Shown here: in pieces, positions 1 through 64,000 of the stretch
Layout: the number at the start of each line of letters is the position of its first letter
Position numbering within the stretch: the stretch's first letter is position 1
Origin: Amaurobius ferox
Taxonomy: Eukaryota > Arthropoda > Arachnida > Araneae > Amaurobiidae
Length of the DNA stretch: 64,000 bases
Reading direction: 5' to 3'
Assembly: GCA_951213105.1 (NCBI GenBank)
Contig: OX578152.1
Coordinates: 72,052,680-72,116,679 of the forward strand
Made by a program: the position numbers and the translations under genes
The notes under the pieces: model-generated
Told to the model about the DNA's origin: nothing
Databases searched by the model: none
What the model saw: only the letters and a program-made list of their open reading frames with translations

Positions 1-189
1 GTTCTCCGTTTGCTAAAGTTTTCTAACTTATTATACATTAAGAGCGTCAACAATCAAGTTCGGTGAAACATAATGTATAACATAATTTCATGTTCTCCCA
101 GAGACCATGAGATTGAAAAAAAATTAAAATTGCAATATTTTAGTTTCTCTTCTATATGTATCGATATTATTTAAAAAAAATAAATTATA
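1..189 (+). repeat. Tandem 0.62-kb unit, copy 1 (left part)
   Basis: The first bases repeat at 2048-2079 joined to 4316-4500, and the start again at 4899-4940. Together they show a head-to-tail unit of about 0.62 kb once the later insertions are taken out. The copy is cut at position 189 by the Tc1 element and resumes at 1605. It includes the end of a non-LTR reverse-transcriptase remnant (the tgctaaag...ttattatacattaag stretch) followed by non-coding sequence. Confidence 0.7.
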
Positions 190-1604
190 CATTACGTGAC
201 GGTGAAACCGAGGCGCCAAAAAGGAGTGGGCAGAAAAATATGCAATTTGCAGGGTAGACGCAGCTCACCGAGTTATCTGAATGATGCGAAATGCGCAGCT
301 GTTCCGCGCATGTTGACTGACATATAAGGGAAGGAATCGGCGGTAGAGGTGCCGCTTTGTCAGCCAGGGAAATCATTTTGCATTTTATTTTGACTCAGAG
401 GAAACGTGTAGTAGTAGAGAATGACAGGCCGCCGCCAACTGAAGCTGTTGCTGCAGACAGACGATTTCACGAGGGATATGGTGATCGGAGTCAGAAGAAC
501 AGGTTGTTCCATACGTCAAATCTCAGCGGATAGCCACCTACACGCGTCCACGGTACACCGGCAGTGGCAAAGATGGTTGGAACAAGGAAATGGTGCATGT
601 TTGAGGGGTGCCGGTACGCCCAGAGTCACGTCAGCACGCGTGGACTGACGCATCCACCGATAAGCGCTTGCAGCCCCCAATCCATTTCCATCGCCCTTTT
701 TCAGCAGGTGCAGGACACCCTTGATCTCCACACATCGACCAGGACCATTATCCGTCGATTGTTCGCCGGAGACCTGCACTCATAGTGAAGCCATGCACTC
801 ATTAAGAAGACTGTTATTGACCCAACAGCACAGATGTCTCCATTTGCAATGGTGTCAGGATAGAGCCACGTGAACGGCGGAATGGCACAGTGTCGAGTTC
901 TCAGATGAGTCGCGCATCTGTGTTAGCAATGGCAATAGCCATTTACGAATCTGGCGCCGAAGTGGTAGCAGGTCCTATCCGGTTGCATCTGTGGAACGCC
1001 ACACCGCACGGCAACGCGGCACCATTTTTTGGGGCGTCATCGCCTAAGATAGCAGGTCACCTCTAGTCCGTATTGAGGGCACTCTGACGGCCCAACGATA
1101 CGTGGATGTCGTGCTGTGGCCGTTGATACCACCCATCGTTTACTGAAAGTCCAATGCCATTTGTCAGCAGGATAACGCCCGACCACACACGCGCGGCATC
1201 AGCCAAAATGCCCTGCAAGGTACACAAGTGCTTCCCTGGTCACCAGTCTCCCCTGATTTCTCACCAATTGAACACGTCTGGGACGTGACTGGAAGTCGCT
1301 TGCGTGCGATGGCACCGCCGCGATTAGAAGACGAACTCTGGCAAAGGCTTGACAGGGAATAGGCAGACATTCCTCCGGACACCATCCGCATGCTCATTGA
1401 CTCTTCCCGAGACGTATGGCTGTCTGTATCGCCGCCCGCGGTGGTCCTACAACTTACTGATCAGACAGTGTATCGCTCAGTGTATTGGTGTATCATGTTG
1501 CGATAAACATAACTTATTGTTCTTTGCTTTCTCTCTCCGTTTACCGAGTTTCATCACTTTCTGCCCACCTTTTCTTGGTGTCTCATTTTCACTGTCACGT
1601 AGTG
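190..1604 (+). mobile_element. Tc1/mariner transposon with terminal inverted repeats and TA duplication
   Basis: The ends are imperfect inverted repeats of at least 45 bp. The left one starts CATTACGTGACGGTGAAA. The complement of the right one reads CACTACGTGACAGTGAAA, and both continue into a GTGGGCAGAAA-type stretch. Each end is flanked by TA (188-189 and 1605-1606), the usual target duplication of the superfamily. Length (1415 bp) fits an almost full-size Tc1 element. It sits inside one copy of a 0.62-kb tandem repeat, so it is younger than that array. The transposase inside is broken. Confidence 0.9.
421..1500 (+). pseudogene. Tc1-type DDE transposase, frameshifted
   Basis: This is the remains of a cut-and-paste transposase. 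The first 75 codons (from the ATG at 421) form the N-terminal paired-like helix-turn-helix region (FTRDMVIGVRRTGCSIRQIS). The reading then moves to the next frame near 640-650, where the second DNA-binding half continues to about 783 (RTIIRRLFAGDL). The catalytic core follows in shifting frames. F-S-D-E-S-R at 898-915 holds the first Asp, QQDNARPH holds the second Asp (1171-1173), and SPDFSPIEHVWD holds the third acidic residue (Glu, 1270-1272). There are 32 residues between the last two catalytic residues, against 34 in a normal DD34E enzyme, so about two codons are lost. Several stops occur, for example near 1045 and 1142. No intact protein can be made. Confidence 0.88.
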
Positions 1605-2079
1605 TATATTAAATGGTTTCGTTAGATACCAGATGATTCTTAATTGCACTGAATGATATCCAGAAATCTGAGCAAATTTAATGCCGCAATTAATTGAATA
1701 AGGCTAAACATTGATTGCATGGCTATGAGGAATGGTGTGGACAATGGAGTTGTGGAGTATGAAAATGCACTGAGAAGAACTCCTAACAATTTCGCTGTTA
1801 GTTTAAAGCAATTGACCTTACTTCGCTATTTGTAAATACATACAATAGTAAAAAACTATGGGTGTTCTTACGTATATATATGAAGTGGGTTCCGTTTATT
1901 ATTATAGTGTCTTTTTTATTATTTGTAACTTATCTATCAGCAGTAATGCTTTTCCGGATGAGTAGAAGAGTTTCTAGATCAATTCATATTTTCAAGAAGG
2001 ATGATAAATGTCGTATTGACAATTACAGATCCATTTCTATTATTTCCCGGTTTGCTAAAATTTTCTAATTTATTATACA
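1605..2079 (+). repeat. Tandem 0.62-kb unit, copy 1 (right part)
   Basis: Sequence from about 1640 matches 4510-4900 with small differences (shared landmarks: aatgatatccagaaa, gtggagtatgaaaatgcactg, gggtgttcttacgtatat). It ends exactly where the Helitron is inserted. The last part carries the RT remnant. Confidence 0.75.
1945..2079 (+). pseudogene. Non-LTR retrotransposon reverse transcriptase fragment
   Basis: The readable stretch RRVSRSIHIFKKDDKCRIDN followed by YRSISIISRFAKIF matches the start of a non-LTR (jockey/CR1-type) RT. There, a V-x-P-I-F-K-K-G-D...NYRPISLL...KIFE motif opens the fingers domain. Only about 45 codons remain and the Helitron cuts the frame at 2079. A homologous fragment lies at 4770-4983. 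The clade cannot be settled from such a short piece. Confidence 0.65.
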
Positions 2080-4315
2080 CTAGCAGCATACCCGTTCTTC
2101 GTACGGAGTATATAATATAAAGAAAATTTAAATCCACAATCATGTGCAAATTCCTATAGTATACTAAATGGCATTTTTAATCAAAATATTCTGTAAAAAT
2201 ATTAGATTTAATTCTCCTAAAAAGAAGTTTAAAAATATATGTTCTCACTATGCAAAATTCTTTTCACGGGCAGATCTGAAAAATAAAACATCCTGTTCCT
2301 TTTTGTAAGCATATTTGCAAAAAATATGAAATTGAATTTATATATACAAAATAAAAGCGTTAAAATTGTATGGGACCCGTATGAATTATAAACCCGTAAT
2401 CTTTAAACCTGTAGGCCGTAATTGATTCTAATATATAAAAAATGAAACCGATAAAATTATATGGGAATATATGTACACGTACTACTTATATTGTCGTAGA
2501 TTAGAAAATATGCCAGTGTGTTAGTAGAAGATTGCCCGTATTACAATATGAGTCTCAAAAATCTTTCCCAAAATAAAACAGACGATGAAATAAATTGAAA
2601 ATATAAATAATCCCAGTAATCTTTTTACCAGAATGCCGTAATTGATTTCAATATATGTCAATATATATCAAAATATATGCCAATATATCTGTACTACTTA
2701 TATTCTCGTAGATTAGGAGATACACCAGTGCATTTGTAGAATATTACTCGTATCAATAATTTCTGAACCAATAATCCCTGAATCAATAATCCCTGAAAAT
2801 ACCAATAACCCGAAGACCGTAATTGATATTATCCAGTCAAAAATACAATGCCAATGGAATTTTTCTTATATACATATCTTTAATATTCAAATCGGAAATG
2901 ATTTAATAAAAATCTTATGCAGCAAAAACACATTGGATTTAAATCCGTTCTAAGCGACATGATATCATTTGCTTCAAATAAATTGGTGAAAAAATATCGT
3001 CTGAATAATAAATAATCTCCACAGAAGGTTTGGCGACATTTTCGTCAATTTAGCACCATTTTAGAAAATCGCCAAATTTATCGTCAAGTGGAACTGTAGC
3101 ACTGAATGTCCAACTTGGCGACAAATTAAGGAAGCACCATCACAATAATATCCCCTAAAAAACACAAGTAATTTCGTTTATTAAGCGCAATTTTATCAAT
3201 TTCATGATATTTTTATGTATTTACAAACATTTTCATCAAGTTGTGATATTTTAAAAATTCGCTAAATGTGTTACTAAGTAGGACGGATGAACTGACATAA
3301 AAAATGCTACCAAAACATCATTTCAGTATTCTCTTCAACACAAAAAACAAATCAAATTTCATCGATTTGAAATGTTTTTATCAATTTAGTGATATTTCCG
3401 TCAATTTGGGAACGTTTAAGGAAAGTTGCTAAGTTAGCTATATCCCACGAAATTCGTAGCTTTGAATTTGCAGATTTGGAGAATAAAACATCCTGATTCC
3501 GTTTGAATATACTAAATGAAAGCACTAAAATTGTATTAGAAGATGTACCTGTTCTACTCATTTTCTGTTTCAACAATCGGCTAAATGAGTTTATTGGCTG
3601 AACACAATATATGAGTTTATTAGCTAAACACAATATATAAGCTTGAAAATGCTTTGCCAAAATAAATGAAAGTGATGTACGCAGTCTGCAATTAATATAT
3701 TTAAAAGAAAGATCTATATGTTCATTTATAAAATATATTATATATACATTTATTTATTGTTCAAGTCAAAAAAATAATAATAATAATCAAGAAACAAATT
3801 AAATTTAATTGCGTTGCTGAGCAACATGATATAAGATAGAATTTTCCTCATAAAATGATATTAATTAAACAACCATTTTGACTTCTTAATACTTTTTATT
3901 GTTGAGTAAAAGTTTGTGAAAAATAAACCATGCTGATAAATTTTCCATTTAAATTTATGTTTCAAACATTCATGCTTTCAAACAGTTCATGTTTCTAGAT
4001 AGTGACTAATTTGTGCAAAAATCTCTCACCAAACTCAGTGATAATGTTTTAATTCACTTTCACGTTTTAAACAAATGATTTCCAACCTTTTCGTTTGGAG
4101 AAATCGGGGAGTTAGAGAGTAGAACTCCTAGGAAAATGTTTCGTTTTTCTGGGCTAATATCTCGACAACCCCTGGTCTTAGAAACTCGAAACTTGTACAA
4201 ATTTTTCGGGGTCTATTTCAAGGCTACCCACAAAATTTCATTAAATTCGATTCAGCCGTTCTCTCATGACGATGAGAGAAACAGACAGGCAGATTTTTAA
4301 TTTTATTTGTATAGA
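2080..4315 (-). mobile_element. Non-autonomous Helitron
   Basis: Read on the minus strand, the element begins TCTATACAAATAAAATT (4315 downward). It ends with a short GC-rich hairpin (CCGT...ACGGG, imperfect) and then GCTGCTAG, giving the Helitron signature 5'-TC...hairpin...CTAG-3'. It is inserted between A and T. Removing it rejoins tattataca and ttaagagcg, the exact sequence of the uninterrupted sites at 29-45 and 4918-4935. No Rep/helicase coding sequence is visible in 2.2 kb. The interior has local duplications: a ctacttatatt.tcgtagatta block at about 2480-2540 recurs at 2692-2750. Near 3010-3450 there are ggcgaca-rich stretches resembling repeat R1. The 5' part (4080-4310) also matches 62150-62450. 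Confidence 0.85.
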
Positions 4316-4985
4316 TTAAGAGCGTCTGCAATCAAGATCGGTTTAACATAACAAATAACATAATTTCATGTTCTCCGAAAGAGCATAAGATTGAAAAAAA
4401 AAATTAAAATTTAAATCTTTTAATTTAACTTCTATATCTTACGGTAATATTTTGGAATAATATTTTATATATAAAAGTATTTCGGTAAATGTCATGTTTT
4501 CTTTAACGTAAGCGAATGATATCCAGAAAGCTGAGCTAATTAAGGCTGCAGTTGATTGCTTATGCTATGACGGTGTCAACAATGGATTTGTGGAGTATGA
4601 AAATGCACTGTCAAGGACTTTTTACAATTTCGCTGTTAATGTAAGGTAAATTACCGCTACTTTGCTATTATGTAAATACTTTTATAGTAAAAAAACTGTG
4701 GGTGTTCTTACGTATATTTCTAAAGCGGGTTTCACTTATTTTGTGTATCCCGTTCTAATTATTTGTAACTTATCTATCAGCCGCATTGCTTTTCGGATGT
4801 GTGGAAGAGTTTCTAGATTTAATCATATTTTCAAGAAGGATGATAATGGTCGGATTGAAAATTATAGGCCCATTTGTATTAACAGGCCCATTGTAAGTAT
4901 GCTAAAGTTTTCTAATTTATTATACATTAAGAGCGTCCATAATCAAGTTAGGTCTTTTGTGTCTATTAATCAGCATTTTTTATAG
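4316..4985 (+). repeat. Tandem 0.62-kb unit, copy 2 and start of copy 3
   Basis: The array continues directly after the Helitron. Sequence at 4316-4500 matches 38-185, 4510-4900 matches 1640-2050, and 4899-4940 starts the next copy. That copy reads on into unduplicated RT sequence (aggtcttttgtgtctattaatcag). Confidence 0.7.
4770..4983 (+). pseudogene. Non-LTR reverse transcriptase fragment, second copy
   Basis: This reads GRVSRFNHIFKKDDNGRIEN then YRPI, NLLYIKSVHNQVRSFVSINQ and ends at a TAG at 4983. It is the same RT region as 1945-2079 but reaches further, into the part that in active jockey/CR1-type RTs reads ...QVRSFVS.NQHGF. About 70 codons survive. Near CINRPIVSML the alignment is disturbed, so an internal indel is likely. 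It lies next to the Tc1 relic at 5247 and has no promoter or endonuclease domain near it. Confidence 0.65.
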
Positions 4986-5246
4986 GTGGTAGGCCTACTA
5001 TCACTCACCTGAAATTCGTATGCACACTGCTCACAACTGAAATCGCAATACCATGAAGTTGTAGGTGTAGCTTTATGTGAAACAGGCAGTGGAAACAGCA
5101 AGGCAAGATATACAAATGATCACAGTTTCGTTACGCATAGTGACGTAACACCTTGCCGAGCTGCATAAAAGCGTCAGATATAAGAGGAGAGATATCAGAG
5201 CTAAATTGTTTTGTCTTTAGTATCAGGTTATAAAAATCATCACAGT

Positions 5247-6305
5247 ATGCCAAGAGTACGTCGACATACCGCATACGTTCATTTGTCGTCAACGGAACTT
5301 CAACAAATTATTGTTTTACGAGAGGGTGGACTGAGATTTCGAAGGATCACTGAACTATGGGGTAGTGATGTGAGCATAGTTCAACGGTGTGTGTTACTGT
5401 TTGTGAGAGACATCGAAACGGCACGAAGATCAAGTAGTGGAGCTTCCAAGTGTACAACACGGCGTGAAGATCGTATGCTTTTTAGAAGCGTTGCGCGGTA
5501 GCCGTTTACTACAGCAACCGTGTTACAATGGCTTTTCCCCCACACTACAGATAGCGTGGTTTCGACGCAAACAATTCGAAGCCGTTTGCAAGAAGCAGCA
5601 CTGCGTAGTAGACGATATTTTCGACAATGTCTTCACCAGTTATGTCGCCTCCAGTTGCGTCAAATGAGACGCAATTGGTCGACAGAATTGCGAAACTCTT
5701 TTCACAGATGAATCACGATTTTGTTTTGTCATGCCAGCTGTTCTCACACAGATGTCGAACCTGATGGTCATACTTCCGTATGTCGGTACCTTCAACAACG
5801 CTACCAGGAAGATTTTCTGATCAGTCACCACACAGCCCTCCCTAAATTGTTCCATGGTTTGGGGTGGTATAACATGTGGTGGTTGAACACCACTGGTCCA
5901 CGTTTCTGGCAGTCTCACGGCACAACGGTAGGTCTCTGACATTGTGAGATCTGTGATACTGTCACATCTGTCAACCAGGACTTGACAACTTTTTCCGCAG
6001 GACAATGCCAGGCCACATTTTGCACGGGTAACTCTGACTAATAAGATTTTGATATCCTGCCTTGGCCAGAATATTCATCGTATTTGTAGCCAATTGGGCA
6101 TATCTGGAACATCATGGGTCGCTGATTAAGAGAACTCTCAATTCCAGCAAACCATGTTCAGTTGTAAGCCCACTTGCATGCTGTGTGGAATGTCATCCCT
6201 CAGCATACCATTAACCATCTCATTGACGGGATGCCTCGGCGTATTTAATCCTGCATAGCCCCTCGCGTTGGGCCTACTCCATATTGATGTAATGTCAATA
6301 AAGTT
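5247..6305 (+). pseudogene. Second Tc1-type transposase relic
   Basis: A degenerate transposase starts at the ATG at 5247 (MPRVRRHTAYVHLSSTELQQ, then an RRITELWG helix-turn-helix region). It breaks near 5500. The catalytic core is still recognisable: TDESRFC around 5704-5724 with the first Asp at 5707-5709, and QDNARPH from 5998 with the second Asp at 6001-6003. E-H-H around 6107 is the likely remnant of the Glu motif, with the usual SPDLSPI preceding residues missing. Many stops and shifts separate these blocks. It is a different family from the element at 190-1604 because its N-terminus differs. I could not identify terminal inverted repeats, so element ends are not given. Confidence 0.8.
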
Positions 6306-6480
6306 ACATGCTTTCTTTCATTTTCCAGGTATGATTTTTTGATCTCTTGCACATTTCCATGTTGCAATTATATTTTCTAAATTTAATAAGGATACATCAA
6401 TTTCTTTGTTGTGTTGCGATTTCAGTTGTGAGCAGTGTTGAAGGAATAAGGGATAACCAAATGCTTTGCATTTAATGGTT

Positions 6481-6500
6481 GGGGAGGATTGCGACTCCCC
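6481..6500 (-). other. Conserved octaloop hairpin in Naiad 3' region (copy a)
   Basis: On the sense (minus) strand the stem GGGGAG/CTCCCC encloses the loop TCGCAATC. The same loop with different paired stems occurs at six other Naiad ends in this window. A conserved AAAGC-A-GCTTT dyad and a GTGAGCGTT hairpin precede it. Confidence 0.8.
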
Positions 6501-6668
6501 CTCCCGTTTAAAGCTGCTTTTCCAGCCTAGGCAAACGCTCACTGTACCAATACAAAGCAAAGGCTGGCCCCCATTGCGTGCTATTACGAAGGCATCCGGA
6601 TACGGAAGAGCAAGACCAACCAAACAGAAGGACACTGGACCAAAAGTGAAACCTGCCCAACTCGCTAT

Positions 6669-6696
6669 CTTATATATGTTTATCTTACGCATGCGT
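6669..6696 (-). promoter_or_regulatory. Possible pseudo-LTR promoter (ACGCATGCGT plus TATA)
   Basis: Sense strand shows ACGCATGCGT (6687-6696), resembling an NRF-1/alpha-Pal site, and TATATAAG about 10 bp downstream (6669-6678), just after the RT stop codon. The same order recurs at 18084-18114 and 36806-36844 in diverged copies. Promoter activity is an inference. Confidence 0.45.
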
Positions 6697-6722
6697 GCAA
6701 TCCTAGCAGGTACGCATAAACT

Positions 6723-8650
6723 TTATTTACTTGTAGATTGATGAAGTAAACTGTCAAAATCTACATGATCCTTGAAAATCGATCTATAACAATCCTTTAA
6801 GAAATATAAAGGATAATGTTTATATAAAGCCTCAGTTATGATTTTAATGTTGCTATTATTGCAATCTCTTTTAAACGGGTTGTAAATTTGGTTTCTCTTG
6901 AAGTGTCCGAGTATGATATTTCTGAAATTATTTTTGGTAAGATTTGTTTTCCAATCGATGAGATGATTGATCTTAATTCTATATAATTCTCTTTTGTCAT
7001 ATAACGTTGTATAATGACTACATAATCCATGTTTTTTTATTGAGATGTCCAGAAAATTTACTGCTTCATTTTCTTCTTTACAGTTTTCTATTAATTCTAA
7101 TTCCGGTGGGTAGAAAGAGAAATCGAAATTGGTGGTGTCTTCATAACATCCCAATAGCACATCGTCAACAAACCGGAAATATGGTATCTCTGACAAAATA
7201 TGGGTTCCTTTTTCATATGCTGAGAGGTATATATCAGCCAAGATTGATGAGCAGGCTCCTCCCATTGGAATTCCCTTTATTTGTCGGTAATAATTTTTTC
7301 TGTTATGTAGAATATTTTCCTTTAATACTAGTTTAATAAGGTCAAGGTATCTTCGATATGTAATAAAATCTTTCAAGTTAAATTCTTCATGTAATTTTTC
7401 CAAGATTGAGTATAAATTTGATAAATCAATGTTGTTAAAAAGGTCGCGGAAATCAAAGCTTTTAAAACATATATTTTAATTACAATGTTTTAAACGATCG
7501 ATAACTTCTATTCCATTCTTGATTACGACATGATTTTGTTTTTTGATGTTTTCCATCACAAACTTGAGGATGTTCAATAGTCGTTTATTAGCTATTGTCA
7601 GATATGATCCACAGCCAACGGTAACAGTGCGGAATTTTACAGGCACTTTATGCATCTTTGGAATGAGGATTAAATATGGAAATTTAACAGATTTTATTTC
7701 ATTACCGATTCGTTTGTACATAGCTTTATTCTTTTTAGATACAAAATTTCCTTTATTGTGTACTGGGGTGTATATAGTACTGTCTTGGTAGCAGTGGAGA
7801 AGTGTATCCATGTAACACTTTTTGCATGTAAATGCAAAATGTGATACCATCTTGTCAGTATAAGTTATAACAAAATTTTCTTTTAGTGTTTGTATAGCTG
7901 CAAGTACTGAATGATTCCTTATTTTGTTACCATGTTTGATGTAATAAAACTGAAATTCTTTTGAAAAATTATATTTCCATTCTTGAAAGGCTTGGATTGG
8001 TAAACTGTGTTTTACTGTTATTTTATAGATGAATTCTTTAAGATCTTGATTGAAATTTTCGACTACTTGGTTATATTCTTGTGATCTGTATTTAGTTCCG
8101 AGTTTGAAAATATTTTTTAGAGTTTCATCTGAGATAATATCCAGATCACCTGTAATGATGTGATTATGATAAGGATCTTTATGTATGCTATCAAAGCTTT
8201 TGCATTCTGTAGTTTTAGTATCCAATTCTTTACAGATATTGTTGTAGTTGAAGAATCTCCTACCGTTTGTGCGTACAAAGCGGTAAGTCATTTTTACCTT
8301 AAGTAGGAATAAACCTTAATTTTTACCTTAAGTAGGAATAGGTAAGAAAGTTTTAATATATTGTAGAGTATCGAATTAAAGAGAATTGCATCAAATTTTT
8401 TATTTCTGCATGTGGTTATAAAATATTCCATACTTTGCTTGTTCTGTATTTTGGGTTTTAATGCAATTTGAAATTTTCTGGCCCTTAATTTAATTAAGTC
8501 AAGCATAATGGCTATATTTTTATGTGTTTCTTCTATTTGAAAGTTAATAGGTTCTTCCAATGTATATTGCTGTATGAAAGCCCATATTCGAGGTAAATAT
8601 TTGATTTTTATACCGTAAATGATATCCTTAATCCAGCTGTACTTGATTCT
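6723..8650 (-). pseudogene. Reverse transcriptase of a Naiad-like Penelope element, frameshifted
   Basis: Three pieces make up the RT. Piece one (8294-8650) is the linker region before the RT, with EETHKNIAIMLDLIKLRARK. Piece two (7476-8291) has the ECKS pair, where homologues carry the CxC motif and here the second Cys reads Ser. It also carries HNHIITGDLDII, LGTKYR, the Cys pair FTCKKCYMDTL and the PKMHKVPVKFRTV block. Piece three (6723-7403) is the palm: YRQIKGIPMGGACSSILADI, then the catalytic FVDDVL, then FLDISIKKHG. Between pieces one and two a ~30-bp direct duplication (about 8297-8342) disturbs the frame. Around 7404-7480 the frame shifts again. The protein would copy element RNA at a nicked target. 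It cannot be made intact from this copy. The GIY-YIG domain is absent. Confidence 0.82.
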
Positions 8651-8660
8651 GTCTTTGGAT

Positions 8661-9035
8661 TTGGACTCCTATTATAGACTTTCTATAGAAACTTCTAGAA
8701 ATCTCTCAAATCTCGTTGAATATTCGTCTCGTTGAATATTCGAGGTGTTTCTCAAACCTTCGAAAAGTTGCAAAATATCACCAATTCTGGCAACATCTCC
8801 TCTGAATTTAAGTATATTGCAACCCTAGATTCAAGTCATAGGAAAGGTTGCTGGAAGGGTGTTTTCTCCGCCTGGTTCTCAAAAGACACTGCACTGAAGA
8901 GGTCACGTTCGTAACAATATTCACATTTTACATTTTCGTAACAATATTCAGCGATGTTAATCAACTAAATAAGATTAAGGATGCAACGTTTAGACTGAAG
9001 GTATTTTATTAAAACTTCTTATAAGACGTACAAAG
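8661..9035. other. Intergenic, no gene seen
   Basis: Between the two Penelope-type elements. It holds a small local duplication (ctcgttgaatattcg at about 8712-8740) and otherwise unrecognised AT-rich sequence. Confidence 0.6.
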
Positions 9036-9045
9036 TGTTGCAAAT

Positions 9046-9087
9046 GCCAGAGCGCTTTCGAGTGTTAATATGTTCTCCATCAGTGGC
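9046..9087 (-). ncRNA. Hammerhead ribozyme-like motif in Penelope terminus
   Basis: On the minus strand: stem I GCCA, then CTGATGG (consensus CTGATGA, last base changed), stem II GAG...CTC, GAAA, a minimal AGCGCT stem III, cleavage base C, and closing TGGC. This matches the minimal type I hammerheads described in Penelope-like elements. The A-to-G change at the end of the core probably weakens it. Confidence 0.55.
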
Positions 9088-9175
9088 TACATGGAAAGTA
9101 CCACTTCATCAGTGGCTACATGGAAAGTACCACTTCATCAGTGGCTACATGGAAAGTGGCTACATGGATCTTTCA
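9076..9175. repeat. Short tandem repeat (29 bp, about 3 copies)
   Basis: The block catcagtggctacatggaaa recurs three times at 29-bp spacing. It begins inside the hammerhead motif, so the core CTGATG and stem I half are multiplied on the minus strand. Confidence 0.8.
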
Positions 9176-9368
9176 TATATAGACGAGTGACATAGCAAAT
9201 TTGCCTAAATAATTAAAAAATTATTAAGTGAACAGATTATTATCCAAGAAATATACACAGAAAATATAAATATATTTTAAACGGATTCAAAATGTAAGTA
9301 TATCACCAGAAAAGTACAATTGTAAAATATTATTTTATTACAGGAAAAATGCAAATTTGAAAGGACAG

Positions 9369-11160
9369 TCAAGCCCGATCTTTTTGAGAATGGCGTCCAA
9401 GATAACTATGAAGAGACTTGAATTGCATAGAGTGGAGAATGAGTCGCAAAGCATAACTTAAAATTTGAACGGGATCAAAATTACAAATCGACGCACGGTA
9501 GATAAAAATAAAAAGGGATTCATAAAGGAGAATATTACGTGGGCTAGTACAACGCATCGAAAGGAAAGTTTTGTCAAAAACGGGCAGGAAATTATCACTA
9601 ACTACATATTGAGCACAACCCGTAGAAAGTTTTCCACCTTTGACATCACGAGCGCGCTCTGCTAAACGGATGCCAACATTGCGTTGGTACTGCCAATATA
9701 AAATTTATAGTCTCCATCGGCAGACAACAGGGGAACCACATACACCCCAGCATAGCTTTTAAAGTTATTAATATCCCCACGTTTATCAGAACGAATACGG
9801 TTAAATTAAGTGGTAATATTAGAATGAGCAGGCTTGACACCAAATTCAGGATAGAATTGAATAAAGGGACGGAAGATCTTGGGATGGTAAGGAAAACTAG
9901 ATTTATAAGCTAAACGATCTTTTAAAGCAACAAGTTTAGTATCAATTTGAATAAATTTATGGCGAACATGGGCGAAAATGTTATGTATTAACTCAAAAGA
10001 ATAAGCAGTCTCATGGCCAAGATTAAAAATAGAATTAATTTCGTCAGTCAAAGCAGGGATAGAAGAACAAGCATTAAATGCGCGATTAAAATAAGCGTTA
10101 AAAGAGGCTTTTTTAGAGGGAATAGGATGATAAAAATTATACAGTAGGGGATACAGTAGTTAGTAAAATATGGTTTACGGAAAGCAGATGTGTGAAAACC
10201 AATAGCGTAACGTGTAATCAGAACATCAAGGAAAGGCAAAGAATAATTGGATTCATGCTCAACAATAAAAGTAATCGAAGGGTAAAAATCATTAACCTTA
10301 GCCAACAGATAAAAGAAATCATTTAAATCACTATCCCAAATAATAAAAACACCATCCACGTAACGGCACCAAAGAATGGGTTGGATCTTTAATAAAGGCA
10401 AAACCTCATTTTCGAGCTCCTGCAAATCCGCCTCAGCCAGAATACTAGAAAATGGGCTACCCATAGGGGCGCCAGAAGTTTGCAAATAAATAGCATCGCG
10501 GAAGCCAAAGTAATTTGTCCTCCGCAACAATATTCAAAGCAGAAATGATTGCGACGATAGTAGGGTTTTTTAAAATTGTTATTTTGAAGTTTTTTGGCAA
10601 TAAATTTAATAGCAATGTCAATGGCAATACTAGGAAATAAAGAAACTACATCAAAACTATGAAGTGTACATTTAGGATTGAATTTAGTTTTAAATAGTAT
10701 ATTAATGAAATTTTCAGTAGAACTAATAGAACAATTGTGATTATTAAAAAATGGTTTTAAGAAATAGGCGAGGGATTTCTCTAAAAAATAAATAGGTCCA
10801 CTACATTTGGAAACAATTGGACGCATAGGAAAATTTAATTTATGAAGTTTAATTTGGCCAACGATTTAGGAAGTTGATGTGAAGAACGGAAAACGGCAGA
10901 TTTTACATTGGAGGAAGATCATTACATTTTTCAAGTTTTGCAATCCTAGTATTAATCACCGTAATCGGGAATTTTTGGACCTGTTTGCATTCCATCTCGC
11001 CAATACACTTCTGCATTGAATTAACATAATCAGTTTTATTTGTAAGAACACGTTGCTGAGTTTTGTCAGCAGATAAAATAACAAGGTCGGGATTAGATTT
11101 AAGTTTCCTAATTTCCGCGAGTTCAGTATTCAAAACAATATCAGAATCAGAAAGTCTATT
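9369..11160 (-). pseudogene. Penelope RT plus GIY-YIG endonuclease, degenerate
   Basis: The N-terminal part reads NPDLVILSADK (11133-10903). The RT starts MRPIVSKCSGPIYFLEKSLA (10826) and includes LHSFDVVSLFPSI, with the first catalytic Asp. The central motif is SGAPMGSPFSSILAEADLQE. The usual YVDD box reads RYVDGVFIIW, so the second Asp of the pair is lost. LPFLDVLITR and RKPYFTNY follow. The endonuclease is recognisable in shifted frames as GVYVVPL then KFYIGSTNAML near 9740-9670. The tail PRNILLYESLFIFIYRASIC at 9557-9480 is typical of Penelope proteins. The full protein would prime cDNA at sites nicked by the GIY-YIG domain. Multiple frameshifts and the DD-to-DG change make it dead. Confidence 0.87.
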
Positions 11161-11250
11161 TTTACTTTTAAGTTTATTCTTATTTTAAAAAGCAGTAAAT
11201 GACCGATAAATAACAAATCGGCCACCATCTCTATGACCTTGATCTACATT

Positions 11251-13120
11251 AAGAAAGGCACCTTCTATAAGGGGAATTAAATTAATAAAACTGGAATTAA
11301 CTAAACTAGAATTAATAAAACTAGAATTAATAAAACTAGAATTTGATCAAACGTACCAAATTTTGGATCTCTACAACAACAACATAATCGCCGGTAAAAG
11401 TGAAAAATTCTGGCATGTTCTGGCCAACTTCGTTTGGGAATTATGTAAAATTTCCGGAAAAATAATAAATTTAGGAAAATTTATCAATAGTTTTGTCATA
11501 AATGATGTGTCCACACTATTTGTCACGATATGAAGCCTCTTTCATAAATTTACTGTTAGCCTATATCAAAGTTCTTTAAAGTGTGTTCTTTGAAACCCTT
11601 GGAATTTCGCGGTAATATCCTAGGGGTTCCGAAACGTGATTGTTTTGGGTGAATTTTCTAAAACACAATCAAGAAACGCGTTACATATGAATTCATAATT
11701 TGGACTACAATGGACTCATTTTGTTGTTCCCCCATCACATTGAAATTCAAAATATTTCCGCGACCGAAAACATTGGTCTGTGTATTAAATATAAAGTTAT
11801 TTATATAATTTGTTAGTGTCAATAAGGAAGATTACTTCCTTTAGTCAACTTTTGTACATTTTTTTTTTTTGCAAAATTAAATTCGTATGGTCTCCTTTAC
11901 CACATTACTAAGTTTGAACACTCTACAGTTTAGTTCTCTCTACGGCGGTTTTCATTTACAGGTTGTGAACTGTATTGACTCATCTTTACTTTTGGATTGG
12001 ATATTGCAAAACCATATGGATATGTCTTCTATTCGAATCAATTAGTTTAAAATATCTTGTTGTAATTATTTAAATAAATATAAATTTAGCAGGGCGCGAA
12101 TAAAGCTGTCTTGTATTATCAACATTTTGAGCCTGTAGGGAAAGTTACGTATTGCGCATCTCAGAAATTTCTTTCTCAAACAATTTCACCCACTTGAACT
12201 TCAATTAAGTAACTCTCTTGAGCTGCGAATTCTACTTGACAAACAATCATAAAAACAATTTATTTAGAACAATGAAAACAAGCTTTAACAAAGTCAATAA
12301 AAAGTCAGGAGTATGTTATAAAAAACCTTCTCTTTTGTTCCCTTCTGCTGATAAATAATGCACCGCTGAAGCAATGAAGAAAATAGCGTTTTTATTCTAT
12401 AGAAAGTCCCTGCATGACGTCACTGCGACGTATGATGACGTTATTGATCTGCTTTTAATTATTTCCTGAGGATGCGGATCGTAAATGCACCCTTTGACAG
12501 CGGATCTGTGTGCTTGGCTGGTGATTAGTAGAGATAGGAGGACAACAGGTGTGACGAAAGTTATAAGGGTACACGATTTAATCGAAAGAGATTATATATT
12601 ATGTGTAAATTCGCAGAATAGACCCTAAGCAAGCTATATTGATCTACGCGACGGATTCGATATACCATCTTAGAAGCAATGAGGCTGAATAAATGGAATA
12701 TTATATACATACAGTTAAGTGAGACTGACTGACTGAGAGAGTGATGAAATACACAACCCTAACTGCTGAAAGTAGATGCGTCATGCTTTGTATACACATG
12801 GGAATTGACCAGTAAGTAATCAGTAAAATCTTAAATCTGGGAATTTTGTTCGAAAAATTTACAAATCGCTGAGTTTTTGTTTTGTCCAATGTAAAACGAC
12901 TAAGGGAACTAAGGCTGACTAAGGGGAACATACATAGTTCAAACTACTGTATGTAGAAACTGGAAACGTTGTACATATAGTAGAAATTGGCCTAAAAGTA
13001 ATGAGAAAAAATTCAAAATCTCGGAATTTTGATAGGAACGTTTCTAAGAATCCCATTTTTTCACATGCTATTACTGCATACATACATTATTTTTTTTAGA
13101 TATATGATCGTTACTTTAAA
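11251..13120. other. Intergenic, no gene seen
   Basis: AT-rich. A short tandem run of aactagaattaataaa (about 11279-11342) borders the Penelope element. A poly-T run lies near 11861. The rest is unrecognised, and short open frames here have no family features. Confidence 0.6.
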
Positions 13121-13199
13121 AATAAAGACAACCAAGCAATTGGCCATAATTAAAAGTATTTTATTAAAAGCTCCTATGGCGACGTACAAAAATTATACA

Positions 13200-13241
13200 G
13201 CCATAGCGCTTTCGGGCATTGCTATGCCCTTCATCAGTGGC
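13200..13241 (-). ncRNA. Hammerhead ribozyme, minimal type I, well preserved
   Basis: Minus strand: GCCA (stem I), CTGATGA (intact core), stem II GGGCAT-AGCA-ATGCCC (six perfect pairs, one extra A before it), GAAA, the self-complementary AGCGCT (stem III with a two-base loop, or a dimer), cleavage base A, then TGGC (stem I). All invariant core bases are present. Such short stem III ribozymes in Penelope elements are thought to act as dimers. Confidence 0.65.
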
Positions 13242-13363
13242 GAAGTGAAAACAAGTGGCGAATATGTGCTTAAATACATACAAGCCATAACCGCCAGACA
13301 AAATGTACATATTAATCACAAAATTTACATATTAAGCGCATGTTCTCCACGTATTTCCACTTC

Positions 13364-13405
13364 GCCACTGATCAAGGGTATAGTAATGCCCGAAAGCGCT
13401 GTAGC
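13364..13405 (+). ncRNA. Hammerhead ribozyme, decayed copy
   Basis: Plus-strand partner of the motif at 13200-13241: GCCA-CTGATCA...ATGCCC-GAAA-GCGCT. The core has GATGA changed to GATCA, stem II has a G-to-T change (GGGTAT), and the base after AGCGCT is G, which is not cleavable in known hammerheads. Probably inactive. Confidence 0.6.
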
Positions 13406-13625
13406 CGTGTAATTTTTTGTACATCGTACAAGGAAATTTTAATAAAAGATTGTCAATTATTGTTGTCAATTGTTTGGTTGTCTTTGTTTTTAAAGTATTA
13501 ATTATTTTGACGTGTTTCCATACTATTTTATATGATCGTTGGTTTATCATGTTATGTAGTAATCCATACGTGAAAATGTACGGCACGAGGAAAGTTCCCC
13601 GAATCCATTAATTTTTAATTAATAG

Positions 13626-13925
13626 GATTAATCTAATTTCCATCTGGTTCATGGAAATTATATTAATTCAATTAATCTAATTTCCATCTGGTTCATGGAA
13701 ATTATATTAATTCAATTAATCTAATTTCCATCTGGTTCATGGAAATTATATTAATTCAATTAATCTAATTTCCATCTGGTTCATGGAAATTATATTAATT
13801 CAATTAATCTAATTTCCATCTGGTTCATGGAAATTATATTAATTCAATTAATCTAATTTCCATCTGGTTCATGGAAATTATATTAATTCAATTAATCTAA
13901 TTTCCATGAACCAGAAAATTTCTAT
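13626..13925. repeat. 44-bp tandem array of hairpin units
   Basis: About six near-identical 44-bp units; ctggttc recurs at 13644, 13688, 13732, 13776, 13820 and 13864. Each unit contains aatttccat-ctggttc-atggaaatt, a 9-bp inverted repeat with a 7-base loop. The last unit ends with the complementary atgaaccag, as if the array folded back. Confidence 0.9.
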
Positions 13926-15226
13926 TATGAACTATTATGAACTATATTATGAACTCGGACGAGGCGAACATGGAATGGCGAGCATGGCGAACTTTTCATT
14001 CATGTTCACATGGAATGTATGGAACTCCTGCGTCCTGACCACTAAATCTTGAGGATTCTTGGGTTTGGGAGGAAATCTTTAAAGAGCTAAACTTGATTAT
14101 CACGAATTTACTGGATTATTTTCATTAATAGCAAATTTCAATTAAAAGAATATTTTTTAAAATAATAGTCATTTGCTTTCTACTAATAAATAATGTATCA
14201 ACACAAAACAAAGTGGCTCTATACTTGCAGCTGATCTAAACTGAATACATTGTGGCTAGCGATGAGTTTCAATCGAATGAAACTATCGAATACCTCGATA
14301 GTTTCAGATCATTCGATAGTCTCGATAGTAATAAAGAACTATTAGAATATAACTTTACCAATAGAAGCGTTTTCCCCAAGCTCGATATTTCAAAACTATT
14401 CGAATACTTTTCAGTCGATAGTAGTATAAAGCGAGTAAATTAACTATTCCAATGATTTTGGACGATTGCCAAATCTATCGTCACCGAATGTAAATTATTG
14501 CGCTTAGCGATAGTTTGCATTCGAATGATTTTGAATTGATAGTGAAGTAAAATATTCATTTGCTTATTCGGTTGATTTTGACAATGTAAGACAGTATTCA
14601 TAAGATGATTTTGGAAGATCGGTTGACTATATAAGATATATTTGTTATTCATCCGTTTACTTTTGAGCATAAATCAATCTTGGTGAAATAAAATAATTGA
14701 TATGGTTTTATTTTTTTGAAAAAAAAATAATTTTGACATGTGAAATAGGCGCCTTTTAGGATGAAATAGTGTATTATTTTTAAAACTTGCATGTAATTGA
14801 TTGAAGCAAATACATTTTATTATAATGACTCAAAAGTAATAACGTTTTGCTTAAACATCAATCTCTAATTTTAATGCAGATTATAGCTAATAAAGTTTAT
14901 AAAATACTTTTGTCGTAGATATTTATGTGAAGAAATTTAATGATGCACTGTTAATTAAGGTACATGATAAGGGAAAATGTCGAATTTTCATGTAACATGT
15001 ATTTTATATGCATTCAGAGCAAAATTATTTTAACAACATGTTCTATAGTATTCATTTATTTAATCATTTCAATATAGAGTCATATTTTTAAGGCATTGCG
15101 GAATTACCGACATATGTGGATAAACGCTATAATGTTCGCCTAGCACTAGCGCCTACTAGTTCGTCCTTATTCTTAGGTTCCACACTCTCAACAGCCAATT
15201 TTTAATGCGGTCGGTTATATGTATAT
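13926..15226. other. Intergenic with CGATAG-rich patch, no gene seen
   Basis: AT-rich. At 14270-14510 the hexamer cgatag or its complement and close variants occur repeatedly, giving short open frames of no evident family. Nothing else recognised. Confidence 0.55.
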
Positions 15227-15278
15227 AAATATTTATATATATATATATATGATATATATATATATATATGTTTATATA

Positions 15279-15320
<42 letters not shown>
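15227..15320. repeat. (TA)n microsatellite
   Basis: Interrupted TA repeat on the 3' side of a Naiad-like fragment. Open frames through it (Tyr-Ile repeats) are meaningless. Confidence 0.95.
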
Positions 15321-15321
<1 letters not shown>

Positions 15322-15473
15322 AGTGAAAAACAATCCAAGAGCAATGATAATAGTAAATATAGAAACATATAGTAATTAGGCGCATATGCAGCTCTAAAAA
15401 TTATTGCCATATAAAATTTAAAAAAAAAAAAAAAAGAGAGAGAGAGGTGTGCTTACGGGGAAGTAGCAAGGTC

Positions 15474-15493
15474 AAGGGGGATTGTGACCCCTT
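15474..15493 (-). other. Conserved octaloop hairpin (copy b)
   Basis: Sense stem AAGGGG/CCCCTT around the loop TCACAATC. The stem differs from other copies but still pairs. It is preceded by an AAAGCATGCTT dyad. Confidence 0.8.
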
Positions 15494-15797
15494 TTCCTGG
15501 TTGAAGCATGCTTTCAGTCCCGGGAAACACTCCCAGAAACCACTAAATGCCCGAAGCAATCACCATCGTGAATGTGGGAAAAGCAGAATCCCTTGAGGAA
15601 CACTAAGACCAGAAAGCGATATAGAAGTTGTAAATATGAAAATACATTGCGAAAATTGCAAAAATTACATGTCAATACTGTATCACAATATCCGTCACAA
15701 TGCACGTCAAAGTCCAAACAGTATCTAAAATAAACAAGTAAGAATAAACTCCATTATAGCGAGTACCGCAGTCGCAGTTACAGTGTTTATCACACAT

Positions 15798-16439
15798 TTA
15801 AAGAATACGTGATAACCATTCATGGAAATAAGTATACTCTTCTGTTCTAAATTTTTTGTAATATGACATGTAATAATGTCGCAAAAAGTTTTTAGGAAAC
15901 GATTGAATCAATGCTTCCTTAATTAATTGACCTTCACAATTGAGCCGATCCTGTTGATTAGAATTTAATTTTCCAAACCGATTAAGATGATTGATGATCA
16001 AATTTCGTTTCACACTCATACTTAAATTTGTGTGCCAGCTTGTTATGTAATTGATTTTACAGTTGAAATTTCTACGTTTATCAAAAATTTTAAAACACAA
16101 TTTGCCATTTTGATCATGATATAAGCATAGATCCAAAAACTCCACTTCCTTGTTATTATTTGGAACATTCTCTATTAGTTCTAGATTTGCTGGATAAAAT
16201 GTGAAATCAAATCGGTCGGAAGGACTAAAATTTGCAATCAAAATGTCATCCACGTAACGGAAGAAGGGAATCTCGTTGAGTATGTGTGTTCCACTTTCGT
16301 AATTGTTTAAATAAAAGTCAGCCAACAAGGAAGAACAACCTCCACCCATTGGAACACCTTTGATCTGTTTGTAGAAATTAGTTCCATTAAATAACACATT
16401 TTCGAACAATACCAACTCAATTAGTTTTTTATACTTCAA
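15798..16439 (-). pseudogene. Naiad-like RT, palm and C-terminal part only
   Basis: An uninterrupted 213-codon stretch. YKKLIELVLFENVLFNGTNF begins the readable part, then YKQIKGVPMGGGCSSLLADF, the catalytic FRYVDDILIA with both Asp residues intact, NLELIENV, VEFLDLCL, and a C-terminal thumb-like region. The fingers, CxC linker and GIY-YIG domains are gone. The ATG is an internal Met, not a real start. It differs clearly from copies 1 and 3, so it represents its own family. The open frame suggests a fairly young insertion, but a truncated RT is not expected to be functional. Confidence 0.82.
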
Positions 16440-16450
16440 TTGGTCAATAC

Positions 16451-16570
16451 TAAAGTGTTACTCCTGGTCGCCAGCTTTGCAACCAGGAGTGCAATGCTGC
16501 GGCATTTGTGACGAGCTCGTTGAAAACTGGGGAGTGGGGTCACAACCCCTCACCGCCATCAAGTAAGCTT
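16451..16570 (+). mobile_element. Short inverted Naiad 3' end
   Basis: A plus-strand terminal fragment, opposite to the RT beside it, with the hairpin GTGGGG-TCACAACC-CCTCAC at 16534-16553 (one G-T pair). This is a small version of the head-to-head arrangement seen at 36553-40328. Confidence 0.55.
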
Positions 16571-16682
16571 TTGCATCCATTCCATTTTTAATGCATTATA
16601 TGGTGTATAGTACCTCTTGCTGCTTTGCGCATAATTACTATAACACATTTATTTCTGATAATCCACTTTCTTTATATTATAT

Positions 16683-16688
<6 letters not shown>

Positions 16689-16736
<48 letters not shown>
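16689..16736. repeat. (TA)n microsatellite
   Basis: About 24 TA units; right flank of the Naiad-like element 2 insertion. Confidence 0.95.
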
Positions 16737-16740
<4 letters not shown>

Positions 16741-16819
16741 TCGAAAAACCTAATTTTCTGACAAGCTTACAAAATAAAAGTATAAATCAGCAAATCTTCA
16801 AGCAAATGGAAAAAAATAC

Positions 16820-17483
16820 TGTATATAAACTGATGGTCAGAACTGCAAGGGGTTATAAAAATCACCAAAACAAACAACTTTCACAATACCATGTGGGGTC
16901 GGAAAGGAACCGGCGAGCCGCGAGAGGGCGCTTTCTCTGGAGTGGATGAAACGTCGCGTCAAAGTGGCGAACACAGTAAATACGCATGCTACACTTTCCA
17001 GTTGCCACCAGCAAAGGTTCTCCGTGAATGTGTGGGCAAGGTTTATCCACGAGCAATTAATTGGCCCGTATCTGTTACCAGACTGCTTAGACGGAGAGCA
17101 GTACCTCACCTTCCTCCAGCCGGTGCTGCCAGATTTACTACGCGTTGTATCAGCAAATCATCGAGAGATATGTGATTCCAACACAACGGAGCGCCAGCAC
17201 ATTACACCAGGATTGTGCAGAACTACCTGGACATTGTTTTCCCGATTTTTTCCTTTGGGGACAGCTAAAAAGCGCGTTAACGAGACGCCCATCGAGGCAC
17301 CCATCGAGTCACCATTATTCGTCTTCACTTTACTCCATTTTGACGCGATGTTTCATCCACTCCTAGAGAAACCACTCTCTCGCGGCTCACCGGTTGCTTT
17401 CTGACCCCACATTGTATTGTGAATGTTGTTTGTTTTGGTGAGTTCTCTAACCCCTTACAGTTCTGACCATCAGTTTATATACA
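16820..17483 (+). mobile_element. Internally deleted Tc1/mariner-type transposon with long inverted repeats
   Basis: The left end TGTATATAAACTGATGGTCA and the right-end complement agree for about 150 bp. Shared landmarks are tcaccaaaacaaacaac, gtggggtc and tggatgaaac.tcgcgtcaaa. Only about 360 bp lies between the arms, so it is a non-autonomous deletion derivative. TA occurs at both outer edges, but flanking TA-rich DNA makes the exact duplication uncertain. Confidence 0.85.
17005..17330 (+). pseudogene. Mariner-type transposase fragment
   Basis: Between the inverted repeats one frame reads FSVNVWARFIHEQLIGPYLL then PDCLDGEQYLTFLQPVLPDL. This is the stretch that follows the first catalytic Asp in IS630/Tc1/mariner-type transposases of insects. 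Another frame gives FFLWGQLKSAL, the block after the last catalytic residue (DFFLWGxLK). The second catalytic Asp (HDGAPAH-type motif) and the N-terminal DNA-binding domain are missing, so most of the gene was lost by internal deletion. Confidence 0.75.
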
Positions 17484-17488
17484 CCCTT

Positions 17489-17498
17489 TATATATATA

Positions 17499-17561
<63 letters not shown>
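17489..17561. repeat. (TA)n microsatellite
   Basis: Long TA tract directly right of the mariner-type element. Confidence 0.95.
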
Positions 17562-17563
<2 letters not shown>

Positions 17564-17863
17564 CATTGGTATTTATAGTAACTTATTGACAATTCTGAAA
17601 CAAGCATGTGTTTGGATTATTTAGAGTTAGACAGTTAGATGCACAGATTTGAAAATCAGTCTAGTCTAATTTATCTTCAAAATTAAGCCAGTTCTGTATA
17701 CTTCCCCTTTTTCGACATTGTGGTCGTGGTTTAACTGCTTTGTTGATTTAAATACTCCGTTATTACTTGACTTACTTGATTTTGTCACTATATCTTTCTA
17801 TAATATATAATTCATATGAAAAAAAGGGGGGGGGAAATGACCAAATGCAAGCCATATAATGGT

Positions 17864-17885
17864 AGAGGGGGATGGCGACCCCTCT
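17864..17885 (-). other. Conserved octaloop hairpin (copy c)
   Basis: Sense stem AGAGGGG/CCCCTCT around TCGCCATC, seven perfect pairs. Confidence 0.8.
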
Positions 17886-18083
17886 TTCCAGTTTAAAAGA
17901 CTGCTTTTATGCCCAGGCAACACTCACGGTACCAATGCCATGCAGTAGCCATACTTCTGTAAATGTGTCAAGTCAAAAACACTCGAAAAAGTGCAAAGTA
18001 ATCAAATAGGAATCAACCAGGATCGCAAGGGAAAGGAAAAAAATGGAAATGCAGCAAATGCCCCTGTCGGTTAATGCAGAGCG

Positions 18084-18114
18084 CATTATATATAAAAGCA
18101 GTTTACGCATGCGT
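18084..18114 (-). promoter_or_regulatory. Possible pseudo-LTR promoter
   Basis: Sense strand ACGCATGCGT (18105-18114) then TATATATAA about 10 bp downstream, the same order as at 6669-6696. Confidence 0.45.
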
Positions 18115-18180
18115 AATTCGTTATTTTCACTTTCGTCGTTCTATACCTCTGCCATATCTTTTAAGTAAGCATTTTCTCCC

Positions 18181-19009
18181 TTTTTTGTATTAAATAGGGA
18201 ATTATAATAACATGTCAGGAAGCCAATTGGATAATTCCGTTTTATTGCCTCCTTCATAATATTCCTATTATGCATGATGCAATCAGACTTTAAGTATTAT
18301 TGCTAATTATTCGATTGTTGAACTTATTGGATAGTGCCCATCACTCTATGATGGTCATGAACTATTAGGATTAAAACGTAATTGTTAATGTAGAAAATAA
18401 TTATCTGTCTTATTATTGATACTTTTAAAGAGTTAAATGAATTACGAAAACTGATTTTTGCCGATCACAACTTAAGTTTTCCTCTGGTCATAAGTGCAGC
18501 TTATATTCGGTTCCTTATTATTATAAATGCTACCAAAGCAAAAACAATCTTATCACACTGGGAGTGAAAATCAAAGGTCCTCCTTAGCTGCTAGTAGTTC
18601 GTCAGAAACATATCCAGCAGACATGACTTCTAGAACTTATAAATGAGTAGTGAAGTTCACCAGTGTAAATATGGATGCCAAATGTCGAAATTGTGGAGTT
18701 GCGCAGTTTAAAACAGTTGCAAGAAGGCCAGAATATTCATGTTGCTACCCAAGGTAGTGCACAAACTATTATAAGAACAGAAAAGCTTTACGGAGACGGT
18801 GTGGTGCATTCAGAGCCTATCAACACAGATTTTTTGGCAAAGAAAAGACATGTTATTGAGGAAAATCGGATGGTACTGTTGATCATACCATCTATGATTG
18901 CGAATTATGGAACAATGTTCGATATGTATATTTTCCTTATAATTCTAAAATGGTTAGTGCTTTCTGCTTGTGCTTGTCTTCCAAATGTAGAGTTGGAGTG
19001 AAATAAATT
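18181..19009. other. Intergenic; one unassigned short open frame
   Basis: A 108-codon plus-strand frame (18675-19001, starting MPNVEIVELRSLKQLQEGQN) has a normal-looking N-half and a hydrophobic C-terminal stretch. I recognise no family and see no splice or promoter context. It may be an exon relic or chance. Confidence 0.4.
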
Positions 19010-19244
19010 ATAAAGAATATGGCGACTTTTTTAAATGTTGTCAAATTAACGAAAATCTAGCCAAATGGATAAAAATGGCACTAAATCAATGAAAATGACG
19101 ACTAACTGACGAAAATTCAATATCTTGGGATAAAATGTAAGTATCTACTGCAAGAATAACCTATTTTTTTTACTGTAAAAGTAGTAAATTCATTGCATTA
19201 TATAAGGAAAGTCATGTGAGCTGCCCACATCAGATTTTTTGATT
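19010..19244 (+). repeat. Repeat R1, 3' fragment
   Basis: Matches the last ~235 bp of R1 (ggcgactttt, aaatgacgactaa, gtaagtatctact, aaggaaagtcatgtg...cacatcagatttttt). Confidence 0.8.
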
Positions 19245-20725
19245 TCATAGTGTAGTGTAAGGAAAATAAAAATAATCGATATAGAAATTCGGTTAATTAT
19301 TATATTCGGAATAATATTATATTTGATATAATTATTTCGGAAATTTTTTTAATTCATATTAAATATAATAATTTTTTTCAAAACATACATGATTTTCTAT
19401 TTGCTGGATTTGAACAATACAAATTAGTAATTACATTTGTCTATATAAGGTAGTGCAAGAAAATTAAAAAATTCGGTATAGGGCAAAATTGTTTACTATG
19501 TATTTCATACTAGAGGACATGGTGTTTTTGTTCAAACTTAAAATAACAATCGTTATTTTGGAAAATTATTTGGAATTCATAACGAGTAATTTTAACTGTA
19601 TCTTTTAATCTTACAATTTAAGAGTCTTACAATTTAAGAGTATAAGGTAATTCAGGAAATTCCTTACATGTCTGAAGTAGAGTAGCTGGTAGCAGGTCTA
19701 GGAGAAATCCAGATGCCCCCTTTCTGTCGAGTGTTGATTAATTGCAAAATTAAGTTTAATACTTTACAGATGCTTCAATTAACAACGAGAAAAGAAATCA
19801 AGTAAAATCTTGTCTCTTGTTTTTCAATCGATGAGGTTCACTTTCTCAAGAGAGGTGTGAAGAGGTTATAAAGAGTGTTGTGAGGTCAGCCCCCCTTTTC
19901 TACAACCCACACAATCCGACTCACCCGAGTGTTGGGAGAAATAAGATAAACTACAGAGAGAAGACAGCCCCATCCCTCAGGAGGCTGAAGAGGCAGCTTG
20001 GGCCGTCGGGTATTCGTTTGTTGACATAGAATGTTACGCTGCAATTTAACAGAAATATTAATAAAAATAACACAGTTTAGAGATGTAAATTGTCAAGCCA
20101 AATGTAAATAGGTAAAGACTGCTGTTCCTAGGAGCATTAATGCACAGAAAGTGACATATGAAGAATTTCATAACAGGTACATCCAAATACAATTGGGTAA
20201 CAAAAGTATCTTATGTAAAAAACAGTATATATGAAACAGTGTAAATAAAACAGAATAAAATTTAACCGGCTTTAAGTATACAATTTTAATAGAATTAATA
20301 CAATATTTTTTTATTCATCACATATCTAAACCACATTATTCTCATCCATGGGATTCACTGGTTCTTTTCTGTATGAGCGCATTCAAAATTGTCTTCATCC
20401 CCTATATTATTGCATAATTAATGTGAGGTGTTCTTGATTTTGAATCTGTCTAAATAGACGACAATAAATTGGTCAAGCCCAGTGAGAAAGAATATTAAAA
20501 ATTTATTTATAATTTGGAAAGAAAAATTTACCCCAGGAAGATAAGTCTTAGTATATAACCCTGTATGAGGTCCCATTGAAAATTTTTAATTTAATTATAT
20601 TTTCACTGGATAAATGGGAGGTGAAAAGGAGTAGTTAATAAGAAAATACCTTTTAGATGAAGCAGATATTCCTAATTATTAACCAGAGGTTTCTAACTAT
20701 CACTATCTTCTTTTCTTACATAAAC
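19245..20725. other. Intergenic, no gene seen
   Basis: AT-rich unrecognised sequence. A moderately GC-rich patch at 19840-20010 has no open frame of note. Confidence 0.6.
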
Positions 20726-21040
20726 AATTTAACAAAATTTGCTTTCGTCAATGCTTACAGCACTTGGATTTAATTTGATTGGATTATTTTAGCACTCTAC
20801 AGTGTTTTATGCGTACCAGTACCATTTTGACAGTGACCTAAAGGTGTAAAGTGAATATCGAATAATTGATGGCATGTGGTATGCACCAAGAGAACCTTTA
20901 TTCGCCAATGCATATAGCACTTGGATTTCACTTGATTGGATAATTTTAGCACTCTACTGTTCTATTTACACCAGTCCCCCTTTGACAAGGAATTGAAGTT
21001 TTAAAGTGAAAACCGAACAATTGCTGGTATTGTATGTATA
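20726..21040. repeat. Tandem duplication of about 165 bp
   Basis: 20740-20875 and 20905-21035 share cagcacttggattt/agcacttggatttcacttga, gattgga.aattttagcactctac and caatt..tggta. Imperfect, two copies. Confidence 0.7.
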
Positions 21041-21829
21041 CACGGAGTTATCCACGCGTTTCTAAATTCGAATCTATCTCCTTCTTATGGATTTTTATGC
21101 TAGAGAGTGAACAGTTTGGTCATAGGTGGATCTTTCGTCTATTATGAGAGTCAAATCTGTGAATTCAAGGCGTGGATTTGGGAAAATTCATGAGAATTCA
21201 TGTATGGGAAGCTTAGAAATCCACTATAAATTGTAGGTTTAGGTGTTATTAACCCTCGTATATTTAAAAGGACTTTAGAAATTTAAGTCAAGCTCGTTTA
21301 ATGGCAGTGACAATAGTTTAAGGCACATACTTGAGAGTATGTATGTCTAACTGTGTTCTAACATAATTAAGACATGCATAAACTTTACTTTCATCTTGGA
21401 ATATACAGAGTTACTTAGAAAAATTCTAAGATATCCAAAAACTTTGTGACGAAAGGTCTATGAATAAACACGTTACGTCTATCTATAGTAGAGTAACCAT
21501 GCTTTATTAAATCAAACGGATTGCAGAGCCCTTAGCGGAATTAGCGCCCTTAGCTGAATTAGAGCCCTTAGCAGAATTAGCGCCCTTAGCGGAGAACTAA
21601 AAAAGTAGAATTATGAACTCGGCAATAAAATAGATAAAAGTAGAAAGCAATTCTAAAGTTGTAGAGCACGTTTGATTAGTAGAAAATGATACCAGAAACG
21701 AACTAATTGCATATATGGAAGGTAATAAATATCAGTTAAATGTCATATCACTAGGACCTGAAACATGGTGATATCTGCAATGCTTGTCAAAATACGTGGA
21801 CATATGTTTTCTTGAATTCGAATTGTTCT
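21041..21829. repeat. Mostly unrecognised; 18-bp tandem repeat inside
   Basis: At 21530-21597 the unit gcccttagc-gaattagc repeats nearly four times. The rest of this stretch shows no gene. Confidence 0.75.
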
Positions 21830-22112
21830 TCTGCGACCCAGACCGTTCGACCTATCCGAAGGTGTAAGGTAACTGTTTGGACGGGCGGGAAGTGCTACCC
21901 AATTTACACTGGAACCCATTAGGGAAAGTATTCACAGGGACCGTACCCTCCTTCCCCTACCACCAACCTCTCGGAAGGACAAATGGACCGACATGTTTAA
22001 CTTGATCGTACTCCGCGTGAACACTACAACAGTTTGGGCAGAGGCAGGAATCGAACTCGGGTCGTCCTAGTGCAATCCTCGCGCGATAATCACTGTGCTG
22101 TCACGCACCCTT
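21830..22112 (-). mobile_element. tRNA-derived SINE (family S1), near full length
   Basis: On the minus strand the tRNA-like head carries A-box-like sequence (rc of 22087-22101) and a B box GAGTTCGATTCC (rc of 22048-22059). The conserved body follows: GTTCACGCGGAGTACGATCA, GGTTGGTGGTAGG and GTAGGTCG-type landmarks. The same body occurs at 57400-57690 and as tails at 52905 and 54668. Confidence 0.82.
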
Positions 22113-23084
22113 GAATTCAAATTGTACTGTTGTTGAAGACATTTTGTACAGTTTGTACATTAGATTCCACTGCATGTGTTTTTCATTTATACATTTTTGA
22201 ATATGATAGTCATTCGACAGTAACCATGATGTACCAAATAAATGCTCTACAGCTTAATATATGTCAATTTTGTAACAGTTTCTTTGTCAATTCTTACTCA
22301 TTAGGCCATGCTCTTCAGCTCTGTGATTGGTTTTTTTTCGTTTATCTCGCTTTGTTGCCGAGTTCATTTTCTAATATTTAAAATTATTCACTAGGAGCTC
22401 TGCTCTAACTTTCATTAGATCGGTCATAATCACTTAAATTATAAATGGACCAAACGTTACACTCATGGACCATGCCTTACAAAGTTATTGATGCTCCCAA
22501 AGACATTCCATGGAACCGTGTATTCTTCACTGTGTGAGATGACCTTTAAAACTATCTTTAATATTTCAAAGATCCTTTGAACTTTGTCTTTTATTAGATA
22601 AACAATGGAAATATTGCAAACGATAAACTCGAATTAAGAGATTTATTAAAACAATATCCTCATGTAGTATTTTTGTGAAAATGGAAAAGCTCTTATTTAA
22701 ACACAATTCATAATGAGAAAATTTAATCATTCATTTTTGTAAATAATTCTTGAAGTTTGGCGCGTTCGACGATTATCTAATTATTCCACGAAGTAAAGCA
22801 ATTAGTTTCATGGCGTTTTGGTATTTGTGTTTCAGTAAATTCTTGTCAATTTTAATCTCATTTTGTCACCTGCAAAATATGCAAGACGGGGCGACGAGAT
22901 TAATCAAATTCAAATCTCTTAATTCCTAGTGTTTATAAAATATTACAAAAAACTTTTAAAGTTACACAGTTTTATTAAAATGCCATAAAATGAAAAAAAG
23001 TTATATTAATAATTTTAATAATAATAATTTTTAGTTATTACAACATTCTTCGCCATACGTGACTGAAAATAACATTGTAGACCT
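22113..23084. other. Intergenic, no gene seen
   Basis: AT-rich. An 83-codon open frame at 22130-22381 shows no family motif. Confidence 0.55.
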
Positions 23085-23308
23085 TCCATAAATAAATGTA
23101 TTTTGGCATTAACGTAATTTAAATAAACAATAGAAGGGATAACATAGAAATGACATATTATAAGAAGGATTACATTCAATTCATTTAAAAACTTTTCTTT
23201 GACAATTTTTGTTTAAAAACCATTCATTTTTATATATGTCATTTCTATGTTATCACTTCTCTTGTTCATTAAAATTCTGTTAATGTCCATATACAATACT
23301 TTTATGGG
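23085..23308. mobile_element. Fold-back (MITE-like) element
   Basis: Arms at about 23088-23160 and 23233-23305 are inverted repeats. Best block: gataacatagaaatgacatat against atatgtcatttctatgttat. About 70 bp lies between. No coding sequence. Confidence 0.7.
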
Positions 23309-23627
23309 CACTAAGCACTACACGATTTAATTTTTAATCACATATGACCAATAATGTTGTGATAGCTAAAAACCATTTTCTACATTTTAGTGCATTTTAT
23401 TAAAACCGGTAGCTTAAAAAGTTTTTTTTTAATAATATTTTATGTTTTACTTTTTGGTCATTTGCAATTTTGTAATAAATTTTACATCAGATACGAAATC
23501 ATATTTTTTATGATAAAGTTATAGAGGTTCTTTATATATGCGTATAAAGATCAATTCATAACTTGCCATGATTAGTTTCACCTGTTACAAATTTTCCCTT
23601 TTTTACATATATAGAAGCGAAGCTGAA

Positions 23628-25755
23628 TATTGGACTCCTTTTACTTTCCCTGAAATACATGGTAATATATGGGGAAAGTATTGGAATCATGCCGAAAATC
23701 GCAACTCGAGTTTTTGACGGATCTACACGTTTAGAGACCTCAAGAATACGAAAAACTATATTTAGCGTGACGTCTATGTGTGTGTCTGCCTGTGTGTGTG
23801 TCTGTGTGCCTGTGTCTGTCTGTGCAATGTATGTATTCACTCTAACTCTAAAATTAAAGGATCGAATTTCATAAAATTCGGTAGGTAAGTCATTTGGGTG
23901 TGACCCTGGTGCTGATTTGTTTTTGGTACTATTTGGAAAAAAGTAACCCGCTTTTTTTACGAAATGGCCGGCAAAAATCTCATGTATCCACTCTAGTGAA
24001 ATACCAATTTACCAACTTTCACAAAATTTGGTAGGTAAGTTACTTGTGGGATACTCTGGAGCTGATTAGATTTTGGTACGATTCGGAAAAGAACAACCTG
24101 CCCTTTCTTTACGAAACGGCTCGCAAAAATCACCACCGAAATCTAAAACAAGAAAGATCAATCATACATAAAGCATTGATTATGAAACACTTTCCAACTT
24201 CAATGCAATTTTATTTAAACATCTTTAAAATGCAATACATTCCTCGGTAATATTTTTAAAATTATCACAATACTACATTAATGTATTATATTTGAAAACT
24301 TCATCGAAAAAAATGTTTATTCAAATGACTGCATTGAAATATAAATTCACTTCCTTAAACATCTCTAAAATGCGATACATTCCTCAGTAATATTTTTAAA
24401 ATTATCATAATACTACAATAATTTATTATATTTGAAAGCTTCATCGAAAACAAATGAACTTTTTCAAATGACGTCATTGAAATATAAATCGGTTGGCTCC
24501 TTAAATAAAAGCAGCATTTCATTCATAAACATTTCTTTATTCATTTCATTCATCACAATACAATAATAATTAATTTTATTTAAAACTTAAAACCATGGAG
24601 GTACAAGAAATTTAACTCTATGCTCAAAACTTCATCAAAAAATCGTTTGCTTCTCTGTAAAATCAATGATTGTTTCATTCATATCAGCTATATTACAGAC
24701 TCCATGGGCTACATAATTTTGCATTAAAGAAATGCAGCAATTCTTATACAACTCATTCTACATCTTTTGGTATTTACATCCTCTATAAGTGAAAAGTAGG
24801 CTTCGTTGTAGAAATAATCGAAGTTGGATGATCATTTAAACTCAACTATATTGTAATTGCGTTGTTTCAGGATGTAGATGCACAGAATTCAAGAAAACTA
24901 AAGCAGTTTTAGTGCGGATGCAACACTAAATTGAATAAAAAGAACTTTAAAAATCACAATTTTGACACAAGATGGATTCCACATTTTATTTTGAAGTGGG
25001 TCACGCGATCTCTTCATATAATGATCACGTGATCTCTTCTTATAAAAGATGTAATTATTATTTTAATTTTTATTTGAAAAACTACTGAATATATTTTGTT
25101 GAATTTTTTTTACATATTTTATGGGATAATTTGAATATTTTTTTAAACTTTCGAAGTAATTTGTGAATTTTAAATCCTCTTAAAAATGTTTGAAAAATTA
25201 GGTCCCATAGGGTTCAATGTATTTCATTTTTTCAACCCGGGTTCAATTCAAAACTATTGTAATTGGGTGATATCATTCATTTATATTCCCATAGGTCCCA
25301 CAGATCATCTGAATAACATACTAAAACTTCATTTTGATAAAGTCATTTTTACGGCAGTTATCGTGCTAACGGACAGACAGACAGACAGACAGAATGAACA
25401 AAGTCATAAACACTTTCAACTATGTTGTTAAGTGTTAATAAAAAAGACTACGTATGTCCAAATGTATCAATTAAATGCTTGTTTTATACATAATTTTCGA
25501 CGAGGAATGAATAAGAGCAGCTCTATTACTTTAGGACTAACTGTTATCGAAGTATTTGAGATTTTTCGCATTTTTGTTATGCCGCCGAAATAAAAATGTC
25601 CAATTATCAAATAGAAACATAAATTGAATTAAAATGCAAATTTAGTGTTATTTTCAGCAGTTAAACTCAATTTAATGAATTATTAAAGAAATAAAGGAAA
25701 TATGAATTTGAGTCTTCAGGAAAAGCCATGTGCTGCCCACATCAGATTTTTTAAT
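23628..25755 (+). repeat. Repeat R2, split by an R3 insertion
   Basis: R2 starts with the palindrome TACTTTCC...GGAAAGTA (23640-23680) and runs to 24146. It resumes at 25441 (agactacgtatg) and ends with the shared terminus catgtgctgcccacatcag plus a T run. The 5' part contains an internal ~140-bp tandem unit (tttggtaggtaagt...gaaatggccggcaaaaat). No coding potential. Uninterrupted R2 at 27795-28622 shows the empty site. Confidence 0.8.
24147..25440 (+). repeat. Repeat R3, complete copy nested in R2
   Basis: Begins acaagaaagatcaatcat and ends at the gacagacagacagacag run followed by aacaaagtcataaacac and aagtgttaataaaa. No open frame of note. Near-identical copy at 25908-27205. Confidence 0.8.
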
Positions 25756-25907
25756 TATCTTATAACAATGGGATTTTTGCTTTCTATTCTAGGAATGAAT
25801 CCGAGGGGAAGGGGGGGGTGTGTAAAATCCGGGAGGGAGATTAACTCAAGTTTGATGACGTATTGTGTTGTCTCAAAAACTAACAAACAAATAGAGAAAT
25901 CAACTTA

Positions 25908-27205
25908 AACAAGAAAGATCAATCATGCTTAAAGCTTGGATTATGAAACTCTTTCCAAATTCAATGCAATTTTATTTAAACATTTCTGAAATGCAATACA
26001 TTCCTCGATAATAGTTTGAAACTTATCACAATACTACATTAATTTATTATATTTGAAAACTTAAACTTTCATCGAAAAAAATGATCTTCATTCAAATGAC
26101 GGCATTGAAATAAAAATTGCCTGGTTTAAACATCTCTAAAATACGATACATTCGTCGGTAATATTTTTAAAATTATCGTAATATTACAATAATTAATTAT
26201 ATTTGAAAACTTCATCGAAAACAACTAAAATTCATTCAAATGACGTCATAGAAAAAATAACACGCCTGGCTCTCTCTATAAAAGCAGCAGTTCATCCGAA
26301 AATATATTCCCATTCATTTCATTCATCACAATACTATAATAATTTATTTTATTTAAAAATTAAGACCATTGAGCTACACGTAATTAAACTCTATGCTTAA
26401 AACTCCATCAAAAAAAATCGTCCTTCTCTTTGTAAAATCAATGAATATTTCATTCATATCAGCTATGCAGACTCCATGATCTAAATAATTTTGCGTTAAA
26501 GAAATACAGCAATTCTTATACAACTCAGTTTGCATACTTTACTGTTTACATTTTACATAAGTGAAAAATAGGCTTCGTTGTAGAAATAATCAAATTTGAA
26601 TGCTCATTTAAACTCAAATATATTGTCATTGCGTTGTTTCAGTATGTAGATGCACAGAATTTAAGAAAAATAAAGCGGTTTTAAGACGGATACGTCACTC
26701 AATATGAATTAAAAAGAACTTTAAAAATCACGATTTTGAGACAAGATGGATGCCATATTTCATTTTGAAGTGGGTCACGTGATCTCTTTATAATATGGGT
26801 GTAATTATTATTTTTATTTTTATTTAAAAAACTACTGAATATATTTTGCTGAGTTTTTTTTTATATATTTTATGGAGCAATTTGAATATTACCTAAAATT
26901 TTCAAAAATCAAGCAATTTGTGAATTTTAAATCCTCTTAAAAAATGTTTGAAAAATTAAGTCCCATAGGGTTCAATGTCTTTCATTTTTTTCAATCCGGG
27001 TTCAGCCCAAAACTAATTGGATGATATTATTCATTCATATTCCCATTGGTCCTACAGATCGTCTGAACAACATACTAAAATTTGATTTTGATTAAGTCGT
27101 TTTTACGGCAGTTATCGTGCTAACGGACAGAAAGACAGACAGACAGACAGAATGAACAAAGTCATAAACACTTTTCAACTGTGTTGTAAAGTGTTAATAA
27201 AACCG
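25908..27205 (+). repeat. Repeat R3, second complete copy
   Basis: Same start, interior (cgatacattc, aggcttcgttgtagaaata, gtgggtcacg.gatctct) and GACA-rich end as 24147-25440. The start and end both contain aacactttYcaact; the 3' end folds as aacactttt...aaagtgtt. Confidence 0.8.
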
Positions 27206-27324
27206 TGTAAAAATAAATCCATCGATATTAGTTTTACAAATATAACATGTACGATAATTTTTTACCTGTTGAAATGTTAATTAAATAGCAGAGTATTTCC
27301 TGTTGTTAATTTGGGGAAAAGAGA

Positions 27325-27745
27325 CATATTAAATAAAACAAGAAAGATCAATCATGCATAAGCATTGATTATGAAACACTTTCCAACTGAAATGTAATTT
27401 CATTTAAAAATTTCTAAAATGTGATTCATTCAGTGGTAATATCTTTTACATTATCACAGTACTACAGTAATTTATTATACTTAAATATTTAAAACTGTAT
27501 CGAAATATAAATCATCTGATTCTTTATGCAAAATCAATGAATATTTCATTCATATAACTTGTATTCCAGACTCCAGAGCTAAATAATTTTGTGTGAAAAA
27601 AATTCAGCAATTCTTATGTAATTCATCTTACAATCGCTTGAGATATTTGCATTCTGCATATGTTAAAATTAGGCTTCCTTGAAGAAATAATAAAAGTTTA
27701 GGGATCATTTAAAATCACAACTATTGTAATTGCATAGGCACGGAA
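27325..27745 (+). repeat. Repeat R3, 5' fragment
   Basis: Starts aacaagaaagatcaatcatg and follows R3 to about 27745, where R2 sequence takes over. Confidence 0.75.
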
Positions 27746-27789
27746 TTTAGATACACAGATAATACACAGATAATATATATGTGTATGTG

Positions 27790-28622
27790 TATGTACTCAA
27801 AGTATTGGAATCGTGCCGAAGATCGGAACTCGAATTTTCAAAGGATCTACACGTTTTGGGACTTCTAGAACACGAAAAAACTACTTTTAGGAAGACGTCT
27901 GTGTGTGTAAGGGTGTATCTGTGTATGTTTCTGTGTGTCTGTGTGGATATTACATCCACTCTAATTGAAAAACTAATGGACCGAATTTCATACAATTTGG
28001 TAGGTATGTTTTTTGTGGGAAATCCTGATGTTCATTAGATTATAGTACGATTCGTAATAAAAGAATCTGCCTTCTTTGCGAAATGGCCGCAGAAATTGCC
28101 TTTATCCACTCTAGCTAAAAACTAATGAACCAAATTTAACAAAATTTGGAGTATAATATTTCAATAACCCACAAGTGATTTATATACCAAATTTAACAAA
28201 ATTTTGTATATAAATCATTTGTAGGTTATTCTACTACGATTCGGGAAAAAGGAACGGGCTATTTTTGCGAAATGGCCAGCAAAAATCGTTATATATAAAA
28301 ATAAAAGACTACGTGTGCTCAATTATATCAATTAAATTCCTATTTTATATGTGATTTTTGACAACAAAAAGAATAAGACTAACCCCATTACTGTAGGACT
28401 AGCCGTTCTTGAGATATTTTAGTTTTTTCGCTACGCCACCTTTGACAATAAGTCCAGCTATCAAATGAGAACCAAATTTAAGTTTAACGTGCAAATTCAA
28501 TGTCATTTAAAATACTTATGGCTGTTATTTTGTGCAGATAAACTCAAATTATTATTGAAGAAATAAAGATAACGTGAATATGAGTCTGCAGAGAAAGACA
28601 TGTGCTGTCCACATCAGAATTT
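27790..28622 (+). repeat. Repeat R2, uninterrupted copy (5' end trimmed)
   Basis: From caaagtattggaatcgtgcc to catgtgctgtccacatcag. The opening palindrome is missing. It gives the undisturbed junction aaaaataaaagactacg that is split at 24146/25441. Confidence 0.75.
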
Positions 28623-29024
28623 TTAACAATATTACACCAATGGTTTATAGAAGTGAACGGGGATTATTTTCAGGCCATTTCGAAAAAAATGTATGATCTA
28701 TATTTAAAGATCCATCAAATTTTTGTCGAATAAAATGTTCAACAAATTTAAGCTGTGTACCAAATTTTAACTCTCTAGGACGTAGGAAAGAGCATTTAAA
28801 ATGCCATCAATTAAATTTATCATGAAGAGTTATATAAAATTTAAAAAAAATGAAAAATTGTTATCTACCAAATTTATTTTAAAATATGAAGCCACTCCCA
28901 TATGCAAAACGTTTAAACAAATGGGGAGATATTTATTATATAATATCTCTCTCTTTTCTTTCTGGAAGATATCCCAAAGTCAGAATTTAATTGAATTTGT
29001 TTTTTCCCTATATTAAATAATTTT
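28623..29024. other. Intergenic, no gene seen
   Basis: AT-rich. Contains an unrelated-looking piece ending in a 71-codon open frame with no motif. Confidence 0.55.
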
Positions 29025-29324
29025 TTTAATTAAAAAACTACTTAACATATTTTACTGAATTTTTTTATATATATTCTATGGAATAATGTGAATATTTCCT
29101 AAAAATTTCGAAGCAATTCGTGAATTTTAAATTTACTTAAAAAATGTTTGAAAAATTAGGTCCCATAGGGTTCAATGTATTTCATTTTTTCAACCCGGGT
29201 TCAATAAAAAACTAATTGGGTGATATTATTTATTTATATTCCCATAGGTCCTACAGACCGTCTGAACAACATACTAAAATTTCATTTTGATAAACTCATT
29301 TTTACGGCAGTTATCGTGCTAACG

Positions 29325-29366
<42 letters not shown>

Positions 29367-29412
29367 ATGAACAAAGTCATAAACACTTTTCAACTTTGTT
29401 GTAAAGTGTTAA
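29025..29412 (+). repeat. Repeat R3, 3' fragment
   Basis: From the tactgaatttttttatatattctatgg block to the end. The GACA run is expanded here to about ten units (29327-29365). Confidence 0.8.
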
Positions 29413-29819
29413 AAAAATAAACTATTATTTTCGTCAGTCTGTCTTTAACGTTTAATGAAAAATTTTGGCGACGAACATGGAGATAAATCGCCAAATTTAG
29501 TTTCCTTATAAGAAAGCCGCCAAATTGACAAAAGTGATGCAAAATTAACGGAAACGACTCCAAATGGAAGAAAATACAATATTTTAGAAAATGAAGTTCA
29601 AATTCTTAGATAATCCTTTTCGCTTTAGGGATTTAATATATTTGATTGGTAATATTAAGATTTTCATTATTTGTGGGACAGAGGCGTTTTGTTAAGGGGA
29701 GGGGTGGGGGGGTCTAATGTTTCCTACATTAATTGCGTTTTGGAATACAGTACAGTAGATTCGTTAGGGAATCATACGAGATTTTGTAGTATTAACTCGG
29801 AGAGGTTGCATAGTCCACT
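29413..29819. other. Intergenic, no gene seen
   Basis: Part (29450-29590) resembles the ggcgacga/cgccaaatt section of R1 in diverged form. A G-rich run is at 29695-29712. Confidence 0.5.
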
Positions 29820-30310
29820 TCAATAGTAAGTGTTTGCAATCCCGTCCTAATAGCTCAGCTGTAGAGCGTCGGCTGACCGTATAAAAGACTCAGGGTGCAA
29901 TTTCCGGTTTGGGCAGTAAGGTTCTTTACAATGACACTCGAATAAATCAAGCCTGTAGGTTAGTGCAAAGATGTAGTAGGTCTAATAGTGACTCTTGTAC
30001 GACTAGCACGAATTCATTGGAATCTAGAATACTGCACACCGATTCTACATCGAGAGGATAATAACCACACATGAAGATAACCTGGAGGATAAAAATAGCA
30101 CCTGGGGGCTAACTTGTAAAAATAGCAGGAGGTGGTCAGTCAGATTGTCAGTTGCACGCCAATCTGACATTAGAGGGTGGAGAACACAGAGTCCACTTCG
30201 ACGTTAAGAGTTTGCTATTCCGTTCCAGTAACTCAACGGTAGAGCGTCGGCTAGCCTGTTTCGAAGTCCAGGGTTCGATTCTCGACTGGCACAGCAAGGG
30301 CTTTTACAAG
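29820..30310 (+). mobile_element. Tandem pair of tRNA-derived SINE copies (family S2)
   Basis: Two tRNA-like heads. The first is at 29844-29915 (A box TAGCTCAGCTG, decayed B box GGTGCAATTTCC). The second is at 30222-30292 (A box TAACTCAACGG, good B box GGTTCGATTCT, acceptor halves GTTCCAG and CTGGCAC). Both are preceded by a related agtccacttcRa...aagagtttgc leader, so they are the same family. Neither keeps a convincing anticodon arm, so I do not call functional tRNA genes. Confidence 0.7.
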
Positions 30311-30920
30311 ATGCGTGACCCGTATGTGCCTGGGGATAATAGAGGCGTAAGTGCTGCATATGGATGGATAGCAAGTAATCTTTTCGCATTCTACATTGAT
30401 CAAGAACTTGTAAATACGTCGAAAACTCGAGTTCTTATATTCGATTTCGATTTATTCCACTACTTACTATTTATTGCAGGAAACGTAAAAACTGTTTTGT
30501 TTTTATAGAAACAAATTTTTCCGATATCAAGTTAAAGAAATGGCCAACAAAAGCGATGCCAAAATGATCTTCGAAATTTTTCTATGATATTACGCCTACA
30601 GGTTTCTATCTATGCACCAAGTTTACGGTTTACTTTTAAGAACTTTACAATGCCAATAAAAGGATTTTGTTTACAAATGCAGTGCTAGAATATCGAAAAC
30701 GGACAGATTGGATTTATTCCTGGCTATAAGTTGAAACGAATTCCTGCATTCCGTCAATGAGGAGTTCTTGAACATGGTAAAATGCTTTAAAGAATTCAAG
30801 TAGTTATTTTAGAAGCAGCTATATGTTGAAATAATATTTTAATTCCTGAATTGTGTACGGAGATTATTTGAAAAGAAAAACAGTGAATTTATATCTCAAA
30901 ATAAAGGGTTTTTCTCTCAC
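30311..30920. other. Intergenic, no gene seen
   Basis: AT-rich, no recognised element. Confidence 0.55.
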
Positions 30921-31300
30921 TAGGTGGCTCTGCCCCATGCTCGTTCCGCTCGCTCAAACCCTTCGGGGGGGGGGGGGGGGGGCTGCGCCTCCTACTCGCT
31001 GCGCTTGCAGAGCTCGCTTCATATCTATCTTTCCCAAAAATTCTACTTTTAAAAATCTCTTTTCTATCAATGCTTATTTTCCGAAAGAGGGAAAAGCATG
31101 AATTTTTCTTAGCCCAGGGAATCCAAAACCTGAATTCCTTGATTATGAGCTGGCCTCGGGAGCTATTTCATGCCAAACTAATGTTTAAATCAATGAACGA
31201 TTTATTTCATCGAATTACCCTATTATTTCTCTATACATGTACCAAATTTCATATTCTTGTATGCTGTTATTTTTACAGTATGAGACAGAGAAATCGTTAG
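30921..31300. repeat. GC-rich island with poly-G, plus unclassified repeat
   Basis: ctctgccccatgctcgttcc and a run of about 18 G (near 30964-30982), then ctgcgcctcctactcgctgc, form a sharp GC island in AT-rich DNA. The following part (31190-31300, acatgtaccaaatttcat..tcttgta) is echoed at 32450-32590, so it belongs to a dispersed repeat. Confidence 0.5.
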
Positions 31301-31538
31301 ACCTGCCGATACGAAAAAGAAGTTCATTTCAGAAGTGGATCATGAAAAGTAAAATATCTCAAAAACTACATCGAAATTAACAGAAGGGGCTCCGTCCTGC
31401 AAAAATTCATCCACGTAGGTACATGCCTGCAAAAATTCGTGCTCTTGTTATTGTTAGTCTATCCAGGACGCGAACTCGTAGCTTAAATATTTTGACTTTG
31501 ACATTAAATATTTCTTAAATTACAATATATATATATAT

Positions 31539-32415
31539 AAAATCTGATGTGGGCAACACATGACTTTCTTTATATAATTCAATGAATTTACTACTTTTAC
31601 AGTACAAAAAATAGATTTTTCTTATAGTAGATACTTATATTCTTTCCAAGATCTTGAATTTTCGACAATTAGTCGTCATTTTCATTGATTTAGCGTCATT
31701 TTAATCCATTTGGCAAGATTTTCGTTAATTAACAACATTCCAAAAAGTCGCCAAGTTAACGACATTCCGCCAAATTTGTCGCCAAAATCTCGCCAAGCTT
31801 TACTGACGGAGAAATAAGTTATTCTTATAGCAGATAAATGACTATTGGCGTTCAAATACAAAAGTATTACTCGAAGTATCTTTTCTCATGAATGGAACGA
31901 GCTAGATATACGAGAATGATGTCACCCAATTTATTGCATGGTATTACATATGAAAAGTGAACATGTTTCTCAATAGGAAATATATATTTTATTTTATATG
32001 ACGTCTTGATAATTTTTTTGAAAAATGTACAATATCTCCAGAACGGTTCATGTTAGTGTTCTAAAATTTATGTTAATCGTTTTCTAATGAAAAATTACAT
32101 AAGAAACGTCTATTTGCGTAACTTTATTAGCGGTTTTGATTTTTTGACGATTTTTTCAAAATTTCACTCGAAAATTTAGGGGGGTTCTGAACATTCGATT
32201 ACATTTAAAAACAATTGTCTTCCTGTGTTTACGGATTGTGCCTTTTGTATCTAATTTCGTTCGAATCGGTCTATTATTTCGTCAGTTATCGTCTCTACAG
32301 ACTCACTGACACACACACACACACACACACAGACATCACTTCAAAAATATTTGATTCGCGATCAGTGATACTTGAAACGTGCTCGCCCGTCGAAAACTCG
32401 AAGTCGAATTTTAAA
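31539..32415 (-). repeat. Repeat R1, 5'-truncated copy
   Basis: Minus copy from the terminus (aaaatctgatgtgggcaaca) through the cgccaa-rich block and (ca)n at about 32311 to the tcgaaaactcgaagtcgaa block. The opening palindrome is missing. Confidence 0.85.
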
Positions 32416-32588
32416 TAATAATAATAAGGAAAGTAAGAAAAAACGGTTTATTTCAGCGTATTTCCCAAAGCTTTTCTACAAGTGTACGAAATTTCATATT
32501 TTTGTATATAATAGTTTTTACGGTACAAAGCAAAGTATGTCGAGAAACGAGAAATTTACCAAACAGAAGCGGGGCGCCAGCTACTTTT

Positions 32589-33530
32589 TACTTTCCTTAA
32601 ATACGTAATGTATAAGAAAAGTATTGTGACGGGGTCGAAAATTCGAATTCGAGTTTTCGACGGGAGAGCACATTTCAAGCATCCCTGATCACGAATCGAA
32701 CATTTTTGAAGTGATGCCTGTGTGTGGGTGTGAAAGTATGTGTGTGTGTGTGTGTGTCAGTGAGTCTGTGGAGACGATAACTGACGAATGAATGGAGCGA
32801 TTTGAATGACATTTGGTACAAAAATCACAATCCGTGACTACTGGAAGCCTATTGTTTTTAACCGCAATCGAATGTTCAGAACACCTCTAAATTTTCGAGT
32901 GAAATTTTAAAAAAATCATCAAAAAATCAAAACCTTTAATAAAGTTACGCAAATAGACATTTCTTATGTAATTTTTCCTTAGAAAACGATTGACATAAAC
33001 TTTAGAACGTTAGATTAAACCGTTCTCGAGATATTGCACACTTTTCAATTAAATTTATAAAAAAATCCTATAAAAATATATTAACTGTTGAAAAACATGT
33101 TCACTTTTCATATGAAATATCATGCAATAAATTGGGTGACATCATTCTCGTGGATCTAGCTCATTCCATTCATGAGAAAAGATACTTTGAGTAATACTTT
33201 TGTATTTGAAAGCCAATAGTCATTTATCTGCTATAAGAATAACTTATTTCTCCTTCCATAACGCTGGGCGATATTTTGGCGACGAATTTAGCGGATTGTC
33301 GCCAACTTGGCGACTTTTTAAATGTTGCCAAATTAACGAAAATATCGTCAATTGGATAAAAATGACGCTAAATCGATGAAAATGACGACTAATTGACGAA
33401 AATTTATTACCTTCCAAAGAATATAAGTATCTACATACTATAAGAATAACCTATTTTTTTTTGCTGGAAAAGTAGTAAATTCATTGCATTATATAAGGAA
33501 AGTCGTGTGCTGCCCACATCAGATTTTTTT
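32589..33530 (+). repeat. Repeat R1, full-length copy
   Basis: Starts at ttactttcctt...taagaaaagtattgtgac (palindrome). It contains a (tg)n run at about 32738, the gcgacgaattt..cggattgtcgcc block, and ends aaggaaagtcgtgtgctgcc-cacatcag plus T run. About 940 bp, no coding sequence. Confidence 0.85.
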
Positions 33531-33692
33531 TTAAGATAGAGATATTTTCCAGCTTTTTAGCTGGAATTTGCATATTTAAAAAAAAAAATCATGTAATAAC
33601 AAAAACTCCGATTTGGGTAACACATGATTTACATAATGCAATAAATTTTCTTCTTTCACATTGAAAAAATGATGAATCTACTGCACAACGTT

Positions 33693-34525
33693 AAAAAATC
33701 TGATGTGAGCAGCACATGACTTTCCCTGCAAACTCATATTCACGTTGTCTTTATTTCTTCAATAATTCAATAAATTCAGTTTAATTGTTCAAAACAGCAT
33801 CCATGAATATTTGAAATTACACTGAATTTGCACTTTTAGTTCAATTTCGTTCTCATTTGGTAACTGGACTTATTTTCTAAGTTGACGTAGCGAAAATGCG
33901 AAAAAAACTAAAATATCTCGAGAACGGCTCAATATAGTGTAACGGGGTTTGTCTTATTCTTCTTATCGTTAAACATTACGTTTTAAAACAAAACAAACAT
34001 TTGATTGATTGATATAGTTGAGCATACGTAGTTTTTTATTTTTTATTTTGACGATTTTTGCGGGCCATTTCGCAAAAACAAATAAATAAATAAATAAAAG
34101 ACAGGTTATTTTTTCCCTATCGTATCAAAATCTAATCAGTACCAGGGTAACCCACAAATGGCATATTTACGAAATTTTGTAAAATTTGATCTATTAGTTT
34201 TTCAGCTGGTGTGGATACAGTCAATTTTTGCTGGTCATGTCGTAAAAAAGGCGGGTTCTTTTACCCTAAATCGTACCAAAAACTAATCAGCACCAGGGTT
34301 ACCCCACAAGTTACTTTTAGGAAATTTGATCCAATAGTTTTTTAGTTAAAGTGGATACATACATTGCACAGACAGACACACATACACAGACGTCACTCTA
34401 AAAATCGTTTTATCGAGTTTTAGAGGTACCAAAACATGTAGATCCTCCGAAAACTCGAGTCGTGATTTTTGGTATGACTCCAATATTTTCCCTATACATT
34501 GCCATGTATTGCAGGGAAAGGAAAA
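33693..34525 (-). repeat. Repeat R2, full-length copy
   Basis: Minus copy from aaaaatctgatgtgagcagc to the terminal palindrome ttttccctatacat...gcagggaaa. Contains two of the internal ~140-bp units. Confidence 0.82.
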
Positions 34526-34743
34526 ATATATGCTTATCATTTAATTCAAATTTTTTTATTATTTCAATTTGCTATCTTTTTTTCTTGATAGCTTTCTTGA
34601 AAAAAAATTTAAAAAATAAAGAGATGACGAACGAACAAAATTATATATTAAATATAGTTTATTAATGCAATATTTTTGGTGTATAAAGAACATGTACTTC
34701 TAAATTTTAAACCTGCTTACTCTATAGCCTGATCATCTTTATA

Positions 34744-34986
34744 CGTCGACGCTGTAGTCGAACGGTCAAGGCGAGAGTTCTCAAAGCAATTGTTTTGACC
34801 ACCGCGCGCCGCGTTGAGGGTTCGAGGTCCACGTAAGACATGGATGTTGTGTTGTAGGCGCAGTGTGTTCTGCCCCCCTCTGGTGCGCCTGGGGCAACGT
34901 CCTACGACGGCTAAATGGTTCAGGCTCCCGGTCGATATATAGGCGAAAGATGAAGAGTCTAGTGCCTGGCCATTTAAAAAAAAAAA
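34744..34986 (+). mobile_element. tRNA-derived SINE (family S3) with perfect target duplication
   Basis: tRNA-like head with A box TAGTCGAACGG (34755-34765) and B box GGTTCGAGGTCC (34819-34830). The spacing suits a Ser/Leu-type tRNA with a long variable arm. Unrelated body, then an A-rich tail (about 34975-34986). The copy is flanked by TGATCATCTTTATA at 34730-34743 and 34987-35000. This intact duplication shows target-primed insertion and a young age. Confidence 0.9.
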
Positions 34987-35056
34987 TGATCATCTTTATA
35001 TACAATGATCTTTATATAAAATGATCTTTATATAAAATGATCATCTTTACATACAA
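34987..35056. repeat. Short tandem repeat after the SINE
   Basis: atgatctttatataaa recurs three to four times immediately after the target duplication and includes it. Confidence 0.75.
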
Positions 35057-35192
35057 GAATCTTATTAATATCGGGGGAAATTTACATATGTAAAGACAAT
35101 TATTTTTAATTGAACTAAAATTTTAAAACTCACATGGACATTAGCAACATTCATCTCATGTTAATATTCATTTATACTTTTACTATTAAAAA

Positions 35193-35777
35193 AATCTGAT
35201 GTGGGCAACACATGACTTTCCTGATATAATGCAATGAGTTCACTACTTTTACAAGAAGAAAATAGGTTTTTCTTATAGTAGATATTTATATTCTTTCCAA
35301 GATAATAAATTTTCGTCAATTAGCCATCATTTTAATTGATTTAGTGTCATTTTTATCCATTTGGCGAGATTTTCGTTAATGTGGCAACTTTTCAAAAAAT
35401 CGTCAAGTTGGCGACATTCCGCCAAATTCGGCGCCAAAATCTCAACAAGCGTTATGGACAGAGATATAAGTTATTCTTATAGCAGATAAATAACGTATGG
35501 CGTTCAAATACAAAAATATTACCCAAAGTATCTTTTCTCATGAATGGAACGAGCTAGATCCACGAGTATGATGTCACCAAATTTATCGCATGATATTACA
35601 TATGAAAAGTGAGCATGTTTCTCAGCAGTTAATATATTTTTTTTAATTTATGGTTTTTTTTGATAAAATTACTATAACAATGTGCAATATCTCGAGAACG
35701 GTTCATGCTACCGTTCTAAAGTTTATGTCAATCATTTTATAAAAAAAAATTACATGAGAAATGGATATTTGCGTAAT

Positions 35778-35786
<9 letters not shown>
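35193..35786 (-). repeat. Repeat R1, partial copy ending in (TA)n
   Basis: Minus copy from aaaatctgatgtgggcaaca to atttgcgtaattttatta, where the TA tract begins. Confidence 0.85.
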
Positions 35787-35823
<37 letters not shown>

Positions 35824-35825
35824 AT

Positions 35826-35884
<59 letters not shown>

Positions 35885-35910
35885 TATATTTATATATATG
35901 TATATATATA

Positions 35911-35953
<43 letters not shown>
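35787..35953. repeat. (TA)n microsatellite
   Basis: About 165 bp of TA with few interruptions. Splits an R1 copy from a Naiad 3' end. Confidence 0.95.
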
Positions 35954-35956
<3 letters not shown>

Positions 35957-35999
35957 CAAAAGCTACGAGACAATTATCAGATAGGTGAGGAAAAAGTAC

Positions 36000-36325
36000 C
36001 AACTGGTAATACATAAAAGGCCTAGGGGGATGGTGACCCCTAGTTCCCGGTTAATGGTCGACTTTTACACCAATGGTAACACATTTGGAGCCATATATTA
36101 CCTGAGGTCCTATTTCAGAACAACGTCAAAACAGAAGACGATCACACAACAAGAACATGCAACCAATAGAGATATAATATAAAAATATAAAATATTCGAA
36201 ATCGAAAAGATGACCTTTTTGAAAAAACTCACCGATTCCTCTTTCGTCACAACTCTTACAACACCTTTTTTTGGTACACTTGTATATTTTCTTTTTATGA
36301 CATACACACACACACACACACATAC
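36000..36325 (-). mobile_element. Solo Naiad-like 3' end between (TA)n tracts
   Basis: Octaloop hairpin at 36022-36043 with the loop TCACCATC, then a diverged middle block. No RT sequence. TA tracts lie on both sides, the usual Naiad target. A (ca)n run at 36303-36322 borders the right tract. Confidence 0.65.
36022..36043 (-). other. Conserved octaloop hairpin (copy d)
   Basis: Sense stem CTAGGGG/CCCCTAG, seven pairs, loop TCACCATC. Confidence 0.8.
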
Positions 36326-36328
36326 ACA

Positions 36329-36330
<2 letters not shown>

Positions 36331-36409
<79 letters not shown>

Positions 36410-36440
36410 TTATATATATATATATATATGTATATATACT
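36331..36440. repeat. (TA)n microsatellite
   Basis: About 110 bp of TA with a few interruptions. Confidence 0.95.
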
Positions 36441-36608
36441 ATTACAATAAAGTGAAACAAAAATAGGACATATCCTATAGAAGCCTGAAATTAAAAGAAC
36501 GATTCACTACAAAGGAGGAGGCGCAAATGCTGCTCAAATTCCTTAGTAGAATACATGAATGTAAGCAGATAAAGGCGGGAGTGACCATATGAATTACATA
36601 AAAATGGC

Positions 36609-36630
36609 AGGGGTGGATTGCGACACCCCT
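36609..36630 (-). other. Conserved octaloop hairpin (copy e)
   Basis: Sense stem AGGGGTG/CACCCCT around TCGCAATC. Upstream hairpin GGTGACG-TGAG-CGTTACC is fully paired in this copy. Confidence 0.85.
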
Positions 36631-36805
36631 TTCCCGCTTAAAGCAGCTTTTTTAACCCAGGTAACGCTCACGTCACCAACATAATTCCATGGTCAGTCTC
36701 CCAAATGTGCGAAAACAAAAGCACCAGAACAGACTCAGAACCAAAGAAGAAACAAACGAATTTTGAAAGAGAAACATCCGTCAGTCTAACCCAATGGAAC
36801 ATCTC

Positions 36806-36844
36806 CTTATAAGAGTAAAGTTGCTCATGCGCAGAGATATATCA
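36806..36844 (-). promoter_or_regulatory. Possible pseudo-LTR promoter
   Basis: Sense CTGCGCATGAGC (36833-36844) and CTTATAAG (36806-36813), the counterpart of the sites at 6669 and 18084. Confidence 0.4.
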
Positions 36845-36896
36845 GGATAACAGTTTCGCAGTCAAGAATATTAAACCTCAATTATCAACATTTAGA

Positions 36897-39180
36897 TTAC
36901 AACTTTTCTTTAAAAAATGAATTGTAATAATGTTGTATAAAAGTGTTTGGATAATTTCTTTTTATAGCTTCCTCTGCAAATTTTTTACATTTGTAAATGC
37001 AGTCTTTCCTAAAAGTATTGTAATTTTGATTTCTTCTAAAGTGACCAATTATTATATTTCTGAAGACATACTTTGTAAGGTTAGAATTCCAGTCGATTAT
37101 ATGATTTACCTTTATCCTGTATGATTCTCTTTTGTTGTGTAACTCTGTATATATTCCATATTTCTGGTGTTTTTTGATTGCGAAATCCAAAAATTTCACC
37201 GATCCGTCCTCACACTCTGGATTTTCAATAAGGTCCAATTCGCTTGGGTAGAATGAAAAGTCAAAGCAAGGGGTGTTTTCATATCCCCCAATTAACACAT
37301 AATCGACGTAACGGAAGTAAGGCATTTCCGATAGGATATGAGTGCCTCTTTCGTATTTAGATAGATAGATATCAGCTAGTATTGACGGGAAACTCCCTCC
37401 CATAGGTATGCCCTTGATTTGCTTGTAAAAATTGCTTCCGTCGTGAAGTATGTTTTTCTTTAATACCAATTCCACCAAGTCCATGTATCTTCTATAGGTT
37501 ATAAATTGTTTTAAATCGTATTCTTCATGTAGATCTTTCAGAATTAATTGTAAATTAGTTAAATTAATATTGTTAAAAAGATCACGAAAGTCGTAACTTT
37601 TAAAGTTGATATCGTTATGGCAAAATTTCAGCCGGCCTATCAGTTCCTGTCCGTTTTTTTATCATGACAGAGTTATGTCTTTTAATATCATGCATAACTA
37701 TTTTGAGTAAATCCAGAAGTTTTTTGTTTGCTTTTTCCAAATATGAACCACATCCCACCGTCACAGTTCGAAACTTGACAGGTATTTTGTGTAATTTGGG
37801 GATGAGGACCAAATATGGATATTTTATTGTTTTAATATCTATTCCTATTCTTTTGTAAAGTGCCTTTATTCTATTTGTCAGTATCTATGCGTTACTGGGT
37901 ATTAAAGCATATATTTCACTGTCCCTGTAACTTTTGTTCAGTGTATCCACATAGAACTCCTTACATGTGAAGGCATAATTTGATACAATTTTATCGGTAT
38001 ATGTTAAAACATATTCCTCTTTAAATTGCTTGATAGAGGATGGAACTTTAATTTCTCTTTTGTTTTTGCTATGCTGCGGGTAGTAGTGACAAAAATCTCT
38101 GTAAAAATTATATTTCCACTCATTAAATGCTTGTACTGGTAAACTATGTTTTACCTCCAATCTATAAATGAAGATGTCAAGATCATTATAAAATTCTTCA
38201 TATACATTTTTAAATTCTTGTATACGGTACTTTGCACCGAGTTGAAAAAGGTTGTTAAGTCTATTGTCTTTAACAAAATTCAAATTTCCGGAAATTATAT
38301 GCTTATGATGAGTGTCACTATGAATATTCTCATGACAATTACAAGAATCTACATTATTTGATGCAACATCTTGACAAATTCTATTATAGTTGAAAAGTTT
38401 CCTTCCGTTAGTTTTGACGAATCTGTAATTGATCATGATTTTTTCATTAGACAAAGGAAGATATACTTTAATATGATTTAAAATAGAATGGAATGGAATG
38501 TTCTCATACATTTTGTTCTTGAAAGTTGTAATAAAAAATTCTTTAGATTGTTTTATATTTTCACTTTTTGTAAGTGTTAAGTTAAAAATTCTGGCTCTGA
38601 GTTTGATTAAATCCAATAGGATATCAATATTAGTACTTGCTTCTTCAATTTTGCAATTGCTTTCTTTTAAGTTGAAATGTATTATATAATTCCATATTTT
38701 CTGTAGATATTTAAGCTTGATACCATTGGCTATGTTTTTAATCCATCCAATTTTCATCGTGTTTTCAGTTTTTAAAAATTTCAATATTTTTTCTTCTGTT
38801 TTAATATAATTATTATGTTGTTTTTACTTCCTCTTTGCCATCTGTGAGATTTTTTATTTATATGGTTTTCTGATAGAGGGTATGATGAACTATCTCTGCA
38901 TCTTTCTTTATTACAGTTTTCGTTGAATATTAATGAATTAAGGCCATATGGGTAAGCAGTATTGAATTGTTTAATATGGTTGCTCTCCCACCACAATCTT
39001 TCCGACTTATTTGGTACTATATCAATTATAGTTACCATGATGTTGGTGAACTCATGGGCTTGGAAATGTCTCAATTCTAAATAAGTAGTGTGAATTTCTT
39101 GTTGTACTTTTCCCACCTGGCTTCGGTGTAGATTTATTCAAATGTTTAAAGGATTCTGCGTCTGTCTTATATATTTAGCT
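36897..39180 (-). pseudogene. Naiad-like GIY-YIG/RT protein, frameshifted
   Basis: Order from the N-terminus. GIY-YIG (39180-38990) has a Cys, then KYIRQTQNPLNI (the usual YIGQT, Gly changed to Arg), a TGA where relatives have Arg, LHRSQV, HFQAHEFTNIMV and FNTAYPYGLN. The linker follows (38784-38350) with IDILLDLIKLRARIFNL and the CNC motif at codons 148-150 of that open stretch. The RT has HKHIISGNLNF, LGAKYR, FTCKEFYVDTL and PKLHKIPVKFRTVTVGCGSY. An extra A in an A run near 37660 shifts the frame there. The palm (37484-36897) has YKQIKGIPMGGSFPSILADI and the catalytic box RYVDYVLIGG, in which the second Asp is Tyr. The inverted partner at 39400 keeps YVDD. Another shift lies near 37870. The protein is not expected to work. 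Confidence 0.85.
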
Positions 39181-39237
39181 TGACATTTTATGCATGATAT
39201 TAAAAGACATAAGTCTCTCATGATAAAAAACGGATAG

Positions 39238-39999
39238 GAACTGATAGGCCGGTTGAAATTTTGCCATAACGATATCAACTTTAAAAGTTACGAATTTCGT
39301 GATCTTTTTAACAATATTGATTTAACTAATTTATAATTAATTCTGAAAGATCTACATGAAGAATACGATTTAAAACAATTTATAACCTATAGAAGATACA
39401 TGGACTTGGTGGAAATGGTATTAAAGGAAAACATACTTCACGACGGAAGCAATTTTTACAAGCAAATCAAGGGCATACCTATGGGAGGGAGTTGCTCGTC
39501 AATACTAGCAGATATCTATCTATCTAAATACGAAAGAGGCACTTATATCCTATCGAAAATGCCTTACTTCCATTACGTCGATGATGTGCTAATTGGGGGA
39601 TATGAAAACACCCCTTGCTTTGACTTTTCATTCTACCCAAGCGAATTGGACCTTATTGAAAATCCAGAGTGTGAGGACGGATCGGTGAAATTCTTGGATT
39701 TAGCAATAAAAAAACACCAGAAATATGGAATATATACAGAGTTACACGACAAAAGAGAATCATTCAGGATCAAGGTAAATCATATAATCGACTGGAATTC
39801 TAACCTTACAAAGTATGTCTTCAGAAATATAATAATTGGTCACGTTAGAAGAAATCAAAATTACAATACTTTTAGGAAAGACTGCATTTACAAATGTAAA
39901 AAATTTGCAGAGGAAGCTATAAAAAGAAATTATCCAAACACTTTTATACAACATTATTACAATTCATTTTTTAAAGAAAAGTTGCAATCTAAATGTTGA
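39238..39999 (+). pseudogene. Naiad-like RT palm domain, truncated copy
   Basis: An open stretch of 199 codons from 39400 (MDLVEMVLKENILHDGSNFY, YKQIKGIPMGGSCSSILADI) contains the intact catalytic box HYVDDVLIGG, then CFDFSFYPSELDLIENP, VKFLDLAIKKH and a C-terminal region ending at 39999. Upstream codons up to 39238 are readable but hold a TAG (CAG in the partner) and a TAA (CAA in the partner). The start ATG is internal, and there is no GIY-YIG or linker. About 95% of residues agree with the minus copy, so both derive from one recent source. Confidence 0.85.
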
Positions 40000-40254
40000 T
40001 AATTGAGGTTTAATATTCTTGACTGCGAAACTGTTATCCTGATATATCTCTGCGCATGAGCAACTTTACTCTTATAAGGAGATGTTCCATTGGGTTAGAC
40101 TGACGGATGTTTCTCTTTCAAAATTCGTTTGTTTCTTCTTTGGTTCTGAGTCTGTTCTGGTGCTTTTGTTTTCGCACATTTGGGAGACTGACCATGGAAT
40201 TATGTTGGTGACGTGAGCGTTACCCGGGTTGAAAAAGCTGCTTTAAGCGGGAAA

Positions 40255-40273
40255 GGGTTGTCGCAATCCACCC
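40255..40273 (+). other. Octaloop hairpin (copy g), weakened
   Basis: Loop TCGCAATC kept; stem GGGTTG/CACCC has a mismatch relative to copy e, its inverted partner. Confidence 0.6.
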
Positions 40274-40328
40274 GTGCCATTTTTATGTAATTTATATGGT
40301 CACTCCCGTATTTATCTGCTTACATTCA

Positions 40329-40348
40329 TATATGTATATATATATATT

Positions 40349-40405
<57 letters not shown>

Positions 40406-40426
40406 GTATATATATATATAAATATA
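40329..40426. repeat. (TA)n microsatellite
   Basis: TA tract with cacacg interruption; right boundary of the Naiad pair. Confidence 0.95.
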
Positions 40427-41639
40427 CAGGGTGTCCAGTGCTATCGGTAACCAATAGCTATTTCCTCAATCGTTAATCACAGAGATATACTTGAAATTGC
40501 AAAAATGTTTTAAATTTTAAAATCTATTAACTTAGAAACAGTTTAAATCAATAAATACATTTCTGAAAGAAATGCGAAATATAAATTTTTATACGGTCCT
40601 CCAGTCCTAGCAATTATATTTAGGAAAATCATCCTCATACAATTTCATGAAAAATTAAAAAAATCTTCCTTTTACGACCAAAATTCACCGAGTTATAAAG
40701 CATTAAACTTTATGACTGAAGTCGCTTTTCCACACATAAAAATGTCCCGTTTCAGGAAACCAACCAATCAGGAACCGTATTGACCATTTCACCAGGCAAC
40801 CAACCAATCAGGGACCGTATTGACCAGTTCTCGGTACAAAAAGTGCTCCAAATTTAAACAGCTATATGTCGGTCAATTTTGGTCATATATATATATATAT
40901 TTGAAATGTAATAATAAGAATTATGTAAAAATAAAAAAATACAATTCAATATTAACATCACCATAGAAGCAAATTCACGGCCATAATGCCGATAAGAGAA
41001 AAGAACAGCACCATCCCAAATTCGATGATTAATTAGAATTAAATTCATCGTCAAGTCTGAGTATTTAATTCCAATTAACCCAAACAAATACCTGTTTCAG
41101 ATTAAGCAATAGTACATTACTATAAATACTTAAACTCAGACTACAGGCAACAAAAATTGAAAAAAGGATACATTAAGAAAATTGTATTACCATGCGGCAT
41201 GAACCATTCTTCTACCACGTGTATACACGATCAACCTCAACAGCTTAATCTAGAAGCACCGGAATGAACAAGTCGAAATTCTACCAGGGAGGCAGTACGA
41301 ACGTTCACGGAGTTACTCCCAAACCCGTCCAGTGAGTCTAAGCTGGAGACTGGACAAGCAATTCAGAATACAACTTCCCAAATATGCAAACATGAATATG
41401 AATATGAATCAAAGATGAAAATTCCTACTAAACAAGTAATTCATATGAAAAATGGATAATCGAGAATGCCACTATACACCATTATAAGGGCGCTCAAAAC
41501 GTAGTTTCAATACTGACAAAAGTTACATTTTTTTGCGAAAATAAAATTCAAAACATTAATGTTAATGCATCTTATTTTCCGATTTTTTGATTTTTTTAAA
41601 TGTTTTTGACTTAGTTTATTATTTTTCATTTTTATTTAT
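40427..41639. other. Unclassified; possible transposon end, no gene
   Basis: Starts ACAGGGTGTCCAGTGCTATC, which looks like a transposon terminus but has no partner in view. A block aaccaaccaatcag-gaaccgtattgacca is repeated twice at about 40756-40827. A small TA run is at 40888. Nothing coding. Confidence 0.45.
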
Positions 41640-41647
41640 ATAATATA

Positions 41648-41682
<35 letters not shown>
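41640..41682. repeat. Short (TA)n and poly-T
   Basis: About 24 bp of TA followed by about 18 T; 3' border of the second Naiad family copy. Confidence 0.9.
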
Positions 41683-41683
<1 letters not shown>

Positions 41684-41689
41684 CTACTG

Positions 41690-44110
41690 TATGTTAGTCA
41701 CTATAATTGGGAATGTTTTCTAGGATGTTATCGAGTGAAATTTGATACACTGAGTTGATACTTTTAATAACAAACTTGGGGGGATATGCATTATTAGTCG
41801 CTGTACTCAATAATTCCATAAAGTGCGCTAATTTATAATATTCATCACAAATTTTATTGATTCTAAGAGCCTGGTTTATTATAATATTTCTAAATACAGA
41901 TATATGCAAACAAGAGTCAAAATGTTGAATTTTTGATGTATTAAATTTAAAATCCTGTCTTTTATCATACAAGTTTATAACCATATTACAATTTTGTAAA
42001 TTTAAATTTAAATCTAAAAAGTTTGCAACATTTGTGTCAATATTACTTGCATTTAATTGTAAATTTTTTGGATAAAAGTTTAATACTATAGGGATATTAT
42101 TATTTGGGGATACACATAAAATGTCATCTAAATATCTAAACATGTGCATATTATGCAAGCTTGGATTAATGTTTTTTTCATAGAAGAATAAATACAGATT
42201 AGCTAACAATGATGAGGCACACCCCCCTTGTGGGATACCAACCTGTTGTTTAAAAAAAGTACCACCATGTTGAATATAATTCTCATAAAGAGTGAAGTTA
42301 AGTAATTTTTTAGTTAAGTAATTTTTTAAATAGAAAATTTGAATATTTTAGGTTGATATTATATTTTTCAAAAGTTCCTAAAATAACTTTATACAGATCA
42401 TCTATATTAATATTATTAAACAAATCTTTGAAATCAAAGGTATAAATACTACGAATATTTGTAAGAGTTTTCAATTTCTTAACTAATTCAAAACTGTTTT
42501 TTACAATATGACAATTATTTGAGATTTCATCTGACAAGTATATTTCATGTAATATCTTTAATAATAATTTTCCAGCATTAGTAATGTAAGAATTATGCCC
42601 ACTGGTAATGTTTCGAAAAGCAACAGGGGATTTATGAAACTTGGGTACTAAAACAATATATGGAATGTTATTACAACTATTTTTTAGATGGATTTGCTTA
42701 TATTTGGCTGATATTCTATTGTATAAGATTTTAAGGTTAGTTTTATGTAAATTATAGATTTGATTATTAAGTAAGTGTGACTGAAGGGTATTTTTATAAT
42801 AATATTTACATATAATTGAGTAGTTTCCACATGCTTTATCGACATAGGTAATGACAAAATCATTTTGTATTTCTTTAATATCATTTTTAATTGAATTAAG
42901 TTTATATGAATTATTAATTTTCTGATTATATATATAATGATTTAAGTATTGCTCTATTAAGACTCTCCAGGGTTTAAAGGCTTCTACAGGGATTTGATAT
43001 TTATAACTGATTTTATAGATAAATTTATTTAAGTCAAGAAATAAACCTTTACAAATTAATTTATGTTTAAATTTAGTAGGTAGACGGTACTTAGTACCCA
43101 GTAACATCAGTGATCTTAGTGCATCATAATTAATAATATTTAGATTTCCCGTTATAACATGCCCATGGTGTTTATCTACGAAGTCCTTGTATTTTTCTAA
43201 ATGACAGTGGCAATATGACTCTTTATCCAATTCATAGTTTTGATTAATATCTACTGATTTGGCAATTTGATTATAGTTGAAAATATAACGTCCTAGCGGT
43301 TTATCATATTTATAAGCAATTTAGGATTTACATGTTTGACTGGAAAGTAATTGGAAACCGATTTTAAAAAATTATTTATCTTCAGATTATTTAAGACAGA
43401 ATTAGTAAAATTCAAGGTACAATATTCGTTTATTTTAGTATTTTGTTTTGATTCGTCATTAAAGTTTACGTCTGTGACATATAAATAACCATTAAGATTT
43501 TTACTTCTGGTAATGAGCAAATCATAGAATAAATGTTTAAAATGAACGTTATCAAATGCAGTACTTAGAAAAAGGTTATATACCATATTTAATTGCTGTT
43601 TTTTAATTGCGAAAATCCAGTTTTTACATTGTTTCCAATCAAAAGTAATTTTAAAATTTGCATGTTGCTGAAGGATGGCATTTCTTAGTTCAGATAAAAT
43701 GGCAATTTTTTATTATATTTACTTGCTCTTTTAGTTCTTTTTGATTTACTTTTATGATTGTTGAAGGAATTATAAATATTAAAGTCTTCATTAGGAGAAT
43801 TAAAGGACTTTTTAACTATATTATGATGATTAAATATTTGATTGAGTCCATATGGAAAAATAGTTTTATGTGCACAAATGAATTCATTTTCAAGAAACAA
43901 TCTGTCATAGTAATTTTTTTGAATACACAGAATACTAATTTCAATGTTGTCGAACCCATGTTTAGAAAAATGTTCGTATTCAAATTTTGATTCATTAAAG
44001 GAAGTTGCATTATTTGAAAAAATTTTTATGTGATTCCTGTGTACGTTAATTCGGAGATGCAGAGGGTTGCTGGTTTGACCTATATATGACATATTACATT
44101 TTTTACATAC
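41690..44110 (-). mobile_element. Naiad-like Penelope element, second family, nearly complete
   Basis: GIY-YIG first, then CxC linker, then RT, all on the minus strand, lying exactly between TA tracts (44108-44222 and 41640-41664). The ORF begins practically at the TA tract. It lacks the octaloop hairpin, so it is a separate lineage from elements 1-3. Confidence 0.85.
41694..44110 (-). pseudogene. Naiad-like GIY-YIG/RT protein, second family
   Basis: The N-terminal endonuclease (44110-43900) has VCKKCNMSYIGQTSNPLHLR then INVHRNHIK, EHFSKHGFDNIEISIL, the catalytic-type Glu in LENEFICAHKT, and FPYGLNQ. The Cys pair and two His (VHR, EHF) fit the CCHH finger of Penelope endonucleases. The linker and pre-RT region follow at 43586-43293. 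Then comes DKESYCHCHLEKY, with CHC as the CxC motif (residues 7-9 of the open stretch from 43230), HGHVITGNLNII and LGTKYRLP. PKFHKSPVAFRNIT, FDFKDLFNNI and, after a shift near 42300, GIPQGGCASSLLANLYLF follow. The catalytic box FRYLDDILCV is intact, with FLDLNLNLQN next and a stop at 41694. Frame breaks near 43690, 43290 and 42300. Most motifs are intact, so decay is modest. Confidence 0.85.
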
Positions 44111-44166
44111 AATATATATATATATATAGTATATATATATATATATATATCTATATATATTATATA

Positions 44167-44222
<56 letters not shown>
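44108..44222. repeat. (TA)n microsatellite
   Basis: Interrupted TA tract at the 5' side of the Naiad copy. Confidence 0.95.
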
Positions 44223-44225
<3 letters not shown>

Positions 44226-44484
44226 TACTAACAAATCAGTTGCCTATATTAAGTGTCATTCCTCTATCATGCTGTATTTACTTGTCTTGAAAATAAAAAT
44301 TTGCATTTTCTATTTAATTTCCCCAAAATGATCCCTGCTACTGTTTTCCTTTAATTTAAACCACACATTTTCAAATATAATGCAGAAAATAGGTTGAAAA
44401 CTACAAAAAAATATATATATTGTAACAAGAAAGATGAAAAAATCCGTTTAGAAAAAATGACTCATATAATTATTTATTAACCCA

Positions 44485-47311
44485 TTAAACGCCGCTATAT
44501 GAACCGCATTGAAAAAATTTGAATTTTTGTAGGTTTTGAGGTTCAATATACGTCTCTAGTCATATTCAGTTTAAATTTTCAAAAAATCTTTATTTGGTTA
44601 GAAGATATGATATGGTCCCAAAATGGGAGACTTGGCGCCTAATGGGGGTAACATGGATACCTCCGCAACAATGTTGAGAATTCAATATTTAATTTTAATA
44701 TCTTCGTAAATCAAGTTAGAAATCCCCAATATTTTTATATGATTAATAAAGTTAATTATCTATCCCTTAAATGCATATTAAATATGTTCCAGCCATAAAA
44801 TACGAACTCGTAAATTTTCTTACCTGTTTAATTCCTTTTTCCTTTTACACTTTTGTATGAAAAGGAACTATGCAATTTTTGTGCAGCATTGCGTTACATT
44901 TCTCGCACCATAGGCGAGTATTCTTTTTGCAAAGTTTACATTTCGATGGCTTGCCAGCCTGTGTGATAAAATGATTCACACCATCAAAACGTATGTTAGA
45001 GTTCACTGGTGTGTGTGGTCTAAGTCGAGGTTATGGCAGCGATTCCTGTCTCTCTGATTTCATCAAACACATCACAATGTCTCGTAAAAATGTTAATTGA
45101 GACATTTGTTCAGTTATCTCTCGATGAATCCTCCAAGCCGCTACCACAGCCATGCTCAGAGTTCTGGTGAAAAATGGCCCCCACCATTTCTTACCCTTTA
45201 TTATCGGTCGGTATGAACTCAAAAAACGATCAAGAAGATCTACGCCGCCCATATTTTTGTTATAAGATCCAACTATTCCTAGTTGAGGCATATCAATTTT
45301 CTTTTTAGATTTTTGGCACCAACGTTTTGCTTGCCCCATAGGCTCCATACATTAAAATTCGATGCTAAGAATACAACTTTATTGTCTTTCCATTTTACTA
45401 CACCAATATCCTTTGTTATAATGATGTCAGATGTCCCTCTTTCTTTTCTTACCAAAACTTTACTGTCTTGTAAAGGACAGTTCTGAAGTAGGTTCTCTCC
45501 CACCGTTCCAAATAGATGGAATTCCCTTTTTTGCATTTCTTCAAACAATGGCAGAGAGTTGAAGAAATTGTCAACATACACTTTGTGTCTTCTACAATTT
45601 TCTACACATTGTATTAAATCCAAAACAACTCTTGTTCCAAGGGGAGTTTTGTCTTCGGCTGCTGCTTCTTTTCCCACATAAACTGGTAAATTAAATGGAT
45701 AACCTTGAGAAGTAGCAAGAACCCACAATTTATAACCAAATTTTATAGGTTTTTCACGCATATACATTTTTGCAGAATGCCTGCCTGTATAAGGGATCAT
45801 TTCCTTGTCAATACTGTAATTTTTTGCAAAATATCTCAATAAAACTTCTATCTTTGGCCAACTTGTCAGAGCCATCGATTGAATTACTATCGCATAAATG
45901 CAGATACTTCTTTATATCTCTAAATCTCTGCCTACTCATGGCATTTTGTGTGAAGGGCATATTGCAATCTTCTGAATTGCTCCAATACAAATCTTCTTGG
46001 GACAAGGAATGGTATCTGTTAAACAATATAATTCCGAGAAATACTTCCAATGACTTTTCAAATAATGAAAATGTATAATTATTGTTTTGCGCACCATACC
46101 TTAAAGTTTTTTTTGAGATAAGATTCATGATATCAGAATCAAAATACATTTTGAATAGTTCGTAAGGAATTTTACCTGCTAATTCAGGTTGTATCTCTTC
46201 TAAAATTGGCGTTTTTTGAGATTGAATTGGAGCTAATTTATCGGCTTTTTTCCAAACATATAATTTCTTGTTTGGCTCTTTTTGTTTGTTTGTCCTAATA
46301 GCATCATTTCGTTTGATCAGTTTTATCTTTTTTGTCAATTTTTAGGCTCTGTTTGTTGGCTTTGACTTTTATTCAAGTCATCTTGATCACTTGAAAAAGC
46401 ATTTTCTTTTAGACACCTCTTCCGATATAATTTTCTTCCTTGAAATATCTAGTGTTTCACGCCGTTTTAAATTAAGTTCTACTTCTCCGCATACATCCAC
46501 TGGCTCTACTTCATCTAAATAATTGTCATTAAAATTTTCTTCATCAGTTACCTGACCAGGATCTGGTGGCAAACAAGTGATACTGCACTCAGCTTCTGAC
46601 AATTCGTCCGAATCTAATGTATCCATATAGTCCAAGGCTTGCTGCACAGTTAAAAACCTAAATGGCATTTTTGCTTTAAAATAAAAGTAAAAAAATTTCT
46701 CTATCGAAAATGAACCTCGCTTACTGAACGCTTAGCTTAGAATGCTGACCAGGAATTTTATCTTATCTTATTTAGAACATTTATCAGAACATAATGAAAA
46801 TCATCCGACCTTGACAACAAAAGAGAAGTTACTATGTTCAGTAACAAAGGGGCCTGACCTTTAATAGTAAAGAATAAACAGAAGGCAAAAGGGGTGTGTC
46901 ATGCAAAAGAGGGGAGAACTTTATTCTGCTAGTCAGAACAAGCCTACTCTCCCATTTTGGGACCTTTCTAAGGAAAGAACTGTAAAATCCTTTTAAATTT
47001 TTTTTTTACCCCTGTTTGTTATGACTTAAAAAAAGAATTGTTTTCCATATTCAATGTTTCTAATCTTCCGCACTCGAATTAATTATTTTTAGAGAATTTT
47101 TTTTCTAATGAAGTAAAAAGAGGCAATTTTGCTTAAATTTGAACAATTTTATAAAATAGAATTTATATTACAAACTTTTTGAAAAAATTACCAACGAAGC
47201 TAGGTACTTTAATATTTACTGAAAAAAATAAGAAATATATGTATCTTAATTACTTGTGGAGACAAAAAAATCTTAATCAAAGTTTCCCAAAATGGGAGAC
47301 TTGGCGCTTAA
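44485..47311 (-). mobile_element. piggyBac-type transposon
   Basis: Both ends show TTAA followed by a related short repeat. The left end reads TTAAACGCCGC (44485). The complement of the right end reads TTAAGCGCCAAG (47308-47311 inward). Inside, cccaaaatgggagacttggc occurs at 44612 and at 47286, and a complementary tctcccattttggga at 46948, as subterminal repeats. Exact ends are my best reading; a second TTAA lies at 44477-44480. Confidence 0.7.
44845..46668 (-). pseudogene. piggyBac transposase, lightly broken
   Basis: Transposase of the DDE_Tnp_1_7 (PGBD) family, which cuts and pastes at TTAA. The N-terminal acidic region starts MPFRFLTVQQALDYMDTLDS (46668). The domain entry LAGKIPYELFKMYFDSDIMN lies in 46338-45808. 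The first catalytic Asp is in SIDKEMIPYTGRH (about 45808). The second is in VYVDNFFNSLPLFEEM (about 45570) and the third in MGGVDLLDRFLSSYR (about 45246). The C-terminal Cys-rich zinc finger CKLCKKNTRLWCEKCNAMLH is at about 44945-44885, with the stop at 44845. Faults: stops between 46338 and 46387, a frame shift near 45810-45870, a shift back near 45280-45350, and an in-frame TAA at 45031 before the zinc finger. All three Asp and the finger are preserved, so it died recently. Confidence 0.88.
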
Positions 47312-49857
47312 GATTTTGTCTTTCCACTCCTGTCCCCGGGTAACCTGAAAAGCAAAGGGTGGTGGGTATCGCGGGTATGGCTGACTTCATTATTGTTTTG
47401 GGCTCTGCGCATATGACGACATGGGAATTGAGAAATCGCGTATTTTATTCCAGGGCTCTCAAGAGGGACCAAATTGGTTAACTGCGACTATCATCTTACT
47501 CCACCGACGTCACTAAATTTCCTTAGACGACATATGATTCTGTGTGCAGAGCACAATTTTAAATCTTTGCACAAGTTGTTTAAGCCTGGGTATTGCCCAT
47601 GGAGTTAGAAAGAAGGAGATAAAACTCCTACAGTTCAAAAGCTTGAAAATGACATATTTCTTTGAGAATTATAGGTGTCGCTAGTGTTAGTAAAGTATCT
47701 GATATTGTCAGTTTCCCAACAGAACGGAATAGTATTTAGTACATGTATGTTTGATTATTGTTAAATTAAGGGTTCCCTAATTATGAGTATCATTAACCAG
47801 TATTTTTTCATAGTTGTAGGATAAAGTATAGAATATATGGAGATAAAAATAAATTGAAAGGTAAAATAATTTTTAATGCATGGGAATATTCATTATTGTT
47901 TCAGTTTTACTTTGCATTGCGCTGATAATTTATTTTTACAAAATTAACAGGTTTAATAAATAATTTAGGCCTTTTGCCATAGAAATGCATGCATAGCAGG
48001 GCCATATATCTTATCCCAGCACCACTTGAGTTATTGTCTCAAATGATATTGGCGTTTTCTTAATATGAAGTTTTAACTCCTTACTTTTACCTCCATGGTA
48101 TAGCCACTTCAAAATAAACATACAGTTTTTAACTGTAATAAGGGGAAAATTTTTTGTATTTTGGCAACTTCTCTCGAAGTTCACTCTGGATCGTGACATC
48201 ACGAATGACGACACTTAATTCCCATTACGTCAAATTGACAACTTTTTGATTGGTTGCCGGTTTGAGCTCCCAAACTTATATTAAATAATTTTGCGAAAAA
48301 GAGCTTGCACACGTAACGACCACGGGGAAGAATTTACCGGAGAGGATTTTTTGTCCACTTTTCCGGGCAGCACAGGAAAAGTCTCTCCATACCGTTTAGA
48401 AACCACCCCCACCCCTACACACACACACTTATATTCATGTGCTGTGTGCTAGTCACATTAGATTTTTACAATTCACTTAAATTTTAAATTTTTATTTTCC
48501 GTATTAATTTTTAATTGAATTGAAGTTTTCAATGTGCTTAAATAAATATATTTCTTGTATACATTATTATGTATTGATCATTTTATTGTCTATGGAATCT
48601 GAAATATATATGGAATTCTTATATTAAGAACACTGTTGTGAAATAGTGTTAAAGAAAGTCTATCAATTTTCTACAAATAAAATTCTTTGCTTCGTATAAT
48701 CCATAGAAATCGTCTGCAGCAATTTTATTCTTCTTCTTCAATCTTCTTTTGTGACATGGTAAGTAAATGTCCAACATTTATCATCTCAGGCGTTCAGTGT
48801 TGCCACACGAGTAATCCTGAATGTTAGATAATCTTTTATAAAAACATGTTAATAAAACTGTGTAATCTAAATTTGTAAAGCGTTCATGAAAACATTTGAA
48901 AATATTATCTGGTATGGTGCAAGAGCGGAAGAAAATTTGAAGAATTTTAATTCTTTTCTGTATTCTTTTAAGGTGGAATGCACAAAACTATGTAAAACTA
49001 GTAGTCTTAAGATTGTCTTTATAAAAAGTTGTTCTTTATATTTTAATGGTTGTCTGGCATTTTATTTGTTCAGCTTGTGTATAATTATTTTATATAATTT
49101 TATTGCATGGGAAGTTTATTCAAGAGAACTGTAAACTATCGAACTTTCAATATGTTGTTTTTTCATTTAATATAGTGACAAAATATTTTAAATTGTTTGG
49201 AAGTTTTTAAGTAAATCTTTGTAATTGCTTAAGACAGACTACTGTGTAAATTATTTAAAGTCTAATTATTTGAACTACGTACTTGTTAATTACTCTTATT
49301 TTCTTTTTCTTGAAAATTGTTTTTTGTTGATCTTACGTAATTTTGGGATGTTATACCTGTTTATGAAATTAATTTTATGATAATAAAGATTAATAAAATG
49401 TTTTTAACGAACTGGCTGCTCTCTATACATTTAAATATTTATATATTTATTACCTCTATATTTATGTGTAAGTAGTCCCTTTTGAAATATTTACATTCGT
49501 TTTTATTTAAGAGATTTTAAATTCTTTTAAGAATTATATAATTGTTTATATATGTAAAATTTATTTGGAATGAATCATTTTAATGAAAAAAAAGTACGGT
49601 ATAGTTCTAAATCAATTATTTATAATAAATTTATCAACCTATATCATACATTTAAAAGAGTGTATTTTATGTTTAACACACTAAAAACTATGAAAGTTAC
49701 TAATTTTTGTTCTATAAATATATTTTAATACACATATTTTTAAATGTTATGTAAATATAATGTCCCCAACCGAGAATCAAACATCTGATCTTCGTTGACT
49801 AGGCAACCCTTTATTCAGGCTGGGACGGTATTCTTATCGTCTATATCAGAAATGCAC
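47312..49857. other. Intergenic, no gene seen
   Basis: Mixed composition. 47330-47600 and 48180-48400 are less AT-rich and unrecognised, the latter with a small aacaccaccc-type (ac) run at 48417. 48880-49740 is very AT-rich. A tRNA-like B-box sequence (rc of 49752-49775, TTTGATTCTCGG) may be a SINE relic. Confidence 0.5.
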
Positions 49858-49859
49858 AC

Positions 49860-50835
49860 TACGTTTTTAACACTTTCCAACATAGTAGAAAAGTGTGTAT
49901 AACTTTGTTCATTCTGTTTGTCTGTCTGTCCGTTCGCACGAAAACTGCCGTAAAATGACTTTATCAAAATGAAATTTTAGTATGTTGTTGAGACAGCCTG
50001 TGGGACATACGGGAATGCAAATGGATAATATCACCCAATTAGTTTTGGATTGAACCCGGGTTGAAAAAGTGAAATACATTGAACCCTATGGGATCTAATT
50101 TTTAAAACATTTAAGCAAAGTTAAAATTCACAAATTGCTTCGAAAATTTTAGGAAATATTCAATGTATCCCATAAAATATATAAAAAAATATTCAGAAAA
50201 ATATGTTAGGTATTTTTAAAATAAAAACTAAAGTACTAATTACACCCATATTATATGAAGAGATCACGTGACCCACTTCAAAATAAAATATGGAATCCAT
50301 TTTTTTCCCAATGTAAAAATCGTGATTTCTAAAGTTCTTTTAAACCTATATTTAACTAAAACAGCTTTAATTTTGCGTATTTTCTGTGCATCTACATTCC
50401 GTTGCAACATAATTATAATATTTTTGAGTTTAAATGATCATCAAACTTTGATAATTTCTACAACGATGCCTAATTATAATGGATTCAGAATGCAAACGAG
50501 TGATTGTAAGATGAGTTGTATAAGAACTGATTAATTTTTTTCACGCAAAATTACTTAGCCATGGAGTCTGGAATAAAAGTGATATGAATGAAATAATTAT
50601 TGCTTTTACATTGCGAGCCAGATGCTTTATATTTCGATGATGACATTTGAATAAAGTTCATTTGTTTCGATAAAGTTTTCAAATATAATAAATTATTGTA
50701 GTATTGTGATAATTTAAAAAATATCACCGCTGAATGTATCGCATTTTAGAGATGTTTAAATAAAATTGTATTGCAGTTGGAAAGTGTTTTATAATCAATG
50801 TTTTATGCATGATTGATCTTTCTTGTTATATTTAG
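49860..50835 (-). repeat. Repeat R3, minus-strand copy
   Basis: From aacactttccaac...gtctgtctgtccgttcg to catgattgatctttcttgtt. An internal deletion makes it about 300 bp shorter than 24147-25440. Confidence 0.82.
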
Positions 50836-51414
50836 TATTGAATTGAAATTTCCCATCTGAACAACCTCCCTGTTCTTTACATTTTTTACATAAGCTAGCA
50901 CTGCAAGAAAAGCGAAAAGTTTCAATAACAAATTCGTAGAGTGTTCTCTATTTAGTAATGGAAGACATATTATATACTCTTACGATGAAAATGTACAATG
51001 TAATAATGTAAATTGTGGTAATCAATTTATGAATAGTCGCGCACTAAAATGTGTTGAATACAAGAGTTTATGTACTTTAAGTTAAGCATTAACTTTCTTT
51101 ACAATATCAATTGCTAAACATTGGCTACAATAACCCACCATTATTCCTTAGTACGAGTCCACTCGCAATAATCTGTAAATAAATACGTTAGTCATTAAAA
51201 TAAACATTTTTAACTTACCTTTTAACCCTGTGATATTTAAATTATTCAAGTAGATCATGATTTGGAACTATTATTAATAAGAATAGCAGATACCTTGGCA
51301 TTTTTGGCTTTGGTTTGTTGGTCAGCACTTTCTGGACCTTATCGAATGACCACACTTCACACATTGAATTTTTCTGCGTAACGCACTGATATTGCACTTC
51401 TGCCATAGCTCATC
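50836..51414. other. Intergenic, no gene seen
   Basis: AT-rich, nothing recognised. Confidence 0.55.
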
Positions 51415-52150
51415 TCATTTTTCTCTGGCCCTATCTCTGACTTCTCTCTCGTTGATATTATCAGGATATATTCTTTCTCCATCTCTTTGCTACAGGCTAC
51501 CCTCATATCTCTGCTACAGGCTGCCCTCATATCTCTCTCGCTCTCTCTGCTCAGTCATCTCTCTCTCTGCTCTCAGTCATCTCTCTCTCTGCTCAGTCAT
51601 CTCTCTCTATATGCTCAGTCATCTCTCTCTATATGCTCAGTCATATCTCTCTCTATCTGCTCAGTCATCTCTCTCTATCTACTCAGTCATCTCTCTCTCT
51701 CTGCTCAGTCCTCTCTCTCTCTGCTCAGTCATCTCTCTCTCTCTGCTGAGTCATCTCTCTCTCTGCTCAGTCATCTCTCTCTCTGCTCAGTCATCTCTCT
51801 CTCTCTGCTCAGTCATCTCTCTCTCTGCTCAGTCATCTCTCTCTCTCTGCTCAGTCATCTCTCTCTCTGCTCAGTCATCTCTCTCTCTGCTCAGTCATCT
51901 CTCTCTCTACTCAGTCATCTCTCTCTGCTCAGTCATCTCTCTCTCTCTCTCTGCTCAGTCATCTCTCTCTCTCTGCTCAGTCATCTGTCTCTCTGCTCAG
52001 TCATCTCTCTCTTTCTCTCTCTGCTCAGTCATCTCTCTCTATCTGCTCAGTCATCTCTCTCTCTATCTACTCAGTCATCTCCCTCTCTCTCTCTCTGCTC
52101 AGTCATCTCTCTATCTCTGCACAGTTATCTCTCTCTCTCGCTGCTCACTC
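51415..52150. repeat. CT-rich minisatellite (ctcagtcatctctctctctg)
   Basis: About 30 units of 19-25 bp, each gctcagtcat plus a variable (ct)n. Two overlapping frames stay open for over 250 codons (Leu/Ser repeats) only because the unit lacks stops. No start context, signal or domain supports a protein. Confidence 0.9.
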
Positions 52151-52904
52151 ATCTGATTCTGAACTGTCCAATAGCTCGTCTCTTTTACAATCATCTGCTC
52201 TATCTTCGATATGTTCTTGCTAGCAGCAGCCTCTTTAAAGACAAGCTCTCTTACTTCCAATGGCTAATTCCTGAGTGTGATTTTTTTATTGTGGCTTGAT
52301 TGGTTCATCTGTATCTAATTGAGCATCGTTTTAAGTCCTGTCTGTAAGCGTTATTTATACTCCAAGTCACTCTAGATGGCATGTATTTATTGGGGTCATA
52401 ACTTTCCGGACCAAGACTGTCGAATCTGGCGGCACTTTCTTTTGTTAGACAGCAAATACCAAAATCTGAAAATGTTGCCTACTGGTCTCACACTTCTCCA
52501 TCCCACAAAAACATGTATAAACAAACCATGTACGAAATCGTAATTTCAGTTCTTGATAAAATTAAACTAGAAAAAGTTTATCTTGACAATTTGAGGCAAG
52601 TCTATAGTTTTTTTGCATTTAAAGTTTAAAGTTCTTCATGAATATACATTTATATCATTATTATATACCAGTCTTACATATAACATTAGGTCGAGTAAAC
52701 TTTAACGATGCACAAAATTAAATTTTGATTATATTATTATTATTATTGCTATTATATGCATATTCACTCATTCCCTAGTATCTCCACATTATATATACCT
52801 ATTTTATACTATTAAGATGTTTTACGTATCTTTTAAGTACGTTTTAAGTGCTCTACCCAAATTGTCCCCGTCTTCCCGCTGAGTAGGGGGCATTAAATAT
52901 GTGG
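52151..52904. other. Intergenic, no gene seen
   Basis: 52150-52300 continues the open frame of the CT repeat into unique sequence (tcttttacaatcatctgctc) without a recognisable domain. The rest is AT-rich. Confidence 0.5.
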
Positions 52905-53145
52905 GTTCGAAAGATCTTTCGAAAGATCGGTGGTAGGCGAAGGAGGGTATGATCTCTGTGGATGCCACTTCCACTGGATTCCGGTTTAAATTGAGTGGCA
53001 CTTTCCAGGCCCTCCAGACAGATACCTTACACCTTCGGGTAGGTCGGGCGGTCTGGGGAGAAGAAGAATAAAAGGGTTTCATAAATACTTAAGAGGGAAA
53101 ATTTTATGTAAAATCTTCACACAGACAAACATATTTCTGAAAATA
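52905..53145 (+). mobile_element. SINE S1 tail plus 3' flank, direct-repeat copy 1
   Basis: 5'-truncated S1 body (cggtggtaggcgaaggagg, ggattccggttt, gtaggtcgggcggtctgg) followed by gtttcataaatactt-aagaggga and cacacagacaaacatat. The same composite recurs at 54668-54905. Confidence 0.75.
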
Positions 53146-54667
53146 TGATGTGGGCAACACCTGACTTTCCTTACAGACATAAATTAATTTTCTTTTTATT
53201 TCTTTAATAATTTATTAAATTAAGTTTAATTGCGAGAAATAACACCGAATTTGCATTTTTAATTCATTTTTACTTTCCTTATATACATAATGTATAAGGA
53301 AAGTATTGTGACGGGGTCGAAAATTTGAATTCGATTTTTCGACGGGAGAGCACGTTTCAAGCAACCCTGATCACGAATCGAACATTTTTGAGGTGATTAC
53401 TGTGTGTGTGTGTTGGTGTGTGTGTGTGTCAGGGAGACTGTGGAGACGATATCTCACGAACGAATGGAGCGCTTCGAATGAAATTTGGTACAAAAATCAC
53501 AGTCCATGAATACTGGAAGCCTATTGTTATAAAACACAATCGAATGTTCAGAATCCCCTTAAATTTGCGAGTGAAATTTTGAAAAAATCATCAAAAAATC
53601 AAAACCTTCAATAAAGTTACGCAAATAGACATTTCTTATGTAATTTTTCATTAGAAACCGATTGACATAAACTTTAGAACGCTAGCGTGAACCGTTCTCG
53701 AGATATTGCACATTTTTCAAATAAAATTATCAAAAAAATCCCATAATTAAAAAAAATATTAGCTGTTGAGAAACATGTTTACTTTTCATATGTAATATCA
53801 TGCGATAAATTTGGTGACATCATTTTCATGGATCTAATTCGTTCCATTCACGAGAAAAGATACTTTGGGTAATACTTTTATATTTGAACGCCAATAGTCA
53901 TTTATCTGCTCTAAGAATAACTTATTCCACCGTGCATAACGCTTGGCGAGATTTTGGTGACGAATTTAGCGGAATGTCGCCAACTTGGCGACATTTTTAA
54001 ATGTTGCGAAATTCACGAAAATCTCGCGAAATGGATAAAAATGACGCTAAATCAATGAAAATGACGACTAATTGAAGAAAATTTAATATCTCGGAAAGAA
54101 TATAAGTATCTATTATAAGAATAACATTTTTTTAACTGTAAAAGTAGTAAATTCTTTGCATTATGTAAGGAAAGTCATATGTTGCTCACATCAGATTTTT
54201 TGTTTTTATTTGGTAATTGGGTAGCATTTTTTCAAAGGCGACGAAACAAAAATGCAAATAAACTAAAATATCTAGAGAACAGTAGGTCCTAGAGTAATGG
54301 GGTTTATCTTGTTATTTTGCTCATCAAAAATTAAGTCTAAAACTGGCATTTAATTGATATATTTGAGCATACGTAGTCTTTTATTTTAGATTTGTGCGAT
54401 TTTCACGGGCCAATTTGGAAAAAAAAGGCAGGTTCTTTTTTTACGAATCATACCAAAATCCGAGCAGCACTAGGGTATCTCACACGTGACTTTTCTACCA
54501 AATTATGAGAAGTTGGACCAATTACTTTTTAGCTAGAATATAAACATGAGATTTTTGCGGGCTATTTCGCAAAAAAAGTGGGTTATTTTATGCCTAATCG
54601 TACTAAAATCTAATCAGCACCAGAGTCACACACAAGTGACTCAAAAATTTTTATGAAATTTGGTTCA
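53143..54667 (-). repeat. Repeat R2, minus copy split by R1
   Basis: R2 terminus at 53143-53266 (atgatgtgggcaacacctga...), interrupted by R1 (53267-54203) in a T run, continuing at 54204 (tttatttggtaattggg) to about 54667, where it is cut. Confidence 0.78.
53267..54203 (+). repeat. Repeat R1, full-length copy nested in R2
   Basis: Complete from the palindrome ttactttccttatatacata to the terminal cacatcag plus T run; about 937 bp. Bordered on both sides by T runs. Confidence 0.85.
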
Positions 54668-54905
54668 TCCGTACGTCCTTCCGAAAGGTTGGTGGTAGGC
54701 GAAGGAGGGTATGGTCCCTGTGGATGCCACCTCCACTGGATTCCGGTCTAAATTGATTGGTACTTTCCAGGCCCTCCAAACAGATGCCTTACATCTTCAG
54801 GTAGGTCGGACGGTCTGGGTTGGAGAAAAAGAAGAGGGTTTCATAAATACTCAAGAGGGAAAGATGTAAGTAAAATTCTCACACAGACAAACATATGTCT
54901 AAAAA
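54668..54905 (+). mobile_element. SINE S1 tail plus 3' flank, direct-repeat copy 2
   Basis: Same truncated S1 body and same following flank as 52905-53145, roughly 85-90% alike by eye. Confidence 0.75.
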
Positions 54906-55021
54906 TGCTTAACATATGTTTCTGAGACCTTAAACCGTGCTTTAAACAGTTTCAGCTATAACTTGAATTACAAAAGCACTCTCATAACCTGAAAAAGGCG
55001 TTATATGCGTAGAAAAAAGAA

Positions 55022-55482
55022 AAAAACAAGAAAGATCAAACATGAATAATGCATTGATTTTGAAACACTTTCCAACAGAAATGCAATTTTGTTTAACCAT
55101 CTCTAAAATGCGATACTGTCATTTACCGAACATATTTAGCTGAAATTTTTTTTATGTATTTTATGGGATAATTTAAATATTTCCTAAAATTTTCGAAGCA
55201 ATTTTTGAATTTTAACTTCGCTTAAAAAATGTTTGAAAAATTACGTCCTATATGGTTCATATATTTCACTTTTTCAACCCTGGTTCAATCCAAAATTAAA
55301 TGGGTGATATTATTCATATACATTCCCATATGTCCCATAGACTGTCTCAACAACATACTAAAATTTCATTTTGATAAACACATTTTTACGGCAGTTGATG
55401 TGCGAACGGACAGACAGACAGACTGACAGAATGTTCAAAGTCACAAACACTTTTGAACTATGTTGAAAAGTATTAAAAACGC
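55022..55482 (+). repeat. Repeat R3, internally deleted copy
   Basis: Starts aacaagaaagatcaaacatg, jumps at about 55118 from the 5' part to the tatttagctgaaattttttt section, and ends in the GACA run. Confidence 0.8.
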
Positions 55483-55684
55483 ATTGCAACCTACTAAATT
55501 TACCTAGTAAATTAATCTACATTAAGCATTTTAACCTACTATTTTAACCTACTAAAGTTTGGAACGTTTGTATCTTGTTTTGTATTTATCAACTGGTTGA
55601 CCATATAATTAACATATAATTACTGTAAATTTTGAGCTTTCTTCCTTAGAGTAAATTTTTCATATGAATCTGTTCTTCAAAATT

Positions 55685-55860
55685 CTGTTTTCCACCTATT
55701 TCTCCGGAGTACCTGTTGATATACTCCCACACAGGTAAAATCCGGACCACTCAAAAGAATCCCCAAATCCCAAGGACATCACTGATGACGTCATCTCGAA
55801 AGCCAGTCTCAGGTAGGAAACCTCCAAATTCATTAGACTCTGGTGTTTCGCTTCATATTC
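55685..55860 (+). repeat. Dispersed repeat with TGACGTCAT (copy 1)
   Basis: tttctccggagtacctgttg, ctcccacaca and gatgacgtcatc.cgaaa landmarks recur at 59155-59340. The CRE-like palindrome TGACGTCAT is kept in both. Confidence 0.65.
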
Positions 55861-55926
55861 AATTATTCATACAAGAGGTTTTAATGCTTGTGTAAGTGTA
55901 GCTTATAAATAGGATTATTATTTTTT

Positions 55927-56935
55927 ACTTTCCATCTATACATAATGTATAAGGAAAGTATTGTGACTTTGTCGAAAATTCGAATTCGAGTTTTCAACGG
56001 GAGAGCACGTTTCAAGCATCCCTGATCACAAATCAAACATTTTTGAGGTGATGTCTGTGTGTGTGTGTGTGTGTGTGTCAGTTAGTCTGTGGAGACGATA
56101 TCTCACGAACGAATGGAGCAATTCGACTGAAATTTGGTAAAAAAGTCTCAATCCGTAAATACTGGAAGCCTATTGTTTTTAAACGTTATGGAACATTCAG
56201 AACCCCCCCCCCCCCTAAATTTTCGAGTGAAATTTTGAAAAAATCAAAAAATCAACAGTTAAAAATATATTAACTGTTGAGAAACCTTTTCACTTTTCAT
56301 ATATTGTATCATGCGATAAATTGGGTGACATCATTGAAACCTTTAATAATGTTGCGCAAATAAACATTTTTTACGTAATTTTTCCTTAGAAAACGATTGA
56401 CATAAACTTTAGAACGCTAGCATGCACCGCTCTTGAGATATTGCACATTAAAAAAAAATATCAAAAAATCCAATAAATTAAAAAAAATATATTAACTGTT
56501 GAGAAACCTTTTCACTTTTCATATATTGTATCATGCGATAAATTGGGTGACATCATTTTCGAGGATCTAGCTCGTTCCATTCATGAGAAAAGATACTTTG
56601 AGTAATGCTTTTGTATTTGAACACCAATAGTTATTTATCTGCTATAAGAATAACTTGTTTCTCTTTTTATAACGCTGGGCGAGATTTTGGCGGCGAATTT
56701 GGCGGAATGTCGCCAACTTGGCAACTTTTTTAAATGTTGCCAAATTAACGAAAATCTTGCCAAATGGATAAACATAACGCTAAATCAATGAAAATGACGA
56801 CTAATTAACGAACATTCTTGGAATGAATGTAAGTATCTACTATAAGGAAAACCTATTTTTTTACTGTAAAAGTAGTAAATTCATTGCATTATATAAGGAA
56901 AGTCATGTGCTGCCCACATCAGATTTTTTAAATAA
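55927..56935 (+). repeat. Repeat R1 with internal duplication
   Basis: Complete from palindrome to terminus. A ~95-bp block (gaaaccttttcacttttcat...aattgggtgacatcatt) is present twice, at about 56270-56335 and 56502-56560. A C run (11 C) is at 56204-56214. Confidence 0.85.
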
Positions 56936-57261
56936 AAAATAAAAATACAGAAACAGTAAAGTTTATATTATGATATGAGTAAGAAAAGTTTTCATCGAGA
57001 TATCGAACCTAGACATTTAAAGTTTGTGGTAGGTCCCAGGAATGCCCCTTAGCCCTTCAATTACTTCTTAAGGAAAGGGACATGTATGAATACTTTAGGC
57101 TAATCTAGAGTAGAATGACTGTGACAGTTGCGTAGTTGAAGATCATAATCTACTCAGTAGGAATCGACCCTAAATTGGCTACAGAAGGCATTTATTTAAC
57201 GCAATATAGTTATTGACTCTCTTATTCGTAAATGATACCATAAACAACCCGTACACACCTA
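56936..57261. other. Intergenic, no gene seen
   Basis: Unrecognised sequence before the minisatellite. Confidence 0.55.
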
Positions 57262-57862
57262 TTTTATACACTTTCACACCTCTCTTCCGCACTTACACAC
57301 ATCTCTTACGCCCTTACACATATCTCTTACACATTTACGCACCTCTCTTACATACTTACACACCTCCCTTACATATTTAAACTCCTCTTTTACACACTCG
57401 GTAGCCCGGTAGCCCATTGGTTAGCGTGCTGGAGTTGCACTCGGTAGGCCCGGGTTCGATTCCAGCCACTGCCAAAAACTGCCGCCGTGTTCACGCGGAG
57501 TACGATCACGTTAAACCTGCGGGTTCGTAAGTCCTTCCGAGAGGTTGGTGGTAGAGGAAGGAGGGTACGGCTCCTGTGGATGCTTCCCCCACTGAGTTCC
57601 GGTCTAAATTGGGTGGCTCTTCCCGGCCGTCCAAGCAGTTACCTTACACCTTTCTGGTAGGTCGGACGATCTGGATCTCAGCAACAACACTTACCCGACT
57701 GACCACTCAAACTGATGTTCGTGCCTCAGGATGAGTCGGTTGGACTGTGTTTTCGACACACTTACAAGCCTCTTTTGCTCACCTACACATGCACAGCTAT
57801 CTTTCACTTACACACCTATCTTGCATACACACCTCTCTTACAAACCTACACACCTCTTTGTT
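57262..57862. repeat. Minisatellite (cacacctctcttacac...) split by a SINE
   Basis: Units of about 20 bp built on acttacacacctctctt occur at 57262-57395 and again at 57755-57862, on both sides of the SINE at 57400-57690. Confidence 0.75.
57400..57690 (+). mobile_element. tRNA-derived SINE (family S1), full length
   Basis: A box TAGCCCATTGG (57410-57420), B box GGTTCGATTCC (57453-57463), then the S1 body (gttcacgcggagtacgatca, ggttggtggtagaggaagg, ggtctaaattgggtggc, gtaggtcggacgatctgg). Reference copy for this window. Inserted in the minisatellite. Confidence 0.88.
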
Positions 57863-58265
57863 ATGAATCGAAGAACATTGTGTTTTTCCAGAGTAAAATA
57901 AATTTTATTTTATAGCAATATTTCTTTAACCATTCTTATAAGAGTGTCTTTGAAGACATTCAGAATCAATACATATGCTCTGAAACCCCTAACAATTCAA
58001 CAATTATAAGGTTAGTAAAGCATTTACGGGAAAGAGGCTCTATTTCAGATAAAGCGAAAATTTAGCAGGCATCCGTCAACAGATCCAATTTCTAAAGAAC
58101 GTTTTACTAACCTCGTAATTGGTGAATTGTTAGGGATTTTTGAACGTATTTCTTTGGAGACTCTTTAATGACACTCATAAAAATGGCTAGAGAAATATTG
58201 CTTTATTATGAAAATCATTTCACTTTGAGAAAACGCCATGCATTTTGATTGATAAAAAAGAGGTC
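57853..58265. mobile_element. Large imperfect inverted repeat (fold-back element)
   Basis: Arms of about 170 bp, 57853-58025 and 58100-58265, complementary throughout: acctcttt...ttat.aatc, gcaatatttct.ta.ccatt, ccctaacaattca.caatta. The ~75-bp centre is unrelated. No coding sequence. Non-autonomous DNA transposon is the likeliest reading. Confidence 0.75.
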
Positions 58266-58314
58266 TGTAATTGGTATCTAACATATTAAAAACAGCAGAC
58301 GATATTTCTGATTA

Positions 58315-58770
58315 ATTTTTGAGGATATATTAGTGCAATCTACTAAAAATCTGAGAATATATTAGTGCAATCTACTGATATTAATACAATCTACTGATAC
58401 ATTTATGAAATATAGTGATATTAATGAAATCTACTGATATTAATGTAATCTACTGATATATTATTGAAATCTTCTGATATTAGTACAATCTACTAAAAAT
58501 CTGATGATATATTAGTGCAATCTGCTGAAAACCTGAGGATATATTAGTGCAATCTACTAAAAATCTGAGGATATATTAGTGCAATCTACTGATATCAATA
58601 CAATCTACTGATACATTCATGAAATCTACTGATATTAATGAAATCTACCGATATTAATGTAATTTACTGATATATTATTGGAATCTTCTGATATCAGTGC
58701 AGTCTACTGATATTAGAGCAATTTACTGATATATGGATGCACAGCTGTTGAGGATATATTAGTGCAATCT
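58315..58770. repeat. Degenerate tandem repeat (atctactgatattaatg)
   Basis: About 24 units of 17-20 bp, alternating tattagtgcaatctactga and variants; also a higher-order repeat of ~240 bp (58320-58500 resembles 58560-58690). Confidence 0.85.
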
Positions 58771-58982
58771 GCTGTGCTGAAAAAAAACTACTATTTCAAT
58801 TTCTCTGAACATTATCTTATGATTTTAAAATTTGATATCCTAGACGTTTAAAGCATCCTGTATTTTGCAAATAGAAATAATTCGTACGCACTAACTAGCA
58901 CAAGGAGTTGATTAACAATTAGATGCTTTGACGAGCGAAGTATTATTCTATTTTAATATTATTAAAGGCTGGAATTGGAGCA

Positions 58983-59019
<37 letters not shown>

Positions 59020-59154
59020 AATATTCCATCTTTCGTTTATTGAGAAATATTCTAGCCAAGTTTTGTTCAATTCAGCTGGCTAGACCTTGGGCAATGAGTA
59101 TATTGAAATTTGAATTAACAAATCTAGACCACTGCTTCAACAGATCCTCACGAT
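58771..59154. other. Intergenic with short (TA)n
   Basis: TA tract at 58984-59017; nothing else recognised. Confidence 0.6.
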
Positions 59155-59340
59155 CGATTTCTCTCTGCTCTGAGATACACCTGTTTCCCCCGAGCACCTG
59201 TTGATATCCTCCCACACACGTGAAGACCACGCAAACTTCTCCCAGAATTCCGAGGCGAAGCGAAGGATGGAGCCGATCGATGACGTCATCACGAAACGTA
59301 GTCACGTAAGACTTTCGAAATCATTAATTTTTCACTGTTT
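59155..59340 (+). repeat. Dispersed repeat with TGACGTCAT (copy 2)
   Basis: Same landmarks and order as 55685-55860 (cccccgagcacctgttgata, ctcccacaca.gtgaagacca, gatgacgtcatcacgaaa). Confidence 0.65.
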
Positions 59341-61789
59341 TTAGTCAGCTACTTTTAATTATTCGCAGAATTGAAGGAGAATTGCGCTCCCATATCTGAT
59401 AACAGCATCAATGGACTGGTTTCATATTTTTACACGTTCTTCAGCATAGAATACCTGATAATAACAATGGCAACAAAAAAGAAAACGTGATATACATGTC
59501 ACAATTTTAAGAAATTATGAATTGAGCTCAGGCTGCAATATTTGTATTAATGACTTCAGTAGCCTTATTATATCCAAAAGTAGCATCCAATGAAACATAA
59601 TCCAAAATGTAACCCAAAATGCAATAATAAAATTATTTAACTTTCGATTTCTTTAGTATTTAGATCGAACAAATAAATTAAAATCGTCTACCTTAGTCAT
59701 TTGACAAATAAACGTTTTATTTACAAATTAGAAATAATGTAAATCCGTTAAATATAACAAATAAATGCTATTTCTATGAAAGGTTAATTTTATATTTTCA
59801 TTTCATATCTCTACAGTCCTTGGATTAAGAAACTAGAAACACGGCTGCAGGTACCCGAAGCAAAAAAAGGAACAAACATACAAAAAAAAAAAAAAAAAAG
59901 TTGGTCAAAAATCATAAAACAAAAAAGACAAAAATGTTTTTAGTTATACATTGAGATGTAAGTGTAAAACCAATCCATAGTAAATGAAAATTCTCGTTAA
60001 GCATCTTCACGTTTAACAAGTATGGACTGTGTATCTTAATTGATAAGATGAAGATAACGAGGAAATTGTTTAAATGTCATTTCATTACACAAAATATATT
60101 TAAAAAATATACTTTATGTAATGAAAAACGTGTATTTGAATAATTAAAATGCGAGAGTTTTTTACTTTGATCAATTATAAAAAGAAATGGAATGCAGAGG
60201 AAGCTAATAAGAATTGTTTGGGTCGAACGGAATGCAACTGAAGGTAATCGAATGATTAAATCTCTGATGGGATTTGTGTCTGACCGATATTGCCACATTT
60301 TTATTAGTTCTACAATGATTTTAAAATAAATCCCGGTCTCCATTTTCCCCTGTGCATAGAAAATTGTACACCGCAATTCAACGACTATGTAACAACATCA
60401 CGCTTACTTGACATCCCCTGCGCTCCGAATTTAAAGCATTAGATTTCCATAGCAACGGACATGTCCCCAGTTGATACGTCACTTTGAACGTCAAAAATTA
60501 ACCATATTTTCGTATTTCGTTTAAAAATTTACTGTGGCACGTTTCAATATCGTATTTAGCCACGCCCACATTTGCCAGCTCTCATTTATTACATTCGGGG
60601 TTTTCTTTGGGCATTAAAGTAGAATTTATTTGCCGTAAATATGAAAAAGTGTCTGTGTGTGAGGGGCCGGGCGTACATTTTAAAGCAGATGGCAACATAC
60701 CGAAAGTGACCAAGGAAAAGTACAGATATTGAAATAACTTTTCTGTGCGGATTTTTTATTGGCACTAATTCTGTCAATTTAGGCAGAATTTCATTTTATT
60801 TTATTCATGTACTAACCGGTTATAGGTAATTTTTATTATTTTTTTTTATATAATATTGCTGAATGTAATGCGGGATTGAAAAAAATTGAAAACGAACTTT
60901 TTTTTTTTTTTTGCATACATTTCTTATGTGTCAACAATATTTTTAAAGTATATTATATTTATGAAACATTTCCATATAAAATTGTTTGACCTACGGATGC
61001 AAATCAGTTCCAGAAAGCTGCACTAAATCTGGCTACATTCAAATGAAAAATGTAGAATCACTGCAGCTAGGTTTCCTTACCTGTAGAGACTTATGATATA
61101 TTTTCAGACTGTTTTGAAAGATAAATTACATAATTGACATGAAAATAATGCAATAAATATCAAAGAAAATATGGCAGCTAAATGGAATAAGTATGGAATG
61201 TCACTATTATAATACATATTTACTTTTCTGAATTCGAATTGATATTAATAACATTTTCATTTTAAAGTTAAGTGTTTATTTTGTTTAAACACACTAGGAT
61301 TATATTTCACTCAATATACTACTTTCATGTTTTCCAAGTGCGGCTTCTAATTATGCAGGATAATTTTGATTTAGTTGAACTTTTTTTAGAATAGATTAGA
61401 ATTTTTTACTTAAACTTGATTTTAAAGCTCTAAACATTTTTAAAACTATGAAAAAGTCATCTTTCACACATCGTTTAAATGGTGTTGTTCCCGACTATAT
61501 CTTCTCTTTTGGTGTATAGCATTTTTAACTAAAACTTTATTAAATACATTTTAACTATATTAAAACACGGGAAACATAATGCACTCAATCTCCACGTCAC
61601 TCATACGTCATACGAACTTCTGTTTCTCCCCGGACACGAAATACAGTTCAATTCAACCAACTCTCACTCGCAGCACTGCCATCTAGTATCGTTAAATACA
61701 ATTAACATCACTTCCATATGCATACATTCCATAAGAATAATATAAAAATATTTAAAATATGAATTACACTTTTATAATTCAAAATCACA
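59341..61789. other. Intergenic, no gene seen
   Basis: AT-rich with poly-A (59883) and poly-T (60897) runs. Open frames up to 99 codons show no motif. Nothing recognised. Confidence 0.55.
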
Positions 61790-63060
61790 GCAAATCCCCC
61801 TTTGATTTATAATATTTTTAATCTTTATAAACAAATTACTAATTCTTCCATAGATGATGGATTTATTAAGATATTAGAAGAATTTCTTTTACTAGGTACA
61901 AAATTCAACTTAAACGCTCTAGATTTTAAATTTTTATACATACAGTTTACATTTCGAATTAAATGATGTGATTTATTTCTTTTAACCCTACGTTCACATA
62001 GTGATGTCTAGATGCCTTATTATCACTAAATATGCCTATAAATTCATACTTTGATTTCCTATTTTTCCAATAATAATTTCCAATTATCACTATATAAATT
62101 CATACTTTGATTTCCCGATTTCGTGATTTCTACCAATAATAATTAAATAATAACGGATGAACCGAATTTGATGAAATTTTGTGGGTAGCCTGGAAATCGC
62201 CCCACTTAAAATTTAGTCTATGGTTGGAGTTTCTACGACCGGTGATTCTCGATATATTAGTAAAAAACGAAACTTCTGTTTGTCTCATCATCACGGGAGA
62301 ACGGCTAAACCGAATTTAATGAAGTTTTGTGGATAGCCTTGAAATAGTCTCCCATAAATTTGTCCAAGTTTCGAGTTTCTAAGACCAGGGATTGTCGAGA
62401 TATTAAAGAGAAACGAAGCTTTTTCCTAGGAGTTCTACTCTCTAAATCCGTGGTTTACCCAAACAAATTACATTTTTATAATTTGAAATCACAGCAAATC
62501 TTCCTTTGATTTATAATATTTTTAAACTTTATAAACAAATTATTGATTCCTCTATAGATGATGGATTAAGATATCAGAAGAATTTCTTTTACCAGGTACA
62601 AAATTCAACTTAAACTCTCTAGATTTCAACTTTTTATACATAAAGTTTACATTTCGAAGTAAATGATGTGATTTATTTCTTTTAACTCTATATTCACATA
62701 GTGATATACAGATGCTTTATTATCACTAAATATGTCTATAAATTCATACTTTGATTTCCCATTCTTCCAATAATAATTTCCAATTATTACTAAATATGTC
62801 TATAAATTCATACTGTGATTTCCCATTCTTCCAATAATAATTTCCAATTATCACTAAATATGTCTATAAATTCATACTGTGATTTCCCATTCCTCCAATA
62901 ATAATTTCCAATTATCACTAAATATGTCTCTAATTTCATATTTTGATTTCCCATTCTTCCAATAATAATTTCCAATTAACACTAAATATGTCTATAAATT
63001 CATACTTTGATTTCCCAATTTCGTGATTTCTTTCAATAATAATTTCCAATTAAATACTTT
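61790..63060. repeat. Duplicated block and ~65-70-bp tandem repeat
   Basis: 61790-62110 recurs at 62490-62800 (atttataatatttttaa, gaagaatttctttta, aattcaacttaaac, aatgatgtgatttatttct). From 62710 the unit aaattcatac.ttgatttccc plus ccaataataatttccaatta repeats about five times to 63050. Confidence 0.85.
62150..62450 (+). mobile_element. Helitron 5' end fragments, two in tandem
   Basis: gaaccgaatttgatgaaatt...gggtagcc and, 145 bp on, taaaccgaatttaatgaagt...ggatagcc match the complement of the Helitron 5' region at 4080-4310. No terminal CTAG hairpin is seen, so these are truncated. Confidence 0.65.
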
Positions 63061-64000
63061 TACCAACTGCACTAATAGATCTAGTTCTGTTTTACACGTT
63101 GACAATGCAGTTCGATCCTGCGCCTTGGAAATCAAACTAATTAAATTTTGTCCAAATAGGAAAGCATGATCTGTTATTGACCTATGATTTCTTTTACCAC
63201 AGCTGCTACTTTTATCTATGTACCCTCACAGTTTCTCATTACTTTTACCGTTACTTATACACAATTTAGTCCCTTACAATTATCGTCTGACGGTGTTTTA
63301 AAGAATGTCTCTCGAGTATTAGTTGAAATTTTATGCCGGGTCTTGCTTTTACAGCTAAGGACATTAAACGTCCAATAATTTCCTGATATTTCGTCTTGCT
63401 GCATTTCTTTGATACTTCAAAGTTCCCTTTGATCCTTCTAAATTCTCCAAGTCTACATTCACATCCACAGGTGTGTCTACTGCAGGTGTGTTTACAATAT
63501 TGCGTATTGAATCTTCTTAAAATTTTATGTACATATATTTTTTGCTTTACAATCACTTGATTATCTTCCAACTTATTTTCTATTTCTAAAAGATTATTTT
63601 GATTCTTAACTTTCCTTATCTTGAGTTCACTATTTAATTTCTCCATAATTTCATCTAATATATTTTGATCAGAAATTATGAAGTACATATCATCAGCATA
63701 AAGTGTTAATATGATTCCTGATTTTCTCTTTTCATTACTAACTACACATTTATCAGAGTAAATAAAAATAAATACAGATTTTATTACGTAAGCCAGCAAT
63801 GACTCGTGCCAAACTCTTCTAAACTACTTAACTCTATATATAGTTTGGTTTAATTTACAAACTAATTTTCTATTTCTTCTGTCCACTTCATGTCCTCTTG
63901 GTTGTTTGTTCCATGTAGACATTTTTATTTTACTTTCCATATAGGTATGCTGTTTTGACATAAAAATTATGTATCGCCTATGCTGTGTATGCCATTTAAT
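63050..64000 (-). pseudogene. Ty1/Copia pol remnant (RT and RNase H), runs off the window
   Basis: Minus strand. Upstream RT reads KTAYLYGK then, after a stop, VYMEQ (about 63940-63890), KLVCKLNQTIYRV (63867-63830) and VWHES. The main open stretch (63799-63266) holds VFIYSDKCVVS, the catalytic LTLYADDMYFII (Tyr-x-Asp-Asp with Ala at x), KYVHKIL-like IYVHKILRRFN, and YQEIIGRLMSLAVKARPGIK. A remnant of RNase H, ITDHAFLFGQNLIS then SKAQDRTALSTC (about 63180-63090), follows; the region joining RT to RNase H is shortened. Gag, protease and integrase would lie beyond 64000 or are lost. No LTR is visible at the 3' side, where the 65-bp tandem repeat begins. Confidence 0.85.

Follow-up and report, generated by a model that had tools for sequence, protein, structure and literature searches.

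A probable twister ribozyme variant at the 3′ ends of Naiad-type Penelope-like elements in Amaurobius ferox

The window, by which we mean the whole 64,000-nucleotide stretch of Amaurobius ferox DNA analyzed here, contains seven hairpins with an 8-nucleotide loop, each part of a predicted twister-like core (copies 1 to 7), and a recognizable reverse transcriptase (RT) lies upstream of five of them. On the minus strand, copy 1 (6477 to 6546; octaloop 6487 to 6494) follows a Naiad-type RT (6768 to 8662; RVT_1, 5.1e-8), copy 2 (15470 to 15538; octaloop 15480 to 15487) follows a Naiad-type RT fragment (15798 to 16457; RVT_1, 5.5e-6, with 26.7 bits, below the Pfam cutoff of 29.6), and copy 4 (17861 to 17931; octaloop 17871 to 17878) follows an RT C-terminal fragment (18293 to 18183) recognized by protein comparison. 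Copy 6 (36606 to 36675, minus strand; octaloop 36623 to 36616) lies downstream of pieces of a Naiad-type RT open reading frame (36897 to 38823) with a GIY-YIG-like region at about 38817 to 39188, for which tblastn gave the order EN (endonuclease), linker, RT. Together with copy 7 (40209 to 40278, plus strand; octaloop 40261 to 40268), it makes up one head-to-head insertion, copy 6 being the arm with the long 3′ tail and copy 7 the short-tailed one; since the hairpins at 36616 (minus) and 40261 (plus) thus belong to a single inverted repeat with 97% identity between its two arms, the window holds six, not seven, independent copies. The two remaining copies are a 5′-truncated one (copy 3, 16481 to 16557, plus strand; octaloop 16540 to 16547, TCACAACC), which abuts an antisense RT at a head-to-head joint at about 16458, as read from the sequence and the RT matches, and a decayed core in a short piece flanked by TA runs (copy 5, 36019 to 36090, minus strand; octaloop 36029 to 36036), which has lost a GAG that is intact in its relative L002. 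The family around 41694 to 44227 of the window seems to be without the twister-like domain. The original prediction that the hairpin is part of Naiad-type 3′ ends is borne out.

All seven hairpins were found at the predicted positions and on the predicted strands, and their occurrence is far beyond chance. A scan of the window for 8-nucleotide loops closed by six or more contiguous pairs (no more than one of them G-U, simple repeats excluded) recovered 229 hairpins with 222 distinct loops; the loop TCRCMAYC occurred six times among them, whereas in 30 windows drawn from a first-order Markov model it averaged 0.0 per window. The pattern TCRCMMYC matches 20 octamers in the window, and 6 of these are flanked by six or more contiguous pairs. 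At 40261 (plus), the seventh hairpin has 2 contiguous flanking pairs (5 of 7 overall), and its earlier description as a weak-stemmed duplicate of the copy at 36609 is confirmed by the 97% inverted repeat. Across the six independent copies, 36 of 36 stem positions (P4 in the fold proposed below) were paired with their own arm, compared with a mean of 28.7 after arms were swapped between copies, and of the 720 assignments only the true one reached 36. Compensatory stem changes, and with them selection on structure, had been proposed before and are supported by this permutation.

Beyond the window, two loci (L043 and L065) carry EN, linker, RT and hairpin in order on one strand; the core in L043 (1502 to 1561) is intact, as is that of copy 6 in the window. 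Because Pfam did not recognize EN, its identity is taken from motif reading and from homology between copies. CxC was seen in two linkers; Naiads, as described by Craig and colleagues in 2021, reportedly have a CxC linker motif and an insertion-in-fingers domain. In several families, hairpin copies lie at a similar distance from the RT C terminus, and the 3′ tails past the hairpin are family specific. Both features argue against an inserted, conserved repeat foreign to the element, an alternative that the original prediction had itself raised and to which the lack of an intact RT alongside 36029 (minus) and 16540 (plus) could be seen to point; we consider its probability negligible. No same-strand copy was seen upstream of EN in L043 or L065, and one each was seen in L017 and L061, the latter about 1.3 kb away. 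The upstream copy in L017 was considered as a pLTR-like second copy and rejected, as a TA run separates it from the open reading frame and marks it as another insertion.

On the basis of the sequences, the octaloop hairpin very probably corresponds to P4 and its loop, L4, in a divergent type-P5 twister architecture within the Naiad-type 3′ untranslated region. In this proposed fold, a long, variable stem (P5) would close the domain, the four bases preceding GAG would pair with the four bases following a YAA (P2), and a short hairpin ahead of YAA would form P1. Octaloop bases 2 to 4 (CRC) would pair with the GYG of a conserved GAGYG strand (T1), and bases 7 and 8 with the dinucleotide after P2 (T2), in the form GA/UC or, as in copy 3, GG/CC. 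For copy 6, the parts as read from the sequence would be P2 (36673 to 36670 with 36637 to 36634), GAG (36669 to 36667), the P1 hairpin (36650 to 36640) and the T2 dinucleotide GA (36633 to 36632). An extra mini-hairpin lies between GAGYG and P1. Two further elements had originally been predicted ahead of the octaloop: an AAAGC-N-GCTTT dyad, which is consistent with a short hairpin (rank 23 among the 720 assignments for the window) and is supported in the 57-core alignment described below, and a hairpin with a GTGAG loop, which showed no covariation in the permutation (rank 443 of 720) and was discarded in favor of T1 and P2, GAGYG being the L1 strand of pseudoknot T1. The hairpin had also been guessed to act as a stand-alone recognition structure for the RT or endonuclease; it appears instead as one part of a double-pseudoknot RNA.

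The predicted pairings of P1, P2, P4, P5, T1 and T2 are supported by covariation. In an alignment of 57 distinct cores (the parse failed for 28 of 102 hairpins), 90.7% of cells were paired, compared with 80.7% in shuffled alignments, and the covariation score was 0.344, compared with 0.164 after shuffling and at most 0.096 in slid versions; 132 cells were changed on both sides, compared with 41.5. Neither the number of pairs with a double change (14 versus 11.7 shuffled; reached in 40 of 500 shuffles) nor that of further pair types (32 versus 34.0; 444 of 500) stood out. The share of paired cells was 82.9% in P1, 86.0% in P2 and 97.2% in P4, and every one of these stems contained doubly changed pairs (two in P2); it was 97.1% in T1 and 99.1% in T2, with one such pair each: the middle pair of T1 was UA in 38 cores, CG in 10, UG in 7 and unpaired in 2, and the second pair of T2 was AU in 51, GC in 5 and unpaired in 1. 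T1, T2 and P2 are the covarying contacts that form the twister active site. In a separate permutation analysis of 58 cores, Watson-Crick pairs numbered 182 of 232 in P2 (155.9 permuted; 0 of 20,000 permutations reaching the true value), 48 of 58 in the T1 middle pair (35.5; 2 of 20,000) and 113 of 116 in T2 (102.8; 0 of 20,000), with the cores forming only 9 clusters at 80%, so that copies are not independent. GAG, the second A of AA and loop bases U1, C2, C4, A6 and C8 were present in all 57 selected rows and the first A in 56, an invariance that, like that of the T2 G, is partly built in because these bases served as selection criteria. Twister strongly conserves about ten nucleotides in L1 and L4; here the loop base G7 is replaced by U or C, and position 5 is A or C.

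Covariation of T1 and T2 also bears on whether the structure is formed by RNA or by DNA. A cruciform or palindrome at the DNA level, guiding endonuclease cutting or end joining, would agree with the near-even polarity of mismatches (64 G-U and 59 A-C cells) and with the short palindromes that, judged by eye, are the joining points of several head-to-head arms. T1 and T2, however, are pseudoknots within a single strand that a simple cruciform cannot accommodate, which argues for RNA and leaves the DNA-level explanation improbable.

As for the closing stem, P5, own-arm pairing ranked first of 720 assignments over the six window copies, and over 20 representatives the true pairing was reached in 0 of 20,000 permutations. 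In copy 1, the 5′ arm (6548 to 6578) would pair with a 3′ arm at 6442 to 6473, a duplex placed on the sequence, and in copy 6, the arm at 36680 to 36705 would form an own-arm duplex with 36577 to 36600, all on the minus strand. Taken against their own shuffles, the single window copies at 16540 (plus), 17871 (minus) and 36029 (minus) did not show a significant P5 (P = 0.23, 0.64 and 0.08, respectively), and no own P5 was found in 5 of the 20 representatives (L002, L016, L031, L036 and L051). With the termini in P5, closing around P4 and P2, the predicted arrangement is that of the type-P5 permutation.

Comparison with Rfam led to the same class. Twister-P5 (RF02684) was the best match of two element families, over the whole model and in the same register, with 15.4 bits (E = 0.59) at 6483 to 6543 in copy 1 and 19.6 bits (E = 0.035) in the second family, both below the cutoff of 37.6 bits. 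No twister reached the Rfam gathering score in the window or in 20 loci, and none was found around the other copies scanned at E values up to 5, 1 and 10. Our own covariance model, R1, scored copies 1 to 7 at 56.8 (E = 4.6e-16), 80.8 (1.5e-23), 43.8 (5.8e-12), 76.7 (2.7e-22), 52.8 (8.8e-15), 61.2 (2e-17) and 50.0 bits (6.6e-14), a confirmation that is mostly by construction: copies 1, 3, 4 and 6 are themselves in the R1 alignment, the core of copy 2 is identical to that of member L054, copy 7 is a near duplicate of a member, and copy 5 lies outside the alignment. A variant of twister-sister or of the hammerhead seems a poor candidate. The P4 loop of twister-sister is similar (PMC6154101; PMC5660989) and hammerheads occur in canonical Penelope-like elements (PMC7761336), but Rfam scans of the window and genomic copies gave neither at the thresholds used. 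Both pseudoknots covary as in twister; twister-sister, according to PMC6154101, cannot form a pseudoknot of this kind. On sequence inspection alone, a tRNA-like or SECIS-like element was also weighed and set aside.

The Naiad RNA is thus best described as a probable variant of the known twister ribozyme. With the type-P5 twister it shares the order of parts (P2, GAG-N-G, P1, AA, P2′, T2 dinucleotide, P4 and octaloop UCNC-N-A-N-C), two pseudoknots, the closing stem P5 and, in two families, a full-length Rfam alignment. It differs in the T1 middle pair (Y-R instead of G-C), in T2 (GA/UC or GG/CC instead of GC/GC), in loop position 7 (U or C where canonical twister has G), in the mini-hairpin before P1 and in its scores below the Rfam cutoff. 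The octaloop, for which no published description was originally known, has a published relative in twister L4 (consensus UCcCAAGC). The deviating T2 pairs, because of which existing twister models miss the Naiad variant, widen the known range of twister forms.

If catalytic, as we consider likely, the predicted RNA would cleave its own chain at YAA, between Y and the A that follows; it may do so only as a dimer or when the element's own protein is present. Twister self-cleavage takes place at N-A of J1/2. By the parse, the cut would fall at U6510/A6509 in copy 1, C15503/A15502 in copy 2, U17895/A17894 in copy 4, U36640/A36639 in copy 6 and U40244/A40245 in copy 7, and copy 3 has A-A at this place. 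Insertions end at two discrete distances after the octaloop, 50 to 94 nucleotides (short) and about 136 to 186 nucleotides (long), which would mark two start points of reverse transcription downstream and which indirectly favor the originally proposed link to the start of reverse transcription. The nearer 3′ end lies about 90 nucleotides (median) from the predicted cut. In PAc of Anolis, a canonical Penelope-like element, the distance from hammerhead cut to the start of reverse transcription is 85 to 92 nucleotides, as computed from PMC11167929. The ribozyme would occupy the place that the hammerhead has in canonical elements, roughly 90 nucleotides upstream of a point at which reverse transcription starts. 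Penelope-like minimal hammerheads, including that of PAc, are likewise small ribozymes upstream of internal starts of reverse transcription (PMC11167929; PMC7761336), and in PAc, too, a tail separates two such sites; its ribozyme, however, is of another class and sits at the junction of pLTR and open reading frame, whereas the one described here lies downstream of the RT.

The same fold could also have lost catalysis and serve as a binding site for the Naiad RT, with cDNA synthesis starting downstream, a possibility to which we assign a distinctly lower probability; the two estimates overlap, since a catalytically dead fold is still the same fold. Its position ahead of both 3′ ends would suit such a site, as would the departures of L4 and T2 from canonical twister, and the anole hammerhead is inactive without protein, with hammerhead mutations having no effect on insertion in vitro (PMC11167929). 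A pure binding fold, on the other hand, needs neither the scissile A nor the guanines of GAG, which are kept across families (subject to the selection of rows mentioned above), and catalysis remains the reading we prefer.

Footprints of 5′ ends near the predicted cut were scattered and confounded by palindromes. Among 27 tight head-to-head junctions and about 100 listed matches of 256 plus 22 flanked by TA (many of them showing a given place in more than one phase), a few 5′ ends, judged by eye, lay at or 1 to 2 bases from the AA of the predicted cut (e.g., C20:122877573 and C10:27795032), and others lay at the centers of both palindromes, at CCGG or within P4. In 8 of 106 sequences compared, upstream homology to another copy was shorter than 75 nucleotides, and 1 was unrelated; some of these 8 are lone families and not truncated copies.

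In head-to-head insertions, a short 3′ tail was combined with a long one; this held for all 17 pairs of the automatic classification and for 13 of 14 additional pairs, 7 of the 13 being classed automatically and 6 by eye. We tentatively speculate, while regarding the full scheme as somewhat doubtful, that Naiads swapped the hammerhead for a twister at the equivalent place and that one integration complex primes both target strands, using each RNA start site once; the nearly loop-less palindromes (P1 and the mini-hairpin) may hold two template RNAs as a dimer and so couple ribozyme action to two-template priming. By the one-short, one-long rule, the integration mechanism of the third retroelement class becomes directly testable.

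Naiads, which occur in clams, spiders and beetles, are said, again by Craig and colleagues in 2021, to be without canonical hammerheads, so it was not settled whether ribozymes form a general part of the life cycle of Penelope-like elements. If real, a ribozyme of another class in the equivalent functional position would imply that the ribozyme is needed and its fold exchangeable.

In the literature that could be searched, we saw no twister reported for any Penelope-like element. Twister variants inside retroelements of other classes are mentioned for non-LTR elements of S. mansoni, as cited in PMC11620745, and for the 5′ ends of RTE elements, given as in preparation in PMC7761336; according to these brief mentions, the RTE variants are 5′ terminal. 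In the search for relatives elsewhere, no protein scored, none were found in viral contigs or in bacterial or archaeal contigs, and one DNA pattern gave 0 matches in viral contigs. Within the A. ferox genome (3.56 Gb), a pattern search gave 12,819 matches, compared with 655 for the reversed control, suggesting that the twister-like domain is present in thousands of Naiad-type copies, roughly ten thousand.

All seven octaloop hairpins of the original prediction, named here by octaloop position and strand (6487-, 15480-, 16540+, 17871-, 36029-, 36616-, and 40261+), are present in the window sequence as described, and the loop pattern on stems of at least 6 contiguous pairs occurred 6 times in the window versus 0 times in 30 Markov windows. 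As also claimed, 40261+ duplicates the 36616- copy, both being arms of one inverted repeat, so that the number of independent window copies is six. Over these six, the proposed pairwise change of stem bases was confirmed: own arms of the octaloop hairpin pair at 36 of 36 positions, which no other of the 720 possible assignments equals. In a further own-arm permutation the hairpin stem likewise ranked 1 of 720, and the conserved AAAGC dyad held up as well (own-arm rank 23 of 720); the GTGAG-loop hairpin, ranking just 443 of 720, did not. An unrelated repeated hairpin with the loop TCTCCAGC was caught by a looser loop pattern in the window (41342-41349, minus strand) and at the fetched loci L013, L065, and L068.

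The octaloop hairpin is one piece of a larger domain. Folding revealed a long-range stem (P5) that closes the region around 36616-. Over the six independent window copies its own-arm duplex energy was -123.3, the best of all 720 assignments (permutation mean, -79.6). Taken singly against a dinucleotide-shuffled 3' arm, the closing stems of 6487-, 15480-, 36616-, and 40261+ were better (P = 0.009 to 0.024), and those of 36029- (P = 0.083), 16540+ (P = 0.233), and 17871- (P = 0.637) were not. Over 20 representatives (19 from loci fetched from the same genome and one window copy), the stem exceeded 20,000 of 20,000 permutations, own support being absent in L002, L016, L031, L036, and L051.

A lenient Rfam scan of positions 6420 to 6680 returned a single match, to the full Twister-P5 model (15.4 bits; E = 0.59), and Twister-P5 was also the top Rfam match for a copy of a second family (L043, 1502-1561; 19.6 bits; E = 0.035; no mismatched pairs). 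No match in any stretch scanned reached the Rfam Twister-P5 cutoff of 37.6, and Rfam scans of other stretches (two copies, four loci, and one copy, as well as gathering-score scans) gave no twister. On our reading of the alignment for 6420 to 6680, the octaloop would correspond to the twister loop L4, while L1 would be made up of GAGYG as one strand and YAA as the other, and stem P2 of the four bases preceding GAG with the four following YAA; this reading predicted pairs before those pairs were counted. We found no report of a twister in a Penelope-like element among titles and abstract openings of the literature on Naiad/Penelope-like elements and twister ribozymes, nor in the accessible portions of PMC7761336, PMC10085705, PMC5408937, PMC6154101, PMC5660989, PMC11620745, and PMC7229834; the structure terms looked for were absent from PMC3846280. 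According to PMC11620745, non-LTR elements of Schistosoma mansoni contain twister variants, and Penelope-like elements contain hammerheads.

Genome-wide, the octaloop plus CCCC matched 5,683 + 7,136 times, versus 349 + 306 for the reversed pattern; since some places are double-counted, we estimate the copy number at about ten thousand. The fetched loci and the window together held 102 distinct hairpins that carry loop TCNCNANC on a stem with 5 or more of 6 positions paired, 74 of which parsed as twister cores (58 distinct). Because GAG, AA, the G of pseudoknot T2, and five loop bases served as parse criteria (with Y after GAG preferred), their invariance is partly built in; changes in partner bases were not selected by the parse. 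The 28 failures, read by hand, comprised 9 unrelated hairpins, 8 truncated copies, and 11 shifted or base-losing copies (shift, 4; GAG lost, 2; AA lost, 2; T2 G lost, 3). Matches to 5S rRNA lie close to two Naiad loci (L027, 4257-4375, and L028, 837-954, both on the minus strand).

The structural alignment of genomic copies proposed with the original prediction was built from 57 of the 58 distinct cores, the truncated copy L063-1437 being left out. When T1 and T2 were both included, the complete twister structure paired 90.7% of cells, with 132 cells altered on both sides versus 41.5 after shuffling. The covariation score was 0.344 versus 0.164 shuffled, a comparison inflated by relatedness (the cores fall into 9 clusters at 80% identity); sliding the structure by 1 to 3 columns retains that relatedness, yet scored at most 0.096. 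Over the whole structure, two measures were not distinctive: pairs with a double change (14 versus 11.7 shuffled) were reached in 40 of 500 shuffles and further pair types (32 versus 34.0) in 444 of 500. Among the 57 cores, the middle pair of pseudoknot T1 was UA in 38, CG in 10, UG in 7, and unpaired in 2, and the second pair of T2 was AU in 51, GC in 5, and unpaired in 1. In the parse of 58, all six cores with a loop ending in CC had GG in L2; three more rows combined GG with a UC loop, which we attribute to a one-base shift in the parse. P2 took the forms CCGG/CCGG, CUGG/CCAG, CCGU/ACGG, CCAG/CUGG, and CCGU/GCGG, and mismatched rows also occurred. The base preceding the predicted cleavage bond was Y in 50 of 58 cores, and the predicted bond in the window copies was U-A or C-A, except in 16540+ (A-A by parse). 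A covariance model from this alignment recovered the seven window copies (each E ≤ 5.8e-12) and nothing else in the window with an E value below 0.55, a recovery mostly by construction, since four of the seven belong to the alignment, 15480- has a core identical to that of the aligned L054, and 40261+ nearly duplicates an aligned copy. The sole find from outside the set was the decayed 36029-, whose family is represented by L002.

An extra palindromic mini-hairpin (CCTAGG, CCCGGG, TCATGA, and others) between GAGYG and stem P1 (alignment columns 15 to 25) covaries and, by eye, forms the 5' end or joining point in some copies (L013, L003, L047, and L063).

In window and genome copies, the octaloop domain lies downstream of the RT C terminus of Naiads, which are not known to carry hammerheads. 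Copies terminate at either of two sites. By script, the 3' tails of 107 hairpins were short in 50 cases (small conserved hairpin, or box, absent and TA run beginning before 95 nt), long in 39 (box present), and unclassed in 18. Short tails end 50 to 94 nt past the loop (median, 66); in long tails the TA run was found in 36 of 39, at 136 to 186 nt save one at 8. The box, GCWGC-loop-GCGC, lies between the two 3' ends (e.g., window about 36540-36520, minus strand) and is common to diverged families. Counting the 15 to 16 nt that separate it from the loop and the 8 nt of the loop itself, the predicted cut would lie about 90 nt (median) from the short end, compared with 85 to 92 nt in PAc, a canonical Penelope-like element of Anolis, whose hammerhead cut and RT start are placed 26 bp and 111 to 118 bp past the start codon in the accessible text of PMC11167929. 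That text explains the known optional tail of PAc by two adjacent RT starts and describes both strands as cut and extended and the hammerhead as protein dependent. A Naiad-type element apparently without the twister domain (window 41694-44227, minus strand) has a GIY-YIG-like N-terminal region and passes from ORF end to poly-A and TA within about 15 nt. A related stretch of L013 (3730-5409) matches one of its ORF pieces at 93%, and no copy of the domain was found nearby on the same strand.

Copies are frequently arranged in head-to-head pairs with the 3' ends outward. Of 21 like-sequence pairs (identity of at least 0.85 over 60 nt), 17 had both tails classed by script, all 17 being short/long (16 independently, L044 and L046 being one duplicated locus), and 4 had one unclassed tail; examples are window 36551-40333 and L013, L021, L033, L037, L056, L060, L061, L065, and L068, among others. 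Of 26 further tight pairs known, 14 were fetched and classed: 7 were short/long, 1 short/short, and 6 open by script, the last being, by eye, short/long with a damaged box, shifted run, or inserted duplication. Counting those read by eye, 13 of the 14 are thus short/long; in the short/short exception, L079, the second arm stops 18 nt past the loop, at neither site. About half of all tails are short, and arms choosing independently would not be expected to divide in this way; we read the short/long pairs as two coupled priming events, one per RNA site. In PAc, by contrast, the RT start site was not observed to differ between the two strands (PMC11167929). An inverted repeat, CTCCTGGT...ACCAGGAG, lies where 15480- and 16540+ meet head to head (window about 16440-16500).
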